Of a DNA stretch of 64,000 nt, positions 1-64,000 are shown one piece after another. Position 1 is the first letter of the stretch; every line of letters starts with the position of its first letter. Source of the stretch: Salinimicrobium tongyeongense (GTDB taxonomy: Bacteria; Bacteroidota; Bacteroidia; Flavobacteriales; Flavobacteriaceae); assembly GCF_026109735.1 (NCBI RefSeq), contig NZ_CP069620.1:496001-560000 (forward strand), given 5' to 3'. Below the pieces are notes generated by a model, which worked only from the letters and a program-made list of their open reading frames with translations, was not told the DNA's origin and did not search any database. The position numbers and the translations under genes were made by a program.

Positions 1-1
1 C

Positions 2-3000
2 GATGCTTCAGGAAATGAAGTAAGCACTACTTTCACTGTAACTGTGGTTGATAATATCGCTCCTGAAATTGTTTGTGTAAATGACATTTTTGACACCGTA
101 GGAGAGAACGGAACCACTGCCGTGGTGACTTATGAAGCTCCAGTGGCTTCTGATAATTGTTCTTACACAGTTGAACAAACAGCAGGTTTGGCCTCAGGTT
201 CTGAATTCCCATTGGGAACTACCACCAACACTTTTGTAGTGACCGATACTGCCGGAAACACTGCTAGCTGTAGCTTTGATGTGACCATTACCGATGATGA
301 AGACCCAAGCCTGGAATGCCCTGCTCCTATCAATGCTAACGTTGATGCTGGCATCTGTGGTGCTGTGGTGGAATTCTCAACTCCTGAAGGTTTTGACAAT
401 TCTGGTGCTGTGACCGTGACCCAGATTGCAGGTCCGGTTTCAGGAGAAGTTTTCCCTGTGGGCACTACGACTGTAACTTTCCAGGTGAAAGACGCTTCGG
501 GCAACACGGCTACCTGTAGCTTTGATGTAACTGTAACTGACAATGAAGATCCAACGATCACTTCAGTATCAAACATTACTGAAAATGTAGATGTAGCTTC
601 CTGTTCTGCAACTGTGGAATACGAACTACCGACTGCCACTGATAATTGCGAAGGTGTGGAAGTAACTTTAACTGAAGGTTTAGCTTCAGGATCTGAATTC
701 CCGCTAGGTGAAACTACAGTGACCTACACTGCGACTGACGCTTCAGGAAATGAAGTAAGCACTACTTTCACTGTGACTGTAGTTGATAATATCGCTCCGG
801 AAATTGTTTGTGTAAATGACATTTTTGACACTGTAGCTTCAGGCTCCACAACTGCCGTTATTACTTACGACGCACCGGTTGCTTCCGATAACTGTGAGTT
901 TACAGTTGAACAAACAGCAGGATTAGCTTCAGGAAGTGAGTTCCCGCTTGGAACCACTACCAACACTTTTGTTGTGACCGACGGTGCAGGAAACACTGCT
1001 ACCTGTAGTTTTGATGTAGTGATCACCGATGATGAAGATCCGACCCTTGAGTGTCCTGCTCCTATCAATGTAAATGTTGATGCAGGAATCTGTGGCGCGG
1101 TGGTGGAATTCACCACTCCGGAAGGTTTTGACAACTCAGGTGACGTAACGGTGACCCAGATTGCAGGTCCGGTTTCTGGTTCAGTTTTCCCAGTGGGAAC
1201 TAGCACGGTGACTTTCCAGGTGGAAGATGCTTCAGGCAACACTGCAACCTGCAGCTTTGATGTAACTGTAACTGATAATGAAGCTCCTGAAATCACTTCA
1301 GTATCTAACATTACTGAAAATGTTGATGTAGCTTCCTGTTCCGCAACCGTGGAATACGAACTACCGACTGCCACTGATAACTGCGAAGGAGTGGAAGTAA
1401 CTTTAACTGAAGGTTTAGCTTCAGGTTCTGAATTTCCATTAGGAGAAACTACAGTGACCTACACTGCGACCGACGCTTCAGGAAATGAAGTGACCACTAC
1501 TTTCACTGTGACTGTGGTGGACAACATCGCTCCGGAAATTGTTTGTGTAAATGACATTTTTGAGGCTGTAGCTTCTGGCTCAACAACTGCCGTGGTGACT
1601 TACGACGCACCGGTGGCATCTGATAACTGTGAGTTCACTGTGGAACAAACCGCCGGATTGGCTTCAGGTTCTGAGTTTCCATTAGGAACTACTACCAACA
1701 CTTTTGTAATAACCGATGCTGCCGGAAACACTGCTACCTGTAGCTTTGATGTAGTGATTACTGATGATGAAGATCCGACCCTTGAGTGCCCTGCTCCTAT
1801 CAATGTAAATGTTGATGCCGGTATTTGTGGTGCCGTGGTTGAATTCTCAACTCCGGAAGGTTTTGACAACTCAGGTGAGGTGACTGTGATCCAGATTGCA
1901 GGTCTGGTTTCAGGGGAAACTTTCCCTGTGGGAATTACTACAGTGACTTTCCAGGTGGAAGATGCTTCAGGAAATACTGCTACCTGTAGTTTTGATTTAA
2001 CTGTAACTGATAATGAAGCTCCTGAAATTACTTCAGTATCAAACATTACTGAAAATGTAGATGTAGATTCTTGTTCTGCCACTGTGGAATACGAACTACC
2101 AACTGCAACCGATAATTGTGAAGGAGTAACTGTGGAACTGACCGAAGGTTTTGCTTCAGGTTCTGAATTCCCACTTGGTGAAACTACCGTGACTTACACT
2201 GCAACCGATGCTGCAGGAAATGAAGTGACTACCACTTTCACTGTAACTGTAGTGGACAACATCGCTCCGGAAATTGTATGTGTAAATGACATTTTTGACA
2301 CTGTAGCTTCAGGCTCCACAACTGCCGTTGTTACTTACGACGCACCGGTTGCTTCTGATAACTGTTCTTACACTGTGGAACAAACCGCAGGTTTAGCTTC
2401 AGGTTCTGAGTTCCCATTGGGAACTACCACCAACACTTTTGTAGTGACCGATGCTGCCGGAAACACCGCGACCTGTAGCTTTGATGTGACTATTACTGAT
2501 GATGAGGATCCAACCCTGGAATGCCCTGCTCCTATCAATGTAAATGTTGATGCAGGAATCTGCGGCGCGGTGGTGGAATTCTCAACTCCTGAAGGTTTTG
2601 ACAATTCTGGTGACGTAACGGTGACCCAGATTGCAGGTCCGGTATCAGGAGAAACTTTCCCAGTGGGCACTACCACTGTGACCTTCCAGGTAGAAGATGC
2701 TTCTGGCAACACTGCTACCTGTAGTTTTGATGTAACTGTAACTGATAATGAAGATCCTGAAATAACTTCAGTATCAAACATTACTGAAAATGTAGATGTA
2801 GATTCTTGTTCTGCAATTGTAGAATACGAACTACCGACTGCAACTGATAATTGCGAAGGTGTGGAAGTAACTTTAACCGAAGGTCTTGCTTCAGGTTCTG
2901 AGTTCCCGCTGGGAGAAACTACCGTGACTTACACTGCAACCGATGCTGCAGGAAATGAAGTGACTACCACTTTCACTGTAACTGTAGTGGACAATATCGC

Positions 3001-4516
3001 TCCTGAAATCACCTGTGTAAATGACATTTTTGACACTGTAGCTTCAGGCTCCACTACTACCGTCGTGACTTACGATGCGCCTGTAGCTTCTGATAATTGT
3101 TCTTACACTGTTGAACAAACCGCCGGATTGGCTTCAGGTTCTGAATTCCCATTGGGATCTACTACCAACACATTTGTAGTGACCGATGCTGCCGGAAACA
3201 CTGCTAGCTGTAGCTTTGATGTGACCATTACTGATGATGAAGATCCAACCCTTGAATGCCCTGCTCCAATCAACGTTAATGTTGACGCAGGAATCTGTGG
3301 TGCTGTGGTGGAATTCTCAACTCCTGAAGGTTTTGACAATTCAGGTGCTGTGACTGTGACCCAGATTGCAGGTCCGGTTTCAGGGGAAACTTTCCCTGTG
3401 GGAACTACCACGGTGACTTTCCAGGTGGAAGATGCTTCGGGCAACACTGCTACCTGTAGCTTTGATGTAACTGTAACTGATAATGAGGCGCCGGCATGGG
3501 CTTCAGCTTTACCTTCAGACGTAACGGTAGAGTGTAACGAAGTTCCGGCAGCAGCTACTTTAACTGCGACCGATGCCTGTGGGGTGAACGTGGAATTTTC
3601 CGAAGAAATGGTCGCTTCAGACTGTACTTCAGAATATATTTTAACCAGAACCTGGACTGCGACTGATAATAACGGAAATGCTATTTCCCATACGCAGATC
3701 ATTTCCGTAGAAGATAATTCGGCACCAACATTGGCGAGCGAACTTCAGGAAGTGATCAACATTAGCTGTGAGGAAATTCCAGCAACACCAGAACTGACTT
3801 TTACCGACAATTGTTCTCCTGAGGTTACGGTAGAATTTGAGGAGAGTACGACCGACGGAGAAAACGGCAGCTCTGTAATTACCAGAACCTGGTTCGCATC
3901 TGACTGTGCAGGAAATGAGGCGGTGTTTACACAAACAATCAATGTTAATGCTGCAACCGAGATCGAAACCACTACTGCAGACCTTTGTACCGAAGATGTC
4001 ATTTTTGAACTCTCTGATCTTTTAGAAGGAGAATACAACGAGAACGGAACCTGGGTAGACAGCCAACAAACAGGCGCGCTTCAAAACGGGGCAATAGATC
4101 CGGGCTTACTTCAGGTGGGATTATACACTTTTGATTATGTGATCACTGAAGGTGGCTGTACTTCAACCACTACTGTTCAGGTAAATATTAACGATGACTG
4201 TATTGTTCTTCCCTGTGAAATAGAAGATGTGCGAAACAGCATTTCCAAAACGGTTACTCCAAACGGAGATCAAATCAACGACAATTTTGTGGTTGGTGAG
4301 GGAATTGACTGTGGCTTCACTTATGCTGTTCAAATCTTTAACCGCTGGGGGAATGAAGTGTATCAATCTAATAATTACACCAATGGCTGGGATGGAAGTT
4401 CAAGCAGTTCTATAAGCGGAGATCAACTACCGGCAGGTACTTACTATTACATTGTTGAGATAAAACAAAGTGGACTTGAACCTATACAGGGATACATCTA
4501 CTTAGGAACCAAATAA
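2..4516 (+). CDS. Giant HYR-repeat surface adhesin with T9SS type B sorting domain (5' partial)
   Basis: The frame is open from the window edge, so the start and any signal peptide lie upstream. The visible part is mostly HYR (hyalin-type, Ig-like) modules of about 82 residues, three per 245-residue unit, each with paired Cys and ending in a CSFDVT-like or TTFTVT-like strand. Four complete 735-bp units and parts of two more are present up to about nt 3490. Then come two more divergent HYR-like modules, a linker, and a C-terminal region of about 90 residues (VTPNGDQINDNF, FNRWGNEVY, NGWDG, LPAGTYYYI), the signature of gliding-motility-associated/T9SS type B sorting domains. Such proteins are exported across the outer membrane and stay at or near the cell surface. 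The next gene, 3 nt downstream, is PorP/SprF, the usual partner. A role in adhesion or gliding is inferred. The exact repeat length suggests recent tandem expansion. Confidence 0.93.
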   Translation, partial: DASGNEVSTTFTVTVVDNIAPEIVCVNDIFDTVGENGTTAVVTYEAPVASDNCSYTVEQTAGLASGSEFPLGTTTNTFVVTDTAGNTASCSFDVTITDDEDPSLECPAPINANVDAGICGAVVEFSTPEGFDNSGAVTVTQIAGPVSGEVFPVGTTTVTFQVKDASGNTATCSFDVTVTDNEDPTITSVSNITENVDVASCSATVEYELPTATDNCEGVEVTLTEGLASGSEFPLGETTVTYTATDASGNEVSTTFTVTVVDNIAPEIVCVNDIFDTVASGSTTAVITYDAPVASDNCEFTVEQTAGLASGSEFPLGTTTNTFVVTDGAGNTATCSFDVVITDDEDPTLECPAPINVNVDAGICGAVVEFTTPEGFDNSGDVTVTQIAGPVSGSVFPVGTSTVTFQVEDASGNTATCSFDVTVTDNEAPEITSVSNITENVDVASCSATVEYELPTATDNCEGVEVTLTEGLASGSEFPLGETTVTYTATDASGNEVTTTFTVTVVDNIAPEIVCVNDIFEAVASGSTTAVVTYDAPVASDNCEFTVEQTAGLASGSEFPLGTTTNTFVITDAAGNTATCSFDVVITDDEDPTLECPAPINVNVDAGICGAVVEFSTPEGFDNSGEVTVIQIAGLVSGETFPVGITTVTFQVEDASGNTATCSFDLTVTDNEAPEITSVSNITENVDVDSCSATVEYELPTATDNCEGVTVELTEGFASGSEFPLGETTVTYTATDAAGNEVTTTFTVTVVDNIAPEIVCVNDIFDTVASGSTTAVVTYDAPVASDNCSYTVEQTAGLASGSEFPLGTTTNTFVVTDAAGNTATCSFDVTITDDEDPTLECPAPINVNVDAGICGAVVEFSTPEGFDNSGDVTVTQIAGPVSGETFPVGTTTVTFQVEDASGNTATCSFDVTVTDNEDPEITSVSNITENVDVDSCSAIVEYELPTATDNCEGVEVTLTEGLASGSEFPLGETTVTYTATDAAGNEVTTTFTVTVVDNIAPEITCVNDIFDTVASGSTTTVVTYDAPVASDNCSYTVEQTAGLASGSEFPLGSTTNTFVVTDAAGNTASCSFDVTITDDEDPTLECPAPINVNVDAGICGAVVEFSTPEGFDNSGAVTVTQIAGPVSGETFPVGTTTVTFQVEDASGNTATCSFDVTVTDNEAPAWASALPSDVTVECNEVPAAATLTATDACGVNVEFSEEMVASDCTSEYILTRTWTATDNNGNAISHTQIISVEDNSAPTLASELQEVINISCEEIPATPELTFTDNCSPEVTVEFEESTTDGENGSSVITRTWFASDCAGNEAVFTQTINVNAATEIETTTADLCTEDVIFELSDLLEGEYNENGTWVDSQQTGALQNGAIDPGLLQVGLYTFDYVITEGGCTSTTTVQVNINDDCIVLPCEIEDVRNSISKTVTPNGDQINDNFVVGEGIDCGFTYAVQIFNRWGNEVYQSNNYTNGWDGSSSSSISGDQLPAGTYYYIVEIKQSGLEPIQGYIYLGTK
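50..3480 (+). repeat. 735-bp tandem coding repeat (HYR triplets)
   Basis: The sequence gataatatcgctcc, or its one- or two-base variants, recurs at 50, 785, 1520, 2255 and 2990, which is exactly 735 bp each time. This gives four full units plus two thirds of a fifth; the array also continues upstream of the window. Each unit encodes three HYR modules beginning DNIAPEI, DDEDP and DNEAP or DNEDP. No indel is seen between units, and differences are mainly synonymous or conservative. Long in-frame repeats of this kind are prone to copy-number change and to assembly collapse. Confidence 0.95.
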
Positions 4517-4519
4517 CCG

Positions 4520-5431
4520 ATGAACATGAAAAAATTCTACCCCGTCATAATTCTTCTACTTATTGGTATGTGTGCCAATGCGCAGCAGCTGCCACAGTTT
4601 ACGCAGTATATGTACAACACCATTTCGATAAACCCGGCTTATGCGGGTAACCGCGATGCGGTTTCGGTAGTAGGGCTGCACAGGAGTCAGTGGTCAGGGC
4701 TTGCTGGAGCGCCGCAAACCCAAACGCTGTCTATTCACTCCCCGCTTCGGAATGAGCAAATCGGGCTTGGGCTTTCTGTCATTAACGATAAAGCAGGTTA
4801 TGAGAATTACACTTATGCGTATGGAGATTTCTCTTACACGATAAATGTAAATACCCTCACTACTTTATCTTTTGGACTTAAAGCAGGGATGAGCTATTAC
4901 AATCTTGACGAAGACCTGCTGCAAGATGTGGATGATCCATTTTTTAATGACGATGTCTTTAACCGATGGACTCCTAATTTTGGTGCCGGGTTGTTCCTCT
5001 CTTCCCAGGATTGGTATGTAGGGCTTTCTGCCCCCAAACTCATCAACAACGACAATAATGAGCACAGCGAGTATGTGGCCCTTGAACAGGTGCATTATTA
5101 CCTAACCGGGGGTTACGTGTTTGACCTTAGCAACACCTGGAAACTGCGCCCCAGTACATTATTAAAAGCGACAAAAGGAGCACCACTTTCTGTAGATATT
5201 TCGAGTACGTTCATTTATGACGAAAAGGTGTATTTAGGAGCAAATTACCGGATCGATGATGCCGTGGGCGGATTTGTAGATTTTCAAATCCTGCCTTCTT
5301 TCAGGGTAGGGTATGCTTACGAATATTCAATTTCAGACCTGCAGCCGTATACTTCGGGAACACACGAGATCCTGTTGATATATGAATTCCGAAGACAAAA
5401 CACCAAGTATAAATCCCCAAGGTTCTTTTAA
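4520..5431 (+). CDS. PorP/SprF family type IX secretion outer-membrane protein
   Basis: 303 residues with a signal peptide (MKKFYPVIILLLIGMCANAQ, cleaved after NAQ) followed by the family hallmark QLPQFTQYMYN, NPAYAGNRD and LHRSQW. The rest alternates in beta-strand fashion, as expected for an outer-membrane beta-barrel. PorP/SprF proteins help type B cargo cross or remain attached at the outer membrane; in Flavobacterium johnsoniae, SprF is needed for secretion of the adhesin SprB. The start follows the adhesin stop by 3 nt, so the two genes are almost certainly co-transcribed and this paralogue is probably dedicated to that cargo (inference). The alternative start at codon 3 (MKK) would hardly alter the protein. 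Confidence 0.95.
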   Translation: MNMKKFYPVIILLLIGMCANAQQLPQFTQYMYNTISINPAYAGNRDAVSVVGLHRSQWSGLAGAPQTQTLSIHSPLRNEQIGLGLSVINDKAGYENYTYAYGDFSYTINVNTLTTLSFGLKAGMSYYNLDEDLLQDVDDPFFNDDVFNRWTPNFGAGLFLSSQDWYVGLSAPKLINNDNNEHSEYVALEQVHYYLTGGYVFDLSNTWKLRPSTLLKATKGAPLSVDISSTFIYDEKVYLGANYRIDDAVGGFVDFQILPSFRVGYAYEYSISDLQPYTSGTHEILLIYEFRRQNTKYKSPRFF

Positions 5432-5444
5432 TTAAACTACCAGG

Positions 5445-7325
5445 ATGATGAGAAAAAATTACTGTTTACTACTCCTTTTGATCTGCCAGTCCCTGTACCT
5501 GTCAGCTCAATCGGGCATGCAAAAAAAGGCGGACAGGTTGTACGAGAATTTCGCCTACACCAAAGCCATAGATGTTTACAAAGACCTGTTGGAGAAAGAT
5601 TACAATGTTGAACATAACCAAAGGCAGCTGGCCGATAGTTATTTTCAGTTACGGGATCCCGAAAATGCCGCGCCACTTTACGCTAAAGTCGTTGAGCAAG
5701 CCGGTGTCTCTCCCGAATATTATTACAAATACGCCCAGGCTTTACGCGGGGTTCGGCGTTATGACGAATCCAGGCAGTGGCTTAAAAAGTACCTGGAAGA
5801 GGGGAAAAATGAGAATTTTGTAGAAGACCTTCTTAACGAAGAAAGCATTACGACTTATCCCGGATTAGAGACTTTCAGGCTTGAAAATGCCGATTTTAAT
5901 TCTGAATTCAGTGATTTTGGCGCTTATAAGAGCAATGAGACGATTTATTTCACATCGGCCAGGGCAAAAGGCGCTAAAAACCCGAAGATCTACGACTGGA
6001 ACGGCGAGCCTTTCCTCGATATTTACTCCATACCTTCCAAAAATGGCATTTTGGAGCCGCTTTCCGGAGATGTGAATACCATTCGGCATGAAGGGCCGCT
6101 GGTGATCTCGAAAGACGGCAAGACCATGTACTTCACCCGCAATAATTACCTAAAACGCGATGGAAAGAAGGATGAAGACGGGGTAAATCACCTCAAGATC
6201 TATAAAGCTTCTTTGGTAGACGGCATTTGGACCAATATTGAAGAGCTTCCGTTTAATAACGACAACTATTCGGTGGGGCATCCTGCCCTTTCCAAAGACG
6301 GAGAAACCCTTTATTTTGCTTCGGAAGCCCCGGGTGGATTTGGAGGATCGGATCTTTATAAAGTAAGTGTCAAAAATGGCATTTTTGGAAGCCCGGAAAA
6401 CCTTGGGGAGAAGATCAACACTCCGGGAAATGAAGTTTTTCCTTTCGCTGCTGAAGATGGCCGACTTTATTTTTCTTCAGATGGGCATAAAGGCTTTGGC
6501 TTACTCGACGTGTTTGTTGTAGATCCCGAAAAGCAGGAAAAAATTTACAATTTAGGAGAACCTATCAACAGCAACCTCGATGATTTTTCTTTTACGGTTT
6601 CTTCCGAAGATATTTCTGAAGGATTTGTAGCTTCAAACAGGCCAGGCGGCAAGGGAGGTGACGATATTTACAGGCTGAAGATTTTTGCTCCGCTAATGTT
6701 AAAAGGAACCGTGACCGATTCCATCAATGGAAAACCTATTGCCAATGCAACGGTGCGATTAATGGATGAAAACAGGCAGCAGATCGCCTTTTTGGAGACC
6801 GACAGCCTGGGATATTATGAAACGCAAATCCGCAGGGATATGAGGTATTCAATTGAAGCAAAGCATATCAAATACGTACAAAAATCGGGCACTGTAAATT
6901 CTTTTGACACAGATGATCAAACGGAACTTGTATATGATATCGAACTGTCACCGGTTAATGATGTAGAATATCTCGCCGAAATCAATAAGATCTACTTTGA
7001 TTTTGACAAGCACAATATTCGCCCGGATGCTGCCGCCGAACTCGACAAGCTGGTTAATTTAATGAAGAACGATTATCCTGAATTGGTGATAGAAATTGGT
7101 TCCCATACAGACAGAAGAGGTTCTATTGAGTACAATCGTCGCCTCGCCGAAAGAAGGGCCCAGTCAACTTACGATTATCTGGTTGAAAACGGAATTGATC
7201 CTGAAAGGATTGTTACCTATAAAGGATATGGCGAAGAGCAACCGGAAATAGACTGTAATAATTGTAATGAAGTTCAACACCAGTTGAATCGAAGATCCAT
7301 TTTTAAAGTGGTGAAAATGGAATAA
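5445..7325 (+). CDS. PorE-like TPR / PD40 propeller / carboxypeptidase-regulatory / OmpA protein
   Basis: 626 residues. Domains in order: a signal peptide (about 1-22), TPR-like helices (about 25-125, with a YAKVVEQAG and YYYKYAQALRG pattern), WD40-like PD40 blades (about 140-400; repeats such as ALSKDGETLYFAS and DGRLYFSSDG), a carboxypeptidase-regulatory beta-sandwich (about 405-495; LKGTVTDSINGKPIANATV) and a C-terminal OmpA peptidoglycan-binding domain (about 510-622; IYFDFDKHNIRPDA, GSHTDRRGS, NRRLAERRAQ). This is the architecture described for PorE of Porphyromonas gingivalis, which links the T9SS to peptidoglycan. It begins 13 nt after the porP/sprF gene as the last member of the operon, and would tether the secretion/adhesin assembly to the cell wall (inference). 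Confidence 0.92.
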   Translation: MMRKNYCLLLLLICQSLYLSAQSGMQKKADRLYENFAYTKAIDVYKDLLEKDYNVEHNQRQLADSYFQLRDPENAAPLYAKVVEQAGVSPEYYYKYAQALRGVRRYDESRQWLKKYLEEGKNENFVEDLLNEESITTYPGLETFRLENADFNSEFSDFGAYKSNETIYFTSARAKGAKNPKIYDWNGEPFLDIYSIPSKNGILEPLSGDVNTIRHEGPLVISKDGKTMYFTRNNYLKRDGKKDEDGVNHLKIYKASLVDGIWTNIEELPFNNDNYSVGHPALSKDGETLYFASEAPGGFGGSDLYKVSVKNGIFGSPENLGEKINTPGNEVFPFAAEDGRLYFSSDGHKGFGLLDVFVVDPEKQEKIYNLGEPINSNLDDFSFTVSSEDISEGFVASNRPGGKGGDDIYRLKIFAPLMLKGTVTDSINGKPIANATVRLMDENRQQIAFLETDSLGYYETQIRRDMRYSIEAKHIKYVQKSGTVNSFDTDDQTELVYDIELSPVNDVEYLAEINKIYFDFDKHNIRPDAAAELDKLVNLMKNDYPELVIEIGSHTDRRGSIEYNRRLAERRAQSTYDYLVENGIDPERIVTYKGYGEEQPEIDCNNCNEVQHQLNRRSIFKVVKME

Positions 7326-7348
7326 CAAACTAACCAACCGGTTATAAA

Positions 7349-7420
7349 AGCTGTCCTGAAAGTTCTAAAATGTCATCCTAAAAGGCTGACAAAAAAGAGC
7401 TTTTCAGGCAGCTTTTTTTT
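7349..7420 (+). terminator. Putative terminator of the T9SS operon
   Basis: An interrupted dyad: AGCTGTCCTGAAAG at 7349-7362 pairs with CTTTTCAGGCAGCT at 7400-7412, and a run of eight T follows. The loop of nearly 40 nt is long for a Rho-independent terminator, but the position 24 nt after the PorE-like stop and the T-run support it. Confidence 0.5.
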
Positions 7421-7661
7421 ATGTCTAACCTGAATCTGAAATTTAAAGCTGACCAGGCAGGCTTCAAAAGCTAAAAACCATCCTACTATACTTTTAATTG
7501 AGCTCAACTACTGGTAAATTCCTGGCCTTAGCTCCTGTTTATTTTATTTAATGGAACAATACTGATATTTTATAAAGGTTTTACCTTCTCATTCAGTATA
7601 GCTTGCAAAGAAAAAGGCAGAATACAAATGAGAGAGGAAATTTGATAAACCCGAAAGAAAA

Positions 7662-7699
7662 CAAAAGAGCCTGTCTAAATTTTTAGACAGGCTCTTTTA
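7662..7699 (-). terminator. Strong hairpin terminator, probably bidirectional
   Basis: A near-perfect inverted repeat: AAAAGAGCCTGTCTAAA pairs with TTTAGACAGGCTCTTTT. It is flanked by A-runs and T-runs on both sides and lies 38 nt past the CAP lipoprotein stop (minus strand), so it should stop transcription from either side. Confidence 0.85.
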
Positions 7700-7737
7700 C
7701 TAACCTTAAATTAATTATGATATGAAACTTTGGAATT

Positions 7738-8238
7738 TTACTTTCTTACAAAAATATTGGTAAAATAATATTTCCCGTCATTTCCTTCTTTTACAGAGAT
7801 GCCAAAATGAGTGTGATCTCCTTCGAGGTTTTCGCGATGCCCGTCACTTTTAATCCACGCCTTCACTACAGCTTCGGCAGTACTATAACCAAATCCCACA
7901 TTTTCACTTACTGCTTTAGCGTTAACCGATTTCACGAGCGACTGGTACCTGCTTCCGAAGAAATGATGGCACACCTCATTGTCTTTGATCATGTGCTGGT
8001 TGTGACCTGCCGCTTCAATAGACCCTTCATCAAGGTAAAGCAGACTGTTTAAGCCCTGTTGCTGGCGATAAGCGTTGACCAGTTCGAGCACATCAAGTTC
8101 AATAGAGGAATAATTAACAGGAGCGAGTTTGGCTGAAAGGTTGGCAGAGTCAACTTCATCTACACTTTCTTTCGAACAAGAAGTAAGATAAATCGTACAA
8201 ACAGCCATTAACCACACAAAGTAGGTTAAATTCTTCAT
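7738..8238 (-). CDS. CAP (SCP/PR-1) domain lipoprotein
   Basis: 166 residues. A lipoprotein signal ends in the lipobox LTSC (Cys21). After a short linker comes a CAP domain: ELVNAYRQQQGL, an AAGHNQHMIKDN helix, HHFFGS, SENVGFG, and AWIKSDGHRENL with the conserved GHREN motif. This is the short bacterial CAP form related to YkwD. Bacterial CAP proteins are exported and mostly lack a defined activity; no biochemical role can be assigned here. It is transcribed alone, converging on the T9SS operon, with a strong terminator just downstream. The start gives a textbook signal peptide (MKNLTYFVWLMAVC). Confidence 0.88.
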   Translation of the reverse strand: MKNLTYFVWLMAVCTIYLTSCSKESVDEVDSANLSAKLAPVNYSSIELDVLELVNAYRQQQGLNSLLYLDEGSIEAAGHNQHMIKDNEVCHHFFGSRYQSLVKSVNAKAVSENVGFGYSTAEAVVKAWIKSDGHRENLEGDHTHFGISVKEGNDGKYYFTNIFVRK

Positions 8239-8411
8239 AAGGACATCGATAAATTTGGGATAGGAAAATTAAGAATAATTTCCGATTAACAAGCGATTTA
8301 ATCGATGAACTACACAAATTAAGTAAATTTTAACATACCAAAGGCTGTAGACCTACAAAAATAGCTCTAAACCTATAAGGATAAACGACATATTAAGTCG
8401 ATGAAATACTA

Positions 8412-9320
8412 CTAGGAAAAATTCAGAATTTTACCGTCATCGGCCAGGTGTACGTTTGCAAAAACCTCTTCAGCTTCCTTTTTAAAGGTGCCTATAGATT
8501 CATAGCGGGTGGAATAATGTCCTAAAACAAGCTGGGAAACCCTGGCAGCCCTGGCTATGGCAGCGGCTTCGCGGGCAGTAGAATGGCCTGTGGGAGCGGC
8601 CAGATAAGCGTGTTCTTCGAGAAAAGTAGACTCGTGGTACAAAACAGTGACATTTTCCAACTGTGATGCCATCCCGGGATTATAGGAGGTGTCGCTGCAA
8701 AAGGCATAACTTTCGGGAGGTTCGGGATCTTCGGTAAGCTCAAGGTTTGGGATCACCCTGCCGTCTTCAAGAACCGCATCTTTCCCTTTTTTGATCCCTT
8801 TATAATATGCCACATCAATATCATACTTCTCAACCTCTTCCATCAACAACTTTCTGGGTTTGGGTTTTTCCCTGAATAAATATCCGTTAGCGTAAATACG
8901 GTGCTTTAAAGGAATGGTCTCTACAGAAACCTTTCGGGTGTTGAGGATCACCTGGGGTTCTGTAGCGCTTAGTTCGTGAAAGTAAAGCGGGTAACCTGTC
9001 CAGGAATTGGAAAAATTAAGCTGCAGCAGCACAATTTCCTTGATTCCTTTAGGGCCGTAAATGTGAAGTTCGGTCTTCCTGTTCAATAGCATGAAGGTGG
9101 AGATAAGGCCTACCAGCCCGTAAAAATGATCGCCGTGAAGGTGGGAAATAAAGACGTGCTTAATCTTGCCGAACTTGATCTTGTGCCTGCGCAGTTCTAC
9201 CTGGGTCCCTTCCCCACAATCTATAAGAAAGATCTCATTATTGATCTCCAGCACCTGCGAAGTAGGCTTTGTGAAGGTTCTTGGAGTGGCCGCATAGCAG
9301 CCCAGCACGGTTAGTTTCAT
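8412..9320 (-). CDS. rnz: Ribonuclease Z
   Basis: 302 residues, the usual length for the short-form tRNA 3'-processing endonuclease. It has the metallo-beta-lactamase motif HLHGDH (residues 60-65) and the downstream metal ligands in FCSDTSY (Asp), LYHESTF (His) and LGHYSTRY (His). RNase Z cleaves 3' trailers of tRNA precursors in the cytoplasm; its role in organisms whose tRNA genes encode CCA, as the one here does, is less clear. It is the last gene of the pyrR-pyrB-(STAS-like)-rnz run, starting 27 nt after its upstream neighbour, so transcriptional linkage to pyrimidine synthesis is likely. No terminator was recognised after it. Confidence 0.96.
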   Translation of the reverse strand: MKLTVLGCYAATPRTFTKPTSQVLEINNEIFLIDCGEGTQVELRRHKIKFGKIKHVFISHLHGDHFYGLVGLISTFMLLNRKTELHIYGPKGIKEIVLLQLNFSNSWTGYPLYFHELSATEPQVILNTRKVSVETIPLKHRIYANGYLFREKPKPRKLLMEEVEKYDIDVAYYKGIKKGKDAVLEDGRVIPNLELTEDPEPPESYAFCSDTSYNPGMASQLENVTVLYHESTFLEEHAYLAAPTGHSTAREAAAIARAARVSQLVLGHYSTRYESIGTFKKEAEEVFANVHLADDGKILNFS

Positions 9321-9347
9321 GACCCGGGGTCTTTAAATTAAAAAGAC

Positions 9348-9680
9348 CTAGAATCCCAGGTCTCTTTCAATTTCTTCCATTTGTATTATATCTTCGGCTT
9401 CAACAAGGGTTGGTACCACCAGCAGCTCTTCGGGCACCTGGTCTATGTTGATCGTATCGTTTGCAATAACGAAAGACTTTTTCCCCTGCCTGTGTCTGTT
9501 TGAAAGCTCCAGGAACCTTAGCAGCTCATCAAGGCTCAGGTTCCCGTACTTCAGGATATCTATCACCACATTATCATCTTTGAATTTGGGGTGAATGCTC
9601 TCCAAAAATGCGGCAAATAGGGTTACGTCATCTTTTTCGTCCTCAAATATCTTATAAGCTTCCTTTTCAATTATTCTCAT
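9348..9680 (-). CDS. Small STAS-like protein between pyrB and rnz
   Basis: 110 residues, acidic, without signal peptide or membrane segment. I do not recognise a named family with certainty. The order of secondary-structure-like segments (NVVIDILKYG, LSLDELLRFLELSNRHRQGKKSFVIAND, VVPTLVEAEDIIQMEEIERDLGF) resembles a STAS/anti-sigma-antagonist fold, with the closing PTLxEAxDIIxMEEIERDL helix typical of that group. No clear phosphorylatable Ser/Thr of the classical DxSG motif is seen. Its ATG overlaps the pyrB stop (ATGA, 4 nt) and rnz starts 27 nt later, so it is translated within the operon. A regulatory role is only a guess. Confidence 0.8.
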   Translation of the reverse strand: MRIIEKEAYKIFEDEKDDVTLFAAFLESIHPKFKDDNVVIDILKYGNLSLDELLRFLELSNRHRQGKKSFVIANDTINIDQVPEELLVVPTLVEAEDIIQMEEIERDLGF

Positions 9681-10609
9681 ACCTGTTTGATTTTTGATGC
9701 CAGTAAATAGATCACTGCCATTCTTATAGCCACCCCGTTTTGCACCTGATCGAGAATTATAGCCTGATCGGAATCTGCCACGTCACTGGTGATCTCCACT
9801 CCCCTGTTTATAGGGCCGGGGTGCATGATCACGATCTTCTTACCTAAAGAATCCAGCAGTTCTTTGTTGAGCCCAAAGAGCTGTACATATTCCCGGGTAC
9901 TGGGGAAGTAACTTATATCCATCCTTTCATTTTGTACCCGCAGCATATTGGCCACATCGCACCACTCTAATGCCTTGCGAAGGTTGGGTTCTACCTCAAC
10001 ACCAAGAGAACTTATATACTTTGGAAGTAAGGTGTAGGGCCCGCAAACTTTTACCTGTGCGCCCTGTAACTTCAATGCCAGAATATTTGACAATGCCACC
10101 CTGCTGTGCAGAATATCGCCCACGATCACTACCTTCTTCCCCTCAACGGTGCCCAGTTTCTCACGAATTGAATAACTGTCGAGCAGGGCCTGGGTGGGAT
10201 GCTCATGCGCACCGTCTCCGGCGTTAATGATACTTGCATCAACATGTTTGGAAAGAAAGATCCCGGCCCCGGGGTTTGGATGGCGCATTACTACCATATC
10301 TACTTTCATAGACAGAATGTTGTTCACCGTGTCTATTAAAGTTTCCCCTTTTTTTACTGAAGAAGAGGCCGCCGAAAAATTAACCACATCGGCACTCAGT
10401 CTTTTTTCGGCCAGTTCAAAAGAAAGCCGGGTTCGGGTGCTGTTCTCAAAAAACAAATTGGCAATGGTAATGTCTCTTAGGGAAGGTACTTTCTTAATGG
10501 GCCTGTTGATCACTTCTTTAAAATGATCGGCAGTTTGAAAAATGAGGTCAATATCTTGTTTATTCAGGTATTTTATCCCCAGTAAATGCTTAACACTTAA
10601 TTCGTTCAT
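9677..10609 (-). CDS. pyrB: Aspartate carbamoyltransferase, catalytic chain
   Basis: 310 residues. It contains the carbamoyl-phosphate loop STRTR (57-61), the HPTQ motif (AHEHPTQALLD), MRHPNPGAG, and the C-terminal HPGPINRGVEI. It condenses carbamoyl phosphate with aspartate in the first committed step of pyrimidine synthesis. It starts 2 nt after the pyrR stop and overlaps the next gene by 4 nt, so the operon is tightly packed. No pyrI regulatory chain is adjacent. Confidence 0.97.
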   Translation of the reverse strand: MNELSVKHLLGIKYLNKQDIDLIFQTADHFKEVINRPIKKVPSLRDITIANLFFENSTRTRLSFELAEKRLSADVVNFSAASSSVKKGETLIDTVNNILSMKVDMVVMRHPNPGAGIFLSKHVDASIINAGDGAHEHPTQALLDSYSIREKLGTVEGKKVVIVGDILHSRVALSNILALKLQGAQVKVCGPYTLLPKYISSLGVEVEPNLRKALEWCDVANMLRVQNERMDISYFPSTREYVQLFGLNKELLDSLGKKIVIMHPGPINRGVEITSDVADSDQAIILDQVQNGVAIRMAVIYLLASKIKQV

Positions 10610-10611
10610 GT

Positions 10612-11154
10612 TTATACTTTACTTATAAGGTATACGGCATCTTCCCCTTCATTCTCTTTCCAGTTCACTTTAACTTTTTCCTCATTTATGGCATCTACCT
10701 GCCGGCCGTTATAGTCGGGCTGAATGGGCAAATGCCTGCTAAACCTGCGGTCTATGAGCGTGAGAAGTTCAATTTCGCGAGGCCTCCCAAAAGACTGCAC
10801 TGCAGTGAGTGCCGCCCTAATGCTCCTGCCGGTATAAAGCACGTCATCAATAAAGATCACCCGCTTATCTTCTACTACAAAATCTATATGTGTTTTGTTC
10901 GCTTCAAGAGGTTTATCGCTTCTGCGGAAGTCATCCCGGTAAAAGGTGATATCCAGCTGCCCCATTTTTATCGTAGAAATACCGTATTCTTCCCGAAGGA
11001 TCTTATGGATGCGGTTTGCCAGAAAAACTCCCCTGGGCTGAATCCCAATGATCACCGAGTCTTCAAATGTATTGTGATTTTCAATCAACTGGCAGGCCAA
11101 ACGGTGTAAAATGATGTTCATTTCTTTTGAAGCAAGCAACACTTTTTGGCTCAT
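10612..11154 (-). CDS. pyrR: PyrR: pyrimidine regulator / uracil phosphoribosyltransferase
   Basis: 180 residues from the chosen start MSQKVLLASKEMN at 11154; the frame extends 29 codons further upstream, but that extension looks non-coding and would exceed normal PyrR length. The PRPP-binding loop VIFIDDVLYTGRS, the early IGIQPRGVFLA segment and the RPREIELLTLIDR segment are typical. PyrR makes UMP from uracil and PRPP, and in many bacteria binds pyr mRNA. A TACTTTTG box lies only 20 nt before the ATG, leaving a very short leader without room for an attenuator, so mRNA-binding control of this operon looks unlikely (inference). Confidence 0.93.
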   Translation of the reverse strand: MSQKVLLASKEMNIILHRLACQLIENHNTFEDSVIIGIQPRGVFLANRIHKILREEYGISTIKMGQLDITFYRDDFRRSDKPLEANKTHIDFVVEDKRVIFIDDVLYTGRSIRAALTAVQSFGRPREIELLTLIDRRFSRHLPIQPDYNGRQVDAINEEKVKVNWKENEGEDAVYLISKV

Positions 11155-11174
11155 AATAACAGAAGTTAACGTAA

Positions 11175-11182
11175 CAAAAGTA
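11175..11182 (-). promoter_or_regulatory. Putative -7 box of the pyrR operon promoter
   Basis: On the minus strand TACTTTTG fits the Bacteroidota -7 consensus TAnnTTTG. The expected -33 TTTG is not present at the normal spacing (TGCA instead). The box ends 20 nt before the pyrR ATG, predicting a leader of about 15 nt. Confidence 0.5.
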
Positions 11183-11313
11183 AGATTTTTTTTGTGAGAA
11201 CTGCACGGGGCAGGATCAAATAAAATTTGCGCTCCTGCCATAAATAAAGAGTTTTTTATAATTTCCTTCTTCAGGAATAGGCAAATTAAAGATTATCTTG
11301 CAGTAAAAATTTC

Positions 11314-13182
11314 ATGCTCTACCTCTTATACGAATCCCAGGAAAAAGCAGCTGTAGAGGAAAACATCCTCCCAATGTTGAAGAACATTGAGTATGAACAG
11401 GTGTCTTTCCCTTTAGATAAAGAATTCGATATTTCAGCGGATTCCTGTCTTCTCCTTTTTTTACCCGATTCAGCATTGAGAGAAGTCGTTCCCATGGCTG
11501 CCAGAAACAAATGGCCCATTTCCATTTTACCCCATCCCGAAAATAAATTCACCTCTAAAGGCCTGGGAGTTTCAGAAAATATTGAAGAAGTGATCACCGA
11601 ATATACCGAGTGTGAACGCCCATATAAAATTGACCTTTTGTTTTGTAACGAAGTACCTGTTTTTAGCTCCATCAATATTGGCGACATCTTTTTGCTTTCC
11701 CAAAGGCATGGCAAAAAGAACTTTTTTCAGGAGGTAGTAAACATCATTAAAAATATTCGCAAAGCTTCTTCCCTGTCGCACCATGCCTACCAGTTAAGTA
11801 CAGACGGCGAAAAGATCATTCACACCTCTGCCCTGGGGATTATTGTGGTAGAACACGCTTCGAGCTCGCTTGTTTCTAAACGACTGCTGGAAGAAAGCTC
11901 AATAGACGACGGGGCTTTTCAGGCATTTGTACTGGCGCCCCAAAACCTTATGGTGCTGCTCTGGTTCTTCCTTAGAAGCCTTATTCCCAGTAAAACGACA
12001 TTGAACAGGCTGCCCTCTTTCATCGGAAAAATAAAAACCTCCAACCTGCAGGTCTCCGGGAAAGAACCTGTGGAGTACACCATTGACGGCGAGAAAAAAC
12101 AGGCTGAAGAACTCAGGATTGAGGTTCAAAAACAAAGGCTTATCCTTAAGCAGAAGAGTATTTTCAGCGGAAAAACAGAAAAGGAAAACGGAAAAAAAAG
12201 CCTGAAAATTGAAGGCCTGCCCACCGGCGAAACCCGAAAGGAACTTGTAAAAAGGAGCCTGCCGGTACTGCCCCGCGCCAGCACCGAGCAGTTTCAGGAC
12301 CTCTTCAAGGTGCTTCGTAACAGCTCTACCATAAGCACCTCTTTTATGGTCATGATGATCTTATCTACCCTCATTGCCACCTTCGGCCTCTTCGGAAATT
12401 CTTCGCCCGTGATCATTGGTGCGATGATCCTGGCGCCGGTAATTGCGCCTATAGTTTCTTTTTCCATGGGCATGGTGCGCTATGATGTTCCCATGTTAAA
12501 GGAAAGCTTTGTTACCATTACCGCCGGGACACTGGTTTCGCTGGCCTTTGCTGCCGGGGTAAGCCTTATTATTCCGCTAAGGGTGCTCACGCCCGAAATA
12601 GAAGCCAGGCTCTCCCCCACCCTGCTCGATATGGGGATTGCAGTATCATCGGGCATTGCCGCTGCTTACGCCCACGCCAATGAAGGCATTGCAAAAAGCC
12701 TCGCGGGAGTGGCCATCGCTGTGGCTTTGGTGCCGCCACTTGCCGTTGCCGGAATAGGCATAGGCTGGTGGGACTGGCAGGTATTTTCGGGGGCGATCTT
12801 ACTGTATGCCACCAACCTTGCGGGAATTATTCTATTTGGAGGCCTTACCTTTTTGTTCCTGGGCTTTGCCCCCTTTAAAAGGGCAAAAATGGGACTGGTT
12901 TATACGCTCGTTATTGTGATCCTGGTGGCCGTGCCCCTTAGCCTTTCTTTTGACCGCATTATGCAGGAGGCCAATATCACCCGTACCCTTGAAGGGGCTA
13001 CAATTCAGAATGTGGTGTTGAGAGACGTGCGCATCCGCTTTGGGTCGCCCATGGTGGTTTCACTGCGCCTGGTGGGCCCCGATAATATTGCCCCAAAAAG
13101 AATCCAGGAAGTCAAAGAAGAAATAGAAAAGAAAATAGATCAGCCGGTAAGGTTGGAGGTGGTTTCGGCCATAGAATTCTAA
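11314..13182 (+). CDS. DUF389 (TIGR00341-type) membrane protein with lipid-kinase-like N-terminal domain
   Basis: 622 residues. The C-terminal half is a DUF389 membrane domain: about six hydrophobic helices from residue 340 to 545, with GLFGNSSPVIIGAMILAPVI and FSMGMVRYD near its start, ending in a short hydrophilic tail. The first ~290 residues are soluble and resemble the diacylglycerol/NAD kinase superfamily: PHPENKFTSKGLG (73-85) matches the P-x-G-T-x-N-x-F-x-x-x-LG loop pattern, and YTIDGEKKQAEELRIEV (255-271) matches the closing strand pair of those kinases. The GGDGT nucleotide loop is not visible (FLPDSAL instead), so this domain may not be an active kinase. Neither transported substrate nor ligand is known. 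It stands alone and diverges from pyrR. Confidence 0.85.
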   Translation: MLYLLYESQEKAAVEENILPMLKNIEYEQVSFPLDKEFDISADSCLLLFLPDSALREVVPMAARNKWPISILPHPENKFTSKGLGVSENIEEVITEYTECERPYKIDLLFCNEVPVFSSINIGDIFLLSQRHGKKNFFQEVVNIIKNIRKASSLSHHAYQLSTDGEKIIHTSALGIIVVEHASSSLVSKRLLEESSIDDGAFQAFVLAPQNLMVLLWFFLRSLIPSKTTLNRLPSFIGKIKTSNLQVSGKEPVEYTIDGEKKQAEELRIEVQKQRLILKQKSIFSGKTEKENGKKSLKIEGLPTGETRKELVKRSLPVLPRASTEQFQDLFKVLRNSSTISTSFMVMMILSTLIATFGLFGNSSPVIIGAMILAPVIAPIVSFSMGMVRYDVPMLKESFVTITAGTLVSLAFAAGVSLIIPLRVLTPEIEARLSPTLLDMGIAVSSGIAAAYAHANEGIAKSLAGVAIAVALVPPLAVAGIGIGWWDWQVFSGAILLYATNLAGIILFGGLTFLFLGFAPFKRAKMGLVYTLVIVILVAVPLSLSFDRIMQEANITRTLEGATIQNVVLRDVRIRFGSPMVVSLRLVGPDNIAPKRIQEVKEEIEKKIDQPVRLEVVSAIEF

Positions 13183-13202
13183 CTTTCAGAATAAATACCC
13201 CT

Positions 13203-13220
13203 CAAAAATGCCATTTCTGG
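13203..13220. repeat. Palindromic element, copy CAAAAATGCCATTTCTGG
   Basis: This is one of the dispersed CAAAAATGNCATTTTTGG palindromes, with one mismatch in the right arm. It is followed by AACC, as in several other copies, and lies 21 nt after the DUF389 gene stop. Confidence 0.75.
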
Positions 13221-13345
13221 AACCTGAGTGTGATATGAGAACAAAAAGCTTTTCCTGCTGGGCGGCAAAGCTTTTTGAGAGCAGGAAATACCGGGTATTG
13301 AGATAAAAAAAAGGGCGTGAAATATTTGCGATTTATAGGGAGGAA

Positions 13346-13380
13346 CGTTTGTTAAATCAGTAAATTTATAACAGTTTTAT
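13346..13380 (+). promoter_or_regulatory. 35-bp element shared with 20830-20865, possible promoter
   Basis: CGTTTGTTAAAT followed by AAATTTATAACAGTTTTAT. Nearly the same string (CGTTTGTTAAAT, AAATTTATAGCAGTTTCAT) occurs at 20830-20865. Here it is 18 nt upstream of a lipoprotein ATG. It begins with a TTTG, but no TAnnTTTG is positioned after it, so the promoter reading is tentative. Confidence 0.35.
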
Positions 13381-13398
13381 TTTTTTAAATTCCTCCCA

Positions 13399-13923
13399 AT
13401 GAAAAAGCTGATCCTCCTCCCGATCATGGCTTTATTTTTACCATCCTGTACAGCCGTAAAATTTGAAGATCCACAACCGTTTGCTGCGCCTTCACTTGCA
13501 GAATTCCCCGATAAAATGTGTGGCACTTATGTCTCGAATAATGAAGATACCCTCTTTATTGAACCCGGGTCATTTCGCTATGCCAGGGGCATTGAAACCG
13601 GTATTACAGGAGATCTAAACACGCCGAAAACCGTGCTTAAAAAGGTGAACCGCACATACATTCTGAACCTTCACGACCAGGATACCTGGAGTGTCTTTCC
13701 TTTAAAGGCCTCCAAAAACAAGATCGTTACCCACTGCGCCAATATTACTTCGGAATCTGAGCAACTCATTTTTGACGTACATAAATCTTCACCGGTAAAA
13801 GAAATTACCACCGAAGATGGCAAGTTCGCCTATTTTTTACTGGCACCCACCAATAAAGAATTTCGGCAGCTCCTGCGAAAGAAGCTGTTTTCAGAAAAAA
13901 TGGTGTTTAAACGCCTGGAATGA
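13399..13923 (+). CDS. Predicted lipoprotein of unknown function
   Basis: 174 residues. A short signal peptide ends in the lipobox LPSC (Cys17: MKKLILLPIMALFLPSC), so the protein should be lipidated and periplasmic-facing. No family was recognised. The mature part has predicted beta-strands (GTYVSNNEDTLFIEPGSFRYA, TYILNLHDQDTWSVFPL) and a basic C-terminal helix (RQLLRKKLFSEKMVFKRLE). It stands between the DUF389 gene and a convergent hydroxylase gene; its stop touches the neighbour's stop with no gap, so there is no room for a separate terminator. Confidence 0.8.
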   Translation: MKKLILLPIMALFLPSCTAVKFEDPQPFAAPSLAEFPDKMCGTYVSNNEDTLFIEPGSFRYARGIETGITGDLNTPKTVLKKVNRTYILNLHDQDTWSVFPLKASKNKIVTHCANITSESEQLIFDVHKSSPVKEITTEDGKFAYFLLAPTNKEFRQLLRKKLFSEKMVFKRLE

Positions 13924-14688
13924 TCAGGATTTCATCTTGCGGCTTTCGGTTGCCATTAACTTATCCCAGAAGGTAAAGTAAAGGCCATAATTGGTCATGA
14001 ATTCTGTATGGTGGTGGTGGTGATGGGTGGCGCCAATAAACAGCTTCCCAAAACGGCTTTTTTGGAACCACAGCGGGTAGATCTCAATGTCTAGATGGTT
14101 CACCACGCTGCTCACCGTCATCACCAGCAGGTAAAACCCAAGAATGTAAACATTCACGGGCAAAAAGATTAGGATAAGGGGCAGGATAAGTGCTTCAATA
14201 AGGCTTTCCCAGGGGTGAAATGAAAAAGCCGTCCAGGGCGTGGGGATGCGGCTATCGTGATGCACCTTATGTACTATGCGAAAGATCTTTGGGTGGTGCA
14301 TCCAGCGGTGTACCCAGTAATAATAAGTTTCATGAATGAGCAGAATGGCCAGTAAACTTACCGGCAGGTACCAGTACCCATACAAACCCGGCTCCAGGTA
14401 GACGGCAGTGTGGCCTTTTAACCACAGCCAGTAAGTGGCTGCCCCTACCAGCGCAAAAATCGCCGAAGATTTTATGCTCCACACAATCTCGTTTTTCAGT
14501 TGTTTCCTGTTGGCCAGCCGCTTACTAAGTCGCCGCTCATCGTATTTCTTAAAATTCTTTACGTAGTAGTAATAGTAGAAAACCCCTGCTGCCACAAAAT
14601 ACCTGAACAGGATTGCAAAAAAGAAGATTGCGGTATAGATCAGGAGAATTCCTGGAGTATGGCTTTCAGGTTCAAGTAGTTCAGTCAT
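13924..14688 (-). CDS. Sterol desaturase / fatty acid hydroxylase family protein
   Basis: 254 residues with about four membrane helices and the three-part histidine signature of membrane di-iron hydroxylases: HETYYYWVHRWMHH, HKVHHDSRIPTPWTAFSFHPWE, and ATHHHHHHTEFMTNYG near the end. The family hydroxylates or desaturates lipids such as sterols, carotenoids or fatty acids; the substrate here cannot be read from sequence. It converges on the upstream lipoprotein gene (stop codons adjacent). Its own upstream region holds no recognised regulatory site. Confidence 0.88.
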   Translation of the reverse strand: MTELLEPESHTPGILLIYTAIFFFAILFRYFVAAGVFYYYYYVKNFKKYDERRLSKRLANRKQLKNEIVWSIKSSAIFALVGAATYWLWLKGHTAVYLEPGLYGYWYLPVSLLAILLIHETYYYWVHRWMHHPKIFRIVHKVHHDSRIPTPWTAFSFHPWESLIEALILPLILIFLPVNVYILGFYLLVMTVSSVVNHLDIEIYPLWFQKSRFGKLFIGATHHHHHHTEFMTNYGLYFTFWDKLMATESRKMKS

Positions 14689-14829
14689 AGCCTCTAAAAT
14701 ACTAATTAGAATCTTAAATATGTGTCAAAAAAGCTTCCGCAGTAATCATTAAGTTTTTGGATATTTTCAGCAGGACTTCATCTTTGCTTAAGCTTAATTC
14801 TTTAATTTTACAGGAGTCAAGCGCTATAA

Positions 14830-15219
14830 ATGTCAACACCAACAGGATTCCCTTCAGAATTCATCGCCTATACCAGAGAAAATACCCTGGTGGGAATTAA
14901 AGCCGGCAGCACGAGGAAAACTTTTCTGAACATCTGGATCGTAGAGGTAGCAGACCGTTTTTTCTCCCGAAGCTGGAACAGGAGCGATAAAAGCTGGTTC
15001 ACTGAACTCATGCGAACGGGAACTGGACAATTAAAGTACGGCGACAGGATCATCAACCTAAAGGCAAAAAAACTCCCTGCAGATGCCCGGGTGCAAAAAG
15101 ACATAGATCTCGCCTACCGCACAAAGTACAACCAGCCCGAAAATATTTTTTATTCTGAAGGTATCACCCAACCGGAATACGCCAATTACACTATTGAATT
15201 TTTTATTGACCAAAAATAA
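14830..15219 (+). CDS. DUF2255 family protein
   Basis: 129 residues, cytoplasmic. VGIKAGSTRKTFLNIWIVEVADRFFSRSWNRSDKSWF resembles DUF2255, a small beta-barrel-like family related to nitroreductase-associated or F420-type split-barrel proteins. The function is unknown. It starts 8 nt before nothing recognisable and ends 8 nt before the methylglyoxal synthase ATG, so the two genes are probably one transcript. The conserved Arg-Ser-Trp (RSW) in the middle fits the family. Confidence 0.8.
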   Translation: MSTPTGFPSEFIAYTRENTLVGIKAGSTRKTFLNIWIVEVADRFFSRSWNRSDKSWFTELMRTGTGQLKYGDRIINLKAKKLPADARVQKDIDLAYRTKYNQPENIFYSEGITQPEYANYTIEFFIDQK

Positions 15220-15227
15220 CCAACAAC

Positions 15228-15605
15228 ATGAAAACCATTGCACTCATTGCCCACAACAGCCGAAAGACCGACCTGCTTAACTGGGCTAAAATACATCGCG
15301 ACGCGCTTTTAAAGTACAACCTCATAGGCACCACCAACACCTCAAAATTACTGAGCGAAATGCTCGATATCAAGGTGTCAGGTTTTGGCCACGGCCCCAG
15401 CGGCGGCGATATACTTTTGGCAGCAAAGATCCTGCAGGGGGAGGTGCAAATGATCATCTTTTTTATTGATGCCGAAACGCCTCACGGCCACGAGCACGAC
15501 ATCCAAACGCTCATTAGAACTGCGGTGATCAACAACATCCCCATCGCCCTCAACCGCGCATCGGCCGATCTTTTGATCCTGGATGAAAGAGATCAGGAAA
15601 AATAA
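15228..15605 (+). CDS. mgsA: Methylglyoxal synthase
   Basis: 125 residues, slightly shorter than the E. coli enzyme (152). Family motifs are IALIAHNSRKTDL, LIGTTNTSKLL, the phosphate loop GFGHGPSGGDI, and FFIDAETPHGHEHDIQTLIR with the catalytic Asp/His region. It converts dihydroxyacetone phosphate to methylglyoxal and inorganic phosphate, a bypass that relieves sugar-phosphate stress. It follows the DUF2255 gene by 8 nt. Confidence 0.95.
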   Translation: MKTIALIAHNSRKTDLLNWAKIHRDALLKYNLIGTTNTSKLLSEMLDIKVSGFGHGPSGGDILLAAKILQGEVQMIIFFIDAETPHGHEHDIQTLIRTAVINNIPIALNRASADLLILDERDQEK

Positions 15606-16000
15606 ACCTGTAAGAAATTCCGCATTAAAAATCAGTGTTGTCCGATTAAATAAATTAAACAGGAGCTAAAGCCACAAACAAATAACACAGCCCATTTAAA
15701 GCTGTGGCGGCTTAGTTTTCAGTTTCTGAATAGCTCAATTTATAAAGTAGATTTTAAGATCGCTGTTAACGGGTTTGCCATACAAAGCCTTGACGCTTTG
15801 TTCTTGCAGCCTGCCTGCTGTCAGACAGGCGAAGCTACCCTGATTCTTTCCCCGTAGAACAATGCTAAAAATGTCATTTTTGGCAGGTTACCGGCTGCGC
15901 TTTTTATTTCTGAAAGCAACTGGTTCAAAGAACTGTGGCTCTTCTAGGGTTCTATTGCTTTGCTTTTCTTTTCATATCTTCAGGAAAATTAGCTGAAGTT
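15606..16000. other. Gene-free interval between mgsA and the SDR gene
   Basis: No protein-like frame was recognised if the downstream SDR starts at its conserved MKILLTGATG. The interval holds a small hairpin (GCCTG...CAGGC, about 15809-15830) and one perfect copy of the dispersed palindrome at 15866-15883. A short hydrophobic open extension (15935-16000) in frame with the SDR looks non-coding. Confidence 0.6.
15866..15883. repeat. Palindromic element, copy TAAAAATGTCATTTTTGG
   Basis: An intergenic copy of the dispersed palindrome with an exact AAAATGNCATTTT core. It lies 118 nt upstream of the SDR start. Confidence 0.8.
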
Positions 16001-17470
16001 ATGAAGATCCTCCTTACCGGTGCCACAGGGTACATTGGCAAGCGCCTCCTCCCCATACTGCTCGACCGCGGCCATGAAGTTGTTTGCTGCGTTAGGAACA
16101 GGGAGCGGTTTCCTGCCTACGGAAAATTCACTCACCCCAATATTTCTTTACTGGAGGTAGACTTCCTGAAAGAACTGCCTCCTTCTGAAGGGGTCAAAGA
16201 TATTGATGCCGCTTACTACCTCATTCATTCCATGAGTGCGGGCACTGGGGATTTTGCCGAAATGGAAGCTGCTTCTGCCCGCAATTTCTTGAAGCTTATA
16301 GAGCCTACTTCGGCCAGGCAGCTCATTTACCTCACCGGGATCACCAATGAAAAGGAACTTTCAAAACACCTCTCATCGCGGCAAAATGTAGAAGAGATCC
16401 TGGCGAACAGCAGCGTTCCGCTCACGGCGATAAAAGCCGGGATCATTGTGGGCTCGGGCAGCGCATCATTCGAGATCATGCGCGATCTGGTTGAAAAACT
16501 TCCGGTAATGATCACGCCAAAATGGGTCACTACTAAAAGTCAGCCCATAGCCATCAGAAACGTACTGGAGTACCTGGAGGGCGTACTTTTGCGGGAAGAT
16601 ACTTTTAATAAAGCCTTTGATATTGGCGGGCCCGATGTACTCACTTATAAAGAAATGCTGTTGCAGTTTGCGGCAGTGCGGGGTTTTACGCGCAAGATCA
16701 TTACCGTGCCCGTAATGACGCCGCGGCTTTCTTCCTACTGGCTGTATTTTGTGACCTCCACTTCTTACAAGCTTGCGGTGAACCTTGTAGACAGTATGAA
16801 AGTTGAGGTCATTGCCAGGAACAATGAACTCGAAAACATGCTGGGAATACACCCCATTCCCTATAAAGAGGCTGTTTCCCTGGCTTTTCAAAAAATTGAA
16901 CAAAGCAGCGTGATCTCAAGCTGGAAAGATTCCCTGGCCTCCAGTTATGCCGATAATTCTTTACTCGAACACATCAATGTGCCCACCGATGGCTGTTTTG
17001 TAGATCATCGCGAGAAGAAAATCTCTGGCAGCCACGAGCGTGTTTTGAACAACATCTGGGCTATTGGCGGCAAGAGGGGCTGGTATTACGGCAGCAGGCT
17101 GTGGAAAATAAGAGGTTTTATGGATAAAATGGTGGGCGGCGTGGGCCTTAGGCGCGGGCGCACAGATCAACATCACATTAATACCGGTGATACGCTCGAC
17201 TTCTGGAGGGTTTTGGCAGCCGATGAAAAGAACCGGCGTTTACTGCTTTATGCCGAAATGAAACTTCCCGGTGAAGCCTGGCTCGAGTTTAAGATCATAG
17301 AGAGAAACGGCGAACATTTTCTACATCAAACCGCCACCTTCAGGCCTAACGGACTCGCAGGCAGGCTCTACTGGTACAGCGTTATGCCTTTCCACTTCTT
17401 TGTGTTTGAAGGCATGGCCAAAAATCTCGTAAAATTTAAAGAACCGGGGCTACAACAAAAATCAGGTTAA
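16001..17470 (+). CDS. SDR-type NAD(P)-binding protein with C-terminal DUF2867 domain
   Basis: 489 residues from the chosen start MKILLTGATGYIGKR. The open frame extends 22 codons upstream, but the glycine motif TGATGYIG normally sits at the N-terminus. The first ~300 residues are an atypical SDR fold (YYLIHSMSAGTGDFAEME, RQLIYLTGI). The last ~150 (GKRGWYYGSRLWKIRGFMDKMVGG, DFWRVLAADEKNRRLLLYAEMKLPGEAWLEF, FRPNGLAGRLYWYSVMPFHFFVF) match DUF2867. Such fusions are common in bacteria and are annotated as oxidoreductases without a known substrate. It stands alone, with two palindrome copies just downstream. Confidence 0.88.
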   Translation: MKILLTGATGYIGKRLLPILLDRGHEVVCCVRNRERFPAYGKFTHPNISLLEVDFLKELPPSEGVKDIDAAYYLIHSMSAGTGDFAEMEAASARNFLKLIEPTSARQLIYLTGITNEKELSKHLSSRQNVEEILANSSVPLTAIKAGIIVGSGSASFEIMRDLVEKLPVMITPKWVTTKSQPIAIRNVLEYLEGVLLREDTFNKAFDIGGPDVLTYKEMLLQFAAVRGFTRKIITVPVMTPRLSSYWLYFVTSTSYKLAVNLVDSMKVEVIARNNELENMLGIHPIPYKEAVSLAFQKIEQSSVISSWKDSLASSYADNSLLEHINVPTDGCFVDHREKKISGSHERVLNNIWAIGGKRGWYYGSRLWKIRGFMDKMVGGVGLRRGRTDQHHINTGDTLDFWRVLAADEKNRRLLLYAEMKLPGEAWLEFKIIERNGEHFLHQTATFRPNGLAGRLYWYSVMPFHFFVFEGMAKNLVKFKEPGLQQKSG

Positions 17471-17508
17471 CCTGAACAAATCAACATTGAGAACTAAAAT
17501 CTTTTCCC

Positions 17509-17552
17509 GAAATGGCATTTTTGGAAAATTTACTTCGGAAAATGCCATTTTC
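17509..17552. repeat. Two adjacent palindromic elements downstream of the SDR gene
   Basis: GAAATGGCATTTTTGG at 17509-17524 (one mismatch to the core) and GGAAAATGCCATTTTC at 17537-17552 (exact core) are separated by 12 nt. This is the only place in the window where two copies sit side by side; the pair could also fold as one larger hairpin. Confidence 0.75.
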
Positions 17553-17694
17553 AGTTAAGTATTTTCTTTTTTATCCAGTTTTAGATTTCTTCCAAAGTTT
17601 TTACAACCCTGGTTCCTCCTGAATTTTCCGGTTTTAAAAATTGGAAAACCAGCTGTTTTGCGGTACCTTAATGAAAAATCAGAACAAAAGCACT

Positions 17695-17943
17695 ATGAAA
17701 GAAAATGTAGGTAAAAAAGATCAGCTTATTCGCAGTATTGCCGGCCCTGCCCTAATGGGGATAGGGTACTTTGCACTTGGCGGGAACAAAGGAAAACTAG
17801 CCGGCCTCGCAGCCATAGTTACCGGAACTTTGATTGCCGAAAGTGCTATCACCAGGGTTTGCCCCGTAAATGAATTCTTAGGGGTTGATACCCGGGAAAA
17901 GAAAAAAAGTCCGATCAAAAAGATCAAAGAAGCTCTGGTTTAA
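17695..17943 (+). CDS. DUF2892 family small membrane protein
   Basis: 82 residues from MKENVGKKDQLIRS at 17695, the usual start context of the family (MxxNVGxxDRxIR). An ATG at 17671 and a TTG at 17641 are in frame and cannot be excluded. There are two hydrophobic segments (IAGPALMGIGYFAL and LAGLAAIVTGTLIAESAI) with a GGNKGK turn, and a CPVNEFLG motif that carries the family's typical Cys-Pro. The function is unknown; relatives form the membrane part of YgaP-type rhodaneses. It is followed 43 nt later by an MFS gene. Confidence 0.85.
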   Translation: MKENVGKKDQLIRSIAGPALMGIGYFALGGNKGKLAGLAAIVTGTLIAESAITRVCPVNEFLGVDTREKKKSPIKKIKEALV

Positions 17944-17986
17944 ACACATTTCCCGGACTTTTTGTTTCTTAGCTGTTAATTTCTGA

Positions 17987-19192
17987 ATGGCTAAGACGCG
18001 GCTCATTTTACCCGTTGTTGTATTTGCGCAATTTTGCTGCACCTCCCTCTGGTTTGCAGGCAACGGGGTGATGAATGAGCTTATGTTTAGCTTTGAGCTA
18101 CAGCCCGCCGCACTGGGTCACCTCACCTCGGCAGTACAATTCGGTTTTATAACAGGCTGCCTTGGCTTTGCATTTATGGGAATTGCCGACAGGTTTTCTC
18201 CCTCAAAAGTGTTCTTCTATTCTGCCATTTTTGGCGCTTTCATCAACCTCGGAATACTTTGGGACAACAACAGCAGCGCGAGCTTGATGCTATTCAGGTT
18301 TCTCACGGGCTTTTCCCTCGCCGGGATTTATCCCGTGGGAATGAAGCTCGCTTCCGATTATTTTAAGGATGGGCTGGGCAGGTCACTGGGCTTCCTGGTG
18401 GGAGCTTTGGTTCTGGGAACGGCATTTCCACATTTGCTGAATGCAACGGGCGGCGCACAAAACCTACATTGGAAAAATGTAATATTTACCACGTCAATCC
18501 TGGCGGTTTTGGGAGGCTTCCTCATTTTACTGCTCGTAAAAGACGGGCCGTACCGCAAGCCTATGCTAAACAGGAACTTTTCGGTCATTTTCCAGGTTTT
18601 TAAAATCCAGAAATTCAGGGCAGCAGCTTTTGGCTATTTCGGGCACATGTGGGAACTCTATGCGTTTTGGGCTTTTGTTCCGGTGGTACTTGGGGCCTAC
18701 GAAATACTTCAGCCGCCGGTAGGTTTCAATATTCCGTTGCTTTCTTTTCTCATCATTGGCTCGGGCGGACTGGCTTGTGTGGCGGGCGGGTTCATTTCCC
18801 AAAGCCGTGGCACAAAATTCACTGCCACAGCTGCCTTGTTTCTTTCTGGGACCTGCTGTCTCCTTTCACCCTTTGTATTTCTTCAGCCCTCGAGCACAAT
18901 TCTCGTGCTCTTCCTGCTGTTTTGGGGAATGCTGGTGGTTGCCGATTCTCCTCTTTTTTCAACGCTAATCGCAGAAAATGCACCTTCCGAAGCACGTGGT
19001 ACCGCATTAACGCAGGTTAATTGCATAGGTTTCGCCCTTAGTATTTTGAGCATTCAATTGACCAGCTTCCTGTTTGAGGTACTGCCACCGGCATATCCGC
19101 TGTTGTTCCTGGTTGCCGGGCCTGTCTTAGGTATGCTGGCCCTTTTCAGAAAAAGCAGACTGGTCTCCCGTTTTTCAACTGAAAAAGTTTAA
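17987..19192 (+). CDS. MFS transporter
   Basis: 401 residues with about twelve hydrophobic segments. The loop 2-3 motif reads GIADRFSPSKVF, and FRFLTGFSLAGIYPVGMKLASDYF is the helix 4-5 pattern of MFS carriers. The substrate is unknown. It lies 25 nt upstream of the GMC oxidoreductase gene, so the two are likely co-transcribed; the transporter may move the oxidoreductase's substrate or product (inference). The Cys-rich start (FAQFCCTSLWFAGN) resembles a sub-group annotated only as MFS. Confidence 0.9.
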   Translation: MAKTRLILPVVVFAQFCCTSLWFAGNGVMNELMFSFELQPAALGHLTSAVQFGFITGCLGFAFMGIADRFSPSKVFFYSAIFGAFINLGILWDNNSSASLMLFRFLTGFSLAGIYPVGMKLASDYFKDGLGRSLGFLVGALVLGTAFPHLLNATGGAQNLHWKNVIFTTSILAVLGGFLILLLVKDGPYRKPMLNRNFSVIFQVFKIQKFRAAAFGYFGHMWELYAFWAFVPVVLGAYEILQPPVGFNIPLLSFLIIGSGGLACVAGGFISQSRGTKFTATAALFLSGTCCLLSPFVFLQPSSTILVLFLLFWGMLVVADSPLFSTLIAENAPSEARGTALTQVNCIGFALSILSIQLTSFLFEVLPPAYPLLFLVAGPVLGMLALFRKSRLVSRFSTEKV

Positions 19193-19217
19193 ATTTAAAG
19201 AGGAGCTTTCCTAAAAT

Positions 19218-20810
19218 ATGGAATTCGATTACGACTATATCATTATTGGCAGTGGTTTCGGCGGATCTGTTAGTGCCCTGCGCTTATCTGAAAAAGGATA
19301 CCGCGTACTGGTAGTCGAAAAAGGAAAATGGTTCAAGGCCAAAGATTTCCCAAAGACCAACTGGAACCTTAAAAAATGGCTGTGGATGCCCGCGCTCAGG
19401 TTTTTCGGTATCATGAAGCTCAGCATTTTCAGGCATGTGGCGGTAATTTCGGGCACAGGCGTGGGTGGCGGTTCGCTGGTTTACGCCAACACCCTCCCGG
19501 TGCCAAAAAAGGCATTTTACACCTCTGGTTCCTGGGGGCAGCTGGAAGACTGGGAAGAGGAGCTCAAACCACATTACCAGACTGCGCTAAAAATGCTGGG
19601 CGCAGTGCCCAATCCGCGGTTGTTTGATGCCGACAAAGCCCTCGAAAAAGTGGCTGAAGACATGGGCCGAAAAAGCCATTTTGAAGCCCCTCACGTGGCC
19701 GTTTTCTTCGGAAAAGAGGGAAAAACCATAGAGGATCCCTACTTTGGCGGCAAAGGCCCGGACAGGACAGGTTGTAATTTTTGCGGCGGCTGTATGACCG
19801 GTTGCAGGTACAATGCGAAAAATACGCTCGACAAAAATTACCTCTGGCTGGCTCAGCAACTGGGAGCAGAAATCCTGGCGGAAAATGAAGTCACTGATGT
19901 AAAAAAGCTTTCTTCGGAAGCTTATGAGGTGACACTCAAATCGAGTACCTCCTACTTTGGGAAGACCAGAAAACTGCGAAGCAAAGGAGTGATTTTTTCC
20001 GGAGGAGTTTTGGGTACGGTTAAACTGTTGCTAAAGCTGAAGCAGAAAAGCCTTCCGAAGTTATCAGAAAAAATTGGAGACCAGGTTCGTACCAACAATG
20101 AAACCCTAATCAGCGTTTCAACGGCCGACAGGAAGAAAGACCTTTCAAGAGGGGTGGCCATAGGGAGCCTGCTGCACACCGATGAAAACAGCCATCTTGA
20201 AGTGGTACGCTACTCCCGTGGCTCGGGGTTCTGGAAGCTGCTGCACCTGCCCATGGCGCATGGAAAGACGCCACCGCAGCGCGTGTGGAATGTCCTGTCT
20301 CAGCTAATAAGTTCCCCCGTGGCCTGGTTCAAAACATATTTTATCAATGGCTGGTCAAAAAGTACGGCGGTACTGCTTTTTATGCAAAGTATTGACAGCA
20401 CGATAAAACTGAAGAGAAATTTCTTCGGAAGCATGTCCAGCGGCATAAGTTCGGGAGAAAAACCTACTTCAGATATCCCGGCCTCAAAAGAACTCACCAA
20501 AAGGTACAGCAGGGCCATCAATGGGAAAGCCACTTCTTTTGTGCTGGAAAGCCTTGCCGGAATTCCCACTACAGCCCACATTTTAGGCGGGGCCGTGATG
20601 GGCAAAAATGCTTCAGAAGGAGTAATTAATTCCAGGAATGAAGTGTTTGGGTACAAAAACCTCTACGTAATTGACGGGTCTATGATTTCGGCAAACCCGG
20701 GGGTGAACCCCAGTCTTTCCATCACTGCAATAGCCGAAAGGGCCATGACTTTTATTCCGCAGAAAAAAGAGGTGTCAAAAATGGCATTTTCGGAACCTCT
20801 TTCGGAATAA
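19218..20810 (+). CDS. GMC-family FAD-dependent oxidoreductase (cholesterol-oxidase-like)
   Basis: 530 residues. The FAD-binding Rossmann motif GSGFGG (10-15) is followed by LRLSEKGYRVLVVEKG. Then come SGTGVGGGSLVYANTL (GMC signature 1 region), an unusual four-Cys segment GCNFCGGCMTGCRYNAKNTLD, and the C-terminal GAVMGKN...YVIDGSMISANPGVNPSLSITAIAERAM. This layout is that of the cholesterol-oxidase/GMC branch; the clustered Cys segment is frequent in bacterial members. It oxidises an alcohol with FAD; the substrate is unknown. The last codons contain a palindrome copy that forms a hairpin with flanking AGAGGT/ACCTCT. Confidence 0.9.
   Translation: MEFDYDYIIIGSGFGGSVSALRLSEKGYRVLVVEKGKWFKAKDFPKTNWNLKKWLWMPALRFFGIMKLSIFRHVAVISGTGVGGGSLVYANTLPVPKKAFYTSGSWGQLEDWEEELKPHYQTALKMLGAVPNPRLFDADKALEKVAEDMGRKSHFEAPHVAVFFGKEGKTIEDPYFGGKGPDRTGCNFCGGCMTGCRYNAKNTLDKNYLWLAQQLGAEILAENEVTDVKKLSSEAYEVTLKSSTSYFGKTRKLRSKGVIFSGGVLGTVKLLLKLKQKSLPKLSEKIGDQVRTNNETLISVSTADRKKDLSRGVAIGSLLHTDENSHLEVVRYSRGSGFWKLLHLPMAHGKTPPQRVWNVLSQLISSPVAWFKTYFINGWSKSTAVLLFMQSIDSTIKLKRNFFGSMSSGISSGEKPTSDIPASKELTKRYSRAINGKATSFVLESLAGIPTTAHILGGAVMGKNASEGVINSRNEVFGYKNLYVIDGSMISANPGVNPSLSITAIAERAMTFIPQKKEVSKMAFSEPLSE
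20769..20801 (+). repeat. Palindromic element inside the 3' end of the GMC gene, extended hairpin
   Basis: CAAAAATGGCATTTTCGG at 20776-20793 with an exact core, bracketed by AGAGGT and ACCTCT, so the whole can fold as a long hairpin straddling the last codons (encoding VSKMAFSEP). Followed only by TTTCGG rather than a long T-run, so terminator strength is doubtful. Confidence 0.7.
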
Positions 20811-20829
20811 GTTCAGGTTAGAATTTGTC

Positions 20830-20865
20830 CGTTTGTTAAATAAGACAAATTTATAGCAGTTTCAT
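20830..20865 (+). promoter_or_regulatory. Second copy of the 35-bp element of 13346-13380
   Basis: CGTTTGTTAAAT, then AAATTTATAGCAGTTTCAT, aligned with the copy at 13346-13380 with only a few differences. It lies downstream of the GMC gene and about 170 nt upstream of the DUF302 start. The role is unknown. Confidence 0.35.
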
Positions 20866-20956
20866 CTTCAATAGAATAGCCCGCAGTACTTTTACATCGA
20901 AAACCTTTAGGGTTAGGATGTCCCCTACACGCCTTTCCCTTCAGGTTTTTCATTTT

Positions 20957-20977
20957 TTGTGTAACAAATGTCACTGT
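20957..20977 (+). promoter_or_regulatory. Operator-like site upstream of the DUF302 gene
   Basis: TTGTGTAACAAATGTCACTG(T). It matches the site at 21494-21514 at 19 of 21 positions. Its outer bases GTG...CAC form a dyad of the Crp/Fnr type. Its centre is 70 nt before the DUF302 ATG. Confidence 0.6.
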
Positions 20978-21036
20978 TTATTCCTTCCAAAAAAGCTTTT
21001 TTAGTAGTATCTTGATAATCAGATAAAACTACAGTC

Positions 21037-21426
21037 ATGAGCTACTATTTTACCACTACTTTAAAACAGGATTTTGACACAGCCATTCAAAAAGTTACAG
21101 AAGAACTCAAAAAAGAAGGCTTTGGTATTTTAACAGAGATCGATGTGAAGGAAACCTTCAAAAAGAAACTGGATGTAGATTTCAGAAAGTACAGGATACT
21201 TGGTGCCTGCAACCCGCAAATGGCACACCAGGCTATTTCAGCCGAAAGCAGGATTGGAACCATGTTACCCTGCAATGTGATAGTGCAGGAAACCGGCGAC
21301 GGTACGATTGAAATTTCAGCCGTTGATCCTGTGGCTTCCATGCAGGCCGTTAAAAATGACACTTTGGGAGATGTTGCCACGCAGGTACGGGAAAAGCTGA
21401 AAAAGGTAATTGACAGCATCAGTTAA
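21037..21426 (+). CDS. DUF302 domain protein
   Basis: 129 residues, cytoplasmic, full length for the family. Diagnostic segments are FDTAIQKVTEELKKEGFGILTEIDVKETFKKKL, YRILGACNPQMAHQAI, and IGTMLPCNVIVQE. The conserved Cys in GACNP and LPCN are both present. The biochemical role of DUF302 is not established; genes of this family often sit with rhodanese and persulfide-handling genes, as here. It has its own terminator and its own copy of the operator-like site found before the rhodanese operon, suggesting control by the same regulator. Confidence 0.92.
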   Translation: MSYYFTTTLKQDFDTAIQKVTEELKKEGFGILTEIDVKETFKKKLDVDFRKYRILGACNPQMAHQAISAESRIGTMLPCNVIVQETGDGTIEISAVDPVASMQAVKNDTLGDVATQVREKLKKVIDSIS

Positions 21427-21448
21427 ATTGAAATTAGTTATTTAAAAA

Positions 21449-21488
21449 GATCCGGGGGGCTTCTAAATTCTCCGGATTTTTTTTGCTC
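21449..21488 (+). terminator. Terminator after the DUF302 gene
   Basis: GATCCGG pairs with CCGGAT(T) around a loop of about 14 nt, followed by eight or more T. It separates the DUF302 gene from the rhodanese operon. Confidence 0.8.
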
Positions 21489-21493
21489 CAGCC

Positions 21494-21514
21494 TTGTGTA
21501 ACAAAAGTAACTGT
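21494..21514 (+). promoter_or_regulatory. Operator-like site upstream of the rhodanese operon
   Basis: TTGTGTAACAAAAGTAACTG(T), almost identical to 20957-20977. Its centre (21504) lies 30 bp upstream of a TACTTTTG -7 box, placing it near -43 relative to the expected start of transcription, a usual position for an activator of the Crp/Fnr type. It also replaces the normal -33 TTTG. Confidence 0.6.
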
Positions 21515-21533
21515 GCCGGCAAACCTTAGAAAT

Positions 21534-21541
21534 TACTTTTG
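21534..21541 (+). promoter_or_regulatory. -7 promoter box of the rhodanese operon
   Basis: TACTTTTG fits TAnnTTTG, 24 nt before the rhodanese ATG. There is no TTTG at the -33 distance, consistent with activator dependence. Confidence 0.55.
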
Positions 21542-21565
21542 TCCTGTTTTTAAATAATTACACTT

Positions 21566-21850
21566 ATGAAAACGGAAAAGATCATACAAGCCGGGAAAGG
21601 AATCGAACTCGATGTGAGAACAAGAGCAGAATTTCGTGGTGGCCATGTAGCAGGTTCCAAAAATATACCCCTTACAGAATTACCCGATGAAATTGAGAAT
21701 TTAAAATCATGGGAAGCACCAATCATTCTTTGTTGCGCATCGGGGATGAGAAGTGCACAGGCAGAACAATATCTCAGCCGTGCCGGAATAAATTGCGTGA
21801 ACGGAGGTTCATGGCTCGAAGTCAACTACCTGCAATCTAAAGCCTCGTAA
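21566..21850 (+). CDS. Rhodanese-like protein (first of a tandem pair)
   Basis: 94 residues, a single short rhodanese domain with the opening ELDVRTRAEFRGGHVAGSKNIPL and the active-site loop CASGMRSA (catalytic Cys57). It should transfer sulfane sulfur through a cysteine persulfide in the cytoplasm. It is 2 nt (including the start spacing) from a second rhodanese gene with which it shares the VRTRxEFxGGH and CCASGMRSA segments, so the pair looks like a gene duplication. First gene of a four-gene unit with DUF2892 and OsmC. Confidence 0.94.
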   Translation: MKTEKIIQAGKGIELDVRTRAEFRGGHVAGSKNIPLTELPDEIENLKSWEAPIILCCASGMRSAQAEQYLSRAGINCVNGGSWLEVNYLQSKAS

Positions 21851-21851
21851 A

Positions 21852-22169
21852 ATGATAAAATTCCTAAAAAATATCTTCGGAAAAAATACAGGCCCAAATT
21901 TTACCGACTTACATAAGGAGGGAGCTGTTATTGTAGATGTGCGTACCAAAGGGGAGTTTAACGGCGGACACATCAAAGGTTCCAAAAACATTCCGTTAAA
22001 CAGCCTTGGCCAGAACCTCAGGAAAATTGGCGATAAAAACAAGCCTGTTATTACCTGCTGTGCTTCGGGAATGAGAAGTGCTTCCGCAGTAAATATATTG
22101 AAATCGGCAGGATTTACAGAAGTGCACAACGGCGGCGGCTGGAGAAACCTTCAGAATAAAATAAAATGA
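21852..22169 (+). CDS. Rhodanese-like protein (second of a tandem pair)
   Basis: 105 residues. After an N-terminal basic helix (MIKFLKNIFGKN) comes a rhodanese domain: VIVDVRTKGEFNGGHIKGSKNIPLN and CCASGMRSASA (catalytic Cys70). It starts 1 nt after the first rhodanese stop and overlaps the next gene by 4 nt, so translation is likely coupled. The basic, amphipathic N-terminus may dock it at the membrane beside the DUF2892 partner (inference). Confidence 0.94.
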   Translation: MIKFLKNIFGKNTGPNFTDLHKEGAVIVDVRTKGEFNGGHIKGSKNIPLNSLGQNLRKIGDKNKPVITCCASGMRSASAVNILKSAGFTEVHNGGGWRNLQNKIK

Positions 22170-22390
22170 GAAAAAGATTGCTTAACACCAACAGCCTGTT
22201 GCGCGCAGCCTACATGCTTATAGGAATTATTGTAAGCCTGCAGGCGGCCAACGCCGAACTCTGGTGGGGGCTGGCATTTGGTATTTACATAGCCGCCATG
22301 GGCTTCTTTGGCTTTGGTTGTACTGCCGGCAATTGCACCGGGCCTAATTGCACTGTAGAACCTGATCGAAATCAGGAAAAAAGAAAATAA
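22166..22390 (+). CDS. DUF2892/YgaP-type membrane protein with Cys-rich tail
   Basis: 74 residues with two membrane helices (LLRAAYMLIGIIVSLQAA and WWGLAFGIYIAAMGFFGF) and a short tail containing three Cys (FGCTAGNCTGPNC). The start ATG overlaps the rhodanese stop (ATGA). In YgaP the same type of hairpin is fused to a rhodanese domain; here the two are separate, coupled genes, so a membrane-anchored sulfur-transfer complex is plausible (inference). The tail Cys could accept persulfide or bind metal. RNQEKRK marks a basic cytoplasmic end. Confidence 0.88.
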   Translation: MRKRLLNTNSLLRAAYMLIGIIVSLQAANAELWWGLAFGIYIAAMGFFGFGCTAGNCTGPNCTVEPDRNQEKRK

Positions 22391-22423
22391 GCCCGCTTAA
22401 CTTTACCCCATAAAAATTTCATC

Positions 22424-22873
22424 ATGGAAGAACATATCTATACCGTCGACTTACACTGGAAGGCAGATCGCAAAGGGGAAATCTCTTCTCCCGAACTCAA
22501 TGAGAAAATTGAAGTGGCGACCCCTCCCGAATTTCCGAAGGGAATTGCCGGCATCTGGTCTCCCGAACATTTGTACACGGCCGCAGTGAACAGCTGCTTT
22601 ATGACCACTTTCCTGGCAATTGCTGAAAATTTCGGGCTGCAATTCAAAAGCCTTACCTGCCCTGCTAAAGGCAGGCTGAGCAAGCAGGATGGAAGATTTG
22701 TAATGTCGCAAATTGTTCTTGAACCCGTACTCTGCATTTATAATGCGGAAGATAAAGAGAAAGCTGAAAAGATCCTTTTTAAGGCCGAAAAAGCCTGCCT
22801 CATCACAAATTCTATAAAAGCTGAAGTTATTTTGGTCCCCGAAATTAAATTGGCAGAATCTTTGGTATCATAA
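22424..22873 (+). CDS. OsmC family protein
   Basis: 149 residues with the OsmC/Ohr pattern: WSPEHLYTAAVNSCFMTTFLAIAENFGLQF containing the first redox Cys (Cys58) and the second Cys (Cys79, SLTCPAKG) 21 residues later. Other sequence around these fits the OsmC rather than the Ohr branch. Thiol-dependent peroxidases of this type reduce organic hydroperoxides, and some use persulfide substrates. It ends the rhodanese operon; a strong terminator follows at 22896-22939. Confidence 0.92.
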   Translation: MEEHIYTVDLHWKADRKGEISSPELNEKIEVATPPEFPKGIAGIWSPEHLYTAAVNSCFMTTFLAIAENFGLQFKSLTCPAKGRLSKQDGRFVMSQIVLEPVLCIYNAEDKEKAEKILFKAEKACLITNSIKAEVILVPEIKLAESLVS

Positions 22874-22895
22874 GGTTACAGTCCCCCTACACTGG

Positions 22896-22939
22896 AGATC
22901 CCGTTTGAAGATTTTTTTCTTCTTCGGGATCTTTTTTTT
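22896..22939 (+). terminator. Terminator after the OsmC gene
   Basis: AGATCCCG pairs with CGGGATCT around a T-rich loop of about 20 nt, followed by eight T. Confidence 0.8.
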
Positions 22940-23119
22940 GAGCAGTTTCAACCATTTGAGAGGCAAATCAGAAAAAATTTCAGCTACAGCACTTCTTAGT
23001 GTAACAAATTTCCTTCGGAAAAGTCTATAGGGGAAATTGCTGAAAAGGAAATATGAAGAGCAGGTTTTTATAAACCAAAACCTGCTCACTTTTCTAAAGG
23101 CAGGTAAAACCTCTCAAAA

Positions 23120-24025
23120 ATGAATAGATTATTCCTGATTATCGCCGTGTTTCTCTTGAGCCAGAATGTTTTGGCGGGTGAAAAGACCATTACCACTTCA
23201 GACGGGGTTGACCTTTACGTAAAGGTTGAAGGCAGGGGCACTCCCCTGCTTTACATCCATGGCGGGCCGGGATCGGGCAGTTATTGGTTTGAGAAATTAA
23301 CAGGAGAGTTTCTGGAAGAACATTTTACAGTGGTTTACCTCGACCAGCGTGGGGTTGGAAGGTCAAAAAGCTCCCCCAGTAAAGATTATTCCATGGACAG
23401 GATGGCGCTTGATTTTGAAGAAGTAAGGCTTGCTCTTGGCTTTGAGGCCTGGCTCACCCTTGGTCATTCTTTTGGAGGTGTTTTGCAAATGGGTTACGCA
23501 AAGCGGTACCCTGAAGCACAAAAAGGAATGCTCATGATCAACTGCACCCTAAACCTCCCGGAATCGGCTTGCGGGAGCTGGCTGCCAAAAGCCGCTGAGT
23601 TGGTAGGGGAAACCTATAGTTGCGAAGGGGACACAGTTCCCGTGGCCCAAAGAATGAATGAGTACGGAGGAAAACTTCGGGAAAAAGGCTTGTTTTGGAA
23701 AATAGGGTCCCGGGATCCCGAAACCTTCCCGAAACTTGATCAAATCTCGGCAGAAATTGAGAACTTTAACTACGATCTTAGCCAGTACGCCATGAACAGC
23801 CAGGATTACTGGCAGAATTTTAAAGCCCTGAGCGCAGATATGAACATGCCGGTACTTTATTTCTATGGCAGCACAGATTTTATGGTGGGCCCAGAACATT
23901 ACCGCGGCCTCAATTTTTCAAATCTGCTTTTGTGGGAAAATAAGGGCGGGCATGTGCCGTTTATAGAAGAGCCTATCGAGCTACAAAAGGCAATATTGGC
24001 CTACAAAGAAAAATACAGCTTTTAA
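23120..24025 (+). CDS. Exported alpha/beta hydrolase, proline-iminopeptidase-like
   Basis: 301 residues with a signal peptide (MNRLFLIIAVFLLSQNVLAG). The hydrolase core has the oxyanion motif HGGPGSGSYWFE, LDQRGVGRS and the nucleophile elbow GHSFGG, a DFMVG acid strand and a GGHVPF His segment. This layout is close to the prolyl iminopeptidase branch; substrate specificity cannot be derived. Upstream at 22999 there is a half-copy (GTGTAACAAA) of the operator-like site seen before the DUF302 and rhodanese genes; it may or may not belong to that regulon. Confidence 0.9.
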   Translation: MNRLFLIIAVFLLSQNVLAGEKTITTSDGVDLYVKVEGRGTPLLYIHGGPGSGSYWFEKLTGEFLEEHFTVVYLDQRGVGRSKSSPSKDYSMDRMALDFEEVRLALGFEAWLTLGHSFGGVLQMGYAKRYPEAQKGMLMINCTLNLPESACGSWLPKAAELVGETYSCEGDTVPVAQRMNEYGGKLREKGLFWKIGSRDPETFPKLDQISAEIENFNYDLSQYAMNSQDYWQNFKALSADMNMPVLYFYGSTDFMVGPEHYRGLNFSNLLLWENKGGHVPFIEEPIELQKAILAYKEKYSF

Positions 24026-24046
24026 AAATAATTGTTTGAGGAGAAC

Positions 24047-24082
24047 AGGTTGTCAAAAATTCGTTTTTGGCAACCTTTCTTA
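24047..24082 (+). terminator. Terminator related to the dispersed palindrome
   Basis: AGGTTGTCAAAAA pairs with TTTTTGGCAACCT around TTCG, followed by TTCTTATTTT. The arms CAAAAA/TTTTTGG and the flanks GGTT/AACC equal those of the dispersed palindrome, but the middle differs, so it may be a diverged copy working as a terminator. Confidence 0.75.
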
Positions 24083-24093
24083 TTTTATAAATA

Positions 24094-25059
24094 TTAGCGG
24101 ATAGTCTCCAGGCCTTCGGGTGGCGTTATGGCGAGTTCCTCGAGCCCGGGTTTGGGAAGATCAAAGTTCTTCGGATCTTTCTTGTATTCCGCAACATAGT
24201 TGCCCAGGGTTTCCAGTTCGCCTGCGTTGAGATAGTTGGAATTTGGATTATCGGCCAGTTGCAGCCATGGCACAGCACTTTCAAAATCATAATCTCCAAA
24301 CACCATGAAAGGAGTTCCATTGCGCTCAATTAACTGCCCCGTAGCATCGAGCTTCCACTGGCTGGCCCAGTTATAAATTGTGATGGCGTCATCTCTTCGC
24401 AGTCTCACGCAGGCATGGCTGGCAGGATAGCCGGGCATGGAGTACTGGTGCACGCCTACCCCTTCAAAATTCATAAAATTGAAATAATAAGGCATCAGCC
24501 ACGAATCGTTGACCGTGCTAATTTTACTGCGCGCCTTATAATTTCCGTAGAAAAGTCCGGCGGGGGTTGGGGTTGATCTTTTCCCTGAACTCACCGGCCC
24601 CCATTTAAAGAGCCTGCCGTTCTCGTACAAAGCAAATGCCTGGATACGTCTAGAAATAAGCACGGTCTTGGGTATGGAATCGAGCATTTCGAGCCTTTTG
24701 GGAAAAGGGGAATAATCGAGAAAATTAGTGGTGAGCGTATCGGGGATCACCAGAAGGTCTCCGGGCTTAAGCCGGTAAGGGTCAACGCGGTTGATGCCAA
24801 AAATAAATTCCTGTTCCCTTTCGCTGAACCTGTGCTTGAAACTATCAATTTCGGCGGCATTTTCAAGGCTGTCAAGCTGGTAGGTCACGAACAATGGCAA
24901 TTGCTGAGGCTCTTGTGTTTCCGCAGAAATTTCGGAAACAGGAGTTTTCTCCAGGTTTTGGGATTGCACGGCGAGATTAGAGCGCTCACAGGAACACCCT
25001 ACGGCGAGTAGCGGTAGCATTAACAGAAAGTTCCAAATATTTTTCCTGATGTTTTTCAT
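24094..25059 (-). CDS. L,D-transpeptidase (YkuD) lipoprotein with LysM-like region
   Basis: 321 residues from MKNIRKNIWNF; the frame runs 13 codons further but the signal peptide argues for 25059. The lipobox region is LAVGC (Cys22 of this start). A LysM-like or knob segment (FIFGINRVDPYRLKPGDLLVIPD) precedes the YkuD domain: GPVSSGKRSTPTPAG, then VGVHQY and the active-site SHACVRL containing the catalytic Cys. The family cross-links peptidoglycan, or attaches proteins, in the periplasm. The usual glycine before the Cys is alanine. A C-terminal extension of about 90 residues follows the catalytic domain. Confidence 0.88.
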   Translation of the reverse strand: MKNIRKNIWNFLLMLPLLAVGCSCERSNLAVQSQNLEKTPVSEISAETQEPQQLPLFVTYQLDSLENAAEIDSFKHRFSEREQEFIFGINRVDPYRLKPGDLLVIPDTLTTNFLDYSPFPKRLEMLDSIPKTVLISRRIQAFALYENGRLFKWGPVSSGKRSTPTPAGLFYGNYKARSKISTVNDSWLMPYYFNFMNFEGVGVHQYSMPGYPASHACVRLRRDDAITIYNWASQWKLDATGQLIERNGTPFMVFGDYDFESAVPWLQLADNPNSNYLNAGELETLGNYVAEYKKDPKNFDLPKPGLEELAITPPEGLETIR

Positions 25060-25201
25060 AGCACCTTCTCCAAAGCTTCGGAAGAAGTAAGCTTTCAAAC
25101 TAGCGTTACATCTTCAGAAGAAATCTCCCCTGCACAAAGCTTTTACTAATTTCGTCAATTTTTTGATCAATTCCTACGGGTTTATAAAATCTATAAACCC
25201 T

Positions 25202-25219
25202 GAAAAATGTCATTTTTGA
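25202..25219. repeat. Palindromic element, copy GAAAAATGTCATTTTTGA
   Basis: An exact-core copy of the dispersed palindrome in the divergent region between the L,D-transpeptidase gene and the LptA-like gene. Confidence 0.8.
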
Positions 25220-25328
25220 AGCTTGTTTTCAGCTATATAAGCAGCGAAAAACTTCCGAAAAAACCTTAAAATAAACTAAAATATTTGTCAATAAATTAAT
25301 ACCTTGTGAACATCAAAAAATGCTGACT

Positions 25329-25712
25329 ATGAAATTTCTTGTTCTTCTATTTTTCGCGTTACTGGGAACGGGAGTGATGGCGCAGGAGAGCCCTGTTACT
25401 TTTGAAAGTAAGGGTATCACTTTCTCCGGTGATCAAAGTGTAACGCGCGAGAATAAACAAATTGTAGAGCTTACCGGCAATGTGCACTTCACAACTTCTA
25501 TTGTGGAAATTGAAAAAGCCGAAAAAATAGTGTACGACCGAAATACTAAAACTTTCACCATAAGTGGTTTTAACGAGCTGGTGCTCAATGGCAAAAAACG
25601 CCTGGCTTCAGATTTTGGCTCCACTACCTTAAAAATCGACCTTGGCGGCAGTATAGCTTATTTAGTTGCCGAATCTACCAATTGCAAAGGCGGAAAAGGA
25701 AAGGGCTGCTAA
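25329..25712 (+). CDS. LptA/OstA-like periplasmic protein
   Basis: 127 residues from MKFLVLLFFALLG; an ATG at 25320 is in frame and adds only three residues. A signal peptide ends near VMAQ. The mature part has the OstA beta-jellyroll pattern (VELTGNVHFTTSIVEIEKAEKIVYDRNTKTFTISG), which in LptA carries LPS across the periplasm. It is much shorter than LptA, so it is best called OstA-like. The C-terminus is Cys/Gly/Lys-rich (NCKGGKGKGC). The next gene starts 6 nt later. Confidence 0.75.
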   Translation: MKFLVLLFFALLGTGVMAQESPVTFESKGITFSGDQSVTRENKQIVELTGNVHFTTSIVEIEKAEKIVYDRNTKTFTISGFNELVLNGKKRLASDFGSTTLKIDLGGSIAYLVAESTNCKGGKGKGC

Positions 25713-25717
25713 CATTC

Positions 25718-26290
25718 ATGACCGAAGCTTATTTTAGGGACGAAGATTTTTCCGCAGAAAATCTTCGCAACGGAGACCTGCCCGCAGGAGAATACGAGCT
25801 CTGCAGTTTTAGGGGCATCAATCTTTCGGGAGCCAACCTGTCAAAAATGACATTTTCGGAATGTATTTTTGAAGCCTGCGACCTCAGCAATTCAGTAGCC
25901 AAGGGAACCTGCATTAGGGATACAGAATTTATAGATTGCAAACTTATGGGCATCAACTTTAACGAGCTTGATCCTTTTTTGCTCTCATTTTCTTTCAAAA
26001 ATTGCCTTTTAAGCTACTCTTCCTTTAGCAGGCTTAAACTGAAGAATACTACATTTGACACCTGTAAACTGGTTCAGGTAGATTTTTCTGAAGCCGATTT
26101 CACTTCAGCTTACTTCGGGAATTGCGACTTTAGCGGTGCCATATTTTATAACACGAAGCTGGAAAAAGCTGATTTTAGCACCTCCAGGAACTTCAGCATA
26201 GACCCTGAAAACAATACTGTTAAAGGTGCCAGGTTTTCTTCGGAAAATATTGGCGGTTTACTGGAAAAATATAAAATAAAGATCGATTAG
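25718..26290 (+). CDS. Pentapeptide-repeat protein
   Basis: 190 residues from MTEAYFRDEDF; the frame continues upstream into the preceding gene, but this ATG lies 6 nt after that gene's stop and fits the sequence. A(D/N)LSxx-type pentapeptides recur, for example FRGINLSGANLSKMTF, CDLSNSV, VDFSEADFTSAYFGNCDFSGAIFYNTKLEKADFS. They should form a right-handed quadrilateral beta-helix. It resembles the Qnr-like/McbG-like fold family, but no specific activity can be deduced. A palindrome copy (25842-25859) lies within the coding sequence (encoding SKMTFSE). Confidence 0.88.
   Translation: MTEAYFRDEDFSAENLRNGDLPAGEYELCSFRGINLSGANLSKMTFSECIFEACDLSNSVAKGTCIRDTEFIDCKLMGINFNELDPFLLSFSFKNCLLSYSSFSRLKLKNTTFDTCKLVQVDFSEADFTSAYFGNCDFSGAIFYNTKLEKADFSTSRNFSIDPENNTVKGARFSSENIGGLLEKYKIKID
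25842..25859. repeat. Palindromic element within the pentapeptide gene
   Basis: CAAAAATGACATTTTCGG, an exact-core copy inside coding sequence. Confidence 0.7.
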
Positions 26291-26476
26291 CAGCTTCTAA
26301 ATTTCCAGTTGGCAGCCCAATTCCCGTTCCATGTAAAACCGGCATATAAAAAGCTTATCTTTGCCACCTTCTTTACGAGATACACGGCAGGTTGTAAGCC
26401 GGTACAGAACACAAAAAACAGCAGCTGTTTCAAGAAAATGCAACGTCTTTTCCAGCATTTCACATAAAACAATTTA

Positions 26477-27673
26477 ATGTCTTTTAAAAAATTAGATTTA
26501 GATGAGGCCCTTTTAAAGGCGCTCGACACCCAAGGTTATACCAGGCCCACCCCAATTCAAAAACAGGCCATTCCCGTAGTCCTTTCAGGAAAAGACCTTT
26601 TGGGGGTAGCGCAAACCGGGACAGGAAAAACAGCCGCTTTTGGCCTTCCTATCCTGCAACTATTAAATGAAAAAAAATTTTCGGGCAAGGCAGTGCGGGC
26701 TTTGATCCTCACGCCTACCCGCGAACTCGCCATACAAATAGATGAAAGCCTTGCTGCCTACGGGAAATACACCAGGCTTAAACATTCGGTGATTTTTGGC
26801 GGGGTAAGCCAGCATGCCCAGGTAGACAAGCTGAAACGCGGCGTTGACATTCTTGTTGCCACGCCCGGCCGCTTACTCGACCTTATGAACCAGGGCTTTA
26901 TCAATCTCAAATCGCTGGAAATATTCGTACTCGATGAAGCCGACCGGATGCTGGATATGGGCTTTATACACGATGTAAAAAAGGTCATAAAAAGCCTGCC
27001 CGAAAGAAGGCAGACCCTTTTCTTTTCGGCTACCATGCCCGAGGAGATCCAGAGCCTGGCAAAAATGATGCTGAAGAATCCGGTAAAGGTAGAAGTTACT
27101 CCGCCGTCATCTACAGTAGATAAAATTGACCAGTGGGTTTACTTTACCAACAAACCCGACAAAAGAAAATTGCTACTGCACCTTTTGGAAACCAATGGAA
27201 TTAAAACCGCCCTTGTCTTTACCCGCACCAAACACGGTGCCGATAAAGTGGCGAGGTTTCTTGATAAAGCCAAAATAAGTTCGGCCGCCATTCACGGGAA
27301 TAAGAGTCAGAACGCCAGGCAAAAGGCTTTGAAGAATTTCAAGAACGGAAACCTGAATGTGCTTGTAGCCACCGATATTGCCGCCCGCGGAATTGACATC
27401 GATGAGCTGGGCCACGTCTTTAACTTTGACCTGCCCAACGTGCCCGAGACTTACGTGCACAGAATTGGGCGTACCGGCCGCGCGGGGAACGAGGGAATTG
27501 CAATTTCTTTTTGTGCCGCCGATGAGCGAAAAGAACTGAAGGATATTGAGAAACTTGCCTCCATTAAGATCCCGGTGGTTGAAGAACACCCTTATCCCAT
27601 GGACCTCAATGCTGCCCCACCAGCCCCTTCCCCACAAAGAAACCGGAACGGCAGGCAAAGGAGAAGACGTTAA
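26477..27673 (+). CDS. DEAD-box RNA helicase, RhlE-like
   Basis: 398 residues with the full DEAD-box set: Q motif ([14 protein letters not shown]), [22 protein letters not shown] ([12 protein letters not shown]), SAT, ARGIDI and [11 protein letters not shown] short basic tail ([15 protein letters not shown]) is typical of RhlE-type proteins. It unwinds RNA in the cytoplasm in ribosome assembly or RNA decay. It is single and followed by a strong terminator; the 186-bp upstream gap holds no recognised feature. Confidence 0.95.
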
Positions 27674-27730
27674 TTTTTGGTGAACCACGATCAATGGACT
27701 GAAAAATAATATTTAAAAACTTTGATAACA

Positions 27731-27770
27731 AAAGAGCTTTTTTCAAATGAAAAAAGCTCTTTTTATTTTT
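27731..27770 (+). terminator. Terminator after the DEAD-box helicase gene
   Basis: AAAGAGCTTTTTTC pairs with GAAAAAAGCTCTTT around a 4-5 nt loop, followed by TTATTTTT. Confidence 0.85.
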
Positions 27771-27919
27771 AATGAGTACATCTACAATGAGATTCTTACT
27801 GCGTAGGAATGACAACCTCAGAAACCTCTGGCATTTAGATCGCAGGTTTTGGTATGCGAAGCCCCTTCTATTCTATATAATTTCAGCCAATCGTATATCG
27901 CCCTTCTAAGTTCGTAATT

Positions 27920-28660
27920 TTATCTCGCCAGGTAACCGCCATCTATTGGATAGTATGCCCCGGTTGCGAATGAAGCTTTATCACTGCCCAGCCACAACAC
28001 TAATTCTGCTACTTCTTCACTTCGGCCCAACCTGCCTATTGGGTGCAGAGAGATAAGGTGGTTTTTCACCTCGTCATCCAGCTGGTCTAACAAAGGCGTG
28101 TCTATAAAAGCAGGCCCCACCGCGTTGATTCGAATATTTTGAGAGGAATATTCTATAGCCGCATTACGTGTCATTCCCACAGCGGCATGTTTTGCAGCCA
28201 CATACCCGGCCGATCCTTCAAAGCCAACACTTCCCAAAATAGAAGAAATGTTAATGATGCTGCCCTGCCCATTCCTGAGCATGGCTGCAATCTGGTACTT
28301 CATTCCGTAGAAGATACTGTGCAGGTTCACGTCTATCACCCGGTGCCAGCCTTCAAGGCTCATATCGGCAATTTTATTTGCCTCGCCACCAATCCCGGCA
28401 TTGTTCACTGCAACGTCTAGCCTACCGTAAGTCTTTACTGCAAAATCTACCAGAGCCTTATTTTCGGCTGCTGAAGCTACATCGGCTTTAAAAAAGCTGG
28501 CTGTACCTCCCGATTTCTTAATGCGCTTCACTACTTCCTCCCCTGCTTCAGCATTGATATCCGAAACTACCACTTTGGCGCCTTCGCGTCCAAAAAGGAG
28601 GGCTGTAGCCTCCCCTATACCAGAGGCTGCGCCGGTAATAATTACTACTTTATCTTTCAT
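27920..28660 (-). CDS. SDR family oxidoreductase (classical type)
   Basis: 246 residues with the classical SDR signature: TGAASGIG near the N-terminus, NNAG (87-90 region), catalytic Ser140 (NISSILG), Tyr153 and Lys157 (YVAAK), and a VNPGP-type equivalent AVGPAFIDTPLLDQL. The C-terminal GAYYPIDGGYLA is typical. It reduces or oxidises a small alcohol/ketone with NAD(P)(H); the substrate is unknown. It diverges from the macrodomain gene; no promoter boxes stood out in the short divergent gap. Confidence 0.92.
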   Translation of the reverse strand: MKDKVVIITGAASGIGEATALLFGREGAKVVVSDINAEAGEEVVKRIKKSGGTASFFKADVASAAENKALVDFAVKTYGRLDVAVNNAGIGGEANKIADMSLEGWHRVIDVNLHSIFYGMKYQIAAMLRNGQGSIINISSILGSVGFEGSAGYVAAKHAAVGMTRNAAIEYSSQNIRINAVGPAFIDTPLLDQLDDEVKNHLISLHPIGRLGRSEEVAELVLWLGSDKASFATGAYYPIDGGYLAR

Positions 28661-28768
28661 AACACCAAATTTTTACTGAAAGTAAGATAGAAAACCCTGG
28701 AATGGGAGAAAATGATTAAAATCAGGAAGCGTTTGAAGAGGGGCAAAAATTTGCTATTTTAGAGTAGT

Positions 28769-29320
28769 ATGAAAAAAATAATTTCGGGAGTAAGCATTGA
28801 ACTGCGCCAGGGGGATATTTCAAAACAGGCAGACTGTGCTGCAGTGGTCAATGCAGCCAATGCCCAGCTAGAAACCGGCGGCGGGGTAGCCGGCGCCATA
28901 CATCGCGCTGCAGGGCCGGAACTTGCCCAGGAAGCCAGGGCCATGGCTCCAATTAAACCGGGAGAAGCGGTAATTACAGGAGCCCATAATCTCCCCAACT
29001 TATATGTGATTCACTGCCTGGGGCCTGTGTATGGACAGGATAAACCTGAAGATAAACTCTTGGGAAATTGCTATTCAAAGGCCCTCGATCTGGCTGAAGA
29101 AAAACAGATCTCTTCTATTGCTTTTCCGGCGATTTCAACAGGTATTTTTGGATATCCGGCAGAAGCAGCCGCAAAAGTGGCTTTTACCAAAATCATTGAA
29201 AAAATCTCTACCCTAAAAACTCTCAAAAATGTCATTTTTGTACTCTATAACCAACAGGATCTAGACATACACAAAAGGGTGCTGGAGCAAATTATGCAGG
29301 GGAAAGAGTATTTGGGTTAA
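28769..29320 (+). CDS. Macrodomain protein (ADP-ribose/O-acetyl-ADP-ribose hydrolase type)
   Basis: 183 residues. Motifs typical of MacroD-type enzymes: VVNAANAQLETGGGVAGAIHRAAG (ADP-ribose loop 1) and FPAISTGIFGYPAEAAAKVA (loop 2). Such enzymes remove ADP-ribose groups or hydrolyse O-acetyl-ADP-ribose in the cytoplasm. A palindrome copy (29224-29240) lies in the 3' part of the gene (encoding KNVIFV). It is a single gene; the next gene is convergent, with heptad repeats in between. Confidence 0.93.
   Translation: MKKIISGVSIELRQGDISKQADCAAVVNAANAQLETGGGVAGAIHRAAGPELAQEARAMAPIKPGEAVITGAHNLPNLYVIHCLGPVYGQDKPEDKLLGNCYSKALDLAEEKQISSIAFPAISTGIFGYPAEAAAKVAFTKIIEKISTLKTLKNVIFVLYNQQDLDIHKRVLEQIMQGKEYLG
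29224..29240. repeat. Palindromic element within the macrodomain gene
   Basis: CAAAAATGTCATTTTTG, an exact copy of the core in coding sequence. Confidence 0.7.
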
Positions 29321-29407
29321 GCTGCTTATACGGTTGCATGCGGGTTTTGGATAACGCTGTTGTGGGTTAGCTGCCCGTAATTTTTAATGCTGAATATATT
29401 TTGCTCC

Positions 29408-29442
29408 CTTAAACCCCAAATTTTGAACCTTAAACTTTAACG
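29408..29442. repeat. Heptad-period tract at the 3' end of the oxidoreductase gene
   Basis: Five 7-bp units in register: CTTAAAC, CCCAAAT, TTTGAAC, CTTAAAC, TTTAACG. The tract runs over the stop codon of the minus-strand oxidoreductase gene (stop at 29430-29432). Confidence 0.55.
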
Positions 29443-30425
29443 AGCATCTTCCCTACATTGCGACCTTCAAAGAGGCCAATAAAAGCTTCAGGAAGTTTAT
29501 CAAAGCCTTCTACCACGGTTTCATCGTATTCAAGGTTTCCATCCTTCAGCCATTCACTTAACTGCCGCAGCGCTTTTCCGAAGTCCTTTGCGTGATCGCG
29601 AACCAGGAAACCCTGCATAAGGGCGGTCTTTTTGATAAGAATTCCTTCGGGCCTGGGTCCAACAGGTACTTCCGTTTCATTATAAGTAGATATTGCGCCA
29701 CAATTAATGATTCGGGCATCTTTGTTGATGGTTTGCAGCACGGCATCAAGAATCTCGCCCCCAACATTGTCAAAGTAGACATCAACCCCATCGGTACAAA
29801 TCCTTCTAATGGCATCGGCCATGTTCTCTTCTTTATTGTAGTTCAATCCTTTGTCAAGGCCAAATTTCTCTTCCAGATGTTTTACTTTTTCATCACTGCC
29901 GGCAATTCCCACCACCATACAGCCTTTGATCTTGCCAATTTGTCCGGCTATGCTCCCCACCGCTCCTGCCGCACCCGAAACCACGAGGGTCTCTCCAGGC
30001 TTAAGCCGCCCGATTTTATCGAGGGCGAGATAAGCGGTGAGCCCTGTTAATCCCAGCACTCCCAAAAATGCCGATAACGGGGCAAGATCGGGATCGACCC
30101 TGTTGAGGCCGGTTCCCGTAGACAGCTGCAACTCCTTCCATTTTAGCATTCCGGAGACATACTCTCCGGTTTGAAAGTTCTTATTCTTACTCTCCACAAC
30201 TTCGGCAACAACCATCGATTCTAAGGCTTCATTAACCTGAAAAGGAGGTATATAAGATTCTTCATTCCTCATTCTTCCGCGGAGATATGGATCTACTGAA
30301 ATGTAAAGCGCCCTGAGCAGGATCTCTCCTTCTTCCGGCTTTGGGTCGTTCTCTTCAATAGTTTCAAAATCTGAAGTTGCGGGTTTGCCTGCCGGACGGT
30401 TTTTTAATAGAATGGTTTTGGACAT
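29430..30425 (-). CDS. Zinc-independent NADP-dependent oxidoreductase (MDR family, YncB/CurA-like)
   Basis: 331 residues from MSKTILLKNRPAGKP; the frame extends 12 codons further but this start fits the family. An MDR fold: the N-terminal substrate-binding part with SVDPYLRGRM, then the Rossmann segment VSGAAGAVGSIAGQIGKIKGCMVVGIAGS, YFDNVGGEILDAVL and a C-terminal NVGKMLVKV. This is the leukotriene-B4-12-hydroxydehydrogenase/CurA branch that reduces activated double bonds with NADPH. The substrate is unknown. Its stop is embedded in a heptad-period tract. Confidence 0.92.
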   Translation of the reverse strand: MSKTILLKNRPAGKPATSDFETIEENDPKPEEGEILLRALYISVDPYLRGRMRNEESYIPPFQVNEALESMVVAEVVESKNKNFQTGEYVSGMLKWKELQLSTGTGLNRVDPDLAPLSAFLGVLGLTGLTAYLALDKIGRLKPGETLVVSGAAGAVGSIAGQIGKIKGCMVVGIAGSDEKVKHLEEKFGLDKGLNYNKEENMADAIRRICTDGVDVYFDNVGGEILDAVLQTINKDARIINCGAISTYNETEVPVGPRPEGILIKKTALMQGFLVRDHAKDFGKALRQLSEWLKDGNLEYDETVVEGFDKLPEAFIGLFEGRNVGKMLVKV

Positions 30426-30601
30426 GATGGGTTGGTTTTCATTGAAGATAAGGCTTCTCATGCATATTTACAAGCTGATATTTATGTAAATCAGAAATAA
30501 GAGAAGAATAATTTCAGTTAAAAACCAGGTACCGAAATGCACTTAAAAGTTACAGATATGACTCCAGAACTTCTCGTTCTTCAGCCTTAGCTAAACATTT
30601 T

Positions 30602-31342
30602 CTATTCTTCCAGAAGAAAACCTGTCCATGGCCTGTTGGTCATTCCCTCAGTGGTATTAAAGGTGTAAGTTCCACTCATCTCATTCTCCTGAAGTTCACC
30701 GGTGAGGATATAGTTTTCTCCTTCGTTATCGGGAATCATATCGTAGGTGAGCAGGTTGTCTTCCATACTCCACTCTCCCCATAGATCGTATACTCCGGGT
30801 ACCGCGGGTTCGGTATAAAAAGCCGTACCATCTTCATAAAATTCCACATGAGCAACCCAGGAAACATCTTCTTCATGATGATAAGTTAATTCCCATTTAG
30901 AGCCTGCCAGATTGTGGGTTTCAAGGCTCAACTGCTCCCCGTAAGCCGTACCCGCCTCATTAGTTGCAAAGGTTCTGAAGTAATAATTGATCCCCGGATT
31001 AAGGTCTTCAATCTTTACCACAAATGGATCTTCAGATTGCCGGTTATTACTTTTCTTCATGGAGACAGGGGTCGTTTGGCCTTCAGGCAGGGCCACATTG
31101 TCATCTAAAGTTGGATTTGGATTTGTACTCCAAACCACTCCGTAAGATTGAATGTCACTGGCATCGCCCATAAGGGTTCCTGAAATTTGCACAGAAGTAT
31201 GGGTGATGACCGCTTCAGATTCTCCGCTTAGGGTAACAACTTCGGGAAGTTGTGGTTCCCTGGTTCCATCATCAGAATCACAAGCCATAAAAAAGCTGAA
31301 ACTCATGAACATGAAAACAAATTTGTGTAATGAATTTTTCAT
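30602..31342 (-). CDS. Fibronectin-type-III-like lipoprotein of unknown function
   Basis: 246 residues. Lipobox FMAC (Cys21: MKNSLHKFVFMFMSFSFFMAC) followed by an acidic SDDG linker. The middle part is fibronectin-III-like (SVQISGTLMGDASDIQSYGVVWSTNPNPT, LNPGINYYFRTFATNEAGTAYGE), as in Bacteroidota lipoproteins. The last ~100 residues form a lipocalin-like beta-sheet (GSKWELTYHH, WSMEDNLLTYDMI, MSGTYTFNT). It is probably displayed on the outer membrane; no activity is deducible. The minus-strand sequence about 90 nt upstream has GTGTAACA, similar to part of the sulfur-gene operator (possibly chance). Confidence 0.85.
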   Translation of the reverse strand: MKNSLHKFVFMFMSFSFFMACDSDDGTREPQLPEVVTLSGESEAVITHTSVQISGTLMGDASDIQSYGVVWSTNPNPTLDDNVALPEGQTTPVSMKKSNNRQSEDPFVVKIEDLNPGINYYFRTFATNEAGTAYGEQLSLETHNLAGSKWELTYHHEEDVSWVAHVEFYEDGTAFYTEPAVPGVYDLWGEWSMEDNLLTYDMIPDNEGENYILTGELQENEMSGTYTFNTTEGMTNRPWTGFLLEE

Positions 31343-31463
31343 AATACCTGTTTTAAAGTGAATTTGAAAAGTACCGGAAAAATCCTGTCAACACAATACC
31401 ACTTTATAGGTATTTTTCTGATTATCATTATGTTACACATTATTCATTTAAGTTTCACCCATA

Positions 31464-31497
31464 AAAAAACCTCCCCGGTCTCCCGGAGAGGTTTTAA
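31464..31497 (-). terminator. Terminator after rpsA
   Basis: AAAACCTCCCCGG pairs with CCCGGAGAGGTTTT (slightly imperfect) with T-run on the minus strand, 22 nt past the rpsA stop. Confidence 0.85.
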
Positions 31498-31518
31498 ATA
31501 TTTAAAAATTTTAGGAAA

Positions 31519-33378
31519 TTAGTTCTTTCCTTCCATTTTATCTTTCAACGCCTGAAGTTCTGCGTTCACATCACCAATAGTGGTGTTGCTCTGAGCTTGT
31601 TGTGCAGCGGCTTTCTTTTGGGCCTGCTTTACAATTTGCTGCTCTTCTTCCTTGTGGATAGCAGTGTGAGATGCTACCACTCTCTTGAATTCTTTGTTGA
31701 ATTCAATGATCTGGAATTCTGCAGTTTCTCCCTGCTTAAGTTTGCTTCCGTCTTCTTTTTCAAGGTGACGTTGCGGAACGAATGCAGTGATATCTTCATT
31801 AAAGTCTATAGTCGCACCTTTGTCAACGATCTCTGTAATTGCAGCTGTGTGAGTAGTTCCTACAGCGAACTCAGATTCGTACTTATCCCAAGGGTTAGAC
31901 TCAGTTTGCTTATGACCAAGGCTTAGTTTGCGTCCTTCAACATCAAGTTCAAGAACAACTACCTCAAGTTTATCTCCTACGTTAGTAAATTCACTTGGGT
32001 GCTTGATCTTCTTAGTCCATGAAAGATCTGAGATATAGATAAGTCCGTCAATTCCTTCTTCAAGTTCTACGAAAACTCCGAAGTTTGTGAAGTTACGAAC
32101 AATACCAGTGTGTCTTGAACCTACAGGGTACTTAGAAGTGATATCAGTCCATGGATCTGGAGTCAATTGCTTGATACCAAGAGACATTTTTCTGTCTTCA
32201 CGATCTAAAGTAAGGATTTGAGCTTCAACCTCATCTCCAACGTTCACGAAGTCCTGAGCTGAGCGCAGGTGAGTACTCCATGACATTTCAGAAACGTGGA
32301 TAAGACCTTCAACACCTTCAGCAACTTCGATAAATGCACCGTAATCTGCGATCACAACTACTTTACCTTTTACTTTGTCACCAACTTTTAGGTTCTCGTC
32401 AAGAGCTTCCCATGGGTGTTTGCTAAGCTGCTTAAGACCAAGCTGAATTCTTGTTTTAGCCTCATCAAAGTCAAGGATAACAACGTTCAGTTTTTGATCA
32501 AGCTCAACGATCTCGTTTGGATGGTTGATTCTAGACCAGCTAAGATCGGTGATGTGGATAAGTCCGTCAACACCTCCAAGGTCAACGAATACACCGTAAG
32601 AAGTGATGTTCTTAACAGTACCTTCAAGTACCTGACCTTTTTCAAGCTGCCCGATAATTTCTTTTTTCTGCTCTTCGATATCGGCTTCGATAAGCGCTTT
32701 GTGAGAAACAACAACGTTCTTGAATTCGTGGTTGATCTTCACCACCTTGAATTCCATTGTTTTTCCAACGTATGCATCGTAATCCCTGATTGGCTTCACA
32801 TCGATTTGTGAACCCGGAAGGAAAGCTTCAATACCAAATACGTCTACGATCATACCACCTTTAGTGCGGCATTTCACGTAACCGTTCACGATAAGACCCT
32901 CGTCATGTGCTTTGTTCACACGATCCCATGCCATAATAACACGAGCCTTACGGTGAGAAAGGATCAACTGCCCTGTAGCATCTTCACGCACATCGATCAA
33001 TACCTCTACTTCATCCCCAACTTTAAGATCTGGGTTGTAACGGAACTCATTAAGAGAGATTACACCTTCACTTTTTGCATTGATGTCGATGATCGCATCA
33101 CGATCTGTAATGTTGATCACTTTTCCGGTAACTACTTCATCATGTAAAGTGTCAACGAAATTTTCTGCTACAAGCTTTTCAAATTCTTCCAGCTTTTGAT
33201 CGTCGATAGGATCAATTCCCTCTTCGTAGTTGTGCCAGTTGAATTCCTTTAAGAATTGCTCAGGATCTTGTTGCTGAACAGCCGCATCAGGTTGAGACTT
33301 AGCCCCCATTCCTGCTACCGGTTGAATTTCAGCGTTTTCAGAACCCTGAACTTCTTGGTTTTTGTTTTCTTCAGCCAT
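31519..33378 (-). CDS. rpsA: 30S ribosomal protein S1
   Basis: 619 residues with six S1 (OB-fold) domains, e.g. GKVINITDRDAIIDI, GTVKNITSYGVFVDLGGVDGLIHITDLSW, GKVVVIADYGAFIEVAEGVEGLIHVSEMSW, GIVRNFTNFGVFVELEEGIDGLIYISDLSW. It has an N-terminal acidic/Gln-rich extension of about 60 residues before the first domain. S1 binds mRNA for translation initiation; in Bacteroidota, where Shine-Dalgarno sequences are rare, it is likely to be important. A TTG-N20-TATTTTTG promoter was found upstream. It follows cmk by a wide gap (450 bp) on the same strand, so it is separately transcribed. Confidence 0.97.
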   Translation of the reverse strand: MAEENKNQEVQGSENAEIQPVAGMGAKSQPDAAVQQQDPEQFLKEFNWHNYEEGIDPIDDQKLEEFEKLVAENFVDTLHDEVVTGKVINITDRDAIIDINAKSEGVISLNEFRYNPDLKVGDEVEVLIDVREDATGQLILSHRKARVIMAWDRVNKAHDEGLIVNGYVKCRTKGGMIVDVFGIEAFLPGSQIDVKPIRDYDAYVGKTMEFKVVKINHEFKNVVVSHKALIEADIEEQKKEIIGQLEKGQVLEGTVKNITSYGVFVDLGGVDGLIHITDLSWSRINHPNEIVELDQKLNVVILDFDEAKTRIQLGLKQLSKHPWEALDENLKVGDKVKGKVVVIADYGAFIEVAEGVEGLIHVSEMSWSTHLRSAQDFVNVGDEVEAQILTLDREDRKMSLGIKQLTPDPWTDITSKYPVGSRHTGIVRNFTNFGVFVELEEGIDGLIYISDLSWTKKIKHPSEFTNVGDKLEVVVLELDVEGRKLSLGHKQTESNPWDKYESEFAVGTTHTAAITEIVDKGATIDFNEDITAFVPQRHLEKEDGSKLKQGETAEFQIIEFNKEFKRVVASHTAIHKEEEQQIVKQAQKKAAAQQAQSNTTIGDVNAELQALKDKMEGKN

Positions 33379-33500
33379 TGCTGATAATTAATTTGTATCC
33401 TGTATTCTTCCGGAAGATGTTCGCAATAAAAGAACACAGAAGTGTTTATAATATTGATTTTCAATCCTTTTAGTCTCCCGACCTATTGCTAAAAGGAGTG

Positions 33501-33531
33501 CAAAAATACAATTATTTTTGTCAATTAACAA
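33501..33531 (-). promoter_or_regulatory. rpsA promoter (Bacteroidota type)
   Basis: On the minus strand TTG (33529-33531), 20 nt, then TATTTTTG (33501-33508), fitting -33 TTTG / -7 TAnnTTTG. It leaves a leader of about 110-120 nt before the rpsA ATG, long enough for ribosomal-protein autoregulation (inference). Confidence 0.7.
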
Positions 33532-33533
33532 TG

Positions 33534-33575
33534 TAGATATGAGATTTTAGATAGGAGAGATGAGAATTGAAAATG
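33534..33575. repeat. Heptad-period tract upstream of the rpsA promoter
   Basis: Units TAGATAT, GAGATTT, TAGATAG, GAGAGAT, GAGAATT, GAAAATG in strict 7-bp register. Similar TAGATxx/GAGATTT units occur at 49642-49662. Confidence 0.6.
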
Positions 33576-33708
33576 CCAGTCAATAATAGCTGGCGAGAGA
33601 TATAACTTAATCTTAATTGCTGAGAAACCTTAGATGCTTAGACATCATTTATTTCCCGCTGATTTTGCAGATAAACGCAGATGTTTTAAATCCTTAAATT
33701 ACCTTCTT

Positions 33709-33723
33709 AAAATGTCATTTTGG
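33709..33723. repeat. Palindromic element, copy AAAATGTCATTTTGG
   Basis: An exact-core copy followed by AAACC; intergenic, downstream of cmk. Confidence 0.75.
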
Positions 33724-33783
33724 AAACCTTTGTTTGGTAGAAATAAAACCTGCCAAAGGGATTCATCTTCAAATTAAGCCATT

Positions 33784-33811
33784 GGAATTTGGTGCTTGTA
33801 ATTTGAAGGTT
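33784..33811. repeat. Heptad-period tract at the cmk 3' end
   Basis: GGAATTT, GGTGCTT, GTAATTT, GAAGGTT in 7-bp register, 18 nt from the cmk stop. The same GGAATTT/GGTGCTT units recur at 46832-46900 and, inverted, at 49690-49725. Confidence 0.6.
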
Positions 33812-33828
33812 ATGATAATTGATCATTG

Positions 33829-34521
33829 CTAATTATTAATTGCCTCATCGTACAACTCCAGGATCTTTTCGAACTGTCCTGCCAGGGTGAGGTGGGAATT
33901 ATCTATTTCTTTTGCGTCTTCAGCCTTTACAAGAGGGGAATCTTTTCTGGTGGTGTCTAAAAGGTCTCTTTCCTCCACATTTTCAAGCACCTCTTCAAAA
34001 GTGACATTTTCTCCTCTTTCCTGAAGTTCTAAAAACCGGCGTTGGGCACGTTCTTTTGCACTGGCAGTCATAAAGATCTTAAGCTCGGCCTTGGGAAAGA
34101 CCACAGTCCCTATGTCGCGCCCGTCCATCACAATGCCTTTTTCCCTGCCCATTTCCTGTTGCTGGGCTACAAGCATTTCACGCACCTGAGGTACTGCAGC
34201 TATTTTGCTCACATACTGGGAAACCTCCATTTGCCTTATCGGTTTTTCAACATTTTCGCCATTCAGGTACATTTCCCCGAAACCCACTTCAGGGTTAAAG
34301 ATGAACTTCAGCTTGATAAGAGGAAGATCGGCTATGAGTGCGGCAACATCAAAATGAGTTTCAGAAATGAATTTTTTCCGCAGCGCGTAAAGGGTAACTG
34401 CCCTGTACATCGCGCCTGTATCTACATACACATAACCCAGTTTTTTGGCCAGCTGCTTTGCCACGGTACTTTTACCTGTTGATGAAAAGCCGTCTATTGC
34501 AATGGTGATCTTTCTCGTCAT
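33829..34521 (-). CDS. cmk: Cytidylate kinase
   Basis: 230 residues with the P-loop GFSSTGKS (11-18), VYVDTGAMYRAVTLYALR, MDGRDIGTVVFP and the LID-like region RAQRRFLELQERGENVTFEEVLENVEERD. It phosphorylates CMP/dCMP for nucleotide supply. In many Bacteroidota it neighbours rpsA, as here. No terminator was recognised right after it; the tract after it holds repeats. Upstream (34522-34677) lies a palindrome copy. Confidence 0.96.
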   Translation of the reverse strand: MTRKITIAIDGFSSTGKSTVAKQLAKKLGYVYVDTGAMYRAVTLYALRKKFISETHFDVAALIADLPLIKLKFIFNPEVGFGEMYLNGENVEKPIRQMEVSQYVSKIAAVPQVREMLVAQQQEMGREKGIVMDGRDIGTVVFPKAELKIFMTASAKERAQRRFLELQERGENVTFEEVLENVEERDLLDTTRKDSPLVKAEDAKEIDNSHLTLAGQFEKILELYDEAINN

Positions 34522-34563
34522 AAATGTTGTTCTTCAGCTTAAAGAGCCAGAAATAAAGGCCCT

Positions 34564-34581
34564 CAAAAATGCCATTTTTGG
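34564..34581. repeat. Palindromic element, copy CAAAAATGCCATTTTTGG
   Basis: A full-length perfect palindrome between cmk and the lon terminator, followed by CACC. Confidence 0.85.
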
Positions 34582-34639
34582 CACCTCTGCAAAAATAGGT
34601 ATTTCTTACAGGTTTAAAAGGAAATCGTTCTGAAACAAA

Positions 34640-34665
34640 AAAGCCCCGCCAGTAGCGGGGCCTGT
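34640..34665 (-). terminator. Terminator after lon
   Basis: GCCCCGC pairs with GCGGGGC around a 5-nt loop with a T-run on the minus-strand side, 13 nt past the lon stop. Confidence 0.9.
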
Positions 34666-34677
34666 AACAAACATTCC

Positions 34678-37128
34678 CTAGAGTTGCTTAGGGTTCTTAA
34701 CTTTCTCATCGAGAATTGCCAGGTCAATTACCTGAGACATTTCTTTCACATAATGAAAGGTAAGACCTTTGAGGTATTCTTCCTTAATATCTTCAACATC
34801 CCGGCGGTTCTCTTCACAAAGAATGATCTCCTTGATATGAGCCCGTTTTGCAGCCAGGATCTTCTCTTTGATCCCGCCAACCGGAAGCACTTTACCACGC
34901 AGGGTAATCTCTCCCGTCATGGCTATGCTTTTCTTCACTTTTCGCTGGGTGTACAGCGAAACCAGCGAGGTAAGCATGGTGATACCGGCACTTGGGCCGT
35001 CTTTTGGCGTAGCGCCTTCGGGCACGTGAATGTGAACATTATATTTATCCATCACTTCAGGATCTATTCCTAAAGCTTCGGCGTTACCTTTTATGTACTC
35101 AAGAGCAATGGTAGCCGATTCTTTCATTACTTTCCCGAGGTTCCCGGTAATATTGAGAGAACCTTTTCCTTTAGAAAGAATAGATTCAATGAACAGGATA
35201 TCTCCTCCCACCTGCGTCCAGGCCAATCCTGTAACCACCCCGGCAGTTTCATTGTCTTCGTATTTGTTGCGCTCGAGCTTGGGACTGCCCAAAACATCAA
35301 GAATATCCGAATCTTTGATCTTAATGTTGTACTCCTCTTCCATCGCCATGTTCTTGGCGGCATACCGCACCATTTTGGCAATTTGCTTTTCGAGGCTACG
35401 CACGCCCGATTCCCTGGTATAGCCTTCAACGATCTTCTCCAGCTGTTTTTTGCCAATCTTCAGGTTCTCTTTGGTGAGGCCGTGTTCTTTTAATTGCTTC
35501 GGAAGTAAATGCTGTTTCGCAATCTCCACTTTCTCTTCAATGGTGTACCCGGTCACGTTAATGATCTCCATCCTGTCGCGCAGGGCCGGCTGAATGGTTC
35601 CCAGGTTATTTGCAGTGGCAATGAACATCACCTTGGAAAGGTCAAACGGCATCTCGAGGAAATTGTCGTGAAATTCACTGTTCTGCTCCGGATCCAACAC
35701 CTCCAGCAAGGCTGAAGAGGGGTCGCCGCTATGGCCAATGCTCAATTTGTCAATCTCGTCAAGCACAAAAACAGGATTGCTGGTTCCGGCTTTTTTGAGG
35801 GATTGAATGATCCTTCCGGGCATAGCGCCTATGTAAGTTTTTCTGTGCCCCCGTATTTCGGCTTCATCTCTAAGTCCGCCGAGCGACACCCGCACATATT
35901 CTCTGCCCAAAGCTTCGGCCACAGAACGCCCAAGGCTGGTCTTACCAACTCCCGGAGGACCGTACAGACATAAAATAGGAGATTTCATATCGTTCCTCAA
36001 CTTGAGAACCGCGAGATACTCAATGATCCTTTCCTTTACATCTTCAAGACCATAATGATCGCGGTCAAGGATGCGCTGCGCACGCTTTAAATCGAATTTG
36101 TCTTTACTGAAGTCATTCCACGGCAAATCCAAAAACAGGTCGAGATAGTTCCGCTGAATGGAATATTCGGCCACCTGCGGATTCATCCGCTGCATTTTTG
36201 CCAGCTCCTTGTTAAAGTGCTCGCTTATATTCTCGGGCCATTTCTTCTTCTTCGCCCGGGCACGCATCTCTTCTACTTCCCCTTCATGAGAAACCCCGCC
36301 AAGTTCCTCCTGGATGGTCTTCATTTGCTGGTGAAGAAAATACTCCCGCTGCTGCTGGCTCATATCACTTTGCACCTTGTTCTGAATGTCATTTCTAAGC
36401 TCCAGCTTGTGGTACTCCATATTCATGAACTTAAGGGTAGCGAGTGCACGCTCTTTAAGATCATTGGTCTCAAGCAGCTTCTGCTTTTCCTCTACAGAAA
36501 GGTTCATGTTTGAGGAAACAAAATTGATAAGGAACGAAGGACTCTCAATATTCTGAATCGCAAAAGAAGCTTCCGAAGGAATGTTGGGACTGTTCTTAAT
36601 AATTTGCAGGGCCAGTTCTTTGATAGAATCAATAATGGCTTTAAACTCTTCATTTTCCTCGGCAGGACGTGCCTCGGGCACTTCAATGATCCTGGCCTTC
36701 AAAAATGGCTTATCGGCAATCACTTCATCTACTTCAAAACGCTTTTTCCCCTGAATGATCACGGTAGTATTTCCATCGGGCATTTTAAGCACCCTCAGGA
36801 TCCTTGCTACCACCCCAATTTTGTTAATGTCTTGCGCAGTAGGGTTCTCTACCTTTTCATCTTTTTGGGAAACCACCCCAATCACTTTTGTGTCATTGTT
36901 GGCTTCATTGATAAGTTTAATCGAGGTATCGCGGCCTGCCGTAATAGGTATTACCACCCCCGGGAAAAGCACTGTGTTTCTAAGGGGTAAAATAGGTAAT
37001 ACTTCAGGAAGGTCTTCTTTGTTTATTTCTTCTTCATCTTCAGGAGTCATTAGGGGGATCAACTCTGCATCTTCATCTATCCCCTGTAATGACAGACTGT
37101 CAAGATTTTTAAATTTTGTTCTGCCCAT
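34678..37128 (-). CDS. lon: ATP-dependent protease Lon
   Basis: 816 residues. An N-terminal substrate domain, then the AAA+ module ([46 protein letters not shown]) and the protease domain with PKDGPSAG (catalytic Ser713) and GGIKEK (catalytic Lys756). It degrades misfolded and regulatory proteins in the cytoplasm. It has a 60-residue acidic N-terminal lead, longer than in E. coli. It is divergent from the ECF sigma operon; a shared 218-bp divergent region has no clearly recognisable operator. Confidence 0.98.
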
Positions 37129-37346
37129 ATCTGTTTTTAAGTCAAACTGTCACTGCAGTTATTATATCACAATCTATTTAGTTACTTTATTACCTTTACT
37201 CGTACTGTATAACAGGCATTTAAAGCACATTTTAGACACATTATTTCAATTCTTATGCCAACGTACAGAAAATCAATTAAAAGAAAATTCTGCAAAACTG
37301 TAACAATTTGAAAACTATCTCATCTTTATTATAAAGCTTTAAGATT

Positions 37347-37907
37347 TTGACACTAACCACCACACATATTGATGAGCTTTTGGATAAATGCCGCCGGGGA
37401 GACGAGCGGGCCCAAATGAAAGTGTACAAAAAGTACAGCAAAGCCATGTACAACGTGGCGCTGCGCATTGTAAAGGATTCTGCGGAAGCTGAAGATATCA
37501 TGCAGGAATGCTTCTTAAAAGCCTTTGACAAACTTGACACTTTTGAAGGGACCTCAACATTTGGCGCATGGCTGAAAAGGATAGTTGTAAACCACAGCAT
37601 AGGCGTGTACAACAAGAACACACGCTATAGCGAAGTAGAATACAACGACCAGTTTAAGCATGCTGCCGATGACTCCAGCGGAATTGATTCCGAAGAAGAA
37701 GAACAAAATCCTAAAGTAAAGATGATCTTAAAAACGATGGAATCATTAAAAGAAAACTACCGGGTAGCACTAACCCTCCATTTGATTGAAGGTTATGATT
37801 ACGAGGAAATATGTGAAATTTTAAATATTACCTACGCCAATTGCAGAACAACAATTTCACGGGCTAAAGAAAGCCTTCGCACCAAATTACTGAGCTATGA
37901 AAAATGA
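37347..37907 (+). CDS. ECF-type RNA polymerase sigma factor
   Basis: 186 residues. Region 2: YKKYSKAMYNVALRIVKDSAEAEDIMQECFLKAFDKLDTFEGTSTFGAWLKRIVVN; region 4: LIEGYDYEEICEILNITYANCRTTISRAKESL. The start appears to be TTG (37347); no ATG lies between it and residue 22, which is already in region 2, so TTG is favoured. It is the first gene of an overlapping operon with a single-pass membrane protein that looks like its anti-sigma factor. It probably responds to an envelope signal (inference). Confidence 0.93.
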   Translation: MTLTTTHIDELLDKCRRGDERAQMKVYKKYSKAMYNVALRIVKDSAEAEDIMQECFLKAFDKLDTFEGTSTFGAWLKRIVVNHSIGVYNKNTRYSEVEYNDQFKHAADDSSGIDSEEEEQNPKVKMILKTMESLKENYRVALTLHLIEGYDYEEICEILNITYANCRTTISRAKESLRTKLLSYEK

Positions 37908-38460
37908 TAGAGACTTAAAAGACCTTTTTGACGGGCTCGATTTCGATATTGACGAACCTACCCCCCAGCATGAAGACCGCTTTAGGGAAAAATTACGGCA
38001 ACGGCCTCAAAAAAAGAAACCCAGGCACAACGGGCTTATCACGATGTGGCTACCTGTAATGGCAGTGGCTGCAAGCTTCCTGGCAGCAGTACTTCTCTTT
38101 CAGGGGGTATTTGCCAATCCTTTCTCCCATACACAGGAACTGGCAAATGTCTCTCCCGAGATGAAACAAACCCAGGAGTTCTATTCTTCAGTAATAAGAA
38201 CAGAACTCGCTGCCCTGCAGGAACAAAAAACCCCCGAGACCGAAGCTGTGATCAATGACGCCCTTGCCCAGCTCGATATCCTGGAAAAAGATTACCAGAA
38301 CCTGAAAAAAGACCTGGGGAAAAGCGGCCAGGACCAGAGGGTGATCTTCGCCATGATCACCAATTTTCAAAAAAGAATTGACCTGTTAAAAATGGTACTT
38401 GAGAAAGTAAATGATATAAACACCCTAAAAAACACCAATCATGAAAACACTATTATATAA
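37897..38460 (+). CDS. Anti-sigma-like single-pass membrane protein
   Basis: 187 residues: a cytoplasmic acidic N-terminus (MKNDRDLKDLFDGLDFDIDEPTPQHEDRFREKL), one membrane helix (about residues 48-70, MWLPVMAVAASFLAAVLLFQG), and a periplasmic coiled-coil-like part (LAALQEQKTPETEAVINDALAQLDILEKDYQNLKKDLGK). It has no ZAS zinc motif. The start overlaps the sigma gene by 11 nt and its end overlaps the next gene by 20 nt. Anti-sigma function is inferred from position and topology, not from a family hit. Confidence 0.85.
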   Translation: MKNDRDLKDLFDGLDFDIDEPTPQHEDRFREKLRQRPQKKKPRHNGLITMWLPVMAVAASFLAAVLLFQGVFANPFSHTQELANVSPEMKQTQEFYSSVIRTELAALQEQKTPETEAVINDALAQLDILEKDYQNLKKDLGKSGQDQRVIFAMITNFQKRIDLLKMVLEKVNDINTLKNTNHENTII

Positions 38461-39538
38461 GGCTTTGATCGTCTTCTTCCTTGTCCCGGCTGTGGCATGC
38501 GCCGAAGGAGACTTTAGAGGAAAGTACACCAAGCAAAAACGCGTGAAGAAAGAATTTAAGGTCTCGGCCAGTGATATGCTGAAGATCTCCAACAGCTACG
38601 GCAACATTGATATTGTGACCTGGGATCAAAACCGCGTAGAAATTGAAGTCTTGGTTCGCACCAACGGCAATGACGAAGAAAAGGTGGAACAGCGCCTACG
38701 GGAAATCGATGTGGCTTTTAACCAGACTGCCGGGCAGGTGACCGCAAAAACCATTCTCGAAAAAAACAACAACAATTCTTTTTGGGGAAGCCTTTTTGGA
38801 TGGAGCAGCAGCAATGTGAACATAGAGATCAACTACAGGGTGAAAGCCCCTGTGACCAACAGCGTAGACCTTTCTAATGACTACGGAAGCATTAACCTCG
38901 ACAAGCTTAAAGGTGACGCTCAAATCTCCTGTGACTACGGAAAAATCATGATAGGCGAACTCCACGGTAACAACAATGAGCTGGATTTTGACTACACCCG
39001 AAACAGCAGCATTGGCTATGTAAAACGTGCCAGGATCAACGCCGATTATTCTGAATTCACTGTTGATGAGGCAGGAACCCTTGACCTGAGCGCAGATTAT
39101 ACCGATTCTAACATCCTGAAAGTAGAACAGCTCTCTTTCAACAACGACTACGGTTCCCTAAAAGTTGAAAAACTAAAGAATGTAAAAGGTGAAGGCGATT
39201 ACCTGGGGATTAAAATAGGGCTTGTCTACGGCAGCCTTGACCTCAACCTGGACTATGGGTCGCTGGTAATTCAAAAGATCATGCCCAGCTTTAGGGAAAT
39301 CAGGGTCAACAGCGATTATACCGGGGTGAAGCTGGGATATGACACAGAAGCGCCTTTCCGTTTTGAGATAAAAACTTCATATGGAGGCGTTAATGGAGTA
39401 GATAACAGTAACTTTAATGTGAACAGGCGCAACCAAAGCGGCAGCGACAACTATTACCAGGGGTACTACCGCAGCGAAAATACCGGAGGAAGAATCTATG
39501 TAGATTCCAGCTATGGCAGCGTCTCCTTCCTGGACTAA
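38441..39538 (+). CDS. Exported DY-repeat beta-solenoid-like protein (DUF4097-like)
   Basis: 365 residues with a signal peptide (MKTLLYKALIVFFLVPAVACA). From residue ~140 it has about ten short repeats ending in a D/S-Y core: NDYGSIN, CDYGKIM, FDYTRN, ADYSEF, ADYTDS, NDYGSLK, GDYLGI, LDYGSL, SDYTGV, SSYGSV, spaced about 18-25 residues, as expected for a beta-solenoid. The first 100 residues (FKVSASDMLKISNSYGNIDIVTWDQNRVEIEV) have the DUF4097 adhesin-like pattern. It overlaps the anti-sigma-like gene by 20 nt and is probably the exported output of the sigma operon. Function unknown. Confidence 0.85.
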   Translation: MKTLLYKALIVFFLVPAVACAEGDFRGKYTKQKRVKKEFKVSASDMLKISNSYGNIDIVTWDQNRVEIEVLVRTNGNDEEKVEQRLREIDVAFNQTAGQVTAKTILEKNNNNSFWGSLFGWSSSNVNIEINYRVKAPVTNSVDLSNDYGSINLDKLKGDAQISCDYGKIMIGELHGNNNELDFDYTRNSSIGYVKRARINADYSEFTVDEAGTLDLSADYTDSNILKVEQLSFNNDYGSLKVEKLKNVKGEGDYLGIKIGLVYGSLDLNLDYGSLVIQKIMPSFREIRVNSDYTGVKLGYDTEAPFRFEIKTSYGGVNGVDNSNFNVNRRNQSGSDNYYQGYYRSENTGGRIYVDSSYGSVSFLD

Positions 39539-39574
39539 TATTTACATAACATCAATCAATTAAAACCATTTAAA

Positions 39575-40306
39575 ATGAAAACCTTACTCACTCTTTTTGC
39601 AGCTCTTTTTTGTGTCACCGCTAGCAACGCCCAATGGTGGCAGGGCACAAAAAAAGTAAATGGCAACGGCAATATGGTTACCCAAACCCGAAATGTACCA
39701 GATTATGACGCGGTATCCCTCACCGGATCCATGGATGTGATCCTGGTGAAAGGCAGGGAAGGAAGCTTAAAGATCGAGGCCGAAGAAAACCTGCAGCAGC
39801 ACATTGAAACCGAAGTTAACGGCGGAAGGCTTAAAATTTCAGTCGAAAAAGGCTATTCTTTGAACCCTTCCGGAAATAAGGGAATTACCATAACAGTTCC
39901 ATTTGCAGATATCGAAAATGTGAGCCTTACGGGATCGGGGGATATACGTTCCAACGACATGGTGAGCTCCCAAAAATTTTCGATCAACATCACCGGATCT
40001 GGAAATGTTAGCCTGCCCCTGCAAGCCAAAAGTGCTTCGGCAGATATCACAGGATCTGGAGATATTGACCTTACCGGCAAGGCCGAAGATTTTGACTGCA
40101 AAGTGACAGGCTCGGGAGATATCAGCGCCTTTGATTTTAAGTGCCAGCATGTTTCGGCCATGGTGACCGGCTCGGGAGACATTCAGGTTTATGCATCAGA
40201 ATCTCTAAAAGCAAGCACCCCGGGTTCGGGAGATATCGAGTACAGGGGAAATCCAAAAAAAGAGGATTTCAGGACGATGGGTTCTGGATCTATCAGCAAA
40301 AATTAA
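39575..40306 (+). CDS. Head-GIN (DUF2807) domain exported protein
   Basis: 243 residues, signal peptide (MKTLLTLFAALFCVTASNAQ), then repeated (L/I/V)TGSG(D/N)(I/V) motifs at least seven times, for example LTGSGDIRS, ITGSGNVSL, ITGSGDIDL, VTGSGDISA, VTGSGDIQV, PGSGDIEY, MGSGSISK. DUF2807 forms a trimeric-like beta-solenoid head; such proteins are common and unassigned in Flavobacteriaceae. It is the fourth gene of the sigma operon, 36 nt after the DY-repeat gene. A hairpin terminator follows. Confidence 0.9.
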   Translation: MKTLLTLFAALFCVTASNAQWWQGTKKVNGNGNMVTQTRNVPDYDAVSLTGSMDVILVKGREGSLKIEAEENLQQHIETEVNGGRLKISVEKGYSLNPSGNKGITITVPFADIENVSLTGSGDIRSNDMVSSQKFSINITGSGNVSLPLQAKSASADITGSGDIDLTGKAEDFDCKVTGSGDISAFDFKCQHVSAMVTGSGDIQVYASESLKASTPGSGDIEYRGNPKKEDFRTMGSGSISKN

Positions 40307-40324
40307 AACTTCAGAAGTAAGCTC

Positions 40325-40388
40325 GCGGCTTAAAGACCTCATCCCAGCAGGGTGTCAAAAAAGGGGTTTTTAAGCCGCTTCTTTTTTT
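40325..40388 (+). terminator. Terminator after the head-GIN gene
   Basis: GCGGCTTAAA (40325-40334) pairs exactly with TTTAAGCCGC (40369-40378); the second arm overlaps the stop of the convergent transporter gene and CTTCTTTTTTT follows. Confidence 0.7.
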
Positions 40389-41710
40389 GCCAGTTTTCCG
40401 GTACGGGGAACCTTCAGCAATAAAAATACCCCTACCAGAAAGAAAGCTGTTATAAACAAAATGGAATACCGAATGCTGCCAAAAACCTGGGCAACCATTC
40501 CGTAGAGCAACATCCCTATCACAATGCCAATTTTTTCTGAAACATCATAAAAACTGAAGTAACTGGTGGTGTCAAGGGTGTCTTTAGGAAGCATTTTTGA
40601 GTAGGTGGAGCGCGAAAGGGTTTGAATGCCGCCCATTACCAGCCCTACCAGACCCGCAGCGATGTAGAATTGCAATGGCGTTTTCACAAAAAAGGCATAG
40701 ATGCAAATGCCTATCCACAGCACATTCACCAGGATAAGCGTCTCTATATTCCCCATTTTTGAAGATAGCCGGGAGGTAATGGTGGCTCCTGCCACGGCAA
40801 CCAGCTGGATTAAAAGAATACTCACAATTAATCCGGTTGTTGCGTCCTGCCCCGTCCAGTTCACTTCTTCGATCCCAAAATAGGTGGCGATCAACATCAC
40901 GGTTTGCACCGCCATGCTGTAAATAAAGAAGGCTGTTAAATACCTTTTCAGCTGCAAATTATTCTCAAAAGACCTCCAAATCATCCTGATTTCTTTGTAC
41001 CCGTTAAAAAGCACATCTCGCGTGAGTTTTTCCTTTTTATTGCCTTTTGGAAGGTAATAGTAAGTAATTTGGCTAAAGCCAATCCACCAGATCCCGGTAA
41101 GAACAAATGAAAGCCTGGTGGGCATAGCCTCACTTTCAAACCCGAACCATTCGTAGTTAAGCACTAAAAGAAGACAGATGACAAGCAGGATCACACTCCC
41201 AATGTAGCCCAGTGAAAATCCCTTTGCACTTACCTTATCCTGCTGGTTTGGAAAGGCAATATCGGGCAGGTAAGAGTTATAGAAAACAAGGCTGGCCCAA
41301 AATCCTACCAGCGCCAGGAAATAGCACACCAGACCAAAAATGAGGTTTTCCAGGTTAAACCAGAAAAGCCCTATGCAGGAAAGGGAGCCAAGATAGCAGA
41401 AGAATTTCAAAAAGTTCTTTTTATTCCCCACATAATCGGCGATACCCGAAAGAAAAGGGCTTATCACTGCCACCAGCATAAATGCCATTGCGGTCACGTA
41501 ACTAATAAGCGAGTCGTTGTTAAAGTCAAACCCCAGCAGCTGCACTGTATCATGCACCACTTTTCCTTCTTCATCTTTAACAATGGTTAGGGCCGCATAA
41601 AAAATGGGGAAAATAGTTGAAGCTATGACAAGGCTGTAAACTGAATTTGCCCAATCGTAAAACGCCCAGGCGTTGAGTAATTTTTTACTTCCCTTGGGGA
41701 GTGATTTCAT
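40370..41710 (-). CDS. UMF1-family (Atg22-like) MFS transporter
   Basis: 446 residues from MKSLPKGSKKLLNAWAFYDWANSVYSLVI. The frame runs nine codons further, but this start carries the family signature NAWAFYDWANS. About twelve membrane segments follow. Further family features are the central hydrophilic loop and a late GLVMGGIQTLSRSTYSKMLP motif. Relatives export amino acids or are uncharacterised. It ends convergent with the sigma operon and overlaps its terminator. It starts 65 nt beyond the M48 stop, on the same strand as the M48 gene upstream, so co-transcription is possible. Confidence 0.9.
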   Translation of the reverse strand: MKSLPKGSKKLLNAWAFYDWANSVYSLVIASTIFPIFYAALTIVKDEEGKVVHDTVQLLGFDFNNDSLISYVTAMAFMLVAVISPFLSGIADYVGNKKNFLKFFCYLGSLSCIGLFWFNLENLIFGLVCYFLALVGFWASLVFYNSYLPDIAFPNQQDKVSAKGFSLGYIGSVILLVICLLLVLNYEWFGFESEAMPTRLSFVLTGIWWIGFSQITYYYLPKGNKKEKLTRDVLFNGYKEIRMIWRSFENNLQLKRYLTAFFIYSMAVQTVMLIATYFGIEEVNWTGQDATTGLIVSILLIQLVAVAGATITSRLSSKMGNIETLILVNVLWIGICIYAFFVKTPLQFYIAAGLVGLVMGGIQTLSRSTYSKMLPKDTLDTTSYFSFYDVSEKIGIVIGMLLYGMVAQVFGSIRYSILFITAFFLVGVFLLLKVPRTGKLAKKEAA

Positions 41711-41775
41711 ACAGGAAAAAATTAAAAGAGCTGCCAAATTTTGGCAGCTCCTAAAATACTGAATTTTTAATACCT

Positions 41776-42597
41776 CTATTTAAAGGAAGTCACCCCGAAT
41801 TTACGGGCTTCGGCTTTGGCTTCAGGAGCCCATTTTTCAATATTGTTGATTCGGGTTTGAGGGTTGGGGTGCGTACTGAGGAACTCAGGCGGAGCCTGCC
41901 CTCCACTTTCCTGAGACATTCTCCTCCAAAGGTTGGCAGCCTCGGCCGGGTCGTAACCTGCAATGGCCATGAGGGTCAACCCAATCCTGTCGGCTTCGGT
42001 TTCATGGCTTCGGCTAAAAGGCAGCATTCCACCAAGGTTGGTACCTAGACCATAGGCCTGGGCTATAATTTGCTGGGTACTTTCGCTTTTACCCCCAACT
42101 GCGGCTCCCACAACTGCGCCCCCAACCTGTTGTAATTGGGCTGCACTCATACGCTGTGCCCCATGGTTTGCCACTGCGTGGGCTACCTCGTGAGCCATAA
42201 TGGCAGCAACCCCTGTTTCATTTTTGGCAAGGGGCATGATGCCGGTGTAAAAGGCGATCTTGCCGCCGGGCATTGCCCAGGCGTTCACCTGGTCATCCTT
42301 TATCAATGAATATTCCCATTCGTAACCATCAAGATACCCCTGGTAACCGTTGGCGTTCAGGTATCTTTCTGCAGCAACGGCAATTTTTCTTCCCACATTT
42401 TCAACCATTCTTGCTTCGGGGGTATTTCTAACCACCTCACTCTGAGCCAGAACTTCATCATACTGCTGAAAAGAAGCAGGGAAGATCTGGGAATTGGAGA
42501 CGAAATTCAAGTTTCTCTCACCGGTAAAAGGGTTCGTTTTACATCCTGCCAACAGGATTAAAAAACCAGCCACTATAGTTATTTGTCTCAGTTTCAT
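41776..42597 (-). CDS. M48-family metalloprotease lipoprotein
   Basis: 273 residues. Lipobox LAGC (Cys19) then KTNPFTGERNLNFVS. The zinc-protease motif HEVAHAVANHG is followed later by ETEADRIGL with the third ligand Glu. This is the Oma1/BepA/LoiP-like periplasmic M48 type, involved in outer-membrane quality control in E. coli (BepA, LoiP). It is full length for the short lipoprotein form, without the TPR domain of BepA. The upstream gene (UMF1) is downstream on the same strand. Confidence 0.93.
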   Translation of the reverse strand: MKLRQITIVAGFLILLAGCKTNPFTGERNLNFVSNSQIFPASFQQYDEVLAQSEVVRNTPEARMVENVGRKIAVAAERYLNANGYQGYLDGYEWEYSLIKDDQVNAWAMPGGKIAFYTGIMPLAKNETGVAAIMAHEVAHAVANHGAQRMSAAQLQQVGGAVVGAAVGGKSESTQQIIAQAYGLGTNLGGMLPFSRSHETEADRIGLTLMAIAGYDPAEAANLWRRMSQESGGQAPPEFLSTHPNPQTRINNIEKWAPEAKAEARKFGVTSFK

Positions 42598-42749
42598 AAT
42601 TGATAATTTTGTTAAAGTTAATAAATCAAACCGGCCCCACTTGAAGCTTTAAATTAGGTTTAACAAAATACCTGCCAATCTTGAAAAGGCGCGCCCACGG
42701 CTTGCCCGGTAAAGATCCATATTTCGTAACTTGCACCCTTTCTCCTTTT

Positions 42750-43619
42750 ATGACACAACAAAAAAAAGATCAAACCCCTGTGCAGAGGCTGCTGGTGCCC
42801 TCTTATATTTTAACCACAGGAAAAATACTTACCTCCATTTCCCCTTTTCTGGCCAGCAGGTTTGCAGCCAAACTTTTTCTCACGCCTTTCAGGTACAAAC
42901 TTCCTGACCGGGAAAAGAAAATGGACAGGGAAAGTAAGCAGGAAAAATTGGTGCTGCCCCATTTTCAGAAGGAAATTGTGGTGTACCAATACGGCGATTC
43001 TTCCCGTAAAATTTTGCTCACCCACGGCTGGAGCGGCCGCGGCACCCAACTCGCTGTAATGGCCGAAGCCCTTATCAAAGCAGGCTTTGCTGTAGTGAGT
43101 TTTGATGCCCCTGCACACGGGAAAGCAGCCGGAAAAATGAGCATGATGCCCCACTTCATAGAAGCCATAGAAGTCATCGAAAAAAAATACGGCCCTTTTG
43201 AAGCGGCCATAGGGCACTCCCTGGGTGGCATGGCGTCACTAAAAGCAGTTTCTAACGGCCTGCCCGTAAAAAAACTGGTCATTATAGGTACAGCGAACAG
43301 CATTACCCACATCACCCGTGAATTTGCGCGTAACATGAAGATGAATAACAAAGTAGCAGACAAAATGAAAAGCTATTTTGACAGGAAGTTTGATGAGGAT
43401 ATGGATAAGCTCTCGGGTGCAGTTTCTGCGGAAGGAGTCAAAATTCCAACCCTGGTTATTCACGATGAAGATGATGTGGATGTGAACATCAGTTCGGCTT
43501 ATGATATTCATGACAAGCTTGAAAACAGTGAACTTATGGTCACAAAAGGGCTTGGCCACCGCCGAATTTTAGGCAATTCAGAAGTTATTAAGAAAATCCT
43601 TGATTTTCTTTCGGTATAG
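42750..43619 (+). CDS. Alpha/beta hydrolase
   Basis: 289 residues from MTQQKKDQTPV; the open frame goes 23 codons further upstream but that stretch is of atypical composition. Hydrolase features: LTHGWSGRGTQL (oxyanion loop), FDAPAHGKAAGK, the nucleophile elbow GHSLGGMA, the acid in IHDEDDVDV, and the His in GLGHRRILGNSEV. No signal peptide is evident. The substrate is unknown; it resembles serine-hydrolase family members of the cytosolic type. It is followed 28 nt later by the msrB-like pseudogene. Confidence 0.87.
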   Translation: MTQQKKDQTPVQRLLVPSYILTTGKILTSISPFLASRFAAKLFLTPFRYKLPDREKKMDRESKQEKLVLPHFQKEIVVYQYGDSSRKILLTHGWSGRGTQLAVMAEALIKAGFAVVSFDAPAHGKAAGKMSMMPHFIEAIEVIEKKYGPFEAAIGHSLGGMASLKAVSNGLPVKKLVIIGTANSITHITREFARNMKMNNKVADKMKSYFDRKFDEDMDKLSGAVSAEGVKIPTLVIHDEDDVDVNISSAYDIHDKLENSELMVTKGLGHRRILGNSEVIKKILDFLSV

Positions 43620-43647
43620 TTCTTGTATCTTCATTGGTAAATAACCT

Positions 43648-44126
43648 ATGAAGCTTACCATCTCTATCATAATTTTAGTTCTTAGCCTGGGCTGTAACTC
43701 AAATGCGCAAGAGGCCAATAACCAAAAAACCTATCCTGTTTCCAAGACTGAAGCCCAGTGGAAATCGGAACTAACTGCAGCAGAATTTCAGGTGCTTCGG
43801 AAAAAGGGAACCGAAAGGGCATTTTCAAGCCCCCTCAACCGTATCGAACAACCGGGAACCTTTGTTTGTGCCGCCTGTGGGAACGAATTGTACCAAACCC
43901 GCCATAAATTTGAAAGCGGGACCGGCTGGCCCAGCTTTGACCGACCAGCAGATGAAAAGAATGTAGATTACAGGCCCGACAGGACGGGGGCTTTAGTGCT
44001 TTGGAAGTGGTGTGCGCCAATTGCGGCGGACATCTGGGCCATGTGTTTAATGACGGCCCCAGAAATACCACCGGAAAAAGACATTGTATCAATGGGGTCG
44101 CCATGGATTTTATTCCGAAGAAATAA
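43648..44126 (+). pseudogene. Frameshifted msrB-like gene with signal peptide (methionine-R-sulfoxide reductase)
   Basis: A periplasmic MsrB-like protein with signal peptide/lipobox (MKLTISIIILVLSLGC). The first ~115 residues are normal ([46 protein letters not shown]). Then the frame breaks at a run of five G (43986-43990). Shifting frame restores [40 protein letters not shown] to a stop at 44124-44126, with the second zinc CxxC and the catalytic Cys (RHCINGVAM). As read, translation continues in the wrong frame to 44172. One missing G would explain it: a real mutation, phase variation or a sequencing error. Confidence 0.9.
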
Positions 44127-44200
44127 CCCTAACAAAGTTTACCAATTGTTTAAGAGAGCCACCCCTCCCTAATTTTTATATTTAAACAAACAAAAAAGCA

Positions 44201-44614
44201 ATGATCAAGAAATATCCCATAGAACGCTCAGAAGCCGAATGGCGAAAGCAACTTTCAGAAGAACAATACAGGGTGCTGCGCGAAAAAGGCACAGAAGCCC
44301 CACATTCCGGAAAGTACAACATGCATTTCCAGGAAGGCGCTTACCGCTGTGCTGCCTGTGACGCAAAACTCTTTGAGAGCGGCCAGAAATTTGAGAGCAA
44401 CTGTGGCTGGCCCAGTTTTGATGAAGCTCTAGATGGCGCAATAGAATATGTGCAGGACAGGAGCTTTGGCATGATTAGAACAGAGATCCTATGTGCTAAC
44501 TGCGGCAGCCACCTGGGGCACGTTTTTGACGACGGCCCTACCGTAACCGGCCAGCGCTACTGCGTGAATTCGGCCAGTATAGAATTTGAATCTAAATCTA
44601 AACCTAAATCCTAA
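44201..44614 (+). CDS. msrB: Peptide-methionine (R)-S-oxide reductase
   Basis: 137 residues, intact. The zinc-binding CxxC pairs are CAACDAKLFE and CANCGSHLGHV; the active site is QRYCVNSASIEF (catalytic Cys121). It reduces methionine-R-sulfoxide in the cytoplasm (no signal peptide). It follows a frameshifted, exported relative by a short gap, so the organism probably still has cytosolic MsrB. A predicted lipoprotein gene begins 5 nt later. Confidence 0.97.
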   Translation: MIKKYPIERSEAEWRKQLSEEQYRVLREKGTEAPHSGKYNMHFQEGAYRCAACDAKLFESGQKFESNCGWPSFDEALDGAIEYVQDRSFGMIRTEILCANCGSHLGHVFDDGPTVTGQRYCVNSASIEFESKSKPKS

Positions 44615-44619
44615 TAATC

Positions 44620-45132
44620 ATGAAAAAAATATTCCTTCTATTCGCACTAGTCAGTTTTAGCCTTACCTCCTGTTCCGATGACGGAGAAATTGGCCCGCAA
44701 GGCCCTCCTGGGGAACCTGGAGTAAATATCCTGGGACAGACTTTTGGAGACCTTACTGCCAGAAATTTTACTTTTGATGCCGACTTCAACCTGTACAACC
44801 ACTACTTTGAGATTCCCGGGGATATAGAAATATATGAATCTGATGCCATTTTAGCCTACCGGCTTGAAGTTATTGGGGACGTGGAAACATGGAGTTTACT
44901 GCCAAAATCATATTTTCTTGAAGACGGGAGAATTATCCAGTACTCCTTTAACCACTCAGCCGAGGATGTGGAAATCCTGATTACCGGAAATTTTGACCTG
45001 GAAACTTTAAGTGAAGATTACCTTCAAAACCAGTATTTCAAGTTTGTGGTGGTGCCATCAGATTTTATAGATGAAATGAGCATTGATATATCCAACCACG
45101 ATGCAGTGATGCAGGCGCTGGATATTAAATAA
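44620..45132 (+). CDS. Lipoprotein with short collagen-like triplet motif
   Basis: 170 residues. A signal peptide ends in LTSC (Cys18), then SDDGEIGPQGPPGEPGVNILG, which contains three Gly-X-Y triplets as in many Bacteroidota lipoproteins of this layout. The remaining part is beta-rich (FTFDADFNLYNHYFEI, YFLEDGRIIQYSFNHSAEDVEILITG). Function unknown. It follows msrB by 5 nt and may be co-transcribed with it; a strong terminator is just downstream. Confidence 0.82.
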   Translation: MKKIFLLFALVSFSLTSCSDDGEIGPQGPPGEPGVNILGQTFGDLTARNFTFDADFNLYNHYFEIPGDIEIYESDAILAYRLEVIGDVETWSLLPKSYFLEDGRIIQYSFNHSAEDVEILITGNFDLETLSEDYLQNQYFKFVVVPSDFIDEMSIDISNHDAVMQALDIK

Positions 45133-45154
45133 CAAATAAATCGGTTTGTAAATA

Positions 45155-45194
45155 AAAAATCCTTTTTCCTTCAGGGGAAGAAGGATTTTTTTTG
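45155..45194 (+). terminator. Terminator after the collagen-motif lipoprotein gene
   Basis: AAAAATCCTTTTTCC pairs with GGGGAAGAAGGATTTTT and continues into a T-run. Confidence 0.88.
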
Positions 45195-45308
45195 GCCGGG
45201 TCTCAAAAAGGGCATTTTTGGAAGGATTTCCCGAAACCATATACTTTCGGTTTAAGGTTAATTTCCGTAAATTCGCTGTCTTAAATTCAGTTACATAAAA
45301 TTCCGAAT

Positions 45309-46700
45309 ATGAGTAAATACGACGTTATAGTTTTAGGAAGTGGTCCCGGAGGCTACGTGACTGCCATTCGCGCATCACAGTTAGGATTCAAGACGGCTGT
45401 TATAGAAAAAGAAAATCTTGGGGGCGTTTGCCTCAACTGGGGATGTATCCCTACCAAAGCGCTTCTTAAAAGTGCCCAGGTTTTTGAATACCTTAACCAT
45501 GCTGAAGATTACGGATTAAAAGTTGAAAAAGCCGAAAAGGATTTTGGTGCCGTTATTAAACGCAGCCGAAATGTGGCCGAAGGGATGAGCAAAGGAGTTC
45601 AATTCCTGATGAAGAAAAACAAAATCGATGTTATTGACGGTTTCGGTAAACTAAAGTCGGGCAAAAAGATCGAGGTTACCGATAAAAACGATAAGAAGAC
45701 AGAGTATTCCGCAGATCATATTATCATCGCAACAGGAGCGCGTTCAAGAGAACTGCCAAACCTTCCGCAAGATGGTAAGAAAGTAATTGGTTACCGCCAG
45801 GCAATGAGCCTTGAAAAGCAGCCAAAATCTATGATCGTAGTTGGTTCAGGAGCTATTGGCGTTGAGTTCGCTCATTTTTACAAGACCATGGGTACCGAAG
45901 TGACCATTGTAGAGTTCCTTCCTAACCTGGTGCCGCTTGAAGATGAAGAAATCTCAAAACAATTTGAGCGCAGCTTCAAAAAAGCAGGAATTAAGGTGAT
46001 GACCAGCTCTTCTGTAGAGAGTGTAGATACTTCGGGAGACCTTGTAAAAGCACAGGTAAAGACCAAAAAAGGTATGGAAACCCTTGAGGCCGAAGTTGTA
46101 CTTTCAGCCGTGGGTATCAAATCTAACCTTGAAAACATAGGGCTTGAAGAACTAGGCATCAAAACCGACAGGGATAAGATCCTTGTGAACGATTTCTACG
46201 AGACCAATGTAAAAGGAATCTACGCTATTGGAGACGTGGTAGCAGGCCCTGCACTAGCTCACGTGGCTTCTGCGGAAGGGATCACCTGTGTTGAGAAGAT
46301 CAAGGGAATGCATGTAGAGCCTATTGACTACGGAAATATTCCCGGATGTACTTATGCCACGCCCGAAATTGCTTCAGTAGGTATGACCGAAAAGCAGGCT
46401 AAAGAGGCCGGTTACGAGCTGAAGGTTGGGAAATTCCCATTCTCTGCTTCCGGAAAAGCCAAAGCTGCCGGCACTCCTGACGGATTCGTAAAAGTGATCT
46501 TTGATGCCAAATATGGCGAATGGTTAGGCTGCCACATGATTGGGGCAGGCGTTACCGATATGATCGCTGAAGCTGTTCTTGGACGTAAACTGGAAACTAC
46601 AGGGCACGAAGTGCTAAAAGCCATTCACCCTCACCCAACCATGAGCGAAGCAGTGATGGAAGCCGTAGCCGATGCTTACGGGGAAGTGATACACCTTTAA
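45309..46700 (+). CDS. lpdA: Dihydrolipoyl dehydrogenase (E3)
   Basis: 463 residues. FAD-binding GSGPGG near the N-terminus, the redox pair GGVCLNWGCIP (Cys41 and Cys46), the NAD site GSGAIGVEF, YAIGDVVAGPALAHVASAEG, and the C-terminal active-site HPHPTMSEAV. It reoxidises dihydrolipoamide in the pyruvate, 2-oxoglutarate or branched-chain dehydrogenase complexes, or in the glycine cleavage system. It is a single gene, 177 nt after the lipoprotein stop, and followed 4 nt after its stop by a GTATATT heptad array and then a strong hairpin. Confidence 0.97.
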   Translation: MSKYDVIVLGSGPGGYVTAIRASQLGFKTAVIEKENLGGVCLNWGCIPTKALLKSAQVFEYLNHAEDYGLKVEKAEKDFGAVIKRSRNVAEGMSKGVQFLMKKNKIDVIDGFGKLKSGKKIEVTDKNDKKTEYSADHIIIATGARSRELPNLPQDGKKVIGYRQAMSLEKQPKSMIVVGSGAIGVEFAHFYKTMGTEVTIVEFLPNLVPLEDEEISKQFERSFKKAGIKVMTSSSVESVDTSGDLVKAQVKTKKGMETLEAEVVLSAVGIKSNLENIGLEELGIKTDRDKILVNDFYETNVKGIYAIGDVVAGPALAHVASAEGITCVEKIKGMHVEPIDYGNIPGCTYATPEIASVGMTEKQAKEAGYELKVGKFPFSASGKAKAAGTPDGFVKVIFDAKYGEWLGCHMIGAGVTDMIAEAVLGRKLETTGHEVLKAIHPHPTMSEAVMEAVADAYGEVIHL

Positions 46701-46704
46701 GAAA

Positions 46705-46760
46705 GTATATTGTATATTGTATATTGTATATTGAATATTGAATAATGTATAATATATAAT
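46705..46760. repeat. GTATATT heptad array after lpdA
   Basis: GTATATT four times in a row, then GAATATT, GAATAAT, GTATAAT and a degenerate unit, all in 7-bp register and starting 4 nt after the lpdA stop. A closely similar array follows hpf at 55249. Confidence 0.9.
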
Positions 46761-46789
46761 GTGGGGCGGGTTATTTAGTTCCACAGAAT

Positions 46790-46825
46790 AAAAAAACCTC
46801 CGGAAAAATTTCCGGAGGTTTTTTG
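46790..46825 (+). terminator. Hairpin terminator, bidirectional, between two heptad arrays
   Basis: AAAAAACCTCCGGAAA pairs with TTTCCGGAGGTTTTTT; flanked by heptad arrays at 46705 and 46832. It lies between convergent genes. Confidence 0.92.
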
Positions 46826-46831
46826 TTTGTT

Positions 46832-46928
46832 GGCATTTGGAATTTGGTGCCTGGAATTTGGTGCTTGGTGCTTGGTCTTGGTGCTTAGTGCTTGTAATTT
46901 CAATATAAAATATTCAATCTAAAATATT
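46832..46928. repeat. GGTGCTT/GGAATTT heptad array at the MoxR gene 3' end
   Basis: GGCATTT, GGAATTT, GGTGCCT, GGAATTT, GGTGCTT, GGTGCTT, GGTCTT (one base short), GGTGCTT, AGTGCTT, GTAATTT, then CAATATA, AAATATT, CAATCTA, AAATATT. It ends about 13 nt from the stop of the minus-strand MoxR gene (46942). It is opposite in sense to the neighbouring GTATATT array, across the hairpin. Confidence 0.9.
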
Positions 46929-46941
46929 AAATTATTACTCC

Positions 46942-48414
46942 TTAATCTTTCCGAAGTCCTTCAATGTAGCTTCCATACATATCCTTGAACTGCATCCCCT
47001 GCGAAAACCGGAATTTATTCAGCTTTTTGTATTCCACCAGCCCCCATAGCACAAACTCTTTCAGAAAATATTTGTCTTCTTCGGGTACGTTCGGCTGGTA
47101 TTTGTTCACGAGGTCTTCAAGTGCCGGGATGGAATCAAGGGCTTTTTTGTATTCGGCATCCGAAGTTTCATCAAGCAGCTCAAAGCCACTTTCGGAGAAG
47201 AACCAGTCCACAATTTCGGAGTATGGATCTTTGGCATCGGGCTTCTGCAGCTTTTCGATCTTTGGGAACATGGTTGGGAAAAGTGATTTTACGGCTTCTC
47301 CTATAAGTTCCTGCGCTACCATGGCACTTCCCTCCTGCTCTCCTTCATAGACCAGCTCAATTTTACCGGTTATTGACGGAATGACCCCAAGAAAATCTCC
47401 CAGCCTGAGAAGCGTCTTATTTTCGCCATTTTTGACAGCCCTGCGTTCGGCTGTGCTCACAAGGTTTTCAAATGCGGTAATACTCAGCCGTGCACTTATC
47501 CCGCTTCGGGAATCTACATATTCATGGTCTCGTGCCTCAAAACTTATTTGCTCCAGGAGGTCGTTGGCAAGTTCGGGAACCTGAACCATTTCCAGCTGCC
47601 CCTGCTCAAGCCTGGCTTCCTGCTGCGTGATCTTTTTGGCAGTTTTCACGTCTACGGGGTAGTGAGTGAGTATCTGGGAGCCAATCCTGTCTTTAAGAGG
47701 CGTTACTATGCTTCCGCGATTGGTGTAATCTTCGGGGTTCGCAGTGAATATAAACTGCATGTCTAAAGGCAACCTCAGCTTAAATCCGCGGATTTGTATA
47801 TCCCCTTCCTGAAGAATATTGAATAAGGCTACCTGTATACGCGCCTGCAGGTCGGGCAGCTCGTTAATGACGAAAATACTTCGGTTGGCACGGGGGATCA
47901 TTCCGTAGTGAATCACGCGGTCATCGGCATAATTCAGTTTCAGGTTGGCGGCTTTGATGGGGTCTACATCCCCAATAATATCGGCTACGGTCACATCGGG
48001 CGTGGCAAGTTTTTCAAAGAACCTTTCATTCCTGTGAACCCACGAAATAGGGATCTCATCGCCCTGCTCCTCGAGTAGTTCCCGGGCATGGCGCGAAATA
48101 GGCCGAAAAGGATCATCATTGATCTCAGAGCCTTCAACTACAGGAATATATTCGTCTAAGAGATTTACCATCATCCTGGCGAGGCGCGTTTTAGCCTGCC
48201 CCCTCAAGCCCAGAAAGTTGATGTTATGCTTTGAGAGGATTGCCCGCTCTACCTCAGGAATTACCGTGTTTTCATACCCATGAATCCCTTCAAAAGCCGG
48301 CTCGTTGTTCTTAATCTTTTTCAGCAGATTTTGCCTGAGTTCCTCTTTTATGCTTTTGCTTTGATAACCATAGTCCTTTAATGCTCCAAACGTGCTGAGC
48401 TTCTGTATATCCAT
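46942..48414 (-). CDS. MoxR-like AAA+ ATPase (magnesium-chelatase-I-like)
   Basis: 490 residues from MDIQKLSTFGALKDYGY; the frame extends ten codons further. The Walker A segment is FLGLRGQAKTRL (G-x-x-G-x-A-K-T, with A where canonical GKT has G). Walker B region: SIFVINELPDLQARIQVALFNILQEGDIQIRG; sensor: PLDMQFIFTANPEDYTNRG. The C-terminal 130 residues are helical and unlike RavA's LARA domain. It is downstream of the VWA gene (48 nt gap), together forming a chaperone-like MoxR-VWA pair. The target is unknown. Confidence 0.88.
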   Translation of the reverse strand: MDIQKLSTFGALKDYGYQSKSIKEELRQNLLKKIKNNEPAFEGIHGYENTVIPEVERAILSKHNINFLGLRGQAKTRLARMMVNLLDEYIPVVEGSEINDDPFRPISRHARELLEEQGDEIPISWVHRNERFFEKLATPDVTVADIIGDVDPIKAANLKLNYADDRVIHYGMIPRANRSIFVINELPDLQARIQVALFNILQEGDIQIRGFKLRLPLDMQFIFTANPEDYTNRGSIVTPLKDRIGSQILTHYPVDVKTAKKITQQEARLEQGQLEMVQVPELANDLLEQISFEARDHEYVDSRSGISARLSITAFENLVSTAERRAVKNGENKTLLRLGDFLGVIPSITGKIELVYEGEQEGSAMVAQELIGEAVKSLFPTMFPKIEKLQKPDAKDPYSEIVDWFFSESGFELLDETSDAEYKKALDSIPALEDLVNKYQPNVPEEDKYFLKEFVLWGLVEYKKLNKFRFSQGMQFKDMYGSYIEGLRKD

Positions 48415-48462
48415 GTCCTGAAAAATTTGTTTGAAAAAGGCCATTTTCGGGCCTTTAATATT

Positions 48463-49581
48463 TTAACCTTTAATTCTTTTCTTGCGGTTGGTCTCGTAAT
48501 CTTCAAAAATCATTTCGCCAAGACCTTTAAGACCGGTGAAGAATGCCTTGCCCTGGTTGGCCTGTGTAAACTCCCTTACAAAACGTTCCAGGTAAGGATC
48601 TTGCGCAATCATAAATGTGGTTATGGGAATGTGAAGTTTACGCGCCTGGCTGGCTGCATTATAACATTTCTCCACTATGTATGGGTCCAGCCCCACACTG
48701 TTCTGGTAATAACTCCCATCCCGCTCTCTCAAACAGCTAGGCTTCCCATCGGTGATCATAAAGATCTGTTTGTTGGTGTTACGCTTGCGCCTAAGCAAAT
48801 CCATTGCAAGTTCAAGCCCGGCCACTGTATTGGTATGATATGGGCCCACCTGCAGGTAGGGCAGGTCTCCAATAGAAATGCGCCAGGCGTCATTCCCAAA
48901 AACGAGTATATCGAGGGTGTCTTTGGGATACCTGGTAGTGATGAGCTCGGCCAGGGCCATGGCGACTTTCTTTGCAGGGGTGATCCTGTCTTCACCATAA
49001 AGTATCATACTGTGGCTGATGTCTATCATAAGCACGGTACTCATCTGGCTCTTGTGATGGGTTTCTTCGACCACAAGATCATCTTCGGTCATTCTAAAAT
49101 CATCGGCGCCATGCTGTATCTGGGCATTTCGCAAAGATTCGGTCATGGAGATTTTATCGAGCGAATCTCCAAAATTATAATTCCGGAATTCTCCCGTATG
49201 CTCGTCGCCCAACCCCAGTTGCTTTGTGCTGTGGTTACCCGACCGACTTTTGCGCAGCTTCCCGAAGATTTGATTGAGCGCCTGCTGCCTTATGGCCCTT
49301 TCGGTCTTGGCTGTTATGGCCATTCCTCCGCCTCCCTCAATTTCTTCACGGATGTAACCTTTTTTCTTCAGGTCTTCTATAAAATCATCTATAGTGTAAT
49401 TTTCATCGGTGAGTTGGTATTCAACATCCAGCTGCCTTAGCCATTCTATAGCCTCATCAAAATCTCCGGAAGTGTGGGTAATAAGTTCTTTAAAGATCTC
49501 AAAAAGCTTGTCAAAAGGAGGGATATTCTCGGCCTCAAACCTTTTAAACACAAAACCTTTTTTCACAAAATTCCTTTCCAT
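48463..49581 (-). CDS. VWA-domain protein partnered with MoxR ATPase
   Basis: 372 residues. The C-terminal VWA domain has a MIDAS motif MIDISHSM (D-x-S-x-S), a central DTLDILVFGND, and MITDGKPSC. The N-terminal ~190 residues are helical (EWLRQLDVEYQLTDENYTIDDFIEDLKKKGYIREEIEGGGGMAITAKTERAI). This arrangement resembles ViaA and chelatase D-type partners, which act with a AAA+ subunit to insert metal or remodel proteins. No signal peptide: cytoplasmic. It is the first gene of the pair; a 20-heptad tract lies upstream. Confidence 0.9.
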   Translation of the reverse strand: MERNFVKKGFVFKRFEAENIPPFDKLFEIFKELITHTSGDFDEAIEWLRQLDVEYQLTDENYTIDDFIEDLKKKGYIREEIEGGGGMAITAKTERAIRQQALNQIFGKLRKSRSGNHSTKQLGLGDEHTGEFRNYNFGDSLDKISMTESLRNAQIQHGADDFRMTEDDLVVEETHHKSQMSTVLMIDISHSMILYGEDRITPAKKVAMALAELITTRYPKDTLDILVFGNDAWRISIGDLPYLQVGPYHTNTVAGLELAMDLLRRKRNTNKQIFMITDGKPSCLRERDGSYYQNSVGLDPYIVEKCYNAASQARKLHIPITTFMIAQDPYLERFVREFTQANQGKAFFTGLKGLGEMIFEDYETNRKKRIKG

Positions 49582-49641
49582 GCCCTAATTTAATTGTTAG
49601 CATGAACATCTCACAAAAGACGAGGATAAATTTGTGTTAAT

Positions 49642-49781
49642 TAGATGGGAGATTTTAGATTTTATAAGATATTAGTAGTGAGAAATCTCAAATTCCAAGC
49701 ACCGAATATTAAGTACCAAGCACCAAATTCTAATTCCTAACTTTCAAATCTTCAAATTGAAAAATTGGCAAATTTTCAAAT
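49642..49781. repeat. Long heptad-period tract upstream of the MoxR-VWA pair
   Basis: About twenty 7-bp units in register, mixing TAGATGG/GAGATTT-like, AATTCCA/AGCACCA-like (complement of the GGTGCTT/GGAATTT units) and TTCAAAT-like heptads. It fills the interval from 61 nt beyond the VWA start to the stop of the next minus-strand gene (49784), so it abuts that stop. Confidence 0.7.
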
Positions 49782-49783
49782 CT

Positions 49784-50509
49784 TTAAATCGAAATCAGGT
49801 CGCAATAATAAAACCTGGTGTCCCAGGCTTCCTTCTCTTTTTTAAAGCAATCATCGTCTTCATCTCCTGCGGAAGTAAAAAACTTCTCTACAATTTCCCC
49901 TTTTTGGAAGCTTACTGGTTTTGAAAATATGGGGCCGTCAAAAACGAAGGTGTGAAATTCCCCGTTCTCGCCGGCAGGATCTACGCCCAAAGGTAAATCG
50001 ACTAGAAATTCTTCATCTACAAGCCTTCCGCAGAAAGATTTATCCAGGACCTTTGCATTCACACTCACCGTTACAGCCTTAAAGCCGGCAGCGAGGATTT
50101 GTTTCATGAGGGCTGAAGTATCTTTTTTCCACAGCGGAAAAAGCCCTTCAATTTCCACTTTTTGAAGCTCCTGTTCGCGGTAATGTTTTAAATCTTCCAG
50201 AAGAATATCCCCAAAAATACTGTAATCAAAACCTGATTTTTTCAGCTTCAGCATTTCCTCTTCCATAACTTTGTTATAGGTTTTCATGGAGACATTACCG
50301 GCCAGAGGAATGATCTCTAACGGAATACCAATACTTTCGGCCTGCTTCAGCAATAAATCACTTCGAAGCCCGTGCATGGAAATCCTGTCAACTTCAGAAT
50401 TAACTGTGGTAAGCAACTTTTCTACGGAATATTCTTTCTGCTGCTGCATGAGATAAAGTGCAAATGCCGCGTCTTTTCCAGAACTCCAGTTCAAAAAGGC
50501 CTTTTTCAT
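49784..50509 (-). CDS. N-type ATP pyrophosphatase (annotated diphthine-ammonia-ligase-like)
   Basis: 241 residues. The PP-loop SSGKDAAFALYLMQQ near the N-terminus is the ATP pyrophosphatase motif; the rest (SKTYNKVMEEEMLKLKKSGFDYSIFGDILLEDLKHYREQELQKVEIEGLFPLWKKDT, GEFHTFVFDGPIF) is the family annotated as Dph6/diphthine-ammonia ligase or MJ0570. Bacteria lack diphthamide, so the true reaction is unknown. It overlaps aroQ by 4 nt; the pair probably makes one transcript. Confidence 0.85.
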   Translation of the reverse strand: MKKAFLNWSSGKDAAFALYLMQQQKEYSVEKLLTTVNSEVDRISMHGLRSDLLLKQAESIGIPLEIIPLAGNVSMKTYNKVMEEEMLKLKKSGFDYSIFGDILLEDLKHYREQELQKVEIEGLFPLWKKDTSALMKQILAAGFKAVTVSVNAKVLDKSFCGRLVDEEFLVDLPLGVDPAGENGEFHTFVFDGPIFSKPVSFQKGEIVEKFFTSAGDEDDDCFKKEKEAWDTRFYYCDLISI

Positions 50510-50925
50510 GCTTCAGTAAAACTCAAGACAGCCAGTTCATAACTCTGTAATCCAAATCCGAGGATGACGCCTTTGGCATTGGGGGCTATAAAAGATTTAT
50601 GCCGAAATTCTTCCCTGGCCGAAGTATTGGAAATATGCACTTCTACCACCGGGGTGGAAATTGCTTTTACAGCGTCGCCAATCCCCACTGAAGTATGGGT
50701 GTAGGCGGCTGCGTTGAGCACAATGCCATCAAATTCCTTATCGGCCGCATGTAGCCGGTCTATGATCTCCCCTTCAATGTTTGACTGGAAATACGCTAAT
50801 TCCACCTTCGGAAATTTTTCTTTCAGGCTTTGAAAGTAGCTGTTAAAAGTCTGGCTTCCGTAGGTATCGGGTTCACGGCTGCCAAGTAAGTTTAGGTTGG
50901 GCCCGTTAATGATCATTATTTTCAT
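50506..50925 (-). CDS. aroQ: 3-dehydroquinate dehydratase, type II
   Basis: 139 residues with the class II signature: NGPNLNLLGSREPDTYG (catalytic Tyr22), FQSNIEGEIIDRLH, GIVLNAAAYTHTSVGI, and EVHISNTSAREEFRHKS (catalytic His). It dehydrates 3-dehydroquinate in the shikimate pathway. The next gene in the operon is the ATP pyrophosphatase, overlapping by 4 nt. A palindrome copy lies just upstream of the start. Confidence 0.97.
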   Translation of the reverse strand: MKIMIINGPNLNLLGSREPDTYGSQTFNSYFQSLKEKFPKVELAYFQSNIEGEIIDRLHAADKEFDGIVLNAAAYTHTSVGIGDAVKAISTPVVEVHISNTSAREEFRHKSFIAPNAKGVILGFGLQSYELAVLSFTEA

Positions 50926-50980
50926 AAGGTAAATGTAGAAAATAAAAAAACGGAAACACAGCTTCCGCTTTTAACAGGCT

Positions 50981-50997
50981 CAAAAATGTCATTTTTT
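50981..50997. repeat. Palindromic element upstream of aroQ
   Basis: CAAAAATGTCATTTTTT, an exact-core copy between the aroQ start and the beta-barrel gene. Confidence 0.8.
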
Positions 50998-51011
50998 ACC
51001 CCTGATCCTTT

Positions 51012-51473
51012 TTAAAGTCGGAATTCAGCCCCAAGGTTAATGGAACCTGCTGTGCCGCCATCCATGCTTATGCCGGTGTAAGAAGCGATAAGCCCCACCC
51101 CGAATAGGTTGAACCCAATTTTGGGTTTGTAATAGAAGCCGCCGTCAACCCCGTCGGTCAAACCAAGGGCATAGCCAAGATCGGCTCCCAATTCGACGTT
51201 GGCAAGGCCAAACCTGGCAGTTGCAGCAAGTGGCAGAAAAGAAAGGTCGTCAAACTCATCTACAAAAAAGTGGGTGTAGCCCAGCATTGGCCCCAGCTGA
51301 AAAGTCTCAAAACCCATGAGGTAGGCCACATCTGCCCCTATATTAAAATCTGATGCATCCGAAATATCCCCTACCGGAATTCCTGCATTCACTCCTAACC
51401 TGATATCGCCCTGCGCATAAGTGGAAGTAAAACTTACGGCCATAAAAATAAGAGAACATAAAAATTTCTTCAT
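51012..51473 (-). CDS. Small outer-membrane beta-barrel protein of unknown function
   Basis: 153 residues. Signal peptide MKKFLCSLIFMAVSFTSTYAQ, then strands suited to an 8-stranded barrel (GDIRLGVNAGIPVGDI, GADVAYLMGFETFQLGPMLGYTHFF, LPLAATARFGLANVELGADLGYAL, INLGAEFRL with C-terminal aromatic/charged end). It resembles the OmpW/opacity type of small barrels but no family is certain. It stands alone between aroQ and another barrel gene on the same strand. Confidence 0.82.
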   Translation of the reverse strand: MKKFLCSLIFMAVSFTSTYAQGDIRLGVNAGIPVGDISDASDFNIGADVAYLMGFETFQLGPMLGYTHFFVDEFDDLSFLPLAATARFGLANVELGADLGYALGLTDGVDGGFYYKPKIGFNLFGVGLIASYTGISMDGGTAGSINLGAEFRL

Positions 51474-51592
51474 AATTTCAAGTTTTTAAAGGTTATATTA
51501 CACTAAATTAGTCATTTACACCTTACGCTTGTCGAGTAACTGAAATTACTTTGAAAGGATAAACTTACATGCTACTACACCTAAAAGCATAA

Positions 51593-51625
51593 AAAAAGGC
51601 TGCCTCATTGAAGACAGCCTTTTTA
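51593..51625 (-). terminator. Terminator after the second beta-barrel gene
   Basis: AAAAAGGCTG pairs with CAGCCTTTTT around a loop of about 14 nt, with T-run on the minus strand, 17 nt past the stop at 51643. Confidence 0.85.
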
Positions 51626-51642
51626 TAGCTTTCAGGTCTTTC

Positions 51643-52230
51643 TTAAAACAAGAATCCAATCCCGGCCTGTACTACAGAGTTCTTGGCTTCAACACCCTCA
51701 ATATCATAAATATCGGTCATACCCGCATTATACCTTCCATAAAGGAAAAAGTTGTTGAATTTGTAAGAAGCTCCTAGCCCCAGACTTAAATCAAATTTGT
51801 TGATGTTGTCATCAGACACATCCATATCGTTATCTCCAAACCCTACTTCATGGTCTGCAAGAAAACTGAATTGCGGTCCTGCTTCAAGGCTTAGCCCTCT
51901 TACCACATAGAACTTAGCCATAACAGGAACGCTAACATAATCTAGTTTATGCTCCAGGTCATCGCCATCTTCAACTTCTACAATGTCGTACCCCTGTGCT
52001 GAGTAAAGCACCTCAGGCTGGAGAGAAAAACGATCTGATAACGGGATTTCGGCCACTAAACCTAAATGATATGCGGTTCTTGCACTTTCATCCTCAAAAT
52101 CTGACCATCCGTCTCCTGAAAAGGTAGAGAAGTTCACCCCTCCTTTTGCTCCAAAGTAAACGAATTCCTGTGCAGCAACAAATGTTGTACTAAATACCAT
52201 TGCTGCGATAAACAAAATTGACTTTTTCAT
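51643..52230 (-). CDS. PorT/OMP_b-brl_2-like outer-membrane beta-barrel protein
   Basis: 195 residues from MKKSILFIAAMVFSTTFVAAQ, the natural signal peptide; an ATG a few codons upstream (MKIMKK) is possible. The mature part has porin-family strands: FVYFGAKGGVNFSTF, YHLGLVAEIPLSDRFSLQPEVLYSAQGYDIVE, DYVSVPVMAKFYVVRGLSLEAGPQFSFL, LGLGASYKFNNFFLYGRYNAGM, VQAGIGFLF. It is the common small outer-membrane barrel (PorT-like) of Bacteroidota; its ligand is unknown. It is divergent from xerD. Confidence 0.9.
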   Translation of the reverse strand: MKKSILFIAAMVFSTTFVAAQEFVYFGAKGGVNFSTFSGDGWSDFEDESARTAYHLGLVAEIPLSDRFSLQPEVLYSAQGYDIVEVEDGDDLEHKLDYVSVPVMAKFYVVRGLSLEAGPQFSFLADHEVGFGDNDMDVSDDNINKFDLSLGLGASYKFNNFFLYGRYNAGMTDIYDIEGVEAKNSVVQAGIGFLF

Positions 52231-52342
52231 AATTTTCATTTTTAAAAGTTCAGGGACAAATGTAGGAGGCATAGTGTTAAGAAAAACTCACTTTATATTA
52301 AAGTACTCGTAAATCCGTACTTTTAGCACCAATTTTTAGCCT

Positions 52343-53239
52343 GTGAACTGGGAAAATGCCTTGAAAGACTACCGCCACTACCTCAAAATTGAGCGAGGCC
52401 TGGCCGCGAATACCATAGAGAATTACGCGCTCGATGTAGAAAAACTTTCAAACTGGGTGGTGGCAAATGAGATCAAAACATCGCCTGTTTCTATTTCTGA
52501 AGGTGAAGTACAACAGTTCATATACGAGCTTGCCAAAAAAATGAATGCCCGCTCGCAGGCAAGAATCATTTCGGGCCTTCGCAGCTTCTTTAGTTATCTT
52601 GTCTTTGAAGATTACCGCAAAACCAATCCTCTCGAATTAATTGAATCTCCAAAAACAGGACGTAAATTGCCAGCTACCCTTTCTACGGAAGAGATCGATA
52701 CTCTTATTGCGGCCATAGACCTTAGTAAACCTGAAGGAGAAAGGAACCGTGCCATTTTGGAAACCCTGTACGGCTGCGGACTCCGGGTTTCTGAATTGAC
52801 AAATCTTCAGCTTAGCGATCTGTTCTTTGATGAAGGCTTTATTAAGGTAACCGGAAAGGGAAGCAAATCGCGCTTTGTACCCATAGCTGAAACCACCTGC
52901 AAATACATTAAACTTTACATAAAGCATATACGGGCGCACCAGGATATCCAAAAAGGCCACGAAGACACACTATTTCTGAATCGCCGTGGTAAGCAGCTCA
53001 CTCGCGCCATGATCTTTACAATTATAACAAGACTGGCGAGCATGATCGGATTACAAAAAAAGATTAGCCCGCACACCTTCAGGCATTCCTTTGCAACGCA
53101 TTTACTTGAAAACGGGGCCGATTTACGGGCCATTCAGCAAATGCTGGGGCACGAGAGCATCACCACTACCGAGATTTACGTTCATATGGACCGTTCCCAC
53201 CTGCGCAAAGTAATGGAGGAGTTTCACCCGAGACGTTAG
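52343..53239 (+). CDS. xerD: Tyrosine recombinase XerD
   Basis: 298 residues, starting with GTG at 52343. An N-terminal SAM-like core (LKIERGLAANTIENYALDVEKL) and a catalytic domain with Arg in GCGLRVSELTNL, Lys in GKGSKSRFVPI, HTFRHSFATHLLENGADLRAIQQMLGHES and the nucleophile Tyr279 (STTTEIYVHMD). It resolves chromosome dimers at dif with a partner. A chromosomal xer gene rather than a mobile integrase: neighbours are housekeeping genes and no att site is evident. A heptad tract begins 5 nt after its stop. Confidence 0.95.
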   Translation: MNWENALKDYRHYLKIERGLAANTIENYALDVEKLSNWVVANEIKTSPVSISEGEVQQFIYELAKKMNARSQARIISGLRSFFSYLVFEDYRKTNPLELIESPKTGRKLPATLSTEEIDTLIAAIDLSKPEGERNRAILETLYGCGLRVSELTNLQLSDLFFDEGFIKVTGKGSKSRFVPIAETTCKYIKLYIKHIRAHQDIQKGHEDTLFLNRRGKQLTRAMIFTIITRLASMIGLQKKISPHTFRHSFATHLLENGADLRAIQQMLGHESITTTEIYVHMDRSHLRKVMEEFHPRR

Positions 53240-53243
53240 CACG

Positions 53244-53278
53244 ATTCAAAATTCAAGATCCAGGATTTAAAAATTTTA
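53244..53278. repeat. Heptad-period tract after xerD
   Basis: ATTCAAA, ATTCAAG, ATCCAGG, ATTTAAA, AATTTTA in 7-bp register, starting 5 nt after the xerD stop. Confidence 0.6.
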
Positions 53279-53426
53279 TTCTAATCAGGAATTCTTAATT
53301 TTTTAAAAAGTCGTATTTCAAACGCCGTACCTCTAAACTTTTTGAACACTAAAAATTTGCTAAACCATAGAAATTCCTTTGGCAGCAGCCTTTTCCTGAT
53401 TAATTTAAGCAGATAAAATAACAATT

Positions 53427-54374
53427 ATGGAAACACTTAAGTTTAAAAACGGAGATACCATGCCGGCTATTGGCCTGGGAACATGGAAATCAAATAAAGG
53501 AAAAGTAGGAGAAGCAGTTAAAATCGCACTTAATAACGGCTACCGCCATATTGACTGTGCAGCAACTTATGGCAATGAAGCCGAAATTGGCAGCGCTTTC
53601 AAAGAAGTCTTTGCCCGGGGAAAAATAAAAAGGGAAGATGTATGGGTGACCTCCAAGCTGTGGAACGATTCTCATAAAAAAGAGCATGTAATTCCTGCGC
53701 TTAAAAAAACTTTAGACGATCTACAGCTCGATTACCTCGACCTCTACCTTATTCACTGGCCGGTGGCTTTTAAGCACGGCGTGGGTTTTCCTTCAGGTGA
53801 CGACGAATATCTCTCGCTTGAAGAAGTGCCCATCATCGAAACCTGGAATGCCATGATAGAAGCAAAGAAACAGGGGCTGGTTAAACACATTGGGGTATCA
53901 AACTTCAGCAGTAAAAAACTCGAAGACCTCATGTCTCAAACTACCGAAGTGCCAGAAATGAACCAGGTGGAACTTCATCCTTTTCTCCCTCAGCCAGAGC
54001 TTTTACAGTTTTGCCGCGAAAACAATATCCACAACACCGCTTATTCACCCCTGGGCAGTGGAGATCGCAGTGAACAAATGAAAGCCGAGAACGAACCTTC
54101 GCTTTTAGAAGAGCCCGCCATAGTAGAAATTGCCGGCAAACACAATGTTTCCCCTGCGCAGGTACTTATCAAATGGGCGGTGACACGCGGCACTGCGGTA
54201 ATCCCAAAATCTACCACAGAAAAACACATTATATCCAATCTTGAGAGTATCAACGTAAAGTTAGATGAAGAAGATCTCAAGAAAATCGCGGGCATAGAAC
54301 GGCATTTTAGGTATGTGACCGGCGAGTTCTTTGTCACCCCCGGCAATTCATACAACAACATCTATGACTTATAG
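53427..54374 (+). CDS. Aldo/keto reductase
   Basis: 315 residues. Catalytic tetrad region: Asp43 and Tyr48 (IDCAATYGNE), Lys in VTSKLWN, and His in LIHWP. Further fold features are GVSNFSSKKL, NQVELHPFL and AVIPKST. It reduces aldehydes or ketones with NADPH. Its C-terminus (RHFRYVTGEFFVTPGNSYNNIYDL) resembles the aldehyde-reductase group. It overlaps the following lipoprotein gene by 11 nt. Confidence 0.94.
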   Translation: METLKFKNGDTMPAIGLGTWKSNKGKVGEAVKIALNNGYRHIDCAATYGNEAEIGSAFKEVFARGKIKREDVWVTSKLWNDSHKKEHVIPALKKTLDDLQLDYLDLYLIHWPVAFKHGVGFPSGDDEYLSLEEVPIIETWNAMIEAKKQGLVKHIGVSNFSSKKLEDLMSQTTEVPEMNQVELHPFLPQPELLQFCRENNIHNTAYSPLGSGDRSEQMKAENEPSLLEEPAIVEIAGKHNVSPAQVLIKWAVTRGTAVIPKSTTEKHIISNLESINVKLDEEDLKKIAGIERHFRYVTGEFFVTPGNSYNNIYDL

Positions 54375-54831
54375 CTCTTACCTCCCAAAAATGGCACTCT
54401 GGCTCCTCTTTTTTGGAGCTTTGAGCAGCTGCAATAACAGGAACGGCGAAATAGAGGCCAGGAATCAGGAGATCGATTCACTTTCCCGCGAAATTAGCGG
54501 GCAAAGGCAGCTGGTAGACTCGCTGCAAAACCTTCAGGAAAGTGACCACGACAATAAACCCCTTCAGGTTTACTTCGGAAGGGAGTTTAAGGACATTGAA
54601 GACCCCGAAAGCCACATCATTGAAGCCCTGAAACAGCAAAAGGAGCTTATTCCGCTTGATGCAGTTCTTGGCGGAACTATGGAATTCAGGCAGGTGCAGG
54701 TCATTTCCGAAGATTGGGTACTGGCAGTTTATGACGATGGCCACGTACAGGGAAAATCAATTTTTGAATATGAGCTTCAGGAAAATAATGAAGTGAATTT
54801 TACAGAAGTTGCATCAAAGCTTCCGCAGTAG
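54364..54831 (+). CDS. Coiled-coil lipoprotein of unknown function
   Basis: 155 residues from MTYSSYLPKMALWLLFF. The lipobox LSSC follows; a start at 54391 (MALWLLFF) would still leave a short signal peptide but lacks a positive charge. The mature part begins with a coiled-coil (NRNGEIEARNQEIDSLSREISGQRQLVDSLQNLQES) followed by a compact acidic domain (YFGREFKDIEDPESHIIEALKQQKELIPLDAVLGG). No family was recognised. It overlaps the aldo/keto reductase by 11 nt. Confidence 0.8.
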   Translation: MTYSSYLPKMALWLLFFGALSSCNNRNGEIEARNQEIDSLSREISGQRQLVDSLQNLQESDHDNKPLQVYFGREFKDIEDPESHIIEALKQQKELIPLDAVLGGTMEFRQVQVISEDWVLAVYDDGHVQGKSIFEYELQENNEVNFTEVASKLPQ

Positions 54832-54841
54832 GAATAGCCGG

Positions 54842-54859
54842 GAAAAATGCCATTTTTGG
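54842..54859. repeat. Palindromic element, copy GAAAAATGCCATTTTTGG
   Basis: An exact-core copy followed by AACG in the intergenic region before hpf. Confidence 0.8.
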
Positions 54860-54943
54860 AACGTTATATTTTTTATAAACTACCCACTTTCCGAAGCAAT
54901 TTTGCTATCTTGAAGAAGTATATTTTAAGTAAAAAAGAAGAAT

Positions 54944-55243
54944 ATGAAGACAAACATTCAATTTGTACACGCAGACACAAAAATTTCGGCAGAACAACTT
55001 GTTCAGAGAAAACTTGATAAACTTGAAAATAAATTTGACTGGATCATCTCTGCAGATGTGATGTTTAGAGAAGAAAAATCTACCAACGGCAACGGAAAAA
55101 CCTGCGCTATAGAATTAAGCCTTCCGGGGCCAAAAATTCACGCCTCTTCTAATGCCGACAGCTTTGAAGCCGCGGCAGCCGAAACCGTAAAAGATTTAGA
55201 AAAACAACTTCAGAAACGAAAAGCCGAGATGCAAAGCCACTAA
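54944..55243 (+). CDS. hpf: Ribosome hibernation-promoting factor (short form)
   Basis: 99 residues, a single HPF/RaiA beta-alpha-beta domain (MKTNIQFVHADTKISAEQLVQRKLDKLENKFDWIISADVMF, AIELSLPGPKIHASSNADSFEAAAAETVKDLEKQL). It lacks the C-terminal dimerisation tail of long HPF. It binds the ribosome decoding region in stationary phase. It is transcribed alone; a GTATATT heptad array starts 5 nt after its stop, then a terminator. Confidence 0.93.
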   Translation: MKTNIQFVHADTKISAEQLVQRKLDKLENKFDWIISADVMFREEKSTNGNGKTCAIELSLPGPKIHASSNADSFEAAAAETVKDLEKQLQKRKAEMQSH

Positions 55244-55248
55244 TAATT

Positions 55249-55297
55249 GTATATTGTATATTGTATATTGTATAGTGTATAGTGTATATTGTATAGT
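55249..55297. repeat. GTATATT heptad array after hpf
   Basis: GTATATT three times, GTATAGT twice, GTATATT, GTATAGT, in 7-bp register, starting 5 nt after the hpf stop. It is almost the same repeat as after lpdA (46705), though the genes are unrelated. Confidence 0.9.
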
Positions 55298-55304
55298 GAA
55301 AATT

Positions 55305-55346
55305 AAAAAAGGCTGCCGGGAAATGATTTTTCCGGCAGCCTTTTTT
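55305..55346 (+). terminator. Bidirectional terminator between hpf and murA
   Basis: AAAAAAGGCTGCCGG pairs with CCGGCAGCCTTTTTT around an A/T-rich loop, flanked by heptad arrays on both sides. Confidence 0.92.
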
Positions 55347-55358
55347 ATTGCATATAAG

Positions 55359-55393
55359 TCTTGACTCTTGTTTCTTAACTCTAGTCTCTTCGA
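55359..55393. repeat. TCTTGAC-type heptad array at the murA 3' end
   Basis: TCTTGAC, TCTTGTT, TCTTAAC, TCTAGTC, TCTTCGA in strict 7-bp register, ending 2 nt from the murA stop (55396) on the minus strand. Confidence 0.7.
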
Positions 55394-55395
55394 GA

Positions 55396-56709
55396 CTAAG
55401 CCACTCGCTTGATCTTAGCGCCAATAGCCCTTAAGCGCTCATCAATATTCTCATAACCTCGATCAATTTGCTCGATGTTGTGGATTATGGAAGTTCCTTT
55501 AGCTGAAAGCGCTGCGATCAAAAGGGAGATTCCGGCCCTTATGTCGGGAGAAACCATGGTAGTAGCTTTGAGCTGGGATTTAAAATCATGCCCAATTACC
55601 GTAGCCCTGTGCGGATCGCAAAGAATGATCTTTGCCCCCATGTCTATCAATTTATCGACAAAGAAAAGTCGGCTCTCAAACATCTTTTGGTGAATAAGCA
55701 CATCGCCTTTTGCCTGGGTGGCCACCACCAGCATGATACTCAAAAGATCGGGCGTAAAGCCTGGCCATGGCGCATCGCTTATGCTCATGATGGAGCCATC
55801 AATGAAACTTTGCACCTCATATCCATCTTTATGCGCCGGAATAAAGATATCATCTCCTTTTCGCTCCAGCTGTATCCCGAGTTTCCTGAAAGTGGCGGGG
55901 ATTAGCCCCAAATGTTCCCAACCTACATTCTTGATGGTGATCTCACTTTTGGTCATGGCGGCAAGGCCAATCCAGGAACCAATTTCGATCATATCGGGTA
56001 AAATTGTGTGGGTGCAGCCGTTCAACGATTCCACGCCTTCAACCTCCAAAAGGTTGGAACCAACTCCAGATATTTTTGCGCCCATGCTATTGAGCATGTT
56101 GCAAAGTTGCTGCAGGTAAGGTTCACAAGCCGCATTATAAATGGTGGTTTTTCCTTTGGCAAGCACGGCTGCCATCACAATATTTGCGGTTCCGGTTACC
56201 GAGGCTTCTTCAAGCAACATGTAAGTTCCTTTGAGGCCATTTGGCGCTTCTACCCCGTAGAAACGCTCTTCTTTATTATACCGAAAATCGGCTCCCAGGT
56301 TTATAAAACCTTCAAAGTGGGTATCGAGCCTTCTTCGGCCAATCTTGTCACCGCCGGGACGGGGAATATACCCGTGGCCAAACCTTGCCAGCATTGGCCC
56401 CACAATCATGATCGAACCTCGCAGGCCACTGCCTTCTTCCTTAAATTTCTCGCTTTTAAGATAATCGTGATTAAGGTCGTTGGCCTGGAAAGTATAAGAA
56501 CCTTTGCCAATCTTTTCCACCTTCACACCAAGTTGTTTTAGCAGGTGAATAAGTTTATTGACATCCAAGATATCGGGAATGTTGTGAATTGTAACTTTAT
56601 CGGGAGTGAGCAGTACGGCGCAAAGAATTTGCAGGGCTTCGTTCTTTGCTCCCTGGGGTTGAATTTCCCCTTTTAAAGCATGCCCTCCTTCAATTTGAAA
56701 AGATCCCAT
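55396..56709 (-). CDS. murA: UDP-N-acetylglucosamine 1-carboxyvinyltransferase
   Basis: 437 residues. The MurA fold with KNEALQILCAVLL at the N-terminus, and the active-site loop RFGHGYIPRPGGDKIGRRRLDTH, in which the catalytic Cys (Cys115 of E. coli) is Asp121. The two-domain inverted alpha/beta barrel is otherwise complete. It transfers enolpyruvate to UDP-GlcNAc in the first committed step of peptidoglycan synthesis. A Cys-to-Asp change makes MurA insensitive to fosfomycin in mycobacteria and chlamydia (established knowledge), so resistance is predicted here. It is convergent with hpf. Confidence 0.97.
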   Translation of the reverse strand: MGSFQIEGGHALKGEIQPQGAKNEALQILCAVLLTPDKVTIHNIPDILDVNKLIHLLKQLGVKVEKIGKGSYTFQANDLNHDYLKSEKFKEEGSGLRGSIMIVGPMLARFGHGYIPRPGGDKIGRRRLDTHFEGFINLGADFRYNKEERFYGVEAPNGLKGTYMLLEEASVTGTANIVMAAVLAKGKTTIYNAACEPYLQQLCNMLNSMGAKISGVGSNLLEVEGVESLNGCTHTILPDMIEIGSWIGLAAMTKSEITIKNVGWEHLGLIPATFRKLGIQLERKGDDIFIPAHKDGYEVQSFIDGSIMSISDAPWPGFTPDLLSIMLVVATQAKGDVLIHQKMFESRLFFVDKLIDMGAKIILCDPHRATVIGHDFKSQLKATTMVSPDIRAGISLLIAALSAKGTSIIHNIEQIDRGYENIDERLRAIGAKIKRVA

Positions 56710-56725
56710 AAAAAAATCGTAGTTA

Positions 56726-57364
56726 TTAGTGTCGTTTACGGCTGCGCGTTCTATTGTGCGCCTTCTTCGCCGGCTTTTTAGTAAACTTCTTGTTGCTCCT
56801 TAATAAATCGGAAGCTTCGCTTAGATCTTCATCGGTATTTTTGAGGTTGATCTTGCCACCGCTCAATTCCCGAAGGTGTTCAAAGATCACTTTATCATCA
56901 ACAGAATCTTTGTTCCAGCTTAGGTAAGATTTCTTCATGTGATTGGCAATGGTGAAGACCAGTCCTTCCTTTTCGGGCCCGTCTTCAAATTTATTTGCCT
57001 CATCGATCATTCTTTTGATGTTATTTCCGTAGAAACGATACTTCGGAAAGTTTTGCGGGTAAGCCATACGCTGTGGCCTTTCTTCCAGCATTTCTTTGGA
57101 AGGCTTTGGAAAAGGACTTTCAACATCGAGCTTGAAATCACTTATAATAAATAACTGGTCCCAGAGTTTATGCTGAAAATCGGGCACATCCCGAAGGTGA
57201 GGATTGAGGTTCCCCATAACTGAAATGATGGCTTTAGCCACTTTGTTCCGCTCTTCGTCATCTGCGATCTCTACGGCGTGTTCAACCATCTTTTGAATAT
57301 GCCTTCCATACTCAGGAATGATGAGTTTACTCCTTTCGGAGTTATATTCTAATTCGTTTGTCAA
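56726..57364 (-). CDS. DUF4290 family protein
   Basis: 212 residues, cytoplasmic, specific to Bacteroidota. Diagnostic segments: LEYNSERSKLIIPEYGRHIQKMVEHAVEIAD, MAYPQNFPKYRFYGNNIKRMIDEA, and a basic, Lys/Arg-rich C-terminus (KKFTKKPAKKAHNRTRSRKRH). It is expected to be largely helical. It lies 16 nt upstream of murA on the same strand and is likely co-transcribed with it, a linkage seen in related organisms. Function unknown; the basic tail suggests nucleic-acid or ribosome contact (inference). Confidence 0.92.
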   Translation of the reverse strand: MTNELEYNSERSKLIIPEYGRHIQKMVEHAVEIADDEERNKVAKAIISVMGNLNPHLRDVPDFQHKLWDQLFIISDFKLDVESPFPKPSKEMLEERPQRMAYPQNFPKYRFYGNNIKRMIDEANKFEDGPEKEGLVFTIANHMKKSYLSWNKDSVDDKVIFEHLRELSGGKINLKNTDEDLSEASDLLRSNKKFTKKPAKKAHNRTRSRKRH

Positions 57365-57467
57365 AATGAATAATATTAGGTGATAATATACTGCAGAAGT
57401 TTATCGACTGCAAATTAAAAAAATTATTCAGGAAAAAAGTAGCTCTACTAAATTATCCTGCAATTAT

Positions 57468-57761
57468 TTACAGAGAGATCACTCCTTCAATTTTTTGCCC
57501 TACTTCTTTATATTTGGCGATTACCGAGTCGGGGTCCTGCATTTTTACATTTACAGAAACGCTTGTATAACTGCCTTTTTTGGATTTCCTGGTATTGATC
57601 ACCGCTCCCATATTGTTAAAAATCTCTTCAATCCCCTTTATTTTCTCAGGTTTAGAGGGAACAATGAATTTGTACAAATAAACAGACGGCCAGGTTGCAG
57701 TGTCGAGTAATTGCGACTTTAACTTGCGATAGAATTCTTCAGGGTCTTTGGCTTCGCTCAT
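57468..57761 (-). CDS. DUF493 (YbeD-like) family protein
   Basis: 97 residues. The DUF493 fold is an alpha/beta sandwich with the recognisable pattern EFYRKLKSQLLDTATWPSVYLYKFIVPSKPEKIKGIEEIFNN and YTSVSVNVKMQDPDSVIAKYKEV. In E. coli YbeD relatives act in the lipoate-related region of the genome, but their function is not settled. It is divergent from the ATPase gene. Its 5' end is 55 nt from the putative start of that gene. Confidence 0.9.
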   Translation of the reverse strand: MSEAKDPEEFYRKLKSQLLDTATWPSVYLYKFIVPSKPEKIKGIEEIFNNMGAVINTRKSKKGSYTSVSVNVKMQDPDSVIAKYKEVGQKIEGVISL

Positions 57762-57843
57762 AACGATCTTACTTCATGATTCCTGCAAAGATACATTTTA
57801 GAATCTATTTTTTAAATTGGATGCAAATCGCGAAATTTGCCGG

Positions 57844-58380
57844 GTGAATACCAGAAAGATTGTAATAACCGGCGGCCCCGGTACAGGAAAGACATCGGTC
57901 ATTGAAGCCCTTGAGCAACACGGGCATTTTTGTTTTCATGAGGTTTCCCGGGAGATCATACGGGAGGCCCAGAAAAAGGGAATTGACCAGCTGTTCCTCA
58001 AAGACCCCCTGCTCTTTAGCGAACTCCTGCTTGAAGGCAGAATCAAACAGTTCAAAGAAGCTCATGAAATGAAATCGGGGATGGTCTTTTTAGACCGGGG
58101 CGTGCCCGATGTGGTAGCTTACATGAATTACTTCGGAAATGAATATCCCCCCGTATTTAATCGCGTGTGCAAAGAGTATGTGTACGACAGGGTGTTTATT
58201 CTGCCCCCGTGGAAGCAGATCTACACCGAAGACAACGAACGCTATGAGACCTACGAGCAGGCTGTAGAGATACATGATGAGCTGGCCCGCAGCTATGCCC
58301 ACCACGGCTATGAAGCTATAGAAGTCCCCGAAGGCACCATTGCCGAACGCACGGTCTTTATTTTAAACCATCTTGAGTAG
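57844..58380 (+). CDS. P-loop ATPase/kinase-like protein (AAA_28 family)
   Basis: 178 residues from a GTG start (57844: VNTRKIVITGGPGTGKTSV); a TTG 27 nt upstream is also in frame. Walker A GGPGTGKT is followed by ALEQHGHFCFHEVSREIIREAQKKG, FLDRGVPDVVAYMNYFGNEYP (Walker-B-like), and a C-terminal RFLPPWKQIYTEDNERYETYEQAVEIHDELARSYAHHGYEAIEVP. This is the AAA_28/NadR-kinase-like ATPase type; the substrate is unknown. The following recQ starts (TTG) 8 nt before its stop, so translation is likely coupled. Confidence 0.9.
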   Translation: MNTRKIVITGGPGTGKTSVIEALEQHGHFCFHEVSREIIREAQKKGIDQLFLKDPLLFSELLLEGRIKQFKEAHEMKSGMVFLDRGVPDVVAYMNYFGNEYPPVFNRVCKEYVYDRVFILPPWKQIYTEDNERYETYEQAVEIHDELARSYAHHGYEAIEVPEGTIAERTVFILNHLE

Positions 58381-60277
58381 CCCCGAAGACATATTAAAGC
58401 AATACTGGGGCTTTGACAGCTTTAGACCGCTGCAAAAAGACATTATTGAACACTTACTTCGGAAACAGGATGTCATCGCCCTGCTGCCCACCGGCGGCGG
58501 CAAATCGCTTTGTTTCCAGGTGCCCGCCCTCATCCAACCCGGAATTTGCATAGTGGTCTCGCCCCTGGTGGCCCTCATGGAAGACCAGGTGAAGGCCCTG
58601 CAGGCAAAAAACATCAAAGCCATGGCCCTCACCGGCGGGATTCCCTTTATGGAAGTTGATACCATGCTCGATAATTGCATCTTCGGAAATTACAAGTTCC
58701 TCTACCTCTCCCCCGAAAGGCTACAGCAGGAACTGGTGCAGGAACGCATCAAACAAATGCAGGTAAGCCTAATTGCCGTAGACGAGGCTCATTGTATTTC
58801 CCAGTGGGGTCACGATTTTAGGCCAGCTTACCGCAATATTTCTTTGTTGCGGCATTTAAAACCACAAGCAAACGTGGTGGGGTTAACGGCCACAGCAACC
58901 CTTCCGGTTGTAAAGGATATTGCGCAGCAACTGGAACTAAAGGATGTAAAACTGCTTCAGAAATCCTTCCGAAGAGAAAATCTGGCCTATCTTGTAAAAG
59001 AAGCCGAAGACAAGAATTATTACATGGAGCAATTGCTCCGGGAGCACGACGAAGCCGGAATTATTTATGTGCGCTCCCGAAAGGCCACCATAGAACTTGA
59101 ACAGTTCCTGCTCAAAAAGGGCATTTCTGCGACCTCTTTCCACGGCGGACTCCCAAAGCCAGAAAAATCTTTGCGCCTCCAACAATGGCTGAAGGAAGAA
59201 AAACGGGTGATGGTAGCAACCAGTGCCTTTGGAATGGGCATAGATAAAGCCAATGTGCGTACCGTAGTTCATTTGAACCTGCCCGAGAGCCTGGAAAGCT
59301 ATTTTCAGGAAGCCGGAAGGGCCGGAAGGGATGGGAAACCTGCCAAAGCAGTTGTTCTAACCAACAAGAGTGACATTCCCCTGCTTAAAAATCAGTTTTT
59401 GGCCACGCTTCCGGGCGTTGAAATGGTAAAGCTGGTCTATAAAAAACTGAATTCCTACTTCAGGATTGCTTATGGCGAAGGTGAAGGCACAGAGCACTAT
59501 TTCAATTTTTACCAGTTTTGCCAAAAGTACGAATTGAACACACTGCTTGCCTACAACACCATGCTGCTGCTCGACAGGATGAGCATACTCAGCCTTACCG
59601 AGCAATTTCAGAAGAAAACGCGAATTAGGTTTTTGGTTTCAGGAAAACAGATCAACTGGTACTTGGAAGCAAATCCGCAGTTTGACCCGGTGGTAAAAGC
59701 CATTTTACGCACCTACGGCGGGGCTTTTGACAGTATGGTAGAAATTAATATTCAGGTAATAGCAGGAAAAGCGGGAACCACAGTACAGGAAGCGGTAAAG
59801 CTGCTGCAACAGCTGCAAAAAGAAGATATGGTTGATTTTGAACACGATCAACACGATACAAAGATCATGTTTTTGATCCCCCGCGAAGATGACATCAGCA
59901 TCAACCCGCTAATACCTTATATTAAACTACAGGAACGTACCAAGAAGGAGAAGATTGAGCAGGTGCTGGCCTATGTTGAGAATGACAGGCTGTGTAAAAG
60001 TGAACAACTGTTGCAGTATTTTGGGGAAAAAGATACCCAGCCCTGCGGAATTTGTTCTGTTTGCCGCCCCTCAAAAAAGCCCCTAAACCGCGAAGGCATG
60101 AAAAAGATCTATTTTGCCATTATTGGCCTGCTGGAAGAGCAGGAGTATTCTTCGCGGGAGATGGTAGCAAAACTCGATTTTCCGGAAGATCACATCATCA
60201 AGGTCTTGCAGGTACTGGTTGAAAAAGGAGCCCTAACTCTTACTCCTTCTAACAAATACAAACTAAAACATTTATGA
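58373..60277 (+). CDS. recQ: ATP-dependent DNA helicase RecQ
   Basis: 634 residues from a TTG start overlapping the upstream gene by 8 nt (SSPEDILKQYWGFDSFRPLQKDIIEH). Helicase motifs: TGGGKSLCFQVP (I), VDEAHCISQWGHDFRPAY (II), ATA, then FGMGIDKANVRTVVHLNLPESLESYFQEAGRAGRDGKPA (V/VI). A zinc-binding CGICSVC module and a winged-helix-like tail follow; no HRDC domain is seen, as in shorter RecQ forms. It unwinds DNA for repair and recombination. fmt starts 4 nt before its stop. Confidence 0.96.
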   Translation: MSSPEDILKQYWGFDSFRPLQKDIIEHLLRKQDVIALLPTGGGKSLCFQVPALIQPGICIVVSPLVALMEDQVKALQAKNIKAMALTGGIPFMEVDTMLDNCIFGNYKFLYLSPERLQQELVQERIKQMQVSLIAVDEAHCISQWGHDFRPAYRNISLLRHLKPQANVVGLTATATLPVVKDIAQQLELKDVKLLQKSFRRENLAYLVKEAEDKNYYMEQLLREHDEAGIIYVRSRKATIELEQFLLKKGISATSFHGGLPKPEKSLRLQQWLKEEKRVMVATSAFGMGIDKANVRTVVHLNLPESLESYFQEAGRAGRDGKPAKAVVLTNKSDIPLLKNQFLATLPGVEMVKLVYKKLNSYFRIAYGEGEGTEHYFNFYQFCQKYELNTLLAYNTMLLLDRMSILSLTEQFQKKTRIRFLVSGKQINWYLEANPQFDPVVKAILRTYGGAFDSMVEINIQVIAGKAGTTVQEAVKLLQQLQKEDMVDFEHDQHDTKIMFLIPREDDISINPLIPYIKLQERTKKEKIEQVLAYVENDRLCKSEQLLQYFGEKDTQPCGICSVCRPSKKPLNREGMKKIYFAIIGLLEEQEYSSREMVAKLDFPEDHIIKVLQVLVEKGALTLTPSNKYKLKHL

Positions 60278-61221
60278 GAGATTTGAGAATTGTCTTTATG
60301 GGTACGCCCGAATTTGCTGTGTTTTCACTCAAGACCATAGTGGAAGCCGGATATAATGTTGTTGGCGTGGTTACCGCCCCCGACAGGCCTGCCGGCAGAG
60401 GAAGAAAACTCCAGGAGTCGGCCGTAAAACAATATTCCAATCAGCAAAACCTGAAAGTACTGCAGCCGGTCAATTTGAAGTCTGAAGATTTTTTAACCGA
60501 ATTAAAAGAGCTCAAAGCAAATCTACAGGTAGTGGTAGCCTTCAGGATGTTACCCGCAGTGGTGTGGAAAATGCCGGAATTTGGCACTTTTAACCTACAT
60601 GCGTCATTACTCCCACAATACCGCGGGGCAGCACCTATTAACTGGGCCATAATAAACGGGGAAACAGAGACCGGCGTCTCCACCTTTTTTATAGATGAAA
60701 AAATTGACACCGGAGAAATGATCATGCAAGAAAAGTTGCCGATAGGTGCGGCAGAAAATGCCGGTGAACTGCACGACAAATTAATGGCTGCCGGTGCTAA
60801 ACTCATTGTAAAGACCTTGGAGGCCATTAAAGAAGGTGAGCTAAAAACAACTGCTCAAACCGAAAATGGCGAATTAAAGACCGCATACAAACTTGACAGG
60901 GAAAATACCAGGATCAACTGGGAAGCAACTTTAGAGGGCACATACAATCTCATTCGCGGCCTTAGCCCCTATCCTACCGCCTGGACCATGTTGAGCAACG
61001 GCAATAAAGAAGAAATTATGAAGATCTACGCCGGTGAAATGGAAAAGACAGGGCACGAACATGCTACCGGGAAAATTGTACAGGAGGGAAAGACTATAAA
61101 AGTGGCAGTAAAAGAAGGATTTTTGATCCTTACGGAAGTTCAGCTTCCGGGAAAGAAAAAGATGCCGGTAAAAGATCTTTTGAACGGTTATGAGTTTTAT
61201 CTGAACGCCAAAGTTCTGTGA
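60274..61221 (+). CDS. fmt: Methionyl-tRNA formyltransferase
   Basis: 315 residues. The formyltransferase core has FRMLPAVVWKMPEFGTFNLHASLLPQYRGAAPINWAIINGE, with the N-H-S-D-type catalytic segment (NLHASLLP). The C-terminal OB-like domain is present (RTNWEATLEGTYNLIRGLSPYPTAW). It formylates initiator Met-tRNA. It overlaps recQ by 4 nt (ATGA). After it the region to HU holds direct repeats and the HU promoter. Confidence 0.96.
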   Translation: MRDLRIVFMGTPEFAVFSLKTIVEAGYNVVGVVTAPDRPAGRGRKLQESAVKQYSNQQNLKVLQPVNLKSEDFLTELKELKANLQVVVAFRMLPAVVWKMPEFGTFNLHASLLPQYRGAAPINWAIINGETETGVSTFFIDEKIDTGEMIMQEKLPIGAAENAGELHDKLMAAGAKLIVKTLEAIKEGELKTTAQTENGELKTAYKLDRENTRINWEATLEGTYNLIRGLSPYPTAWTMLSNGNKEEIMKIYAGEMEKTGHEHATGKIVQEGKTIKVAVKEGFLILTEVQLPGKKKMPVKDLLNGYEFYLNAKVL

Positions 61222-61265
61222 GGCCTTATAAATGCTGATATTAGCGTATTTCCGAAAAAATCAAC

Positions 61266-61304
61266 TAAGGTTATCAACAATTTGCCTAAGTTATTAACAA
61301 TATT
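61266..61304. repeat. DnaA-box-like direct repeats upstream of HU
   Basis: CTAAGGTTATCAACAATTTG and CTAAGTTATTAACAATATT are two imperfect 20-bp direct repeats; each contains a TTAT(C/T)AACA element that resembles the DnaA box TTATNCACA with two changes. They lie 22-60 nt upstream of the HU promoter. Confidence 0.4.
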
Positions 61305-61325
61305 CGGCTTTTCCCTTGATATTAC

Positions 61326-61355
61326 TTGCATGGGAAAGTTTTCCATATAAATTTG
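61326..61355 (+). promoter_or_regulatory. HU gene promoter (Bacteroidota type)
   Basis: TTG (61326-61328), 19 nt, TAAATTTG (61348-61355), a perfect TAnnTTTG -7 element with consensus spacing, 50 nt before the HU ATG. Confidence 0.75.
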
Positions 61356-61404
61356 TAGAGCAAATTATTAAAAGTTCAACCAACAACTATTAAAAACTCA
61401 AATT

Positions 61405-61677
61405 ATGAACAAAACAGATTTAATCGATGCAATGGCTGAAAATGCCGGGATTTCTAAAGCAGCTGCAAAAAAAGCCCTGGAATCTTTCCTTGAGAATGTT
61501 GAGAAATCTCTTAAGAAGGGAGATCGCGTTTCATTAGTAGGATTTGGATCCTGGTCAGTTTCTAAAAGAGCTGCAAGAGAAGGAAGAAACCCACAAACCG
61601 GAAAAACTATTAAGATTGGTGCCAAGAATGTTGTAAAATTCAAAGCCGGTGCAGATCTTCAAAAGGCTGTGAACTAA
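61405..61677 (+). CDS. HU-family DNA-binding protein
   Basis: 90 residues, a complete HU/IHF-family protein: MNKTDLIDAMAENAGISKAAAKKALESFLENVEKSLKKGDRVSLVGFGSWSVSKRAAREGRNPQTGKTIKIGAKNVVKFKAGADLQKAVN, with the DNA-binding arm RNPQTG. It compacts and bends DNA. It is monocistronic, with its own promoter and a strong terminator. Confidence 0.97.
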   Translation: MNKTDLIDAMAENAGISKAAAKKALESFLENVEKSLKKGDRVSLVGFGSWSVSKRAAREGRNPQTGKTIKIGAKNVVKFKAGADLQKAVN

Positions 61678-61702
61678 AATTCACAAAAGCTAAGAAAATA
61701 TT

Positions 61703-61732
61703 AAACTCTCCCATTCGGGAGAGTTTTTTTGT
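61703..61732 (+). terminator. Terminator after the HU gene
   Basis: AAACTCTCCC pairs with GGGAGAGTTT around ATTC and runs into TTTTTTT. Confidence 0.92.
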
Positions 61733-61810
61733 TAAATATTTTCCATTCTCATTTGAAGCTGTACAATATTTTTTTAGATTTAGATGAAAGATTGCAGAAA
61801 CTATTGAAAA

Positions 61811-62371
61811 ATGACTACACTAAAACCTGCCAAAGGATTACTTCTTATTGCCGAGCCTGCCATTACAGGAGATCTCTCCTTCAATAGATCTGTGGTGCTC
61901 ATTGCAGATCATACCGAGAATGGATCTGTAGGTTTTATTCTGAACAAACAACTCGACTTTACACTTAAAGACCTTCTGCCCGATATTACCGGAAATTTTA
62001 AAGTGTACAACGGCGGGCCTGTAGAGCAGGACAATCTTTACTTTATTCACAAGGTTCCCGATCTTATCCCCGATAGCGTGGAGATAGCCAGCGGTATATA
62101 CTGGGGCGGAAATTTTGAAGCCGTGAAAGGACTTATTAACGAGAACCTTATTAGTGAAAATGAGATCAAATTCTTCCTTGGATATTCAGGCTGGGAATTT
62201 GACCAGTTAAAGCAGGAACTCAATGCAAACTCATGGATCGTGACTGAAAATAACGACCATAAAGACATTCTAAACCGAAAACCCAGAACCTTCTGGAAAG
62301 ATAAAATGATGCAGTTAGGCGGAAATTATATGATCTGGTCTAATGCCCCCGAAAACCCTTCTTACAACTAG
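61811..62371 (+). CDS. YqgE/AlgH family protein
   Basis: 186 residues. The family's N-terminal KGLLLIAEPAITGDLSFNRSVVLIADHTENGSVGFILNKQLDFTLKDLLPD, then VYNGGPVEQDNLYFIHKVPDLI and FFLGYSGWEFDQLKQELNANSWIV are typical. The function of YqgE is not established; relatives sit near Holliday-junction and ribosome genes. It has no signal peptide. It converges on the aminotransferase gene with a 4-nt overlap of the two stops. Confidence 0.94.
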   Translation: MTTLKPAKGLLLIAEPAITGDLSFNRSVVLIADHTENGSVGFILNKQLDFTLKDLLPDITGNFKVYNGGPVEQDNLYFIHKVPDLIPDSVEIASGIYWGGNFEAVKGLINENLISENEIKFFLGYSGWEFDQLKQELNANSWIVTENNDHKDILNRKPRTFWKDKMMQLGGNYMIWSNAPENPSYN

Positions 62372-63213
62372 CTCAACCTTGCCAGCGTATTTAGGCGACC
62401 AAGTAGCATTTTAGCCACTTCATTGGCATACTCTTTTTTCCGGTATTTTGTAACAGGCTGTATTCCCGCAATAACATTTGTGATGAACATCTCATCTGCC
62501 TTTTGCAACTCGAAAGGGGAAACTGAGGCCTCTTCAAGCTTATAATCGGGTAGCTTTTTTAATATTTCAAAGATCTTTCCGCGGGTGATCCCTTTTAAAC
62601 AACCCTCGCTTAGAGGAGGAGTTTTAATTACATTGCCCACCACCAAAAAGATGTTGCCATTAAGAGCCTCAACAACATTCTTTTGTTCATTCAGCAGCAA
62701 ACAATTGTGGTATTCGTTTTCTACAGCGTAAATACCTGCCAGTACATTTACCGCCCGGTTATTTGTTTTGAGCGTGGAGAGCAAACCTTTAGAAACATAG
62801 TGATCTTTAAAAAGTTCAACCTCGTAAAATTCTTCATTTAAAAGGTAGAAAGCATCAGGAAGTGCTTCAGCAGTAACAAGATAATCTACCTCGTTGGTAT
62901 GAGGAGTATAAAAGCCCCCTGCCTTGCGTGAGACAGTGAGTTTTACGCGTGCCTGGGTGTCAAAAAGGTCATTTTCACGAACAATTTGTAAGACTTCAGC
63001 TTCAAGAAATTCTGGAGAAAAAGTGAGAGGAATTTCCATCCGCATAATGCGCATGGAAGCCATTAACCTAAAATAGTGATCTTCCCAGAAAATGATCCTG
63101 CCATTAATAACCCTAATTGTTTCAAAAACCGCATCTCCGTAAGCAAATCCGCGGTTATCAATTGAAAGAGAGGCCTCTTTTTCTTCAAACAACTGTCCGT
63201 TAATATTAACCAT
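62368..63213 (-). CDS. Class IV aminotransferase (branched-chain/D-amino acid/4-amino-4-deoxychorismate lyase type)
   Basis: 281 residues. Fold type IV: a start NINGQLFEEKEASLSIDNRGFAYGDAVFETIRV, YYRL, the catalytic Lys region LSTLKTNNRAVNV, and GKxxxTPPLSEGCLKGITRGKIFEI with the phosphate-binding part. Family members make branched-chain or D-amino acids, or aminodeoxychorismate lyase; the exact substrate is not assigned. Its 3' end overlaps yqgE (convergent) by 4 nt. Confidence 0.9.
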   Translation of the reverse strand: MVNINGQLFEEKEASLSIDNRGFAYGDAVFETIRVINGRIIFWEDHYFRLMASMRIMRMEIPLTFSPEFLEAEVLQIVRENDLFDTQARVKLTVSRKAGGFYTPHTNEVDYLVTAEALPDAFYLLNEEFYEVELFKDHYVSKGLLSTLKTNNRAVNVLAGIYAVENEYHNCLLLNEQKNVVEALNGNIFLVVGNVIKTPPLSEGCLKGITRGKIFEILKKLPDYKLEEASVSPFELQKADEMFITNVIAGIQPVTKYRKKEYANEVAKMLLGRLNTLARLS

Positions 63214-63262
63214 AAAAAAACCCGTTTTAAAACGGGCAAAGGTAGTATTAAATAAAGGATTT

Positions 63263-63649
63263 TTAAACTGAACCCAATACTTGTTTAAGGTCTGAAATCA
63301 TGTTTTCCCACAACATTTTCCCTTCCTCCAATTCATCTTCTTCAGCAAAATCGGTTATCATGATAGAAACATCTTTGGTGATCTCATCTACCTGGATACG
63401 TAATTCAAAGAAATACTGAGTATCTTCATCGGCCAACCAGCGAAATTTCACTCTTTCTCCAGATTTTTTGCTCACCAGTTTTGCTTTTTCTTCGCTGCCA
63501 TTCCAGATAAAAGTAAATAACTCTCCGCGTGAGTTCACATTGTCTGCATACCATTCACTTAAACCTGACGGGGTTGCAATATAATTGTAGAGTAAAGAAG
63601 GGGAAGCCTGGATTGGAAACTCCATTTCAAACTTTATTTTATCGTCCAT
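63263..63649 (-). CDS. START-like (SRPBCC) domain protein
   Basis: 128 residues, a helix-grip fold: MDDKIKFEMEFPIQASPSLLYNYIATPSGLSEWYADNVNSRG, RVKFRWLADEDTQYFFELRIQVDEITKDVSIMITDFAEEDELEEGKMLWENMISDLKQVLG. It is similar to the Bacteroidota START-like proteins of unknown ligand, which differ from the AHSA1 type. It starts 49 nt before the aminotransferase gene on the same strand, so they are likely co-transcribed. Its 5' region diverges from the tRNA. Confidence 0.88.
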   Translation of the reverse strand: MDDKIKFEMEFPIQASPSLLYNYIATPSGLSEWYADNVNSRGELFTFIWNGSEEKAKLVSKKSGERVKFRWLADEDTQYFFELRIQVDEITKDVSIMITDFAEEDELEEGKMLWENMISDLKQVLGSV

Positions 63650-63733
63650 GCTGCGGTTTTGTTAGTTTCGGGCAATATAAATATTAATTAGAAACATAAA
63701 AAGAAATCAATTTAAATAATTCCTAAAAGATAA

Positions 63734-63764
63734 TTTGTGACAAGACAAATTGTTTTTATATTTG
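63734..63764 (+). promoter_or_regulatory. tRNA-Met promoter (Bacteroidota type)
   Basis: TTTG (63734-63737), 19 nt, TATATTTG (63757-63764), a perfect match to the TTTG-N19-TAnnTTTG consensus, 49 nt before the tRNA. Confidence 0.85.
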
Positions 63765-63813
63765 CACCCGCTAAAAGATAGCAGCGCCTAAAGAGGCACT
63801 ATCGTTTAGAAAT

Positions 63814-63890
63814 GGCGAGGTAGCTCAGTTGGTTAGAGCGTCGGATTCATAACCCGGAGGTCACGAGTTCAAATCTCGTTCTCGCTACCA
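63814..63890 (+). tRNA. tRNA-Met (anticodon CAT)
   Basis: 77 nt from GGCGAGG to CCA, with an encoded CCA end. The D-arm is GCTC-AGTTGGTTA-GAGC; the anticodon loop TTCATAA has the anticodon CAT; the T-arm is ACGAG-TTCAAAT-CTCGT. The acceptor stem has G-U pairs at both ends (G1-U72 and G7-U66), and the anticodon stem ends in an A-C mismatch. Initiator-type features are lacking (normal acceptor and D-loop), so elongator Met is preferred; a lysidine-modified Ile tRNA is also possible. Confidence 0.9.
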
Positions 63891-63898
63891 GTAAACAC

Positions 63899-63928
63899 AA
63901 GGCTTTCGAGAAATCGGGAGCCTTTTTT
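63899..63928 (+). terminator. Terminator after tRNA-Met
   Basis: AAGGCT pairs with AGCCTT around a loop with an inner CGA/TCG pair, followed by TTTT. Confidence 0.75.
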
Positions 63929-63938
63929 ATTTTGCTCT

Positions 63939-63960
63939 AGTACAGAATAAGTACAGAATA
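63939..63960. repeat. 11-bp tandem direct repeat at the window edge downstream of the tRNA
   Basis: AGTACAGAATA occurs twice in a row immediately after the tRNA terminator. It may be part of an integration or recombinase site beginning beyond the edge, but nothing else supports it. Confidence 0.4.
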
Positions 63961-64000
63961 TTAAAATTTTCAAGATTCACATTTAAATTGTTCTTTATTG

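Follow-up and report, generated by a model that had tools for sequence, protein, structure and literature searches.

Heptamer Arrays of the Window

The window, i.e., the whole stretch of 64,000 nucleotides of Salinimicrobium tongyeongense DNA analysed here (contig NZ_CP069620.1, positions 496,001 to 560,000), carries nine tracts that a sequence-only reading had listed as 7-bp-periodic, and a check of the window sequence located all of them. Each holds a segment at lag 7 or lag 14 with p<0.05 when the stretch it occupies is dinucleotide-shuffled 2000 times, p-values that are optimistic because the tracts were chosen by eye. The description of a strict 7-bp unit holds for the strong tracts, namely the near-perfect GTATATT arrays at 46705-46760 and 55249-55297 (scores 39.8 and 39.1) and the tract at 46832-46928 (15.8, another lag there scoring 14.7), and is too strongly worded for the remaining six, which score 6.8 to 11.1. 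Tandem Repeats Finder gave period-7 or period-14 rows at the strong tracts and low-scoring rows at 33535, 33813, 49650, and 55359. As had been claimed, eight of the nine tracts either span a stop codon or come within 20 nt of one (at distances of -13, 17, 4, 13, 2, 4, 5, and 2 nt), the sole exception being 33534-33575, which is 253 nt off.

At the left end, a weak array of the TTCAAGG/TTTAAGG family (29408..29442, (-) strand, score 6.8 at lag 14, p=0.0085) lies at and across the stop of an oxidoreductase gene (29430-30461(-)) and reads outward from it, and the same family is seen by eye at the orthologous place in the genomes G003, G007, G008, and G006. The rpsA–cmk spacer holds a GAGATNT/TAGATNT array (33534..33575, score 10.0, p=0.002) that is 155 nt from the rpsA start with no stop nearby and has relatives at the same place in G008, G005, and G006 (by eye), as well as a second array on the (-) strand (33784..33842) in which ATTCCAA/GCACCAA units give way to CAATNAN units that reach into the cmk stop (gene 33829-34521(-)). 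This second array was compared across six orthologous spacers.

Downstream of lpdA (45309-46700(+), named by its match to NCBIfam TIGR01350), a GTATATT (TATTGTA) array on the (+) strand (46705..46762) starts 4 nt past the stop. Among the six orthologous spacers, this site is occupied by GTATATT in one, CTAGANN in four, and GAGTATT in one. The hairpin scan placed a two-way terminator-like hairpin (46791..46824) between this array and the second one of the spacer, a GCACCAA/ATTCCAA array on the (-) strand (46832..46937; TTGGAAT/TTGGTGC on the (+) strand) that passes into AT-rich heptads 9 nt away from the stop of the gene 46942-48444(-). The hairpin is kept in related species with altered letters, whereas the flanking arrays change. 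A mosaic of weak heptads (49642..49781; TAGATTT, GCACCAA, TTCAAAT) takes up the greater part of the spacer that precedes the stop of the gene 49784-50509(-); in this mosaic, lag 7 reaches p=0.0095 and another lag scores 17.0, exceeding both lag 7 and lag 14; the orthologous spacers hold different mosaics.

A GATTCAN/TTCAAGA array on the (+) strand (53244..53278, score 9.1, p=0.0005) starts 4 nt past the stop of a xerD-type recombinase gene (52343-53239(+)), and by eye its site carries GGTTCAA in G003 and GATTCAN in G007 and G011. A second GTATATT (TATTGTA) array on the (+) strand (55246..55297) starts 2 nt past the stop of hpf (54944-55243(+), named by its TIGR00741 match), so that the same unit does recur, near-perfect at both places, behind the unrelated genes lpdA and hpf, as had been noticed; G006, G007, G008, G010, and G011 have the GGTTTAA family at the hpf site instead. 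On the other side of a G+C-rich hairpin read from the sequence between an A-run and a T-run (55311..55340), a CAAGANN array on the (-) strand (55359..55393, score 11.1 at lag 14, 0/2000 shuffles) comes to within 2 nt of the murA stop (gene 55396-56709(-)) and reads outward from it, and the CAAGANN family is seen by eye at the murA site of related species. This hairpin is missing from the list of the hairpin scan, whose loop limit was 8, and hairpins like it occur in most of eleven orthologous spacers. The arrays themselves were rejected as intrinsic terminators, since the hairpin is not formed by the tract and the window hairpins lie beside the arrays. No Rfam match was found in 29000-56000.

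Period 7 and Placement at Gene Ends

The main sample comprised 1.66 Mb out of three Salinimicrobium genomes and yielded 108 tracts, with genes called by a dicodon caller in the genus samples and by a longest-ORF caller for loci of other phyla, starts being less certain than stops. In the spacers of this sample, no lags other than 7, 14, and 21 are conspicuous, and period 7 lies above chance, as in heptanucleotide repeats. In 464 kb, 14 segments at lag 7 and 16 at lag 14 compare with 0.55 and 0.45 in shuffled spacers, while every other lag from 4 to 20 gives 0-5 segments. Thus, the proposed lag-7 excess exists in segments; plain autocorrelation at lag 7 is raised only weakly (z 3.4 outside the window), lags 3, 9, and 12 being equal or higher, and therefore the signal sits in discrete tracts. 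G007 has 38 tracts in 400 kb.

Their placement with respect to stop codons is not random, since 46 of the 108 tracts lie within 10 nt of a stop, as against 15.9±2.8 under random placement (0/1000). Starts are abutted by 18 tracts against 10.1±2.2 expected in the three samples, and no such abutment appears in G044 (3 vs 2.6) or G437 (5 vs 5.3). Tracts are found mostly in tandem and convergent spacers, starting hard against the coding sequence, and divergent spacers hold only 7 of the 108 tracts but 39,982 of the 172,869 spacer bases. In 22 of 42 cases, array and stop codon overlap, and TAA stops are used by 15 of 42 array-bearing genes versus 968 of 1509 among all called genes (Fisher p=2.2e-4). 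The arrays appear, therefore, as if they replaced gene ends and stop codons. The provision of stop codons in all frames was rejected as a purpose, since tandem GTATATT, CAAGAGC, and TTGGTGC contain no stop (by hand).

Unit Families and Their Turnover

It had been proposed that the period is shared and the sequence is not; this was not confirmed, since the units can be grouped into families that recur and that favour one strand. Eleven families occur near coding ends, most of them without G runs, with GTATATT and CAATNAN among them. The same families recur at unrelated genes and in distant phyla, and the family found at a given site of an orthologous spacer differs between species. Several related species have no array by eye at the same genes. 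In G004, the TTGGAATTTGGTGCTT pattern has only 2 matches. The RGTTNTC arrays of G007 are close relatives of the TAACTGA repeats described in other bacteria (see below), no window tract has a TAACTGA unit, and some GGGTTGC units are present in G006, G008, and G007. CRISPR or spacer arrays were rejected, the units standing head-to-tail without unique spacers. A division of the units into core and variable positions appeared strong in a first test (chi-square 614 vs 354±20.5) and was weak on distinct variants alone (618 vs 586.5±12.5; 39/4000); selection on a core is not claimed.

Strand Polarity Relative to Coding Ends

In the three samples, whose counts are not fully independent because orthologous spacers common to them were kept in, 50 of 55 stop-side arrays read away from the gene in the family test, as did 16 of 20 start-side arrays when predicted from the stop labels (p=0.012). 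In 12 of 12 spacers with arrays at both ends, the two point towards one another, and in 10 of these they belong to different families. The 12 family patterns were picked after the arrays had been seen, and a label-free control that allows for this at stops gave 50 versus 36.8±2.2 (0/20000); at starts it gave 17 versus 15.3±1.2 (3342/20000), which is not significant alone. Start polarity rests, thus, on the prediction from stop labels and on the AGTGNTC counts across phyla. An earlier test of shared 6-mers at stops had shown no effect in G000 (32 same, 32 opposite), a weak one in G011 (18 to 9), and clear ones in both G007 (59 to 18) and the pool (277 to 177).

The AGTGNTC family, with its strand set in advance, was followed through 119 stretches from many phyla, one of which (L184) is from Salinimicrobium. 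Within 50 nt, outward and inward arrays number 37:10 at stops and 29:3 at starts, and within 100 nt, 40:18 and 34:5, those at 50-100 nt from a stop being 3 out and 8 in. These counts set aside 13 of 130 arrays, which lie inside ORFs, on the sense strand at the twelve loci listed; counting all 13 as start-side and inward changes the start ratio to 29:16 (p=0.07). In G044, AGTGNTC arrays are outward in 4/5 cases at stops and 3/3 at starts. CAATNAN is outward within the genus (stop 13:1, start 7:1), as well as by eye in G437 (5/5 at stops, 2/3 at starts), and goes against the outward rule in other Bacteroidota (30 loci, one from G000 and 5 inside ORFs), with 8:7 at stops and 1:5 at starts within 50 nt and 1:9 within 300 nt. 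Within families, outward reading is shown to hold nearly always in the genus, and slippage alone gives no account of it.

Relation to Known Heptamer Repeats

The heptamers of heterocystous cyanobacteria go by the name of short tandemly repeated repetitive (STRR) sequences and, like the arrays described here, comprise several tandem heptamers. Three tandem heptamers have been reported in Calothrix (cited in PMC4692102). Heptamer repeats are a known kind of element, and the outward rule is already stated for G-rich heptamers, since GGGNATC in Xanthomonas and GGGGAYT in Nostoc lie on the coding strand near stops and on the non-coding strand near starts (PMC4692102). These repeats resemble the present arrays in their period of 7, in their position in spacers and near stops, and in their scarcity between divergent ORFs; they are found mostly between the same genes in two species and vary in length and sequence (PMC4692102). 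The Salinimicrobium arrays follow the same strand rule, which CAATNAN arrays in other Bacteroidota do not keep. However, that work dealt only with a G-rich, quadruplex-forming family, while eleven families occur here, and the GGG or GGGG run per unit is fixed in none of the 12 family patterns.

Direct repeats of TAACTGA are known from Beggiatoaceae, Cyanobacteria, and five Bacteroidetes including Gramella forsetii (PMC4679880), and are also heptamers with related units mixed, their outward strand, AGTTATC, corresponding to our RGTTNTC family. In BOGUAY and in Flexibacter litoralis (12 of 14 sets in the latter), most of them are in forward orientation immediately ahead of a start, and one set after a stop is reversed (PMC4679880). 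This work deals with one heptamer, mostly at starts in BOGUAY. Of 24 sets sampled in Microcystis, six are forward, eight reverse, and eight between stops (PMC4679880), a mixed orientation that argues against a universal strand rule. In two Cyanothece strains, indels occur ‘in 7 nt increments’ (PMC4679880). According to Mrazek 2007 (as cited in PMC4679880), long repeats are most often heptanucleotides in the majority of genomes surveyed, and slippage with a 7-nt polymerase footprint was proposed for them; this citation makes no mention of polarity relative to genes or of several families at one place. The accessible texts of PMC4692102 and PMC4679880 leave the cause of heptamer repeats open.

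Origin of the Arrays

The suggested growth by a common process, taken as one with a step of 7 nt, finds support, since only multiples of 7 are enriched and they are more frequent among tract indels than among indels elsewhere. Between species, 8 of 24 indels inside tracts are multiples of 7 versus 12 of 112 elsewhere (Fisher p=0.009), the other 16 of the 24 not being so in species that are fairly diverged. In the close pair G006/G008, two 7-nt tract indels are whole-heptad differences. The best explanation, which we hold tentatively, is that the arrays are heptanucleotides of the long-simple-sequence-repeat kind, formed by a slippage-type 7-nt step and tolerated outside promoters. Arrays would grow and shrink when strands slip or misalign as DNA is synthesised, 7 nt being the favoured step, and selection would clear them from promoters and coding DNA, so that the coding end would become a fixed array edge. 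The enrichment at lags 7, 14, and 21, the depletion of divergent spacers, stop abutment, apparent gene-end replacement, heptad indels, and family turnover agree with slippage. Nevertheless, slippage does not explain why one strand should be favoured, and strongly so; local slippage would not lead one to expect families to recur across unrelated genes and distant phyla, and the majority of interspecies tract indels are not multiples of 7.

A role at gene ends, such as insulating transcripts or protecting the 3' ends of mRNAs, had also been suggested, and the position near stops would suit it, as would the order of elements where array and hairpin occur together, the hairpin following the array in 9 of 10 cases. 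It found no support and is very unlikely, because array-bearing stops are poorer in terminator-like hairpins than other stops (convergent 7/25 vs 108/243, tandem 3/29 vs 143/532; stop-side spacers of 40-1500 nt, three samples), arrays lie at starts too, families turn over, several relatives lack an array by eye at these genes, and Rfam returned no match in 29000-56000. That gene ends seed the arrays, the unit being copied from the last seven coding bases, is still harder to credit. Some loci suggest it: cmk ends in AACAATTAG or a closely similar sequence, and in 5 of 8 genomes a period-7 segment covers its stop; the oxidoreductase gene ends in AAGGTTTAA in G003 and G007, the G007 copy being followed by a GGTTYAA array. 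Matches are also a little more frequent in the final eight bases of the coding sequence, e.g., 0.48 vs 0.27 at -7. As a general rule, however, seeding is largely refuted by the coding-end extension test: the adjoining coding end continued the array better than 95% of other gene ends did for only 5 of 50 arrays on the stop side and 1 of 16 on the start side.

Polarity itself would follow if a broken spacer were healed by trimming its 3' ends to the coding boundary, extending them in heptads, and joining them, since extension from both free 3' ends gives an outward array on each side and, hence, two facing arrays. Such healing, which is possible but rather unlikely, predicts that arrays read outward at stops and starts alike, that the two members of a facing pair differ in family, that the 5' array edge lies at the coding end, and that gene ends are replaced; a Ku end-joining protein is present in 10/12 genus genomes and in 10/10 complete ones. 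However, Ku is equally present in G004, which is poor in the TTGGAATTTGGTGCTT pattern; the hairpins between facing arrays at 46701-46941 and 55244-55395, found in several species, call for two separate events; no purity gradient, distal or proximal, runs along 52 arrays (0.785 vs 0.759, p=0.21); and outward polarity fails for CAATNAN elsewhere in Bacteroidota and for AGTGNTC at 50-100 nt from stops. Alternatively, both orientations may arise and those with harmful sense strands be lost, the harmful features being perhaps start codons or G before starts and, after stops, C-rich stretches that could load Rho. Of 50 scorable stop-side arrays, 41 are richer in G than in C on the outward strand, and array-free start spacers are outward G>C as well (444 vs 247), so that start-side polarity (12/16 G>C) may need no other cause. 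This strand selection is nonetheless unlikely, since array-free stop spacers lean the opposite way (260 vs 302), CAATNAN is outward in the genus with C>G, and AGTGNTC and CAATNAN, as read from their units, allow stops in either orientation, so a need for stop codons does not fix the strand. Least credible of all is the copying of RNA-templated heptads into the chromosome by a telomerase-like reverse transcriptase of the DRT10 type. DRT10 acts in phage defence and produces RNA-templated tandem-repeat cDNA in telomerase fashion, but with a motif of variable length, 9 nt in the main example (PMC12632851), while the arrays here always have period 7; moreover, RVT_1 matches occur in 6/12 genus genomes and are absent from array-rich G007, as well as from G006 and G008.

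Significance

Whether slippage with a 7-nt step, as we tentatively prefer, or another process builds the arrays, any account must cover both the 7-nt step and the polarity. Several unrelated families obey one strand rule in one genome, which narrows the possible causes, and AGTGNTC mostly keeps to the same rule in many phyla. In a broader and distinctly unlikely reading, directional synthesis from the coding boundary, running 5' to 3' outward, would build mosaic heptamer arrays across bacteria, a telomere-like healing inside the chromosome. If this were true, any gene start or stop could bear an array of its own, and neighbouring arrays would face each other. The apparent replacement of stop codons by arrays means that gene ends may change.

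Heptad periodicity in intergenic spacers

The S. tongyeongense genome (G000), a single contig of 3.51 Mb in which the window occupies positions 496001–560000, was represented by the window and 40 stretches of 20 kb (864 kb), and two other Salinimicrobium species (G007 and G011) by 400 kb apiece, with genes called in all samples by our own dicodon caller. The nine intergenic tracts of 7-bp period that the sequence-only reading had described at 29408–55393 were all located in the window, and eight of them lie, as claimed, within 20 nt of a stop codon or cross one. All nine are periodic at p < 0.05 when compared with own-stretch shuffles (lag 7 or lag 14), but the periodicity, described as strict, is strong in only three. 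The anticipated excess over shuffled sequence was confirmed in a first sample of 464 kb, where 14 segments score ≥10 at lag 7 (shuffle mean 0.55) and 16 at lag 14 (shuffle mean 0.45), with 0–5 segments at each of the remaining lags from 4 to 20. At scores ≥12, G000, G007, and G011 contain 22, 28, and 27 segments at lag 7, 17, 17, and 18 at lag 14, and 12, 5, and 6 at lag 21, while all other lags within 4–20 yield 0–4. In G000 outside the window, bulk autocorrelation is only slightly raised at lag 7 (0.284 vs. 0.276), and lags 3, 9, and 12 are raised equally or more; thus, the majority of spacer DNA is devoid of 7-nt periodicity. A dense mosaic of heptad families, including GGAGTTC, GTTTGTG, CGGATTG, and TTGGTGC, was also seen at 7696–7916 of another DNA stretch (L055), where the ORF called around it is probably spurious.

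Placement and polarity at coding ends

The 108 tracts of G000, G007, and G011 comprise 65 in tandem spacers (103,973 bases), 36 in convergent spacers (28,914 bases), and 7 in divergent spacers (39,982 bases). Of these, 46 lie within 10 nt of a stop and 18 equally close to a start, compared with 15.9 ± 2.8 and 10.1 ± 2.2, respectively, when each tract was repositioned randomly within its own spacer; therefore, the arrays abut coding ends, chiefly stops. The start excess is contributed mostly by G000 (11 vs. 5.2 ± 1.4), and G011 shows none (3 vs. 3.2 expected). Of the 42 arrays that are anchored at a single stop, 22 run over the stop codon itself, and TAA terminates 15 of the 42 array-bearing genes vs. 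968 of all 1509 called genes. In two additional genomes, stop abutment holds in G437 (13 vs. 7.0 ± 1.3; 0/1000 random placements) and is not significant in G044 (5 vs. 2.6 ± 1.2; 63/1000); neither genome shows start abutment. The conserved end of cmk (AINN-stop; window 33829–33842 and orthologs) is itself written in CAATNAN units, which continue past the stop in several species.

Written outward, i.e., 5' to 3' away from the nearest coding end, the recurring families include AGTGNTC, CAATNAN, GGTTYAA, CAAGANN, KAGAYNT, TATTGNN, RGTTNTC, CTAGANN, and GCACCAA/ATTCCAA. Of the twelve family patterns defined, 11 are present no farther than 40 nt from a coding end, and eight of the 11 are represented by at least eight arrays. 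Within this distance, 50/55 arrays near stops and 16/20 near starts point outward in the three samples, and the stop count rises to 70/78 once related species are included. Random strand assignment gives 36.8 ± 2.2 consistent arrays at stops, 50 being reached in 0/20,000 draws; by the same control, start polarity is not significant taken alone, and an initial 6-mer test detected no stop polarity in G000 alone. Polarity is alike on the left (28:3) and right (22:2) sides and, therefore, is not explained by replication strand. Moreover, the arrays face one another in 12/12 spacers that carry one at each end, with two different families in ten of these pairs.

AGTGNTC arrays of at least three units occur in at least 119 stretches, with Planctomycetes, Chloroflexi, Acidobacteria, Verrucomicrobia, Cyanobacteria, Bacteroidota, and others among the matches listed. 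With the strand set beforehand from Salinimicrobium and 13/130 arrays inside ORFs omitted, 37/47 of the listed arrays within 50 nt of stops and 29/32 of those within 50 nt of starts point outward; at 50–100 nt from stops, three are outward and eight inward. CAATNAN arrays were detected in 52/395 Bacteroidota genomes, and the outward rule fails for them in other Bacteroidota, since among 30 loci the arrays within 50 nt of a stop divide 8:7 (outward:inward) and those within 50 nt of a start 1:5. At stops, 5/5 CAATNAN arrays in G437 (read by eye) and 4/5 AGTGNTC arrays in G044 are outward.

Family turnover at orthologous spacers

The spacer after lpdA carries GTATATT in G000 and G003 (identical over 8000 bases to L184, a Salinimicrobium profundisediminis record), CTAGANN on both sides of a terminator in G005, G006, G007, and G011, and GAGTATT in G008. 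In G011 (stretch L098), this array–terminator unit is doubled with other DNA between the copies, a layout suggestive of a spacer duplication or of an insertion into the spacer. After hpf, GTATATT is found in G000, G003, and G005 and GGTTTAA in five species, and no array was seen by eye in G001, G002, G004, and G009. A hairpin between the arrays is retained in most orthologous spacers, and the unit TTGGAATTTGGTGCTT is present in 11/12 genus genomes and in 0/28 other genomes searched.

Other elements were seen nearby. Near-palindromes of the type GTCCCTACGGGAC are dispersed in spacers orthologous to window 33379–33828, several in L091 (G008) and L096 (G006) and two in L097 (G011), and none was seen in the G000 spacer itself. 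The divergent spacer at 37129–37346 contains blocks conserved in eight related genomes, one of them close to AAGTCAAACTGTCACTGCAGTTATT and adjoining an 816-aa gene, and the spacer at 57365–57467 holds a block of about 50 bases, nearly letter-identical in most of eleven related genomes, that may represent a leader or an RNA element.

Origin of period and polarity

Slippage with a 7-nt step would account most economically for the period and is the published proposal (Mrazek 2007, as cited in PMC4679880). Slippage of this kind does not yield polarity, for which three accounts remain: extension of DNA ends away from coding boundaries, selection on the composition of the sense strand, or a combination of the two. 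Composition may be enough for the polarity at starts but not for that at stops, because array-free spacers lean outward to G>C at starts (444:247) and not at stops (260:302), where the arrays themselves do so by 41:9. Ku is present in 10/12 genus genomes, and a search for reverse transcriptases gave no match in array-rich G007.

Relation to known heptamer repeats

According to PMC4692102, the GGGNATC/GGGGAYT heptamers of Xanthomonas and Nostoc favour the non-coding strand upstream of ORFs and the coding strand downstream, lie nearer the 5' neighbouring ORF irrespective of its orientation, and are scarce between divergent ORFs; their strand rule, there in G-quadruplex units, is the same as that of the Salinimicrobium arrays. 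Likewise, TAACTGA is described in PMC4679880 as mainly forward ahead of starts and reversed in one set after a stop, which corresponds to outward AGTTATC and matches the outward rule, whereas its orientation in Microcystis is mixed. A literature search, with subscription journals mostly outside its coverage, turned up no publication describing arrays of this kind in Salinimicrobium. Heptad arrays are a real and tidy phenomenon, to which the present analysis adds many non-G-rich families within one genome, facing array pairs, families that change between orthologous spacers, and a cross-phylum test of polarity, the aspect of these arrays that most merits attention.
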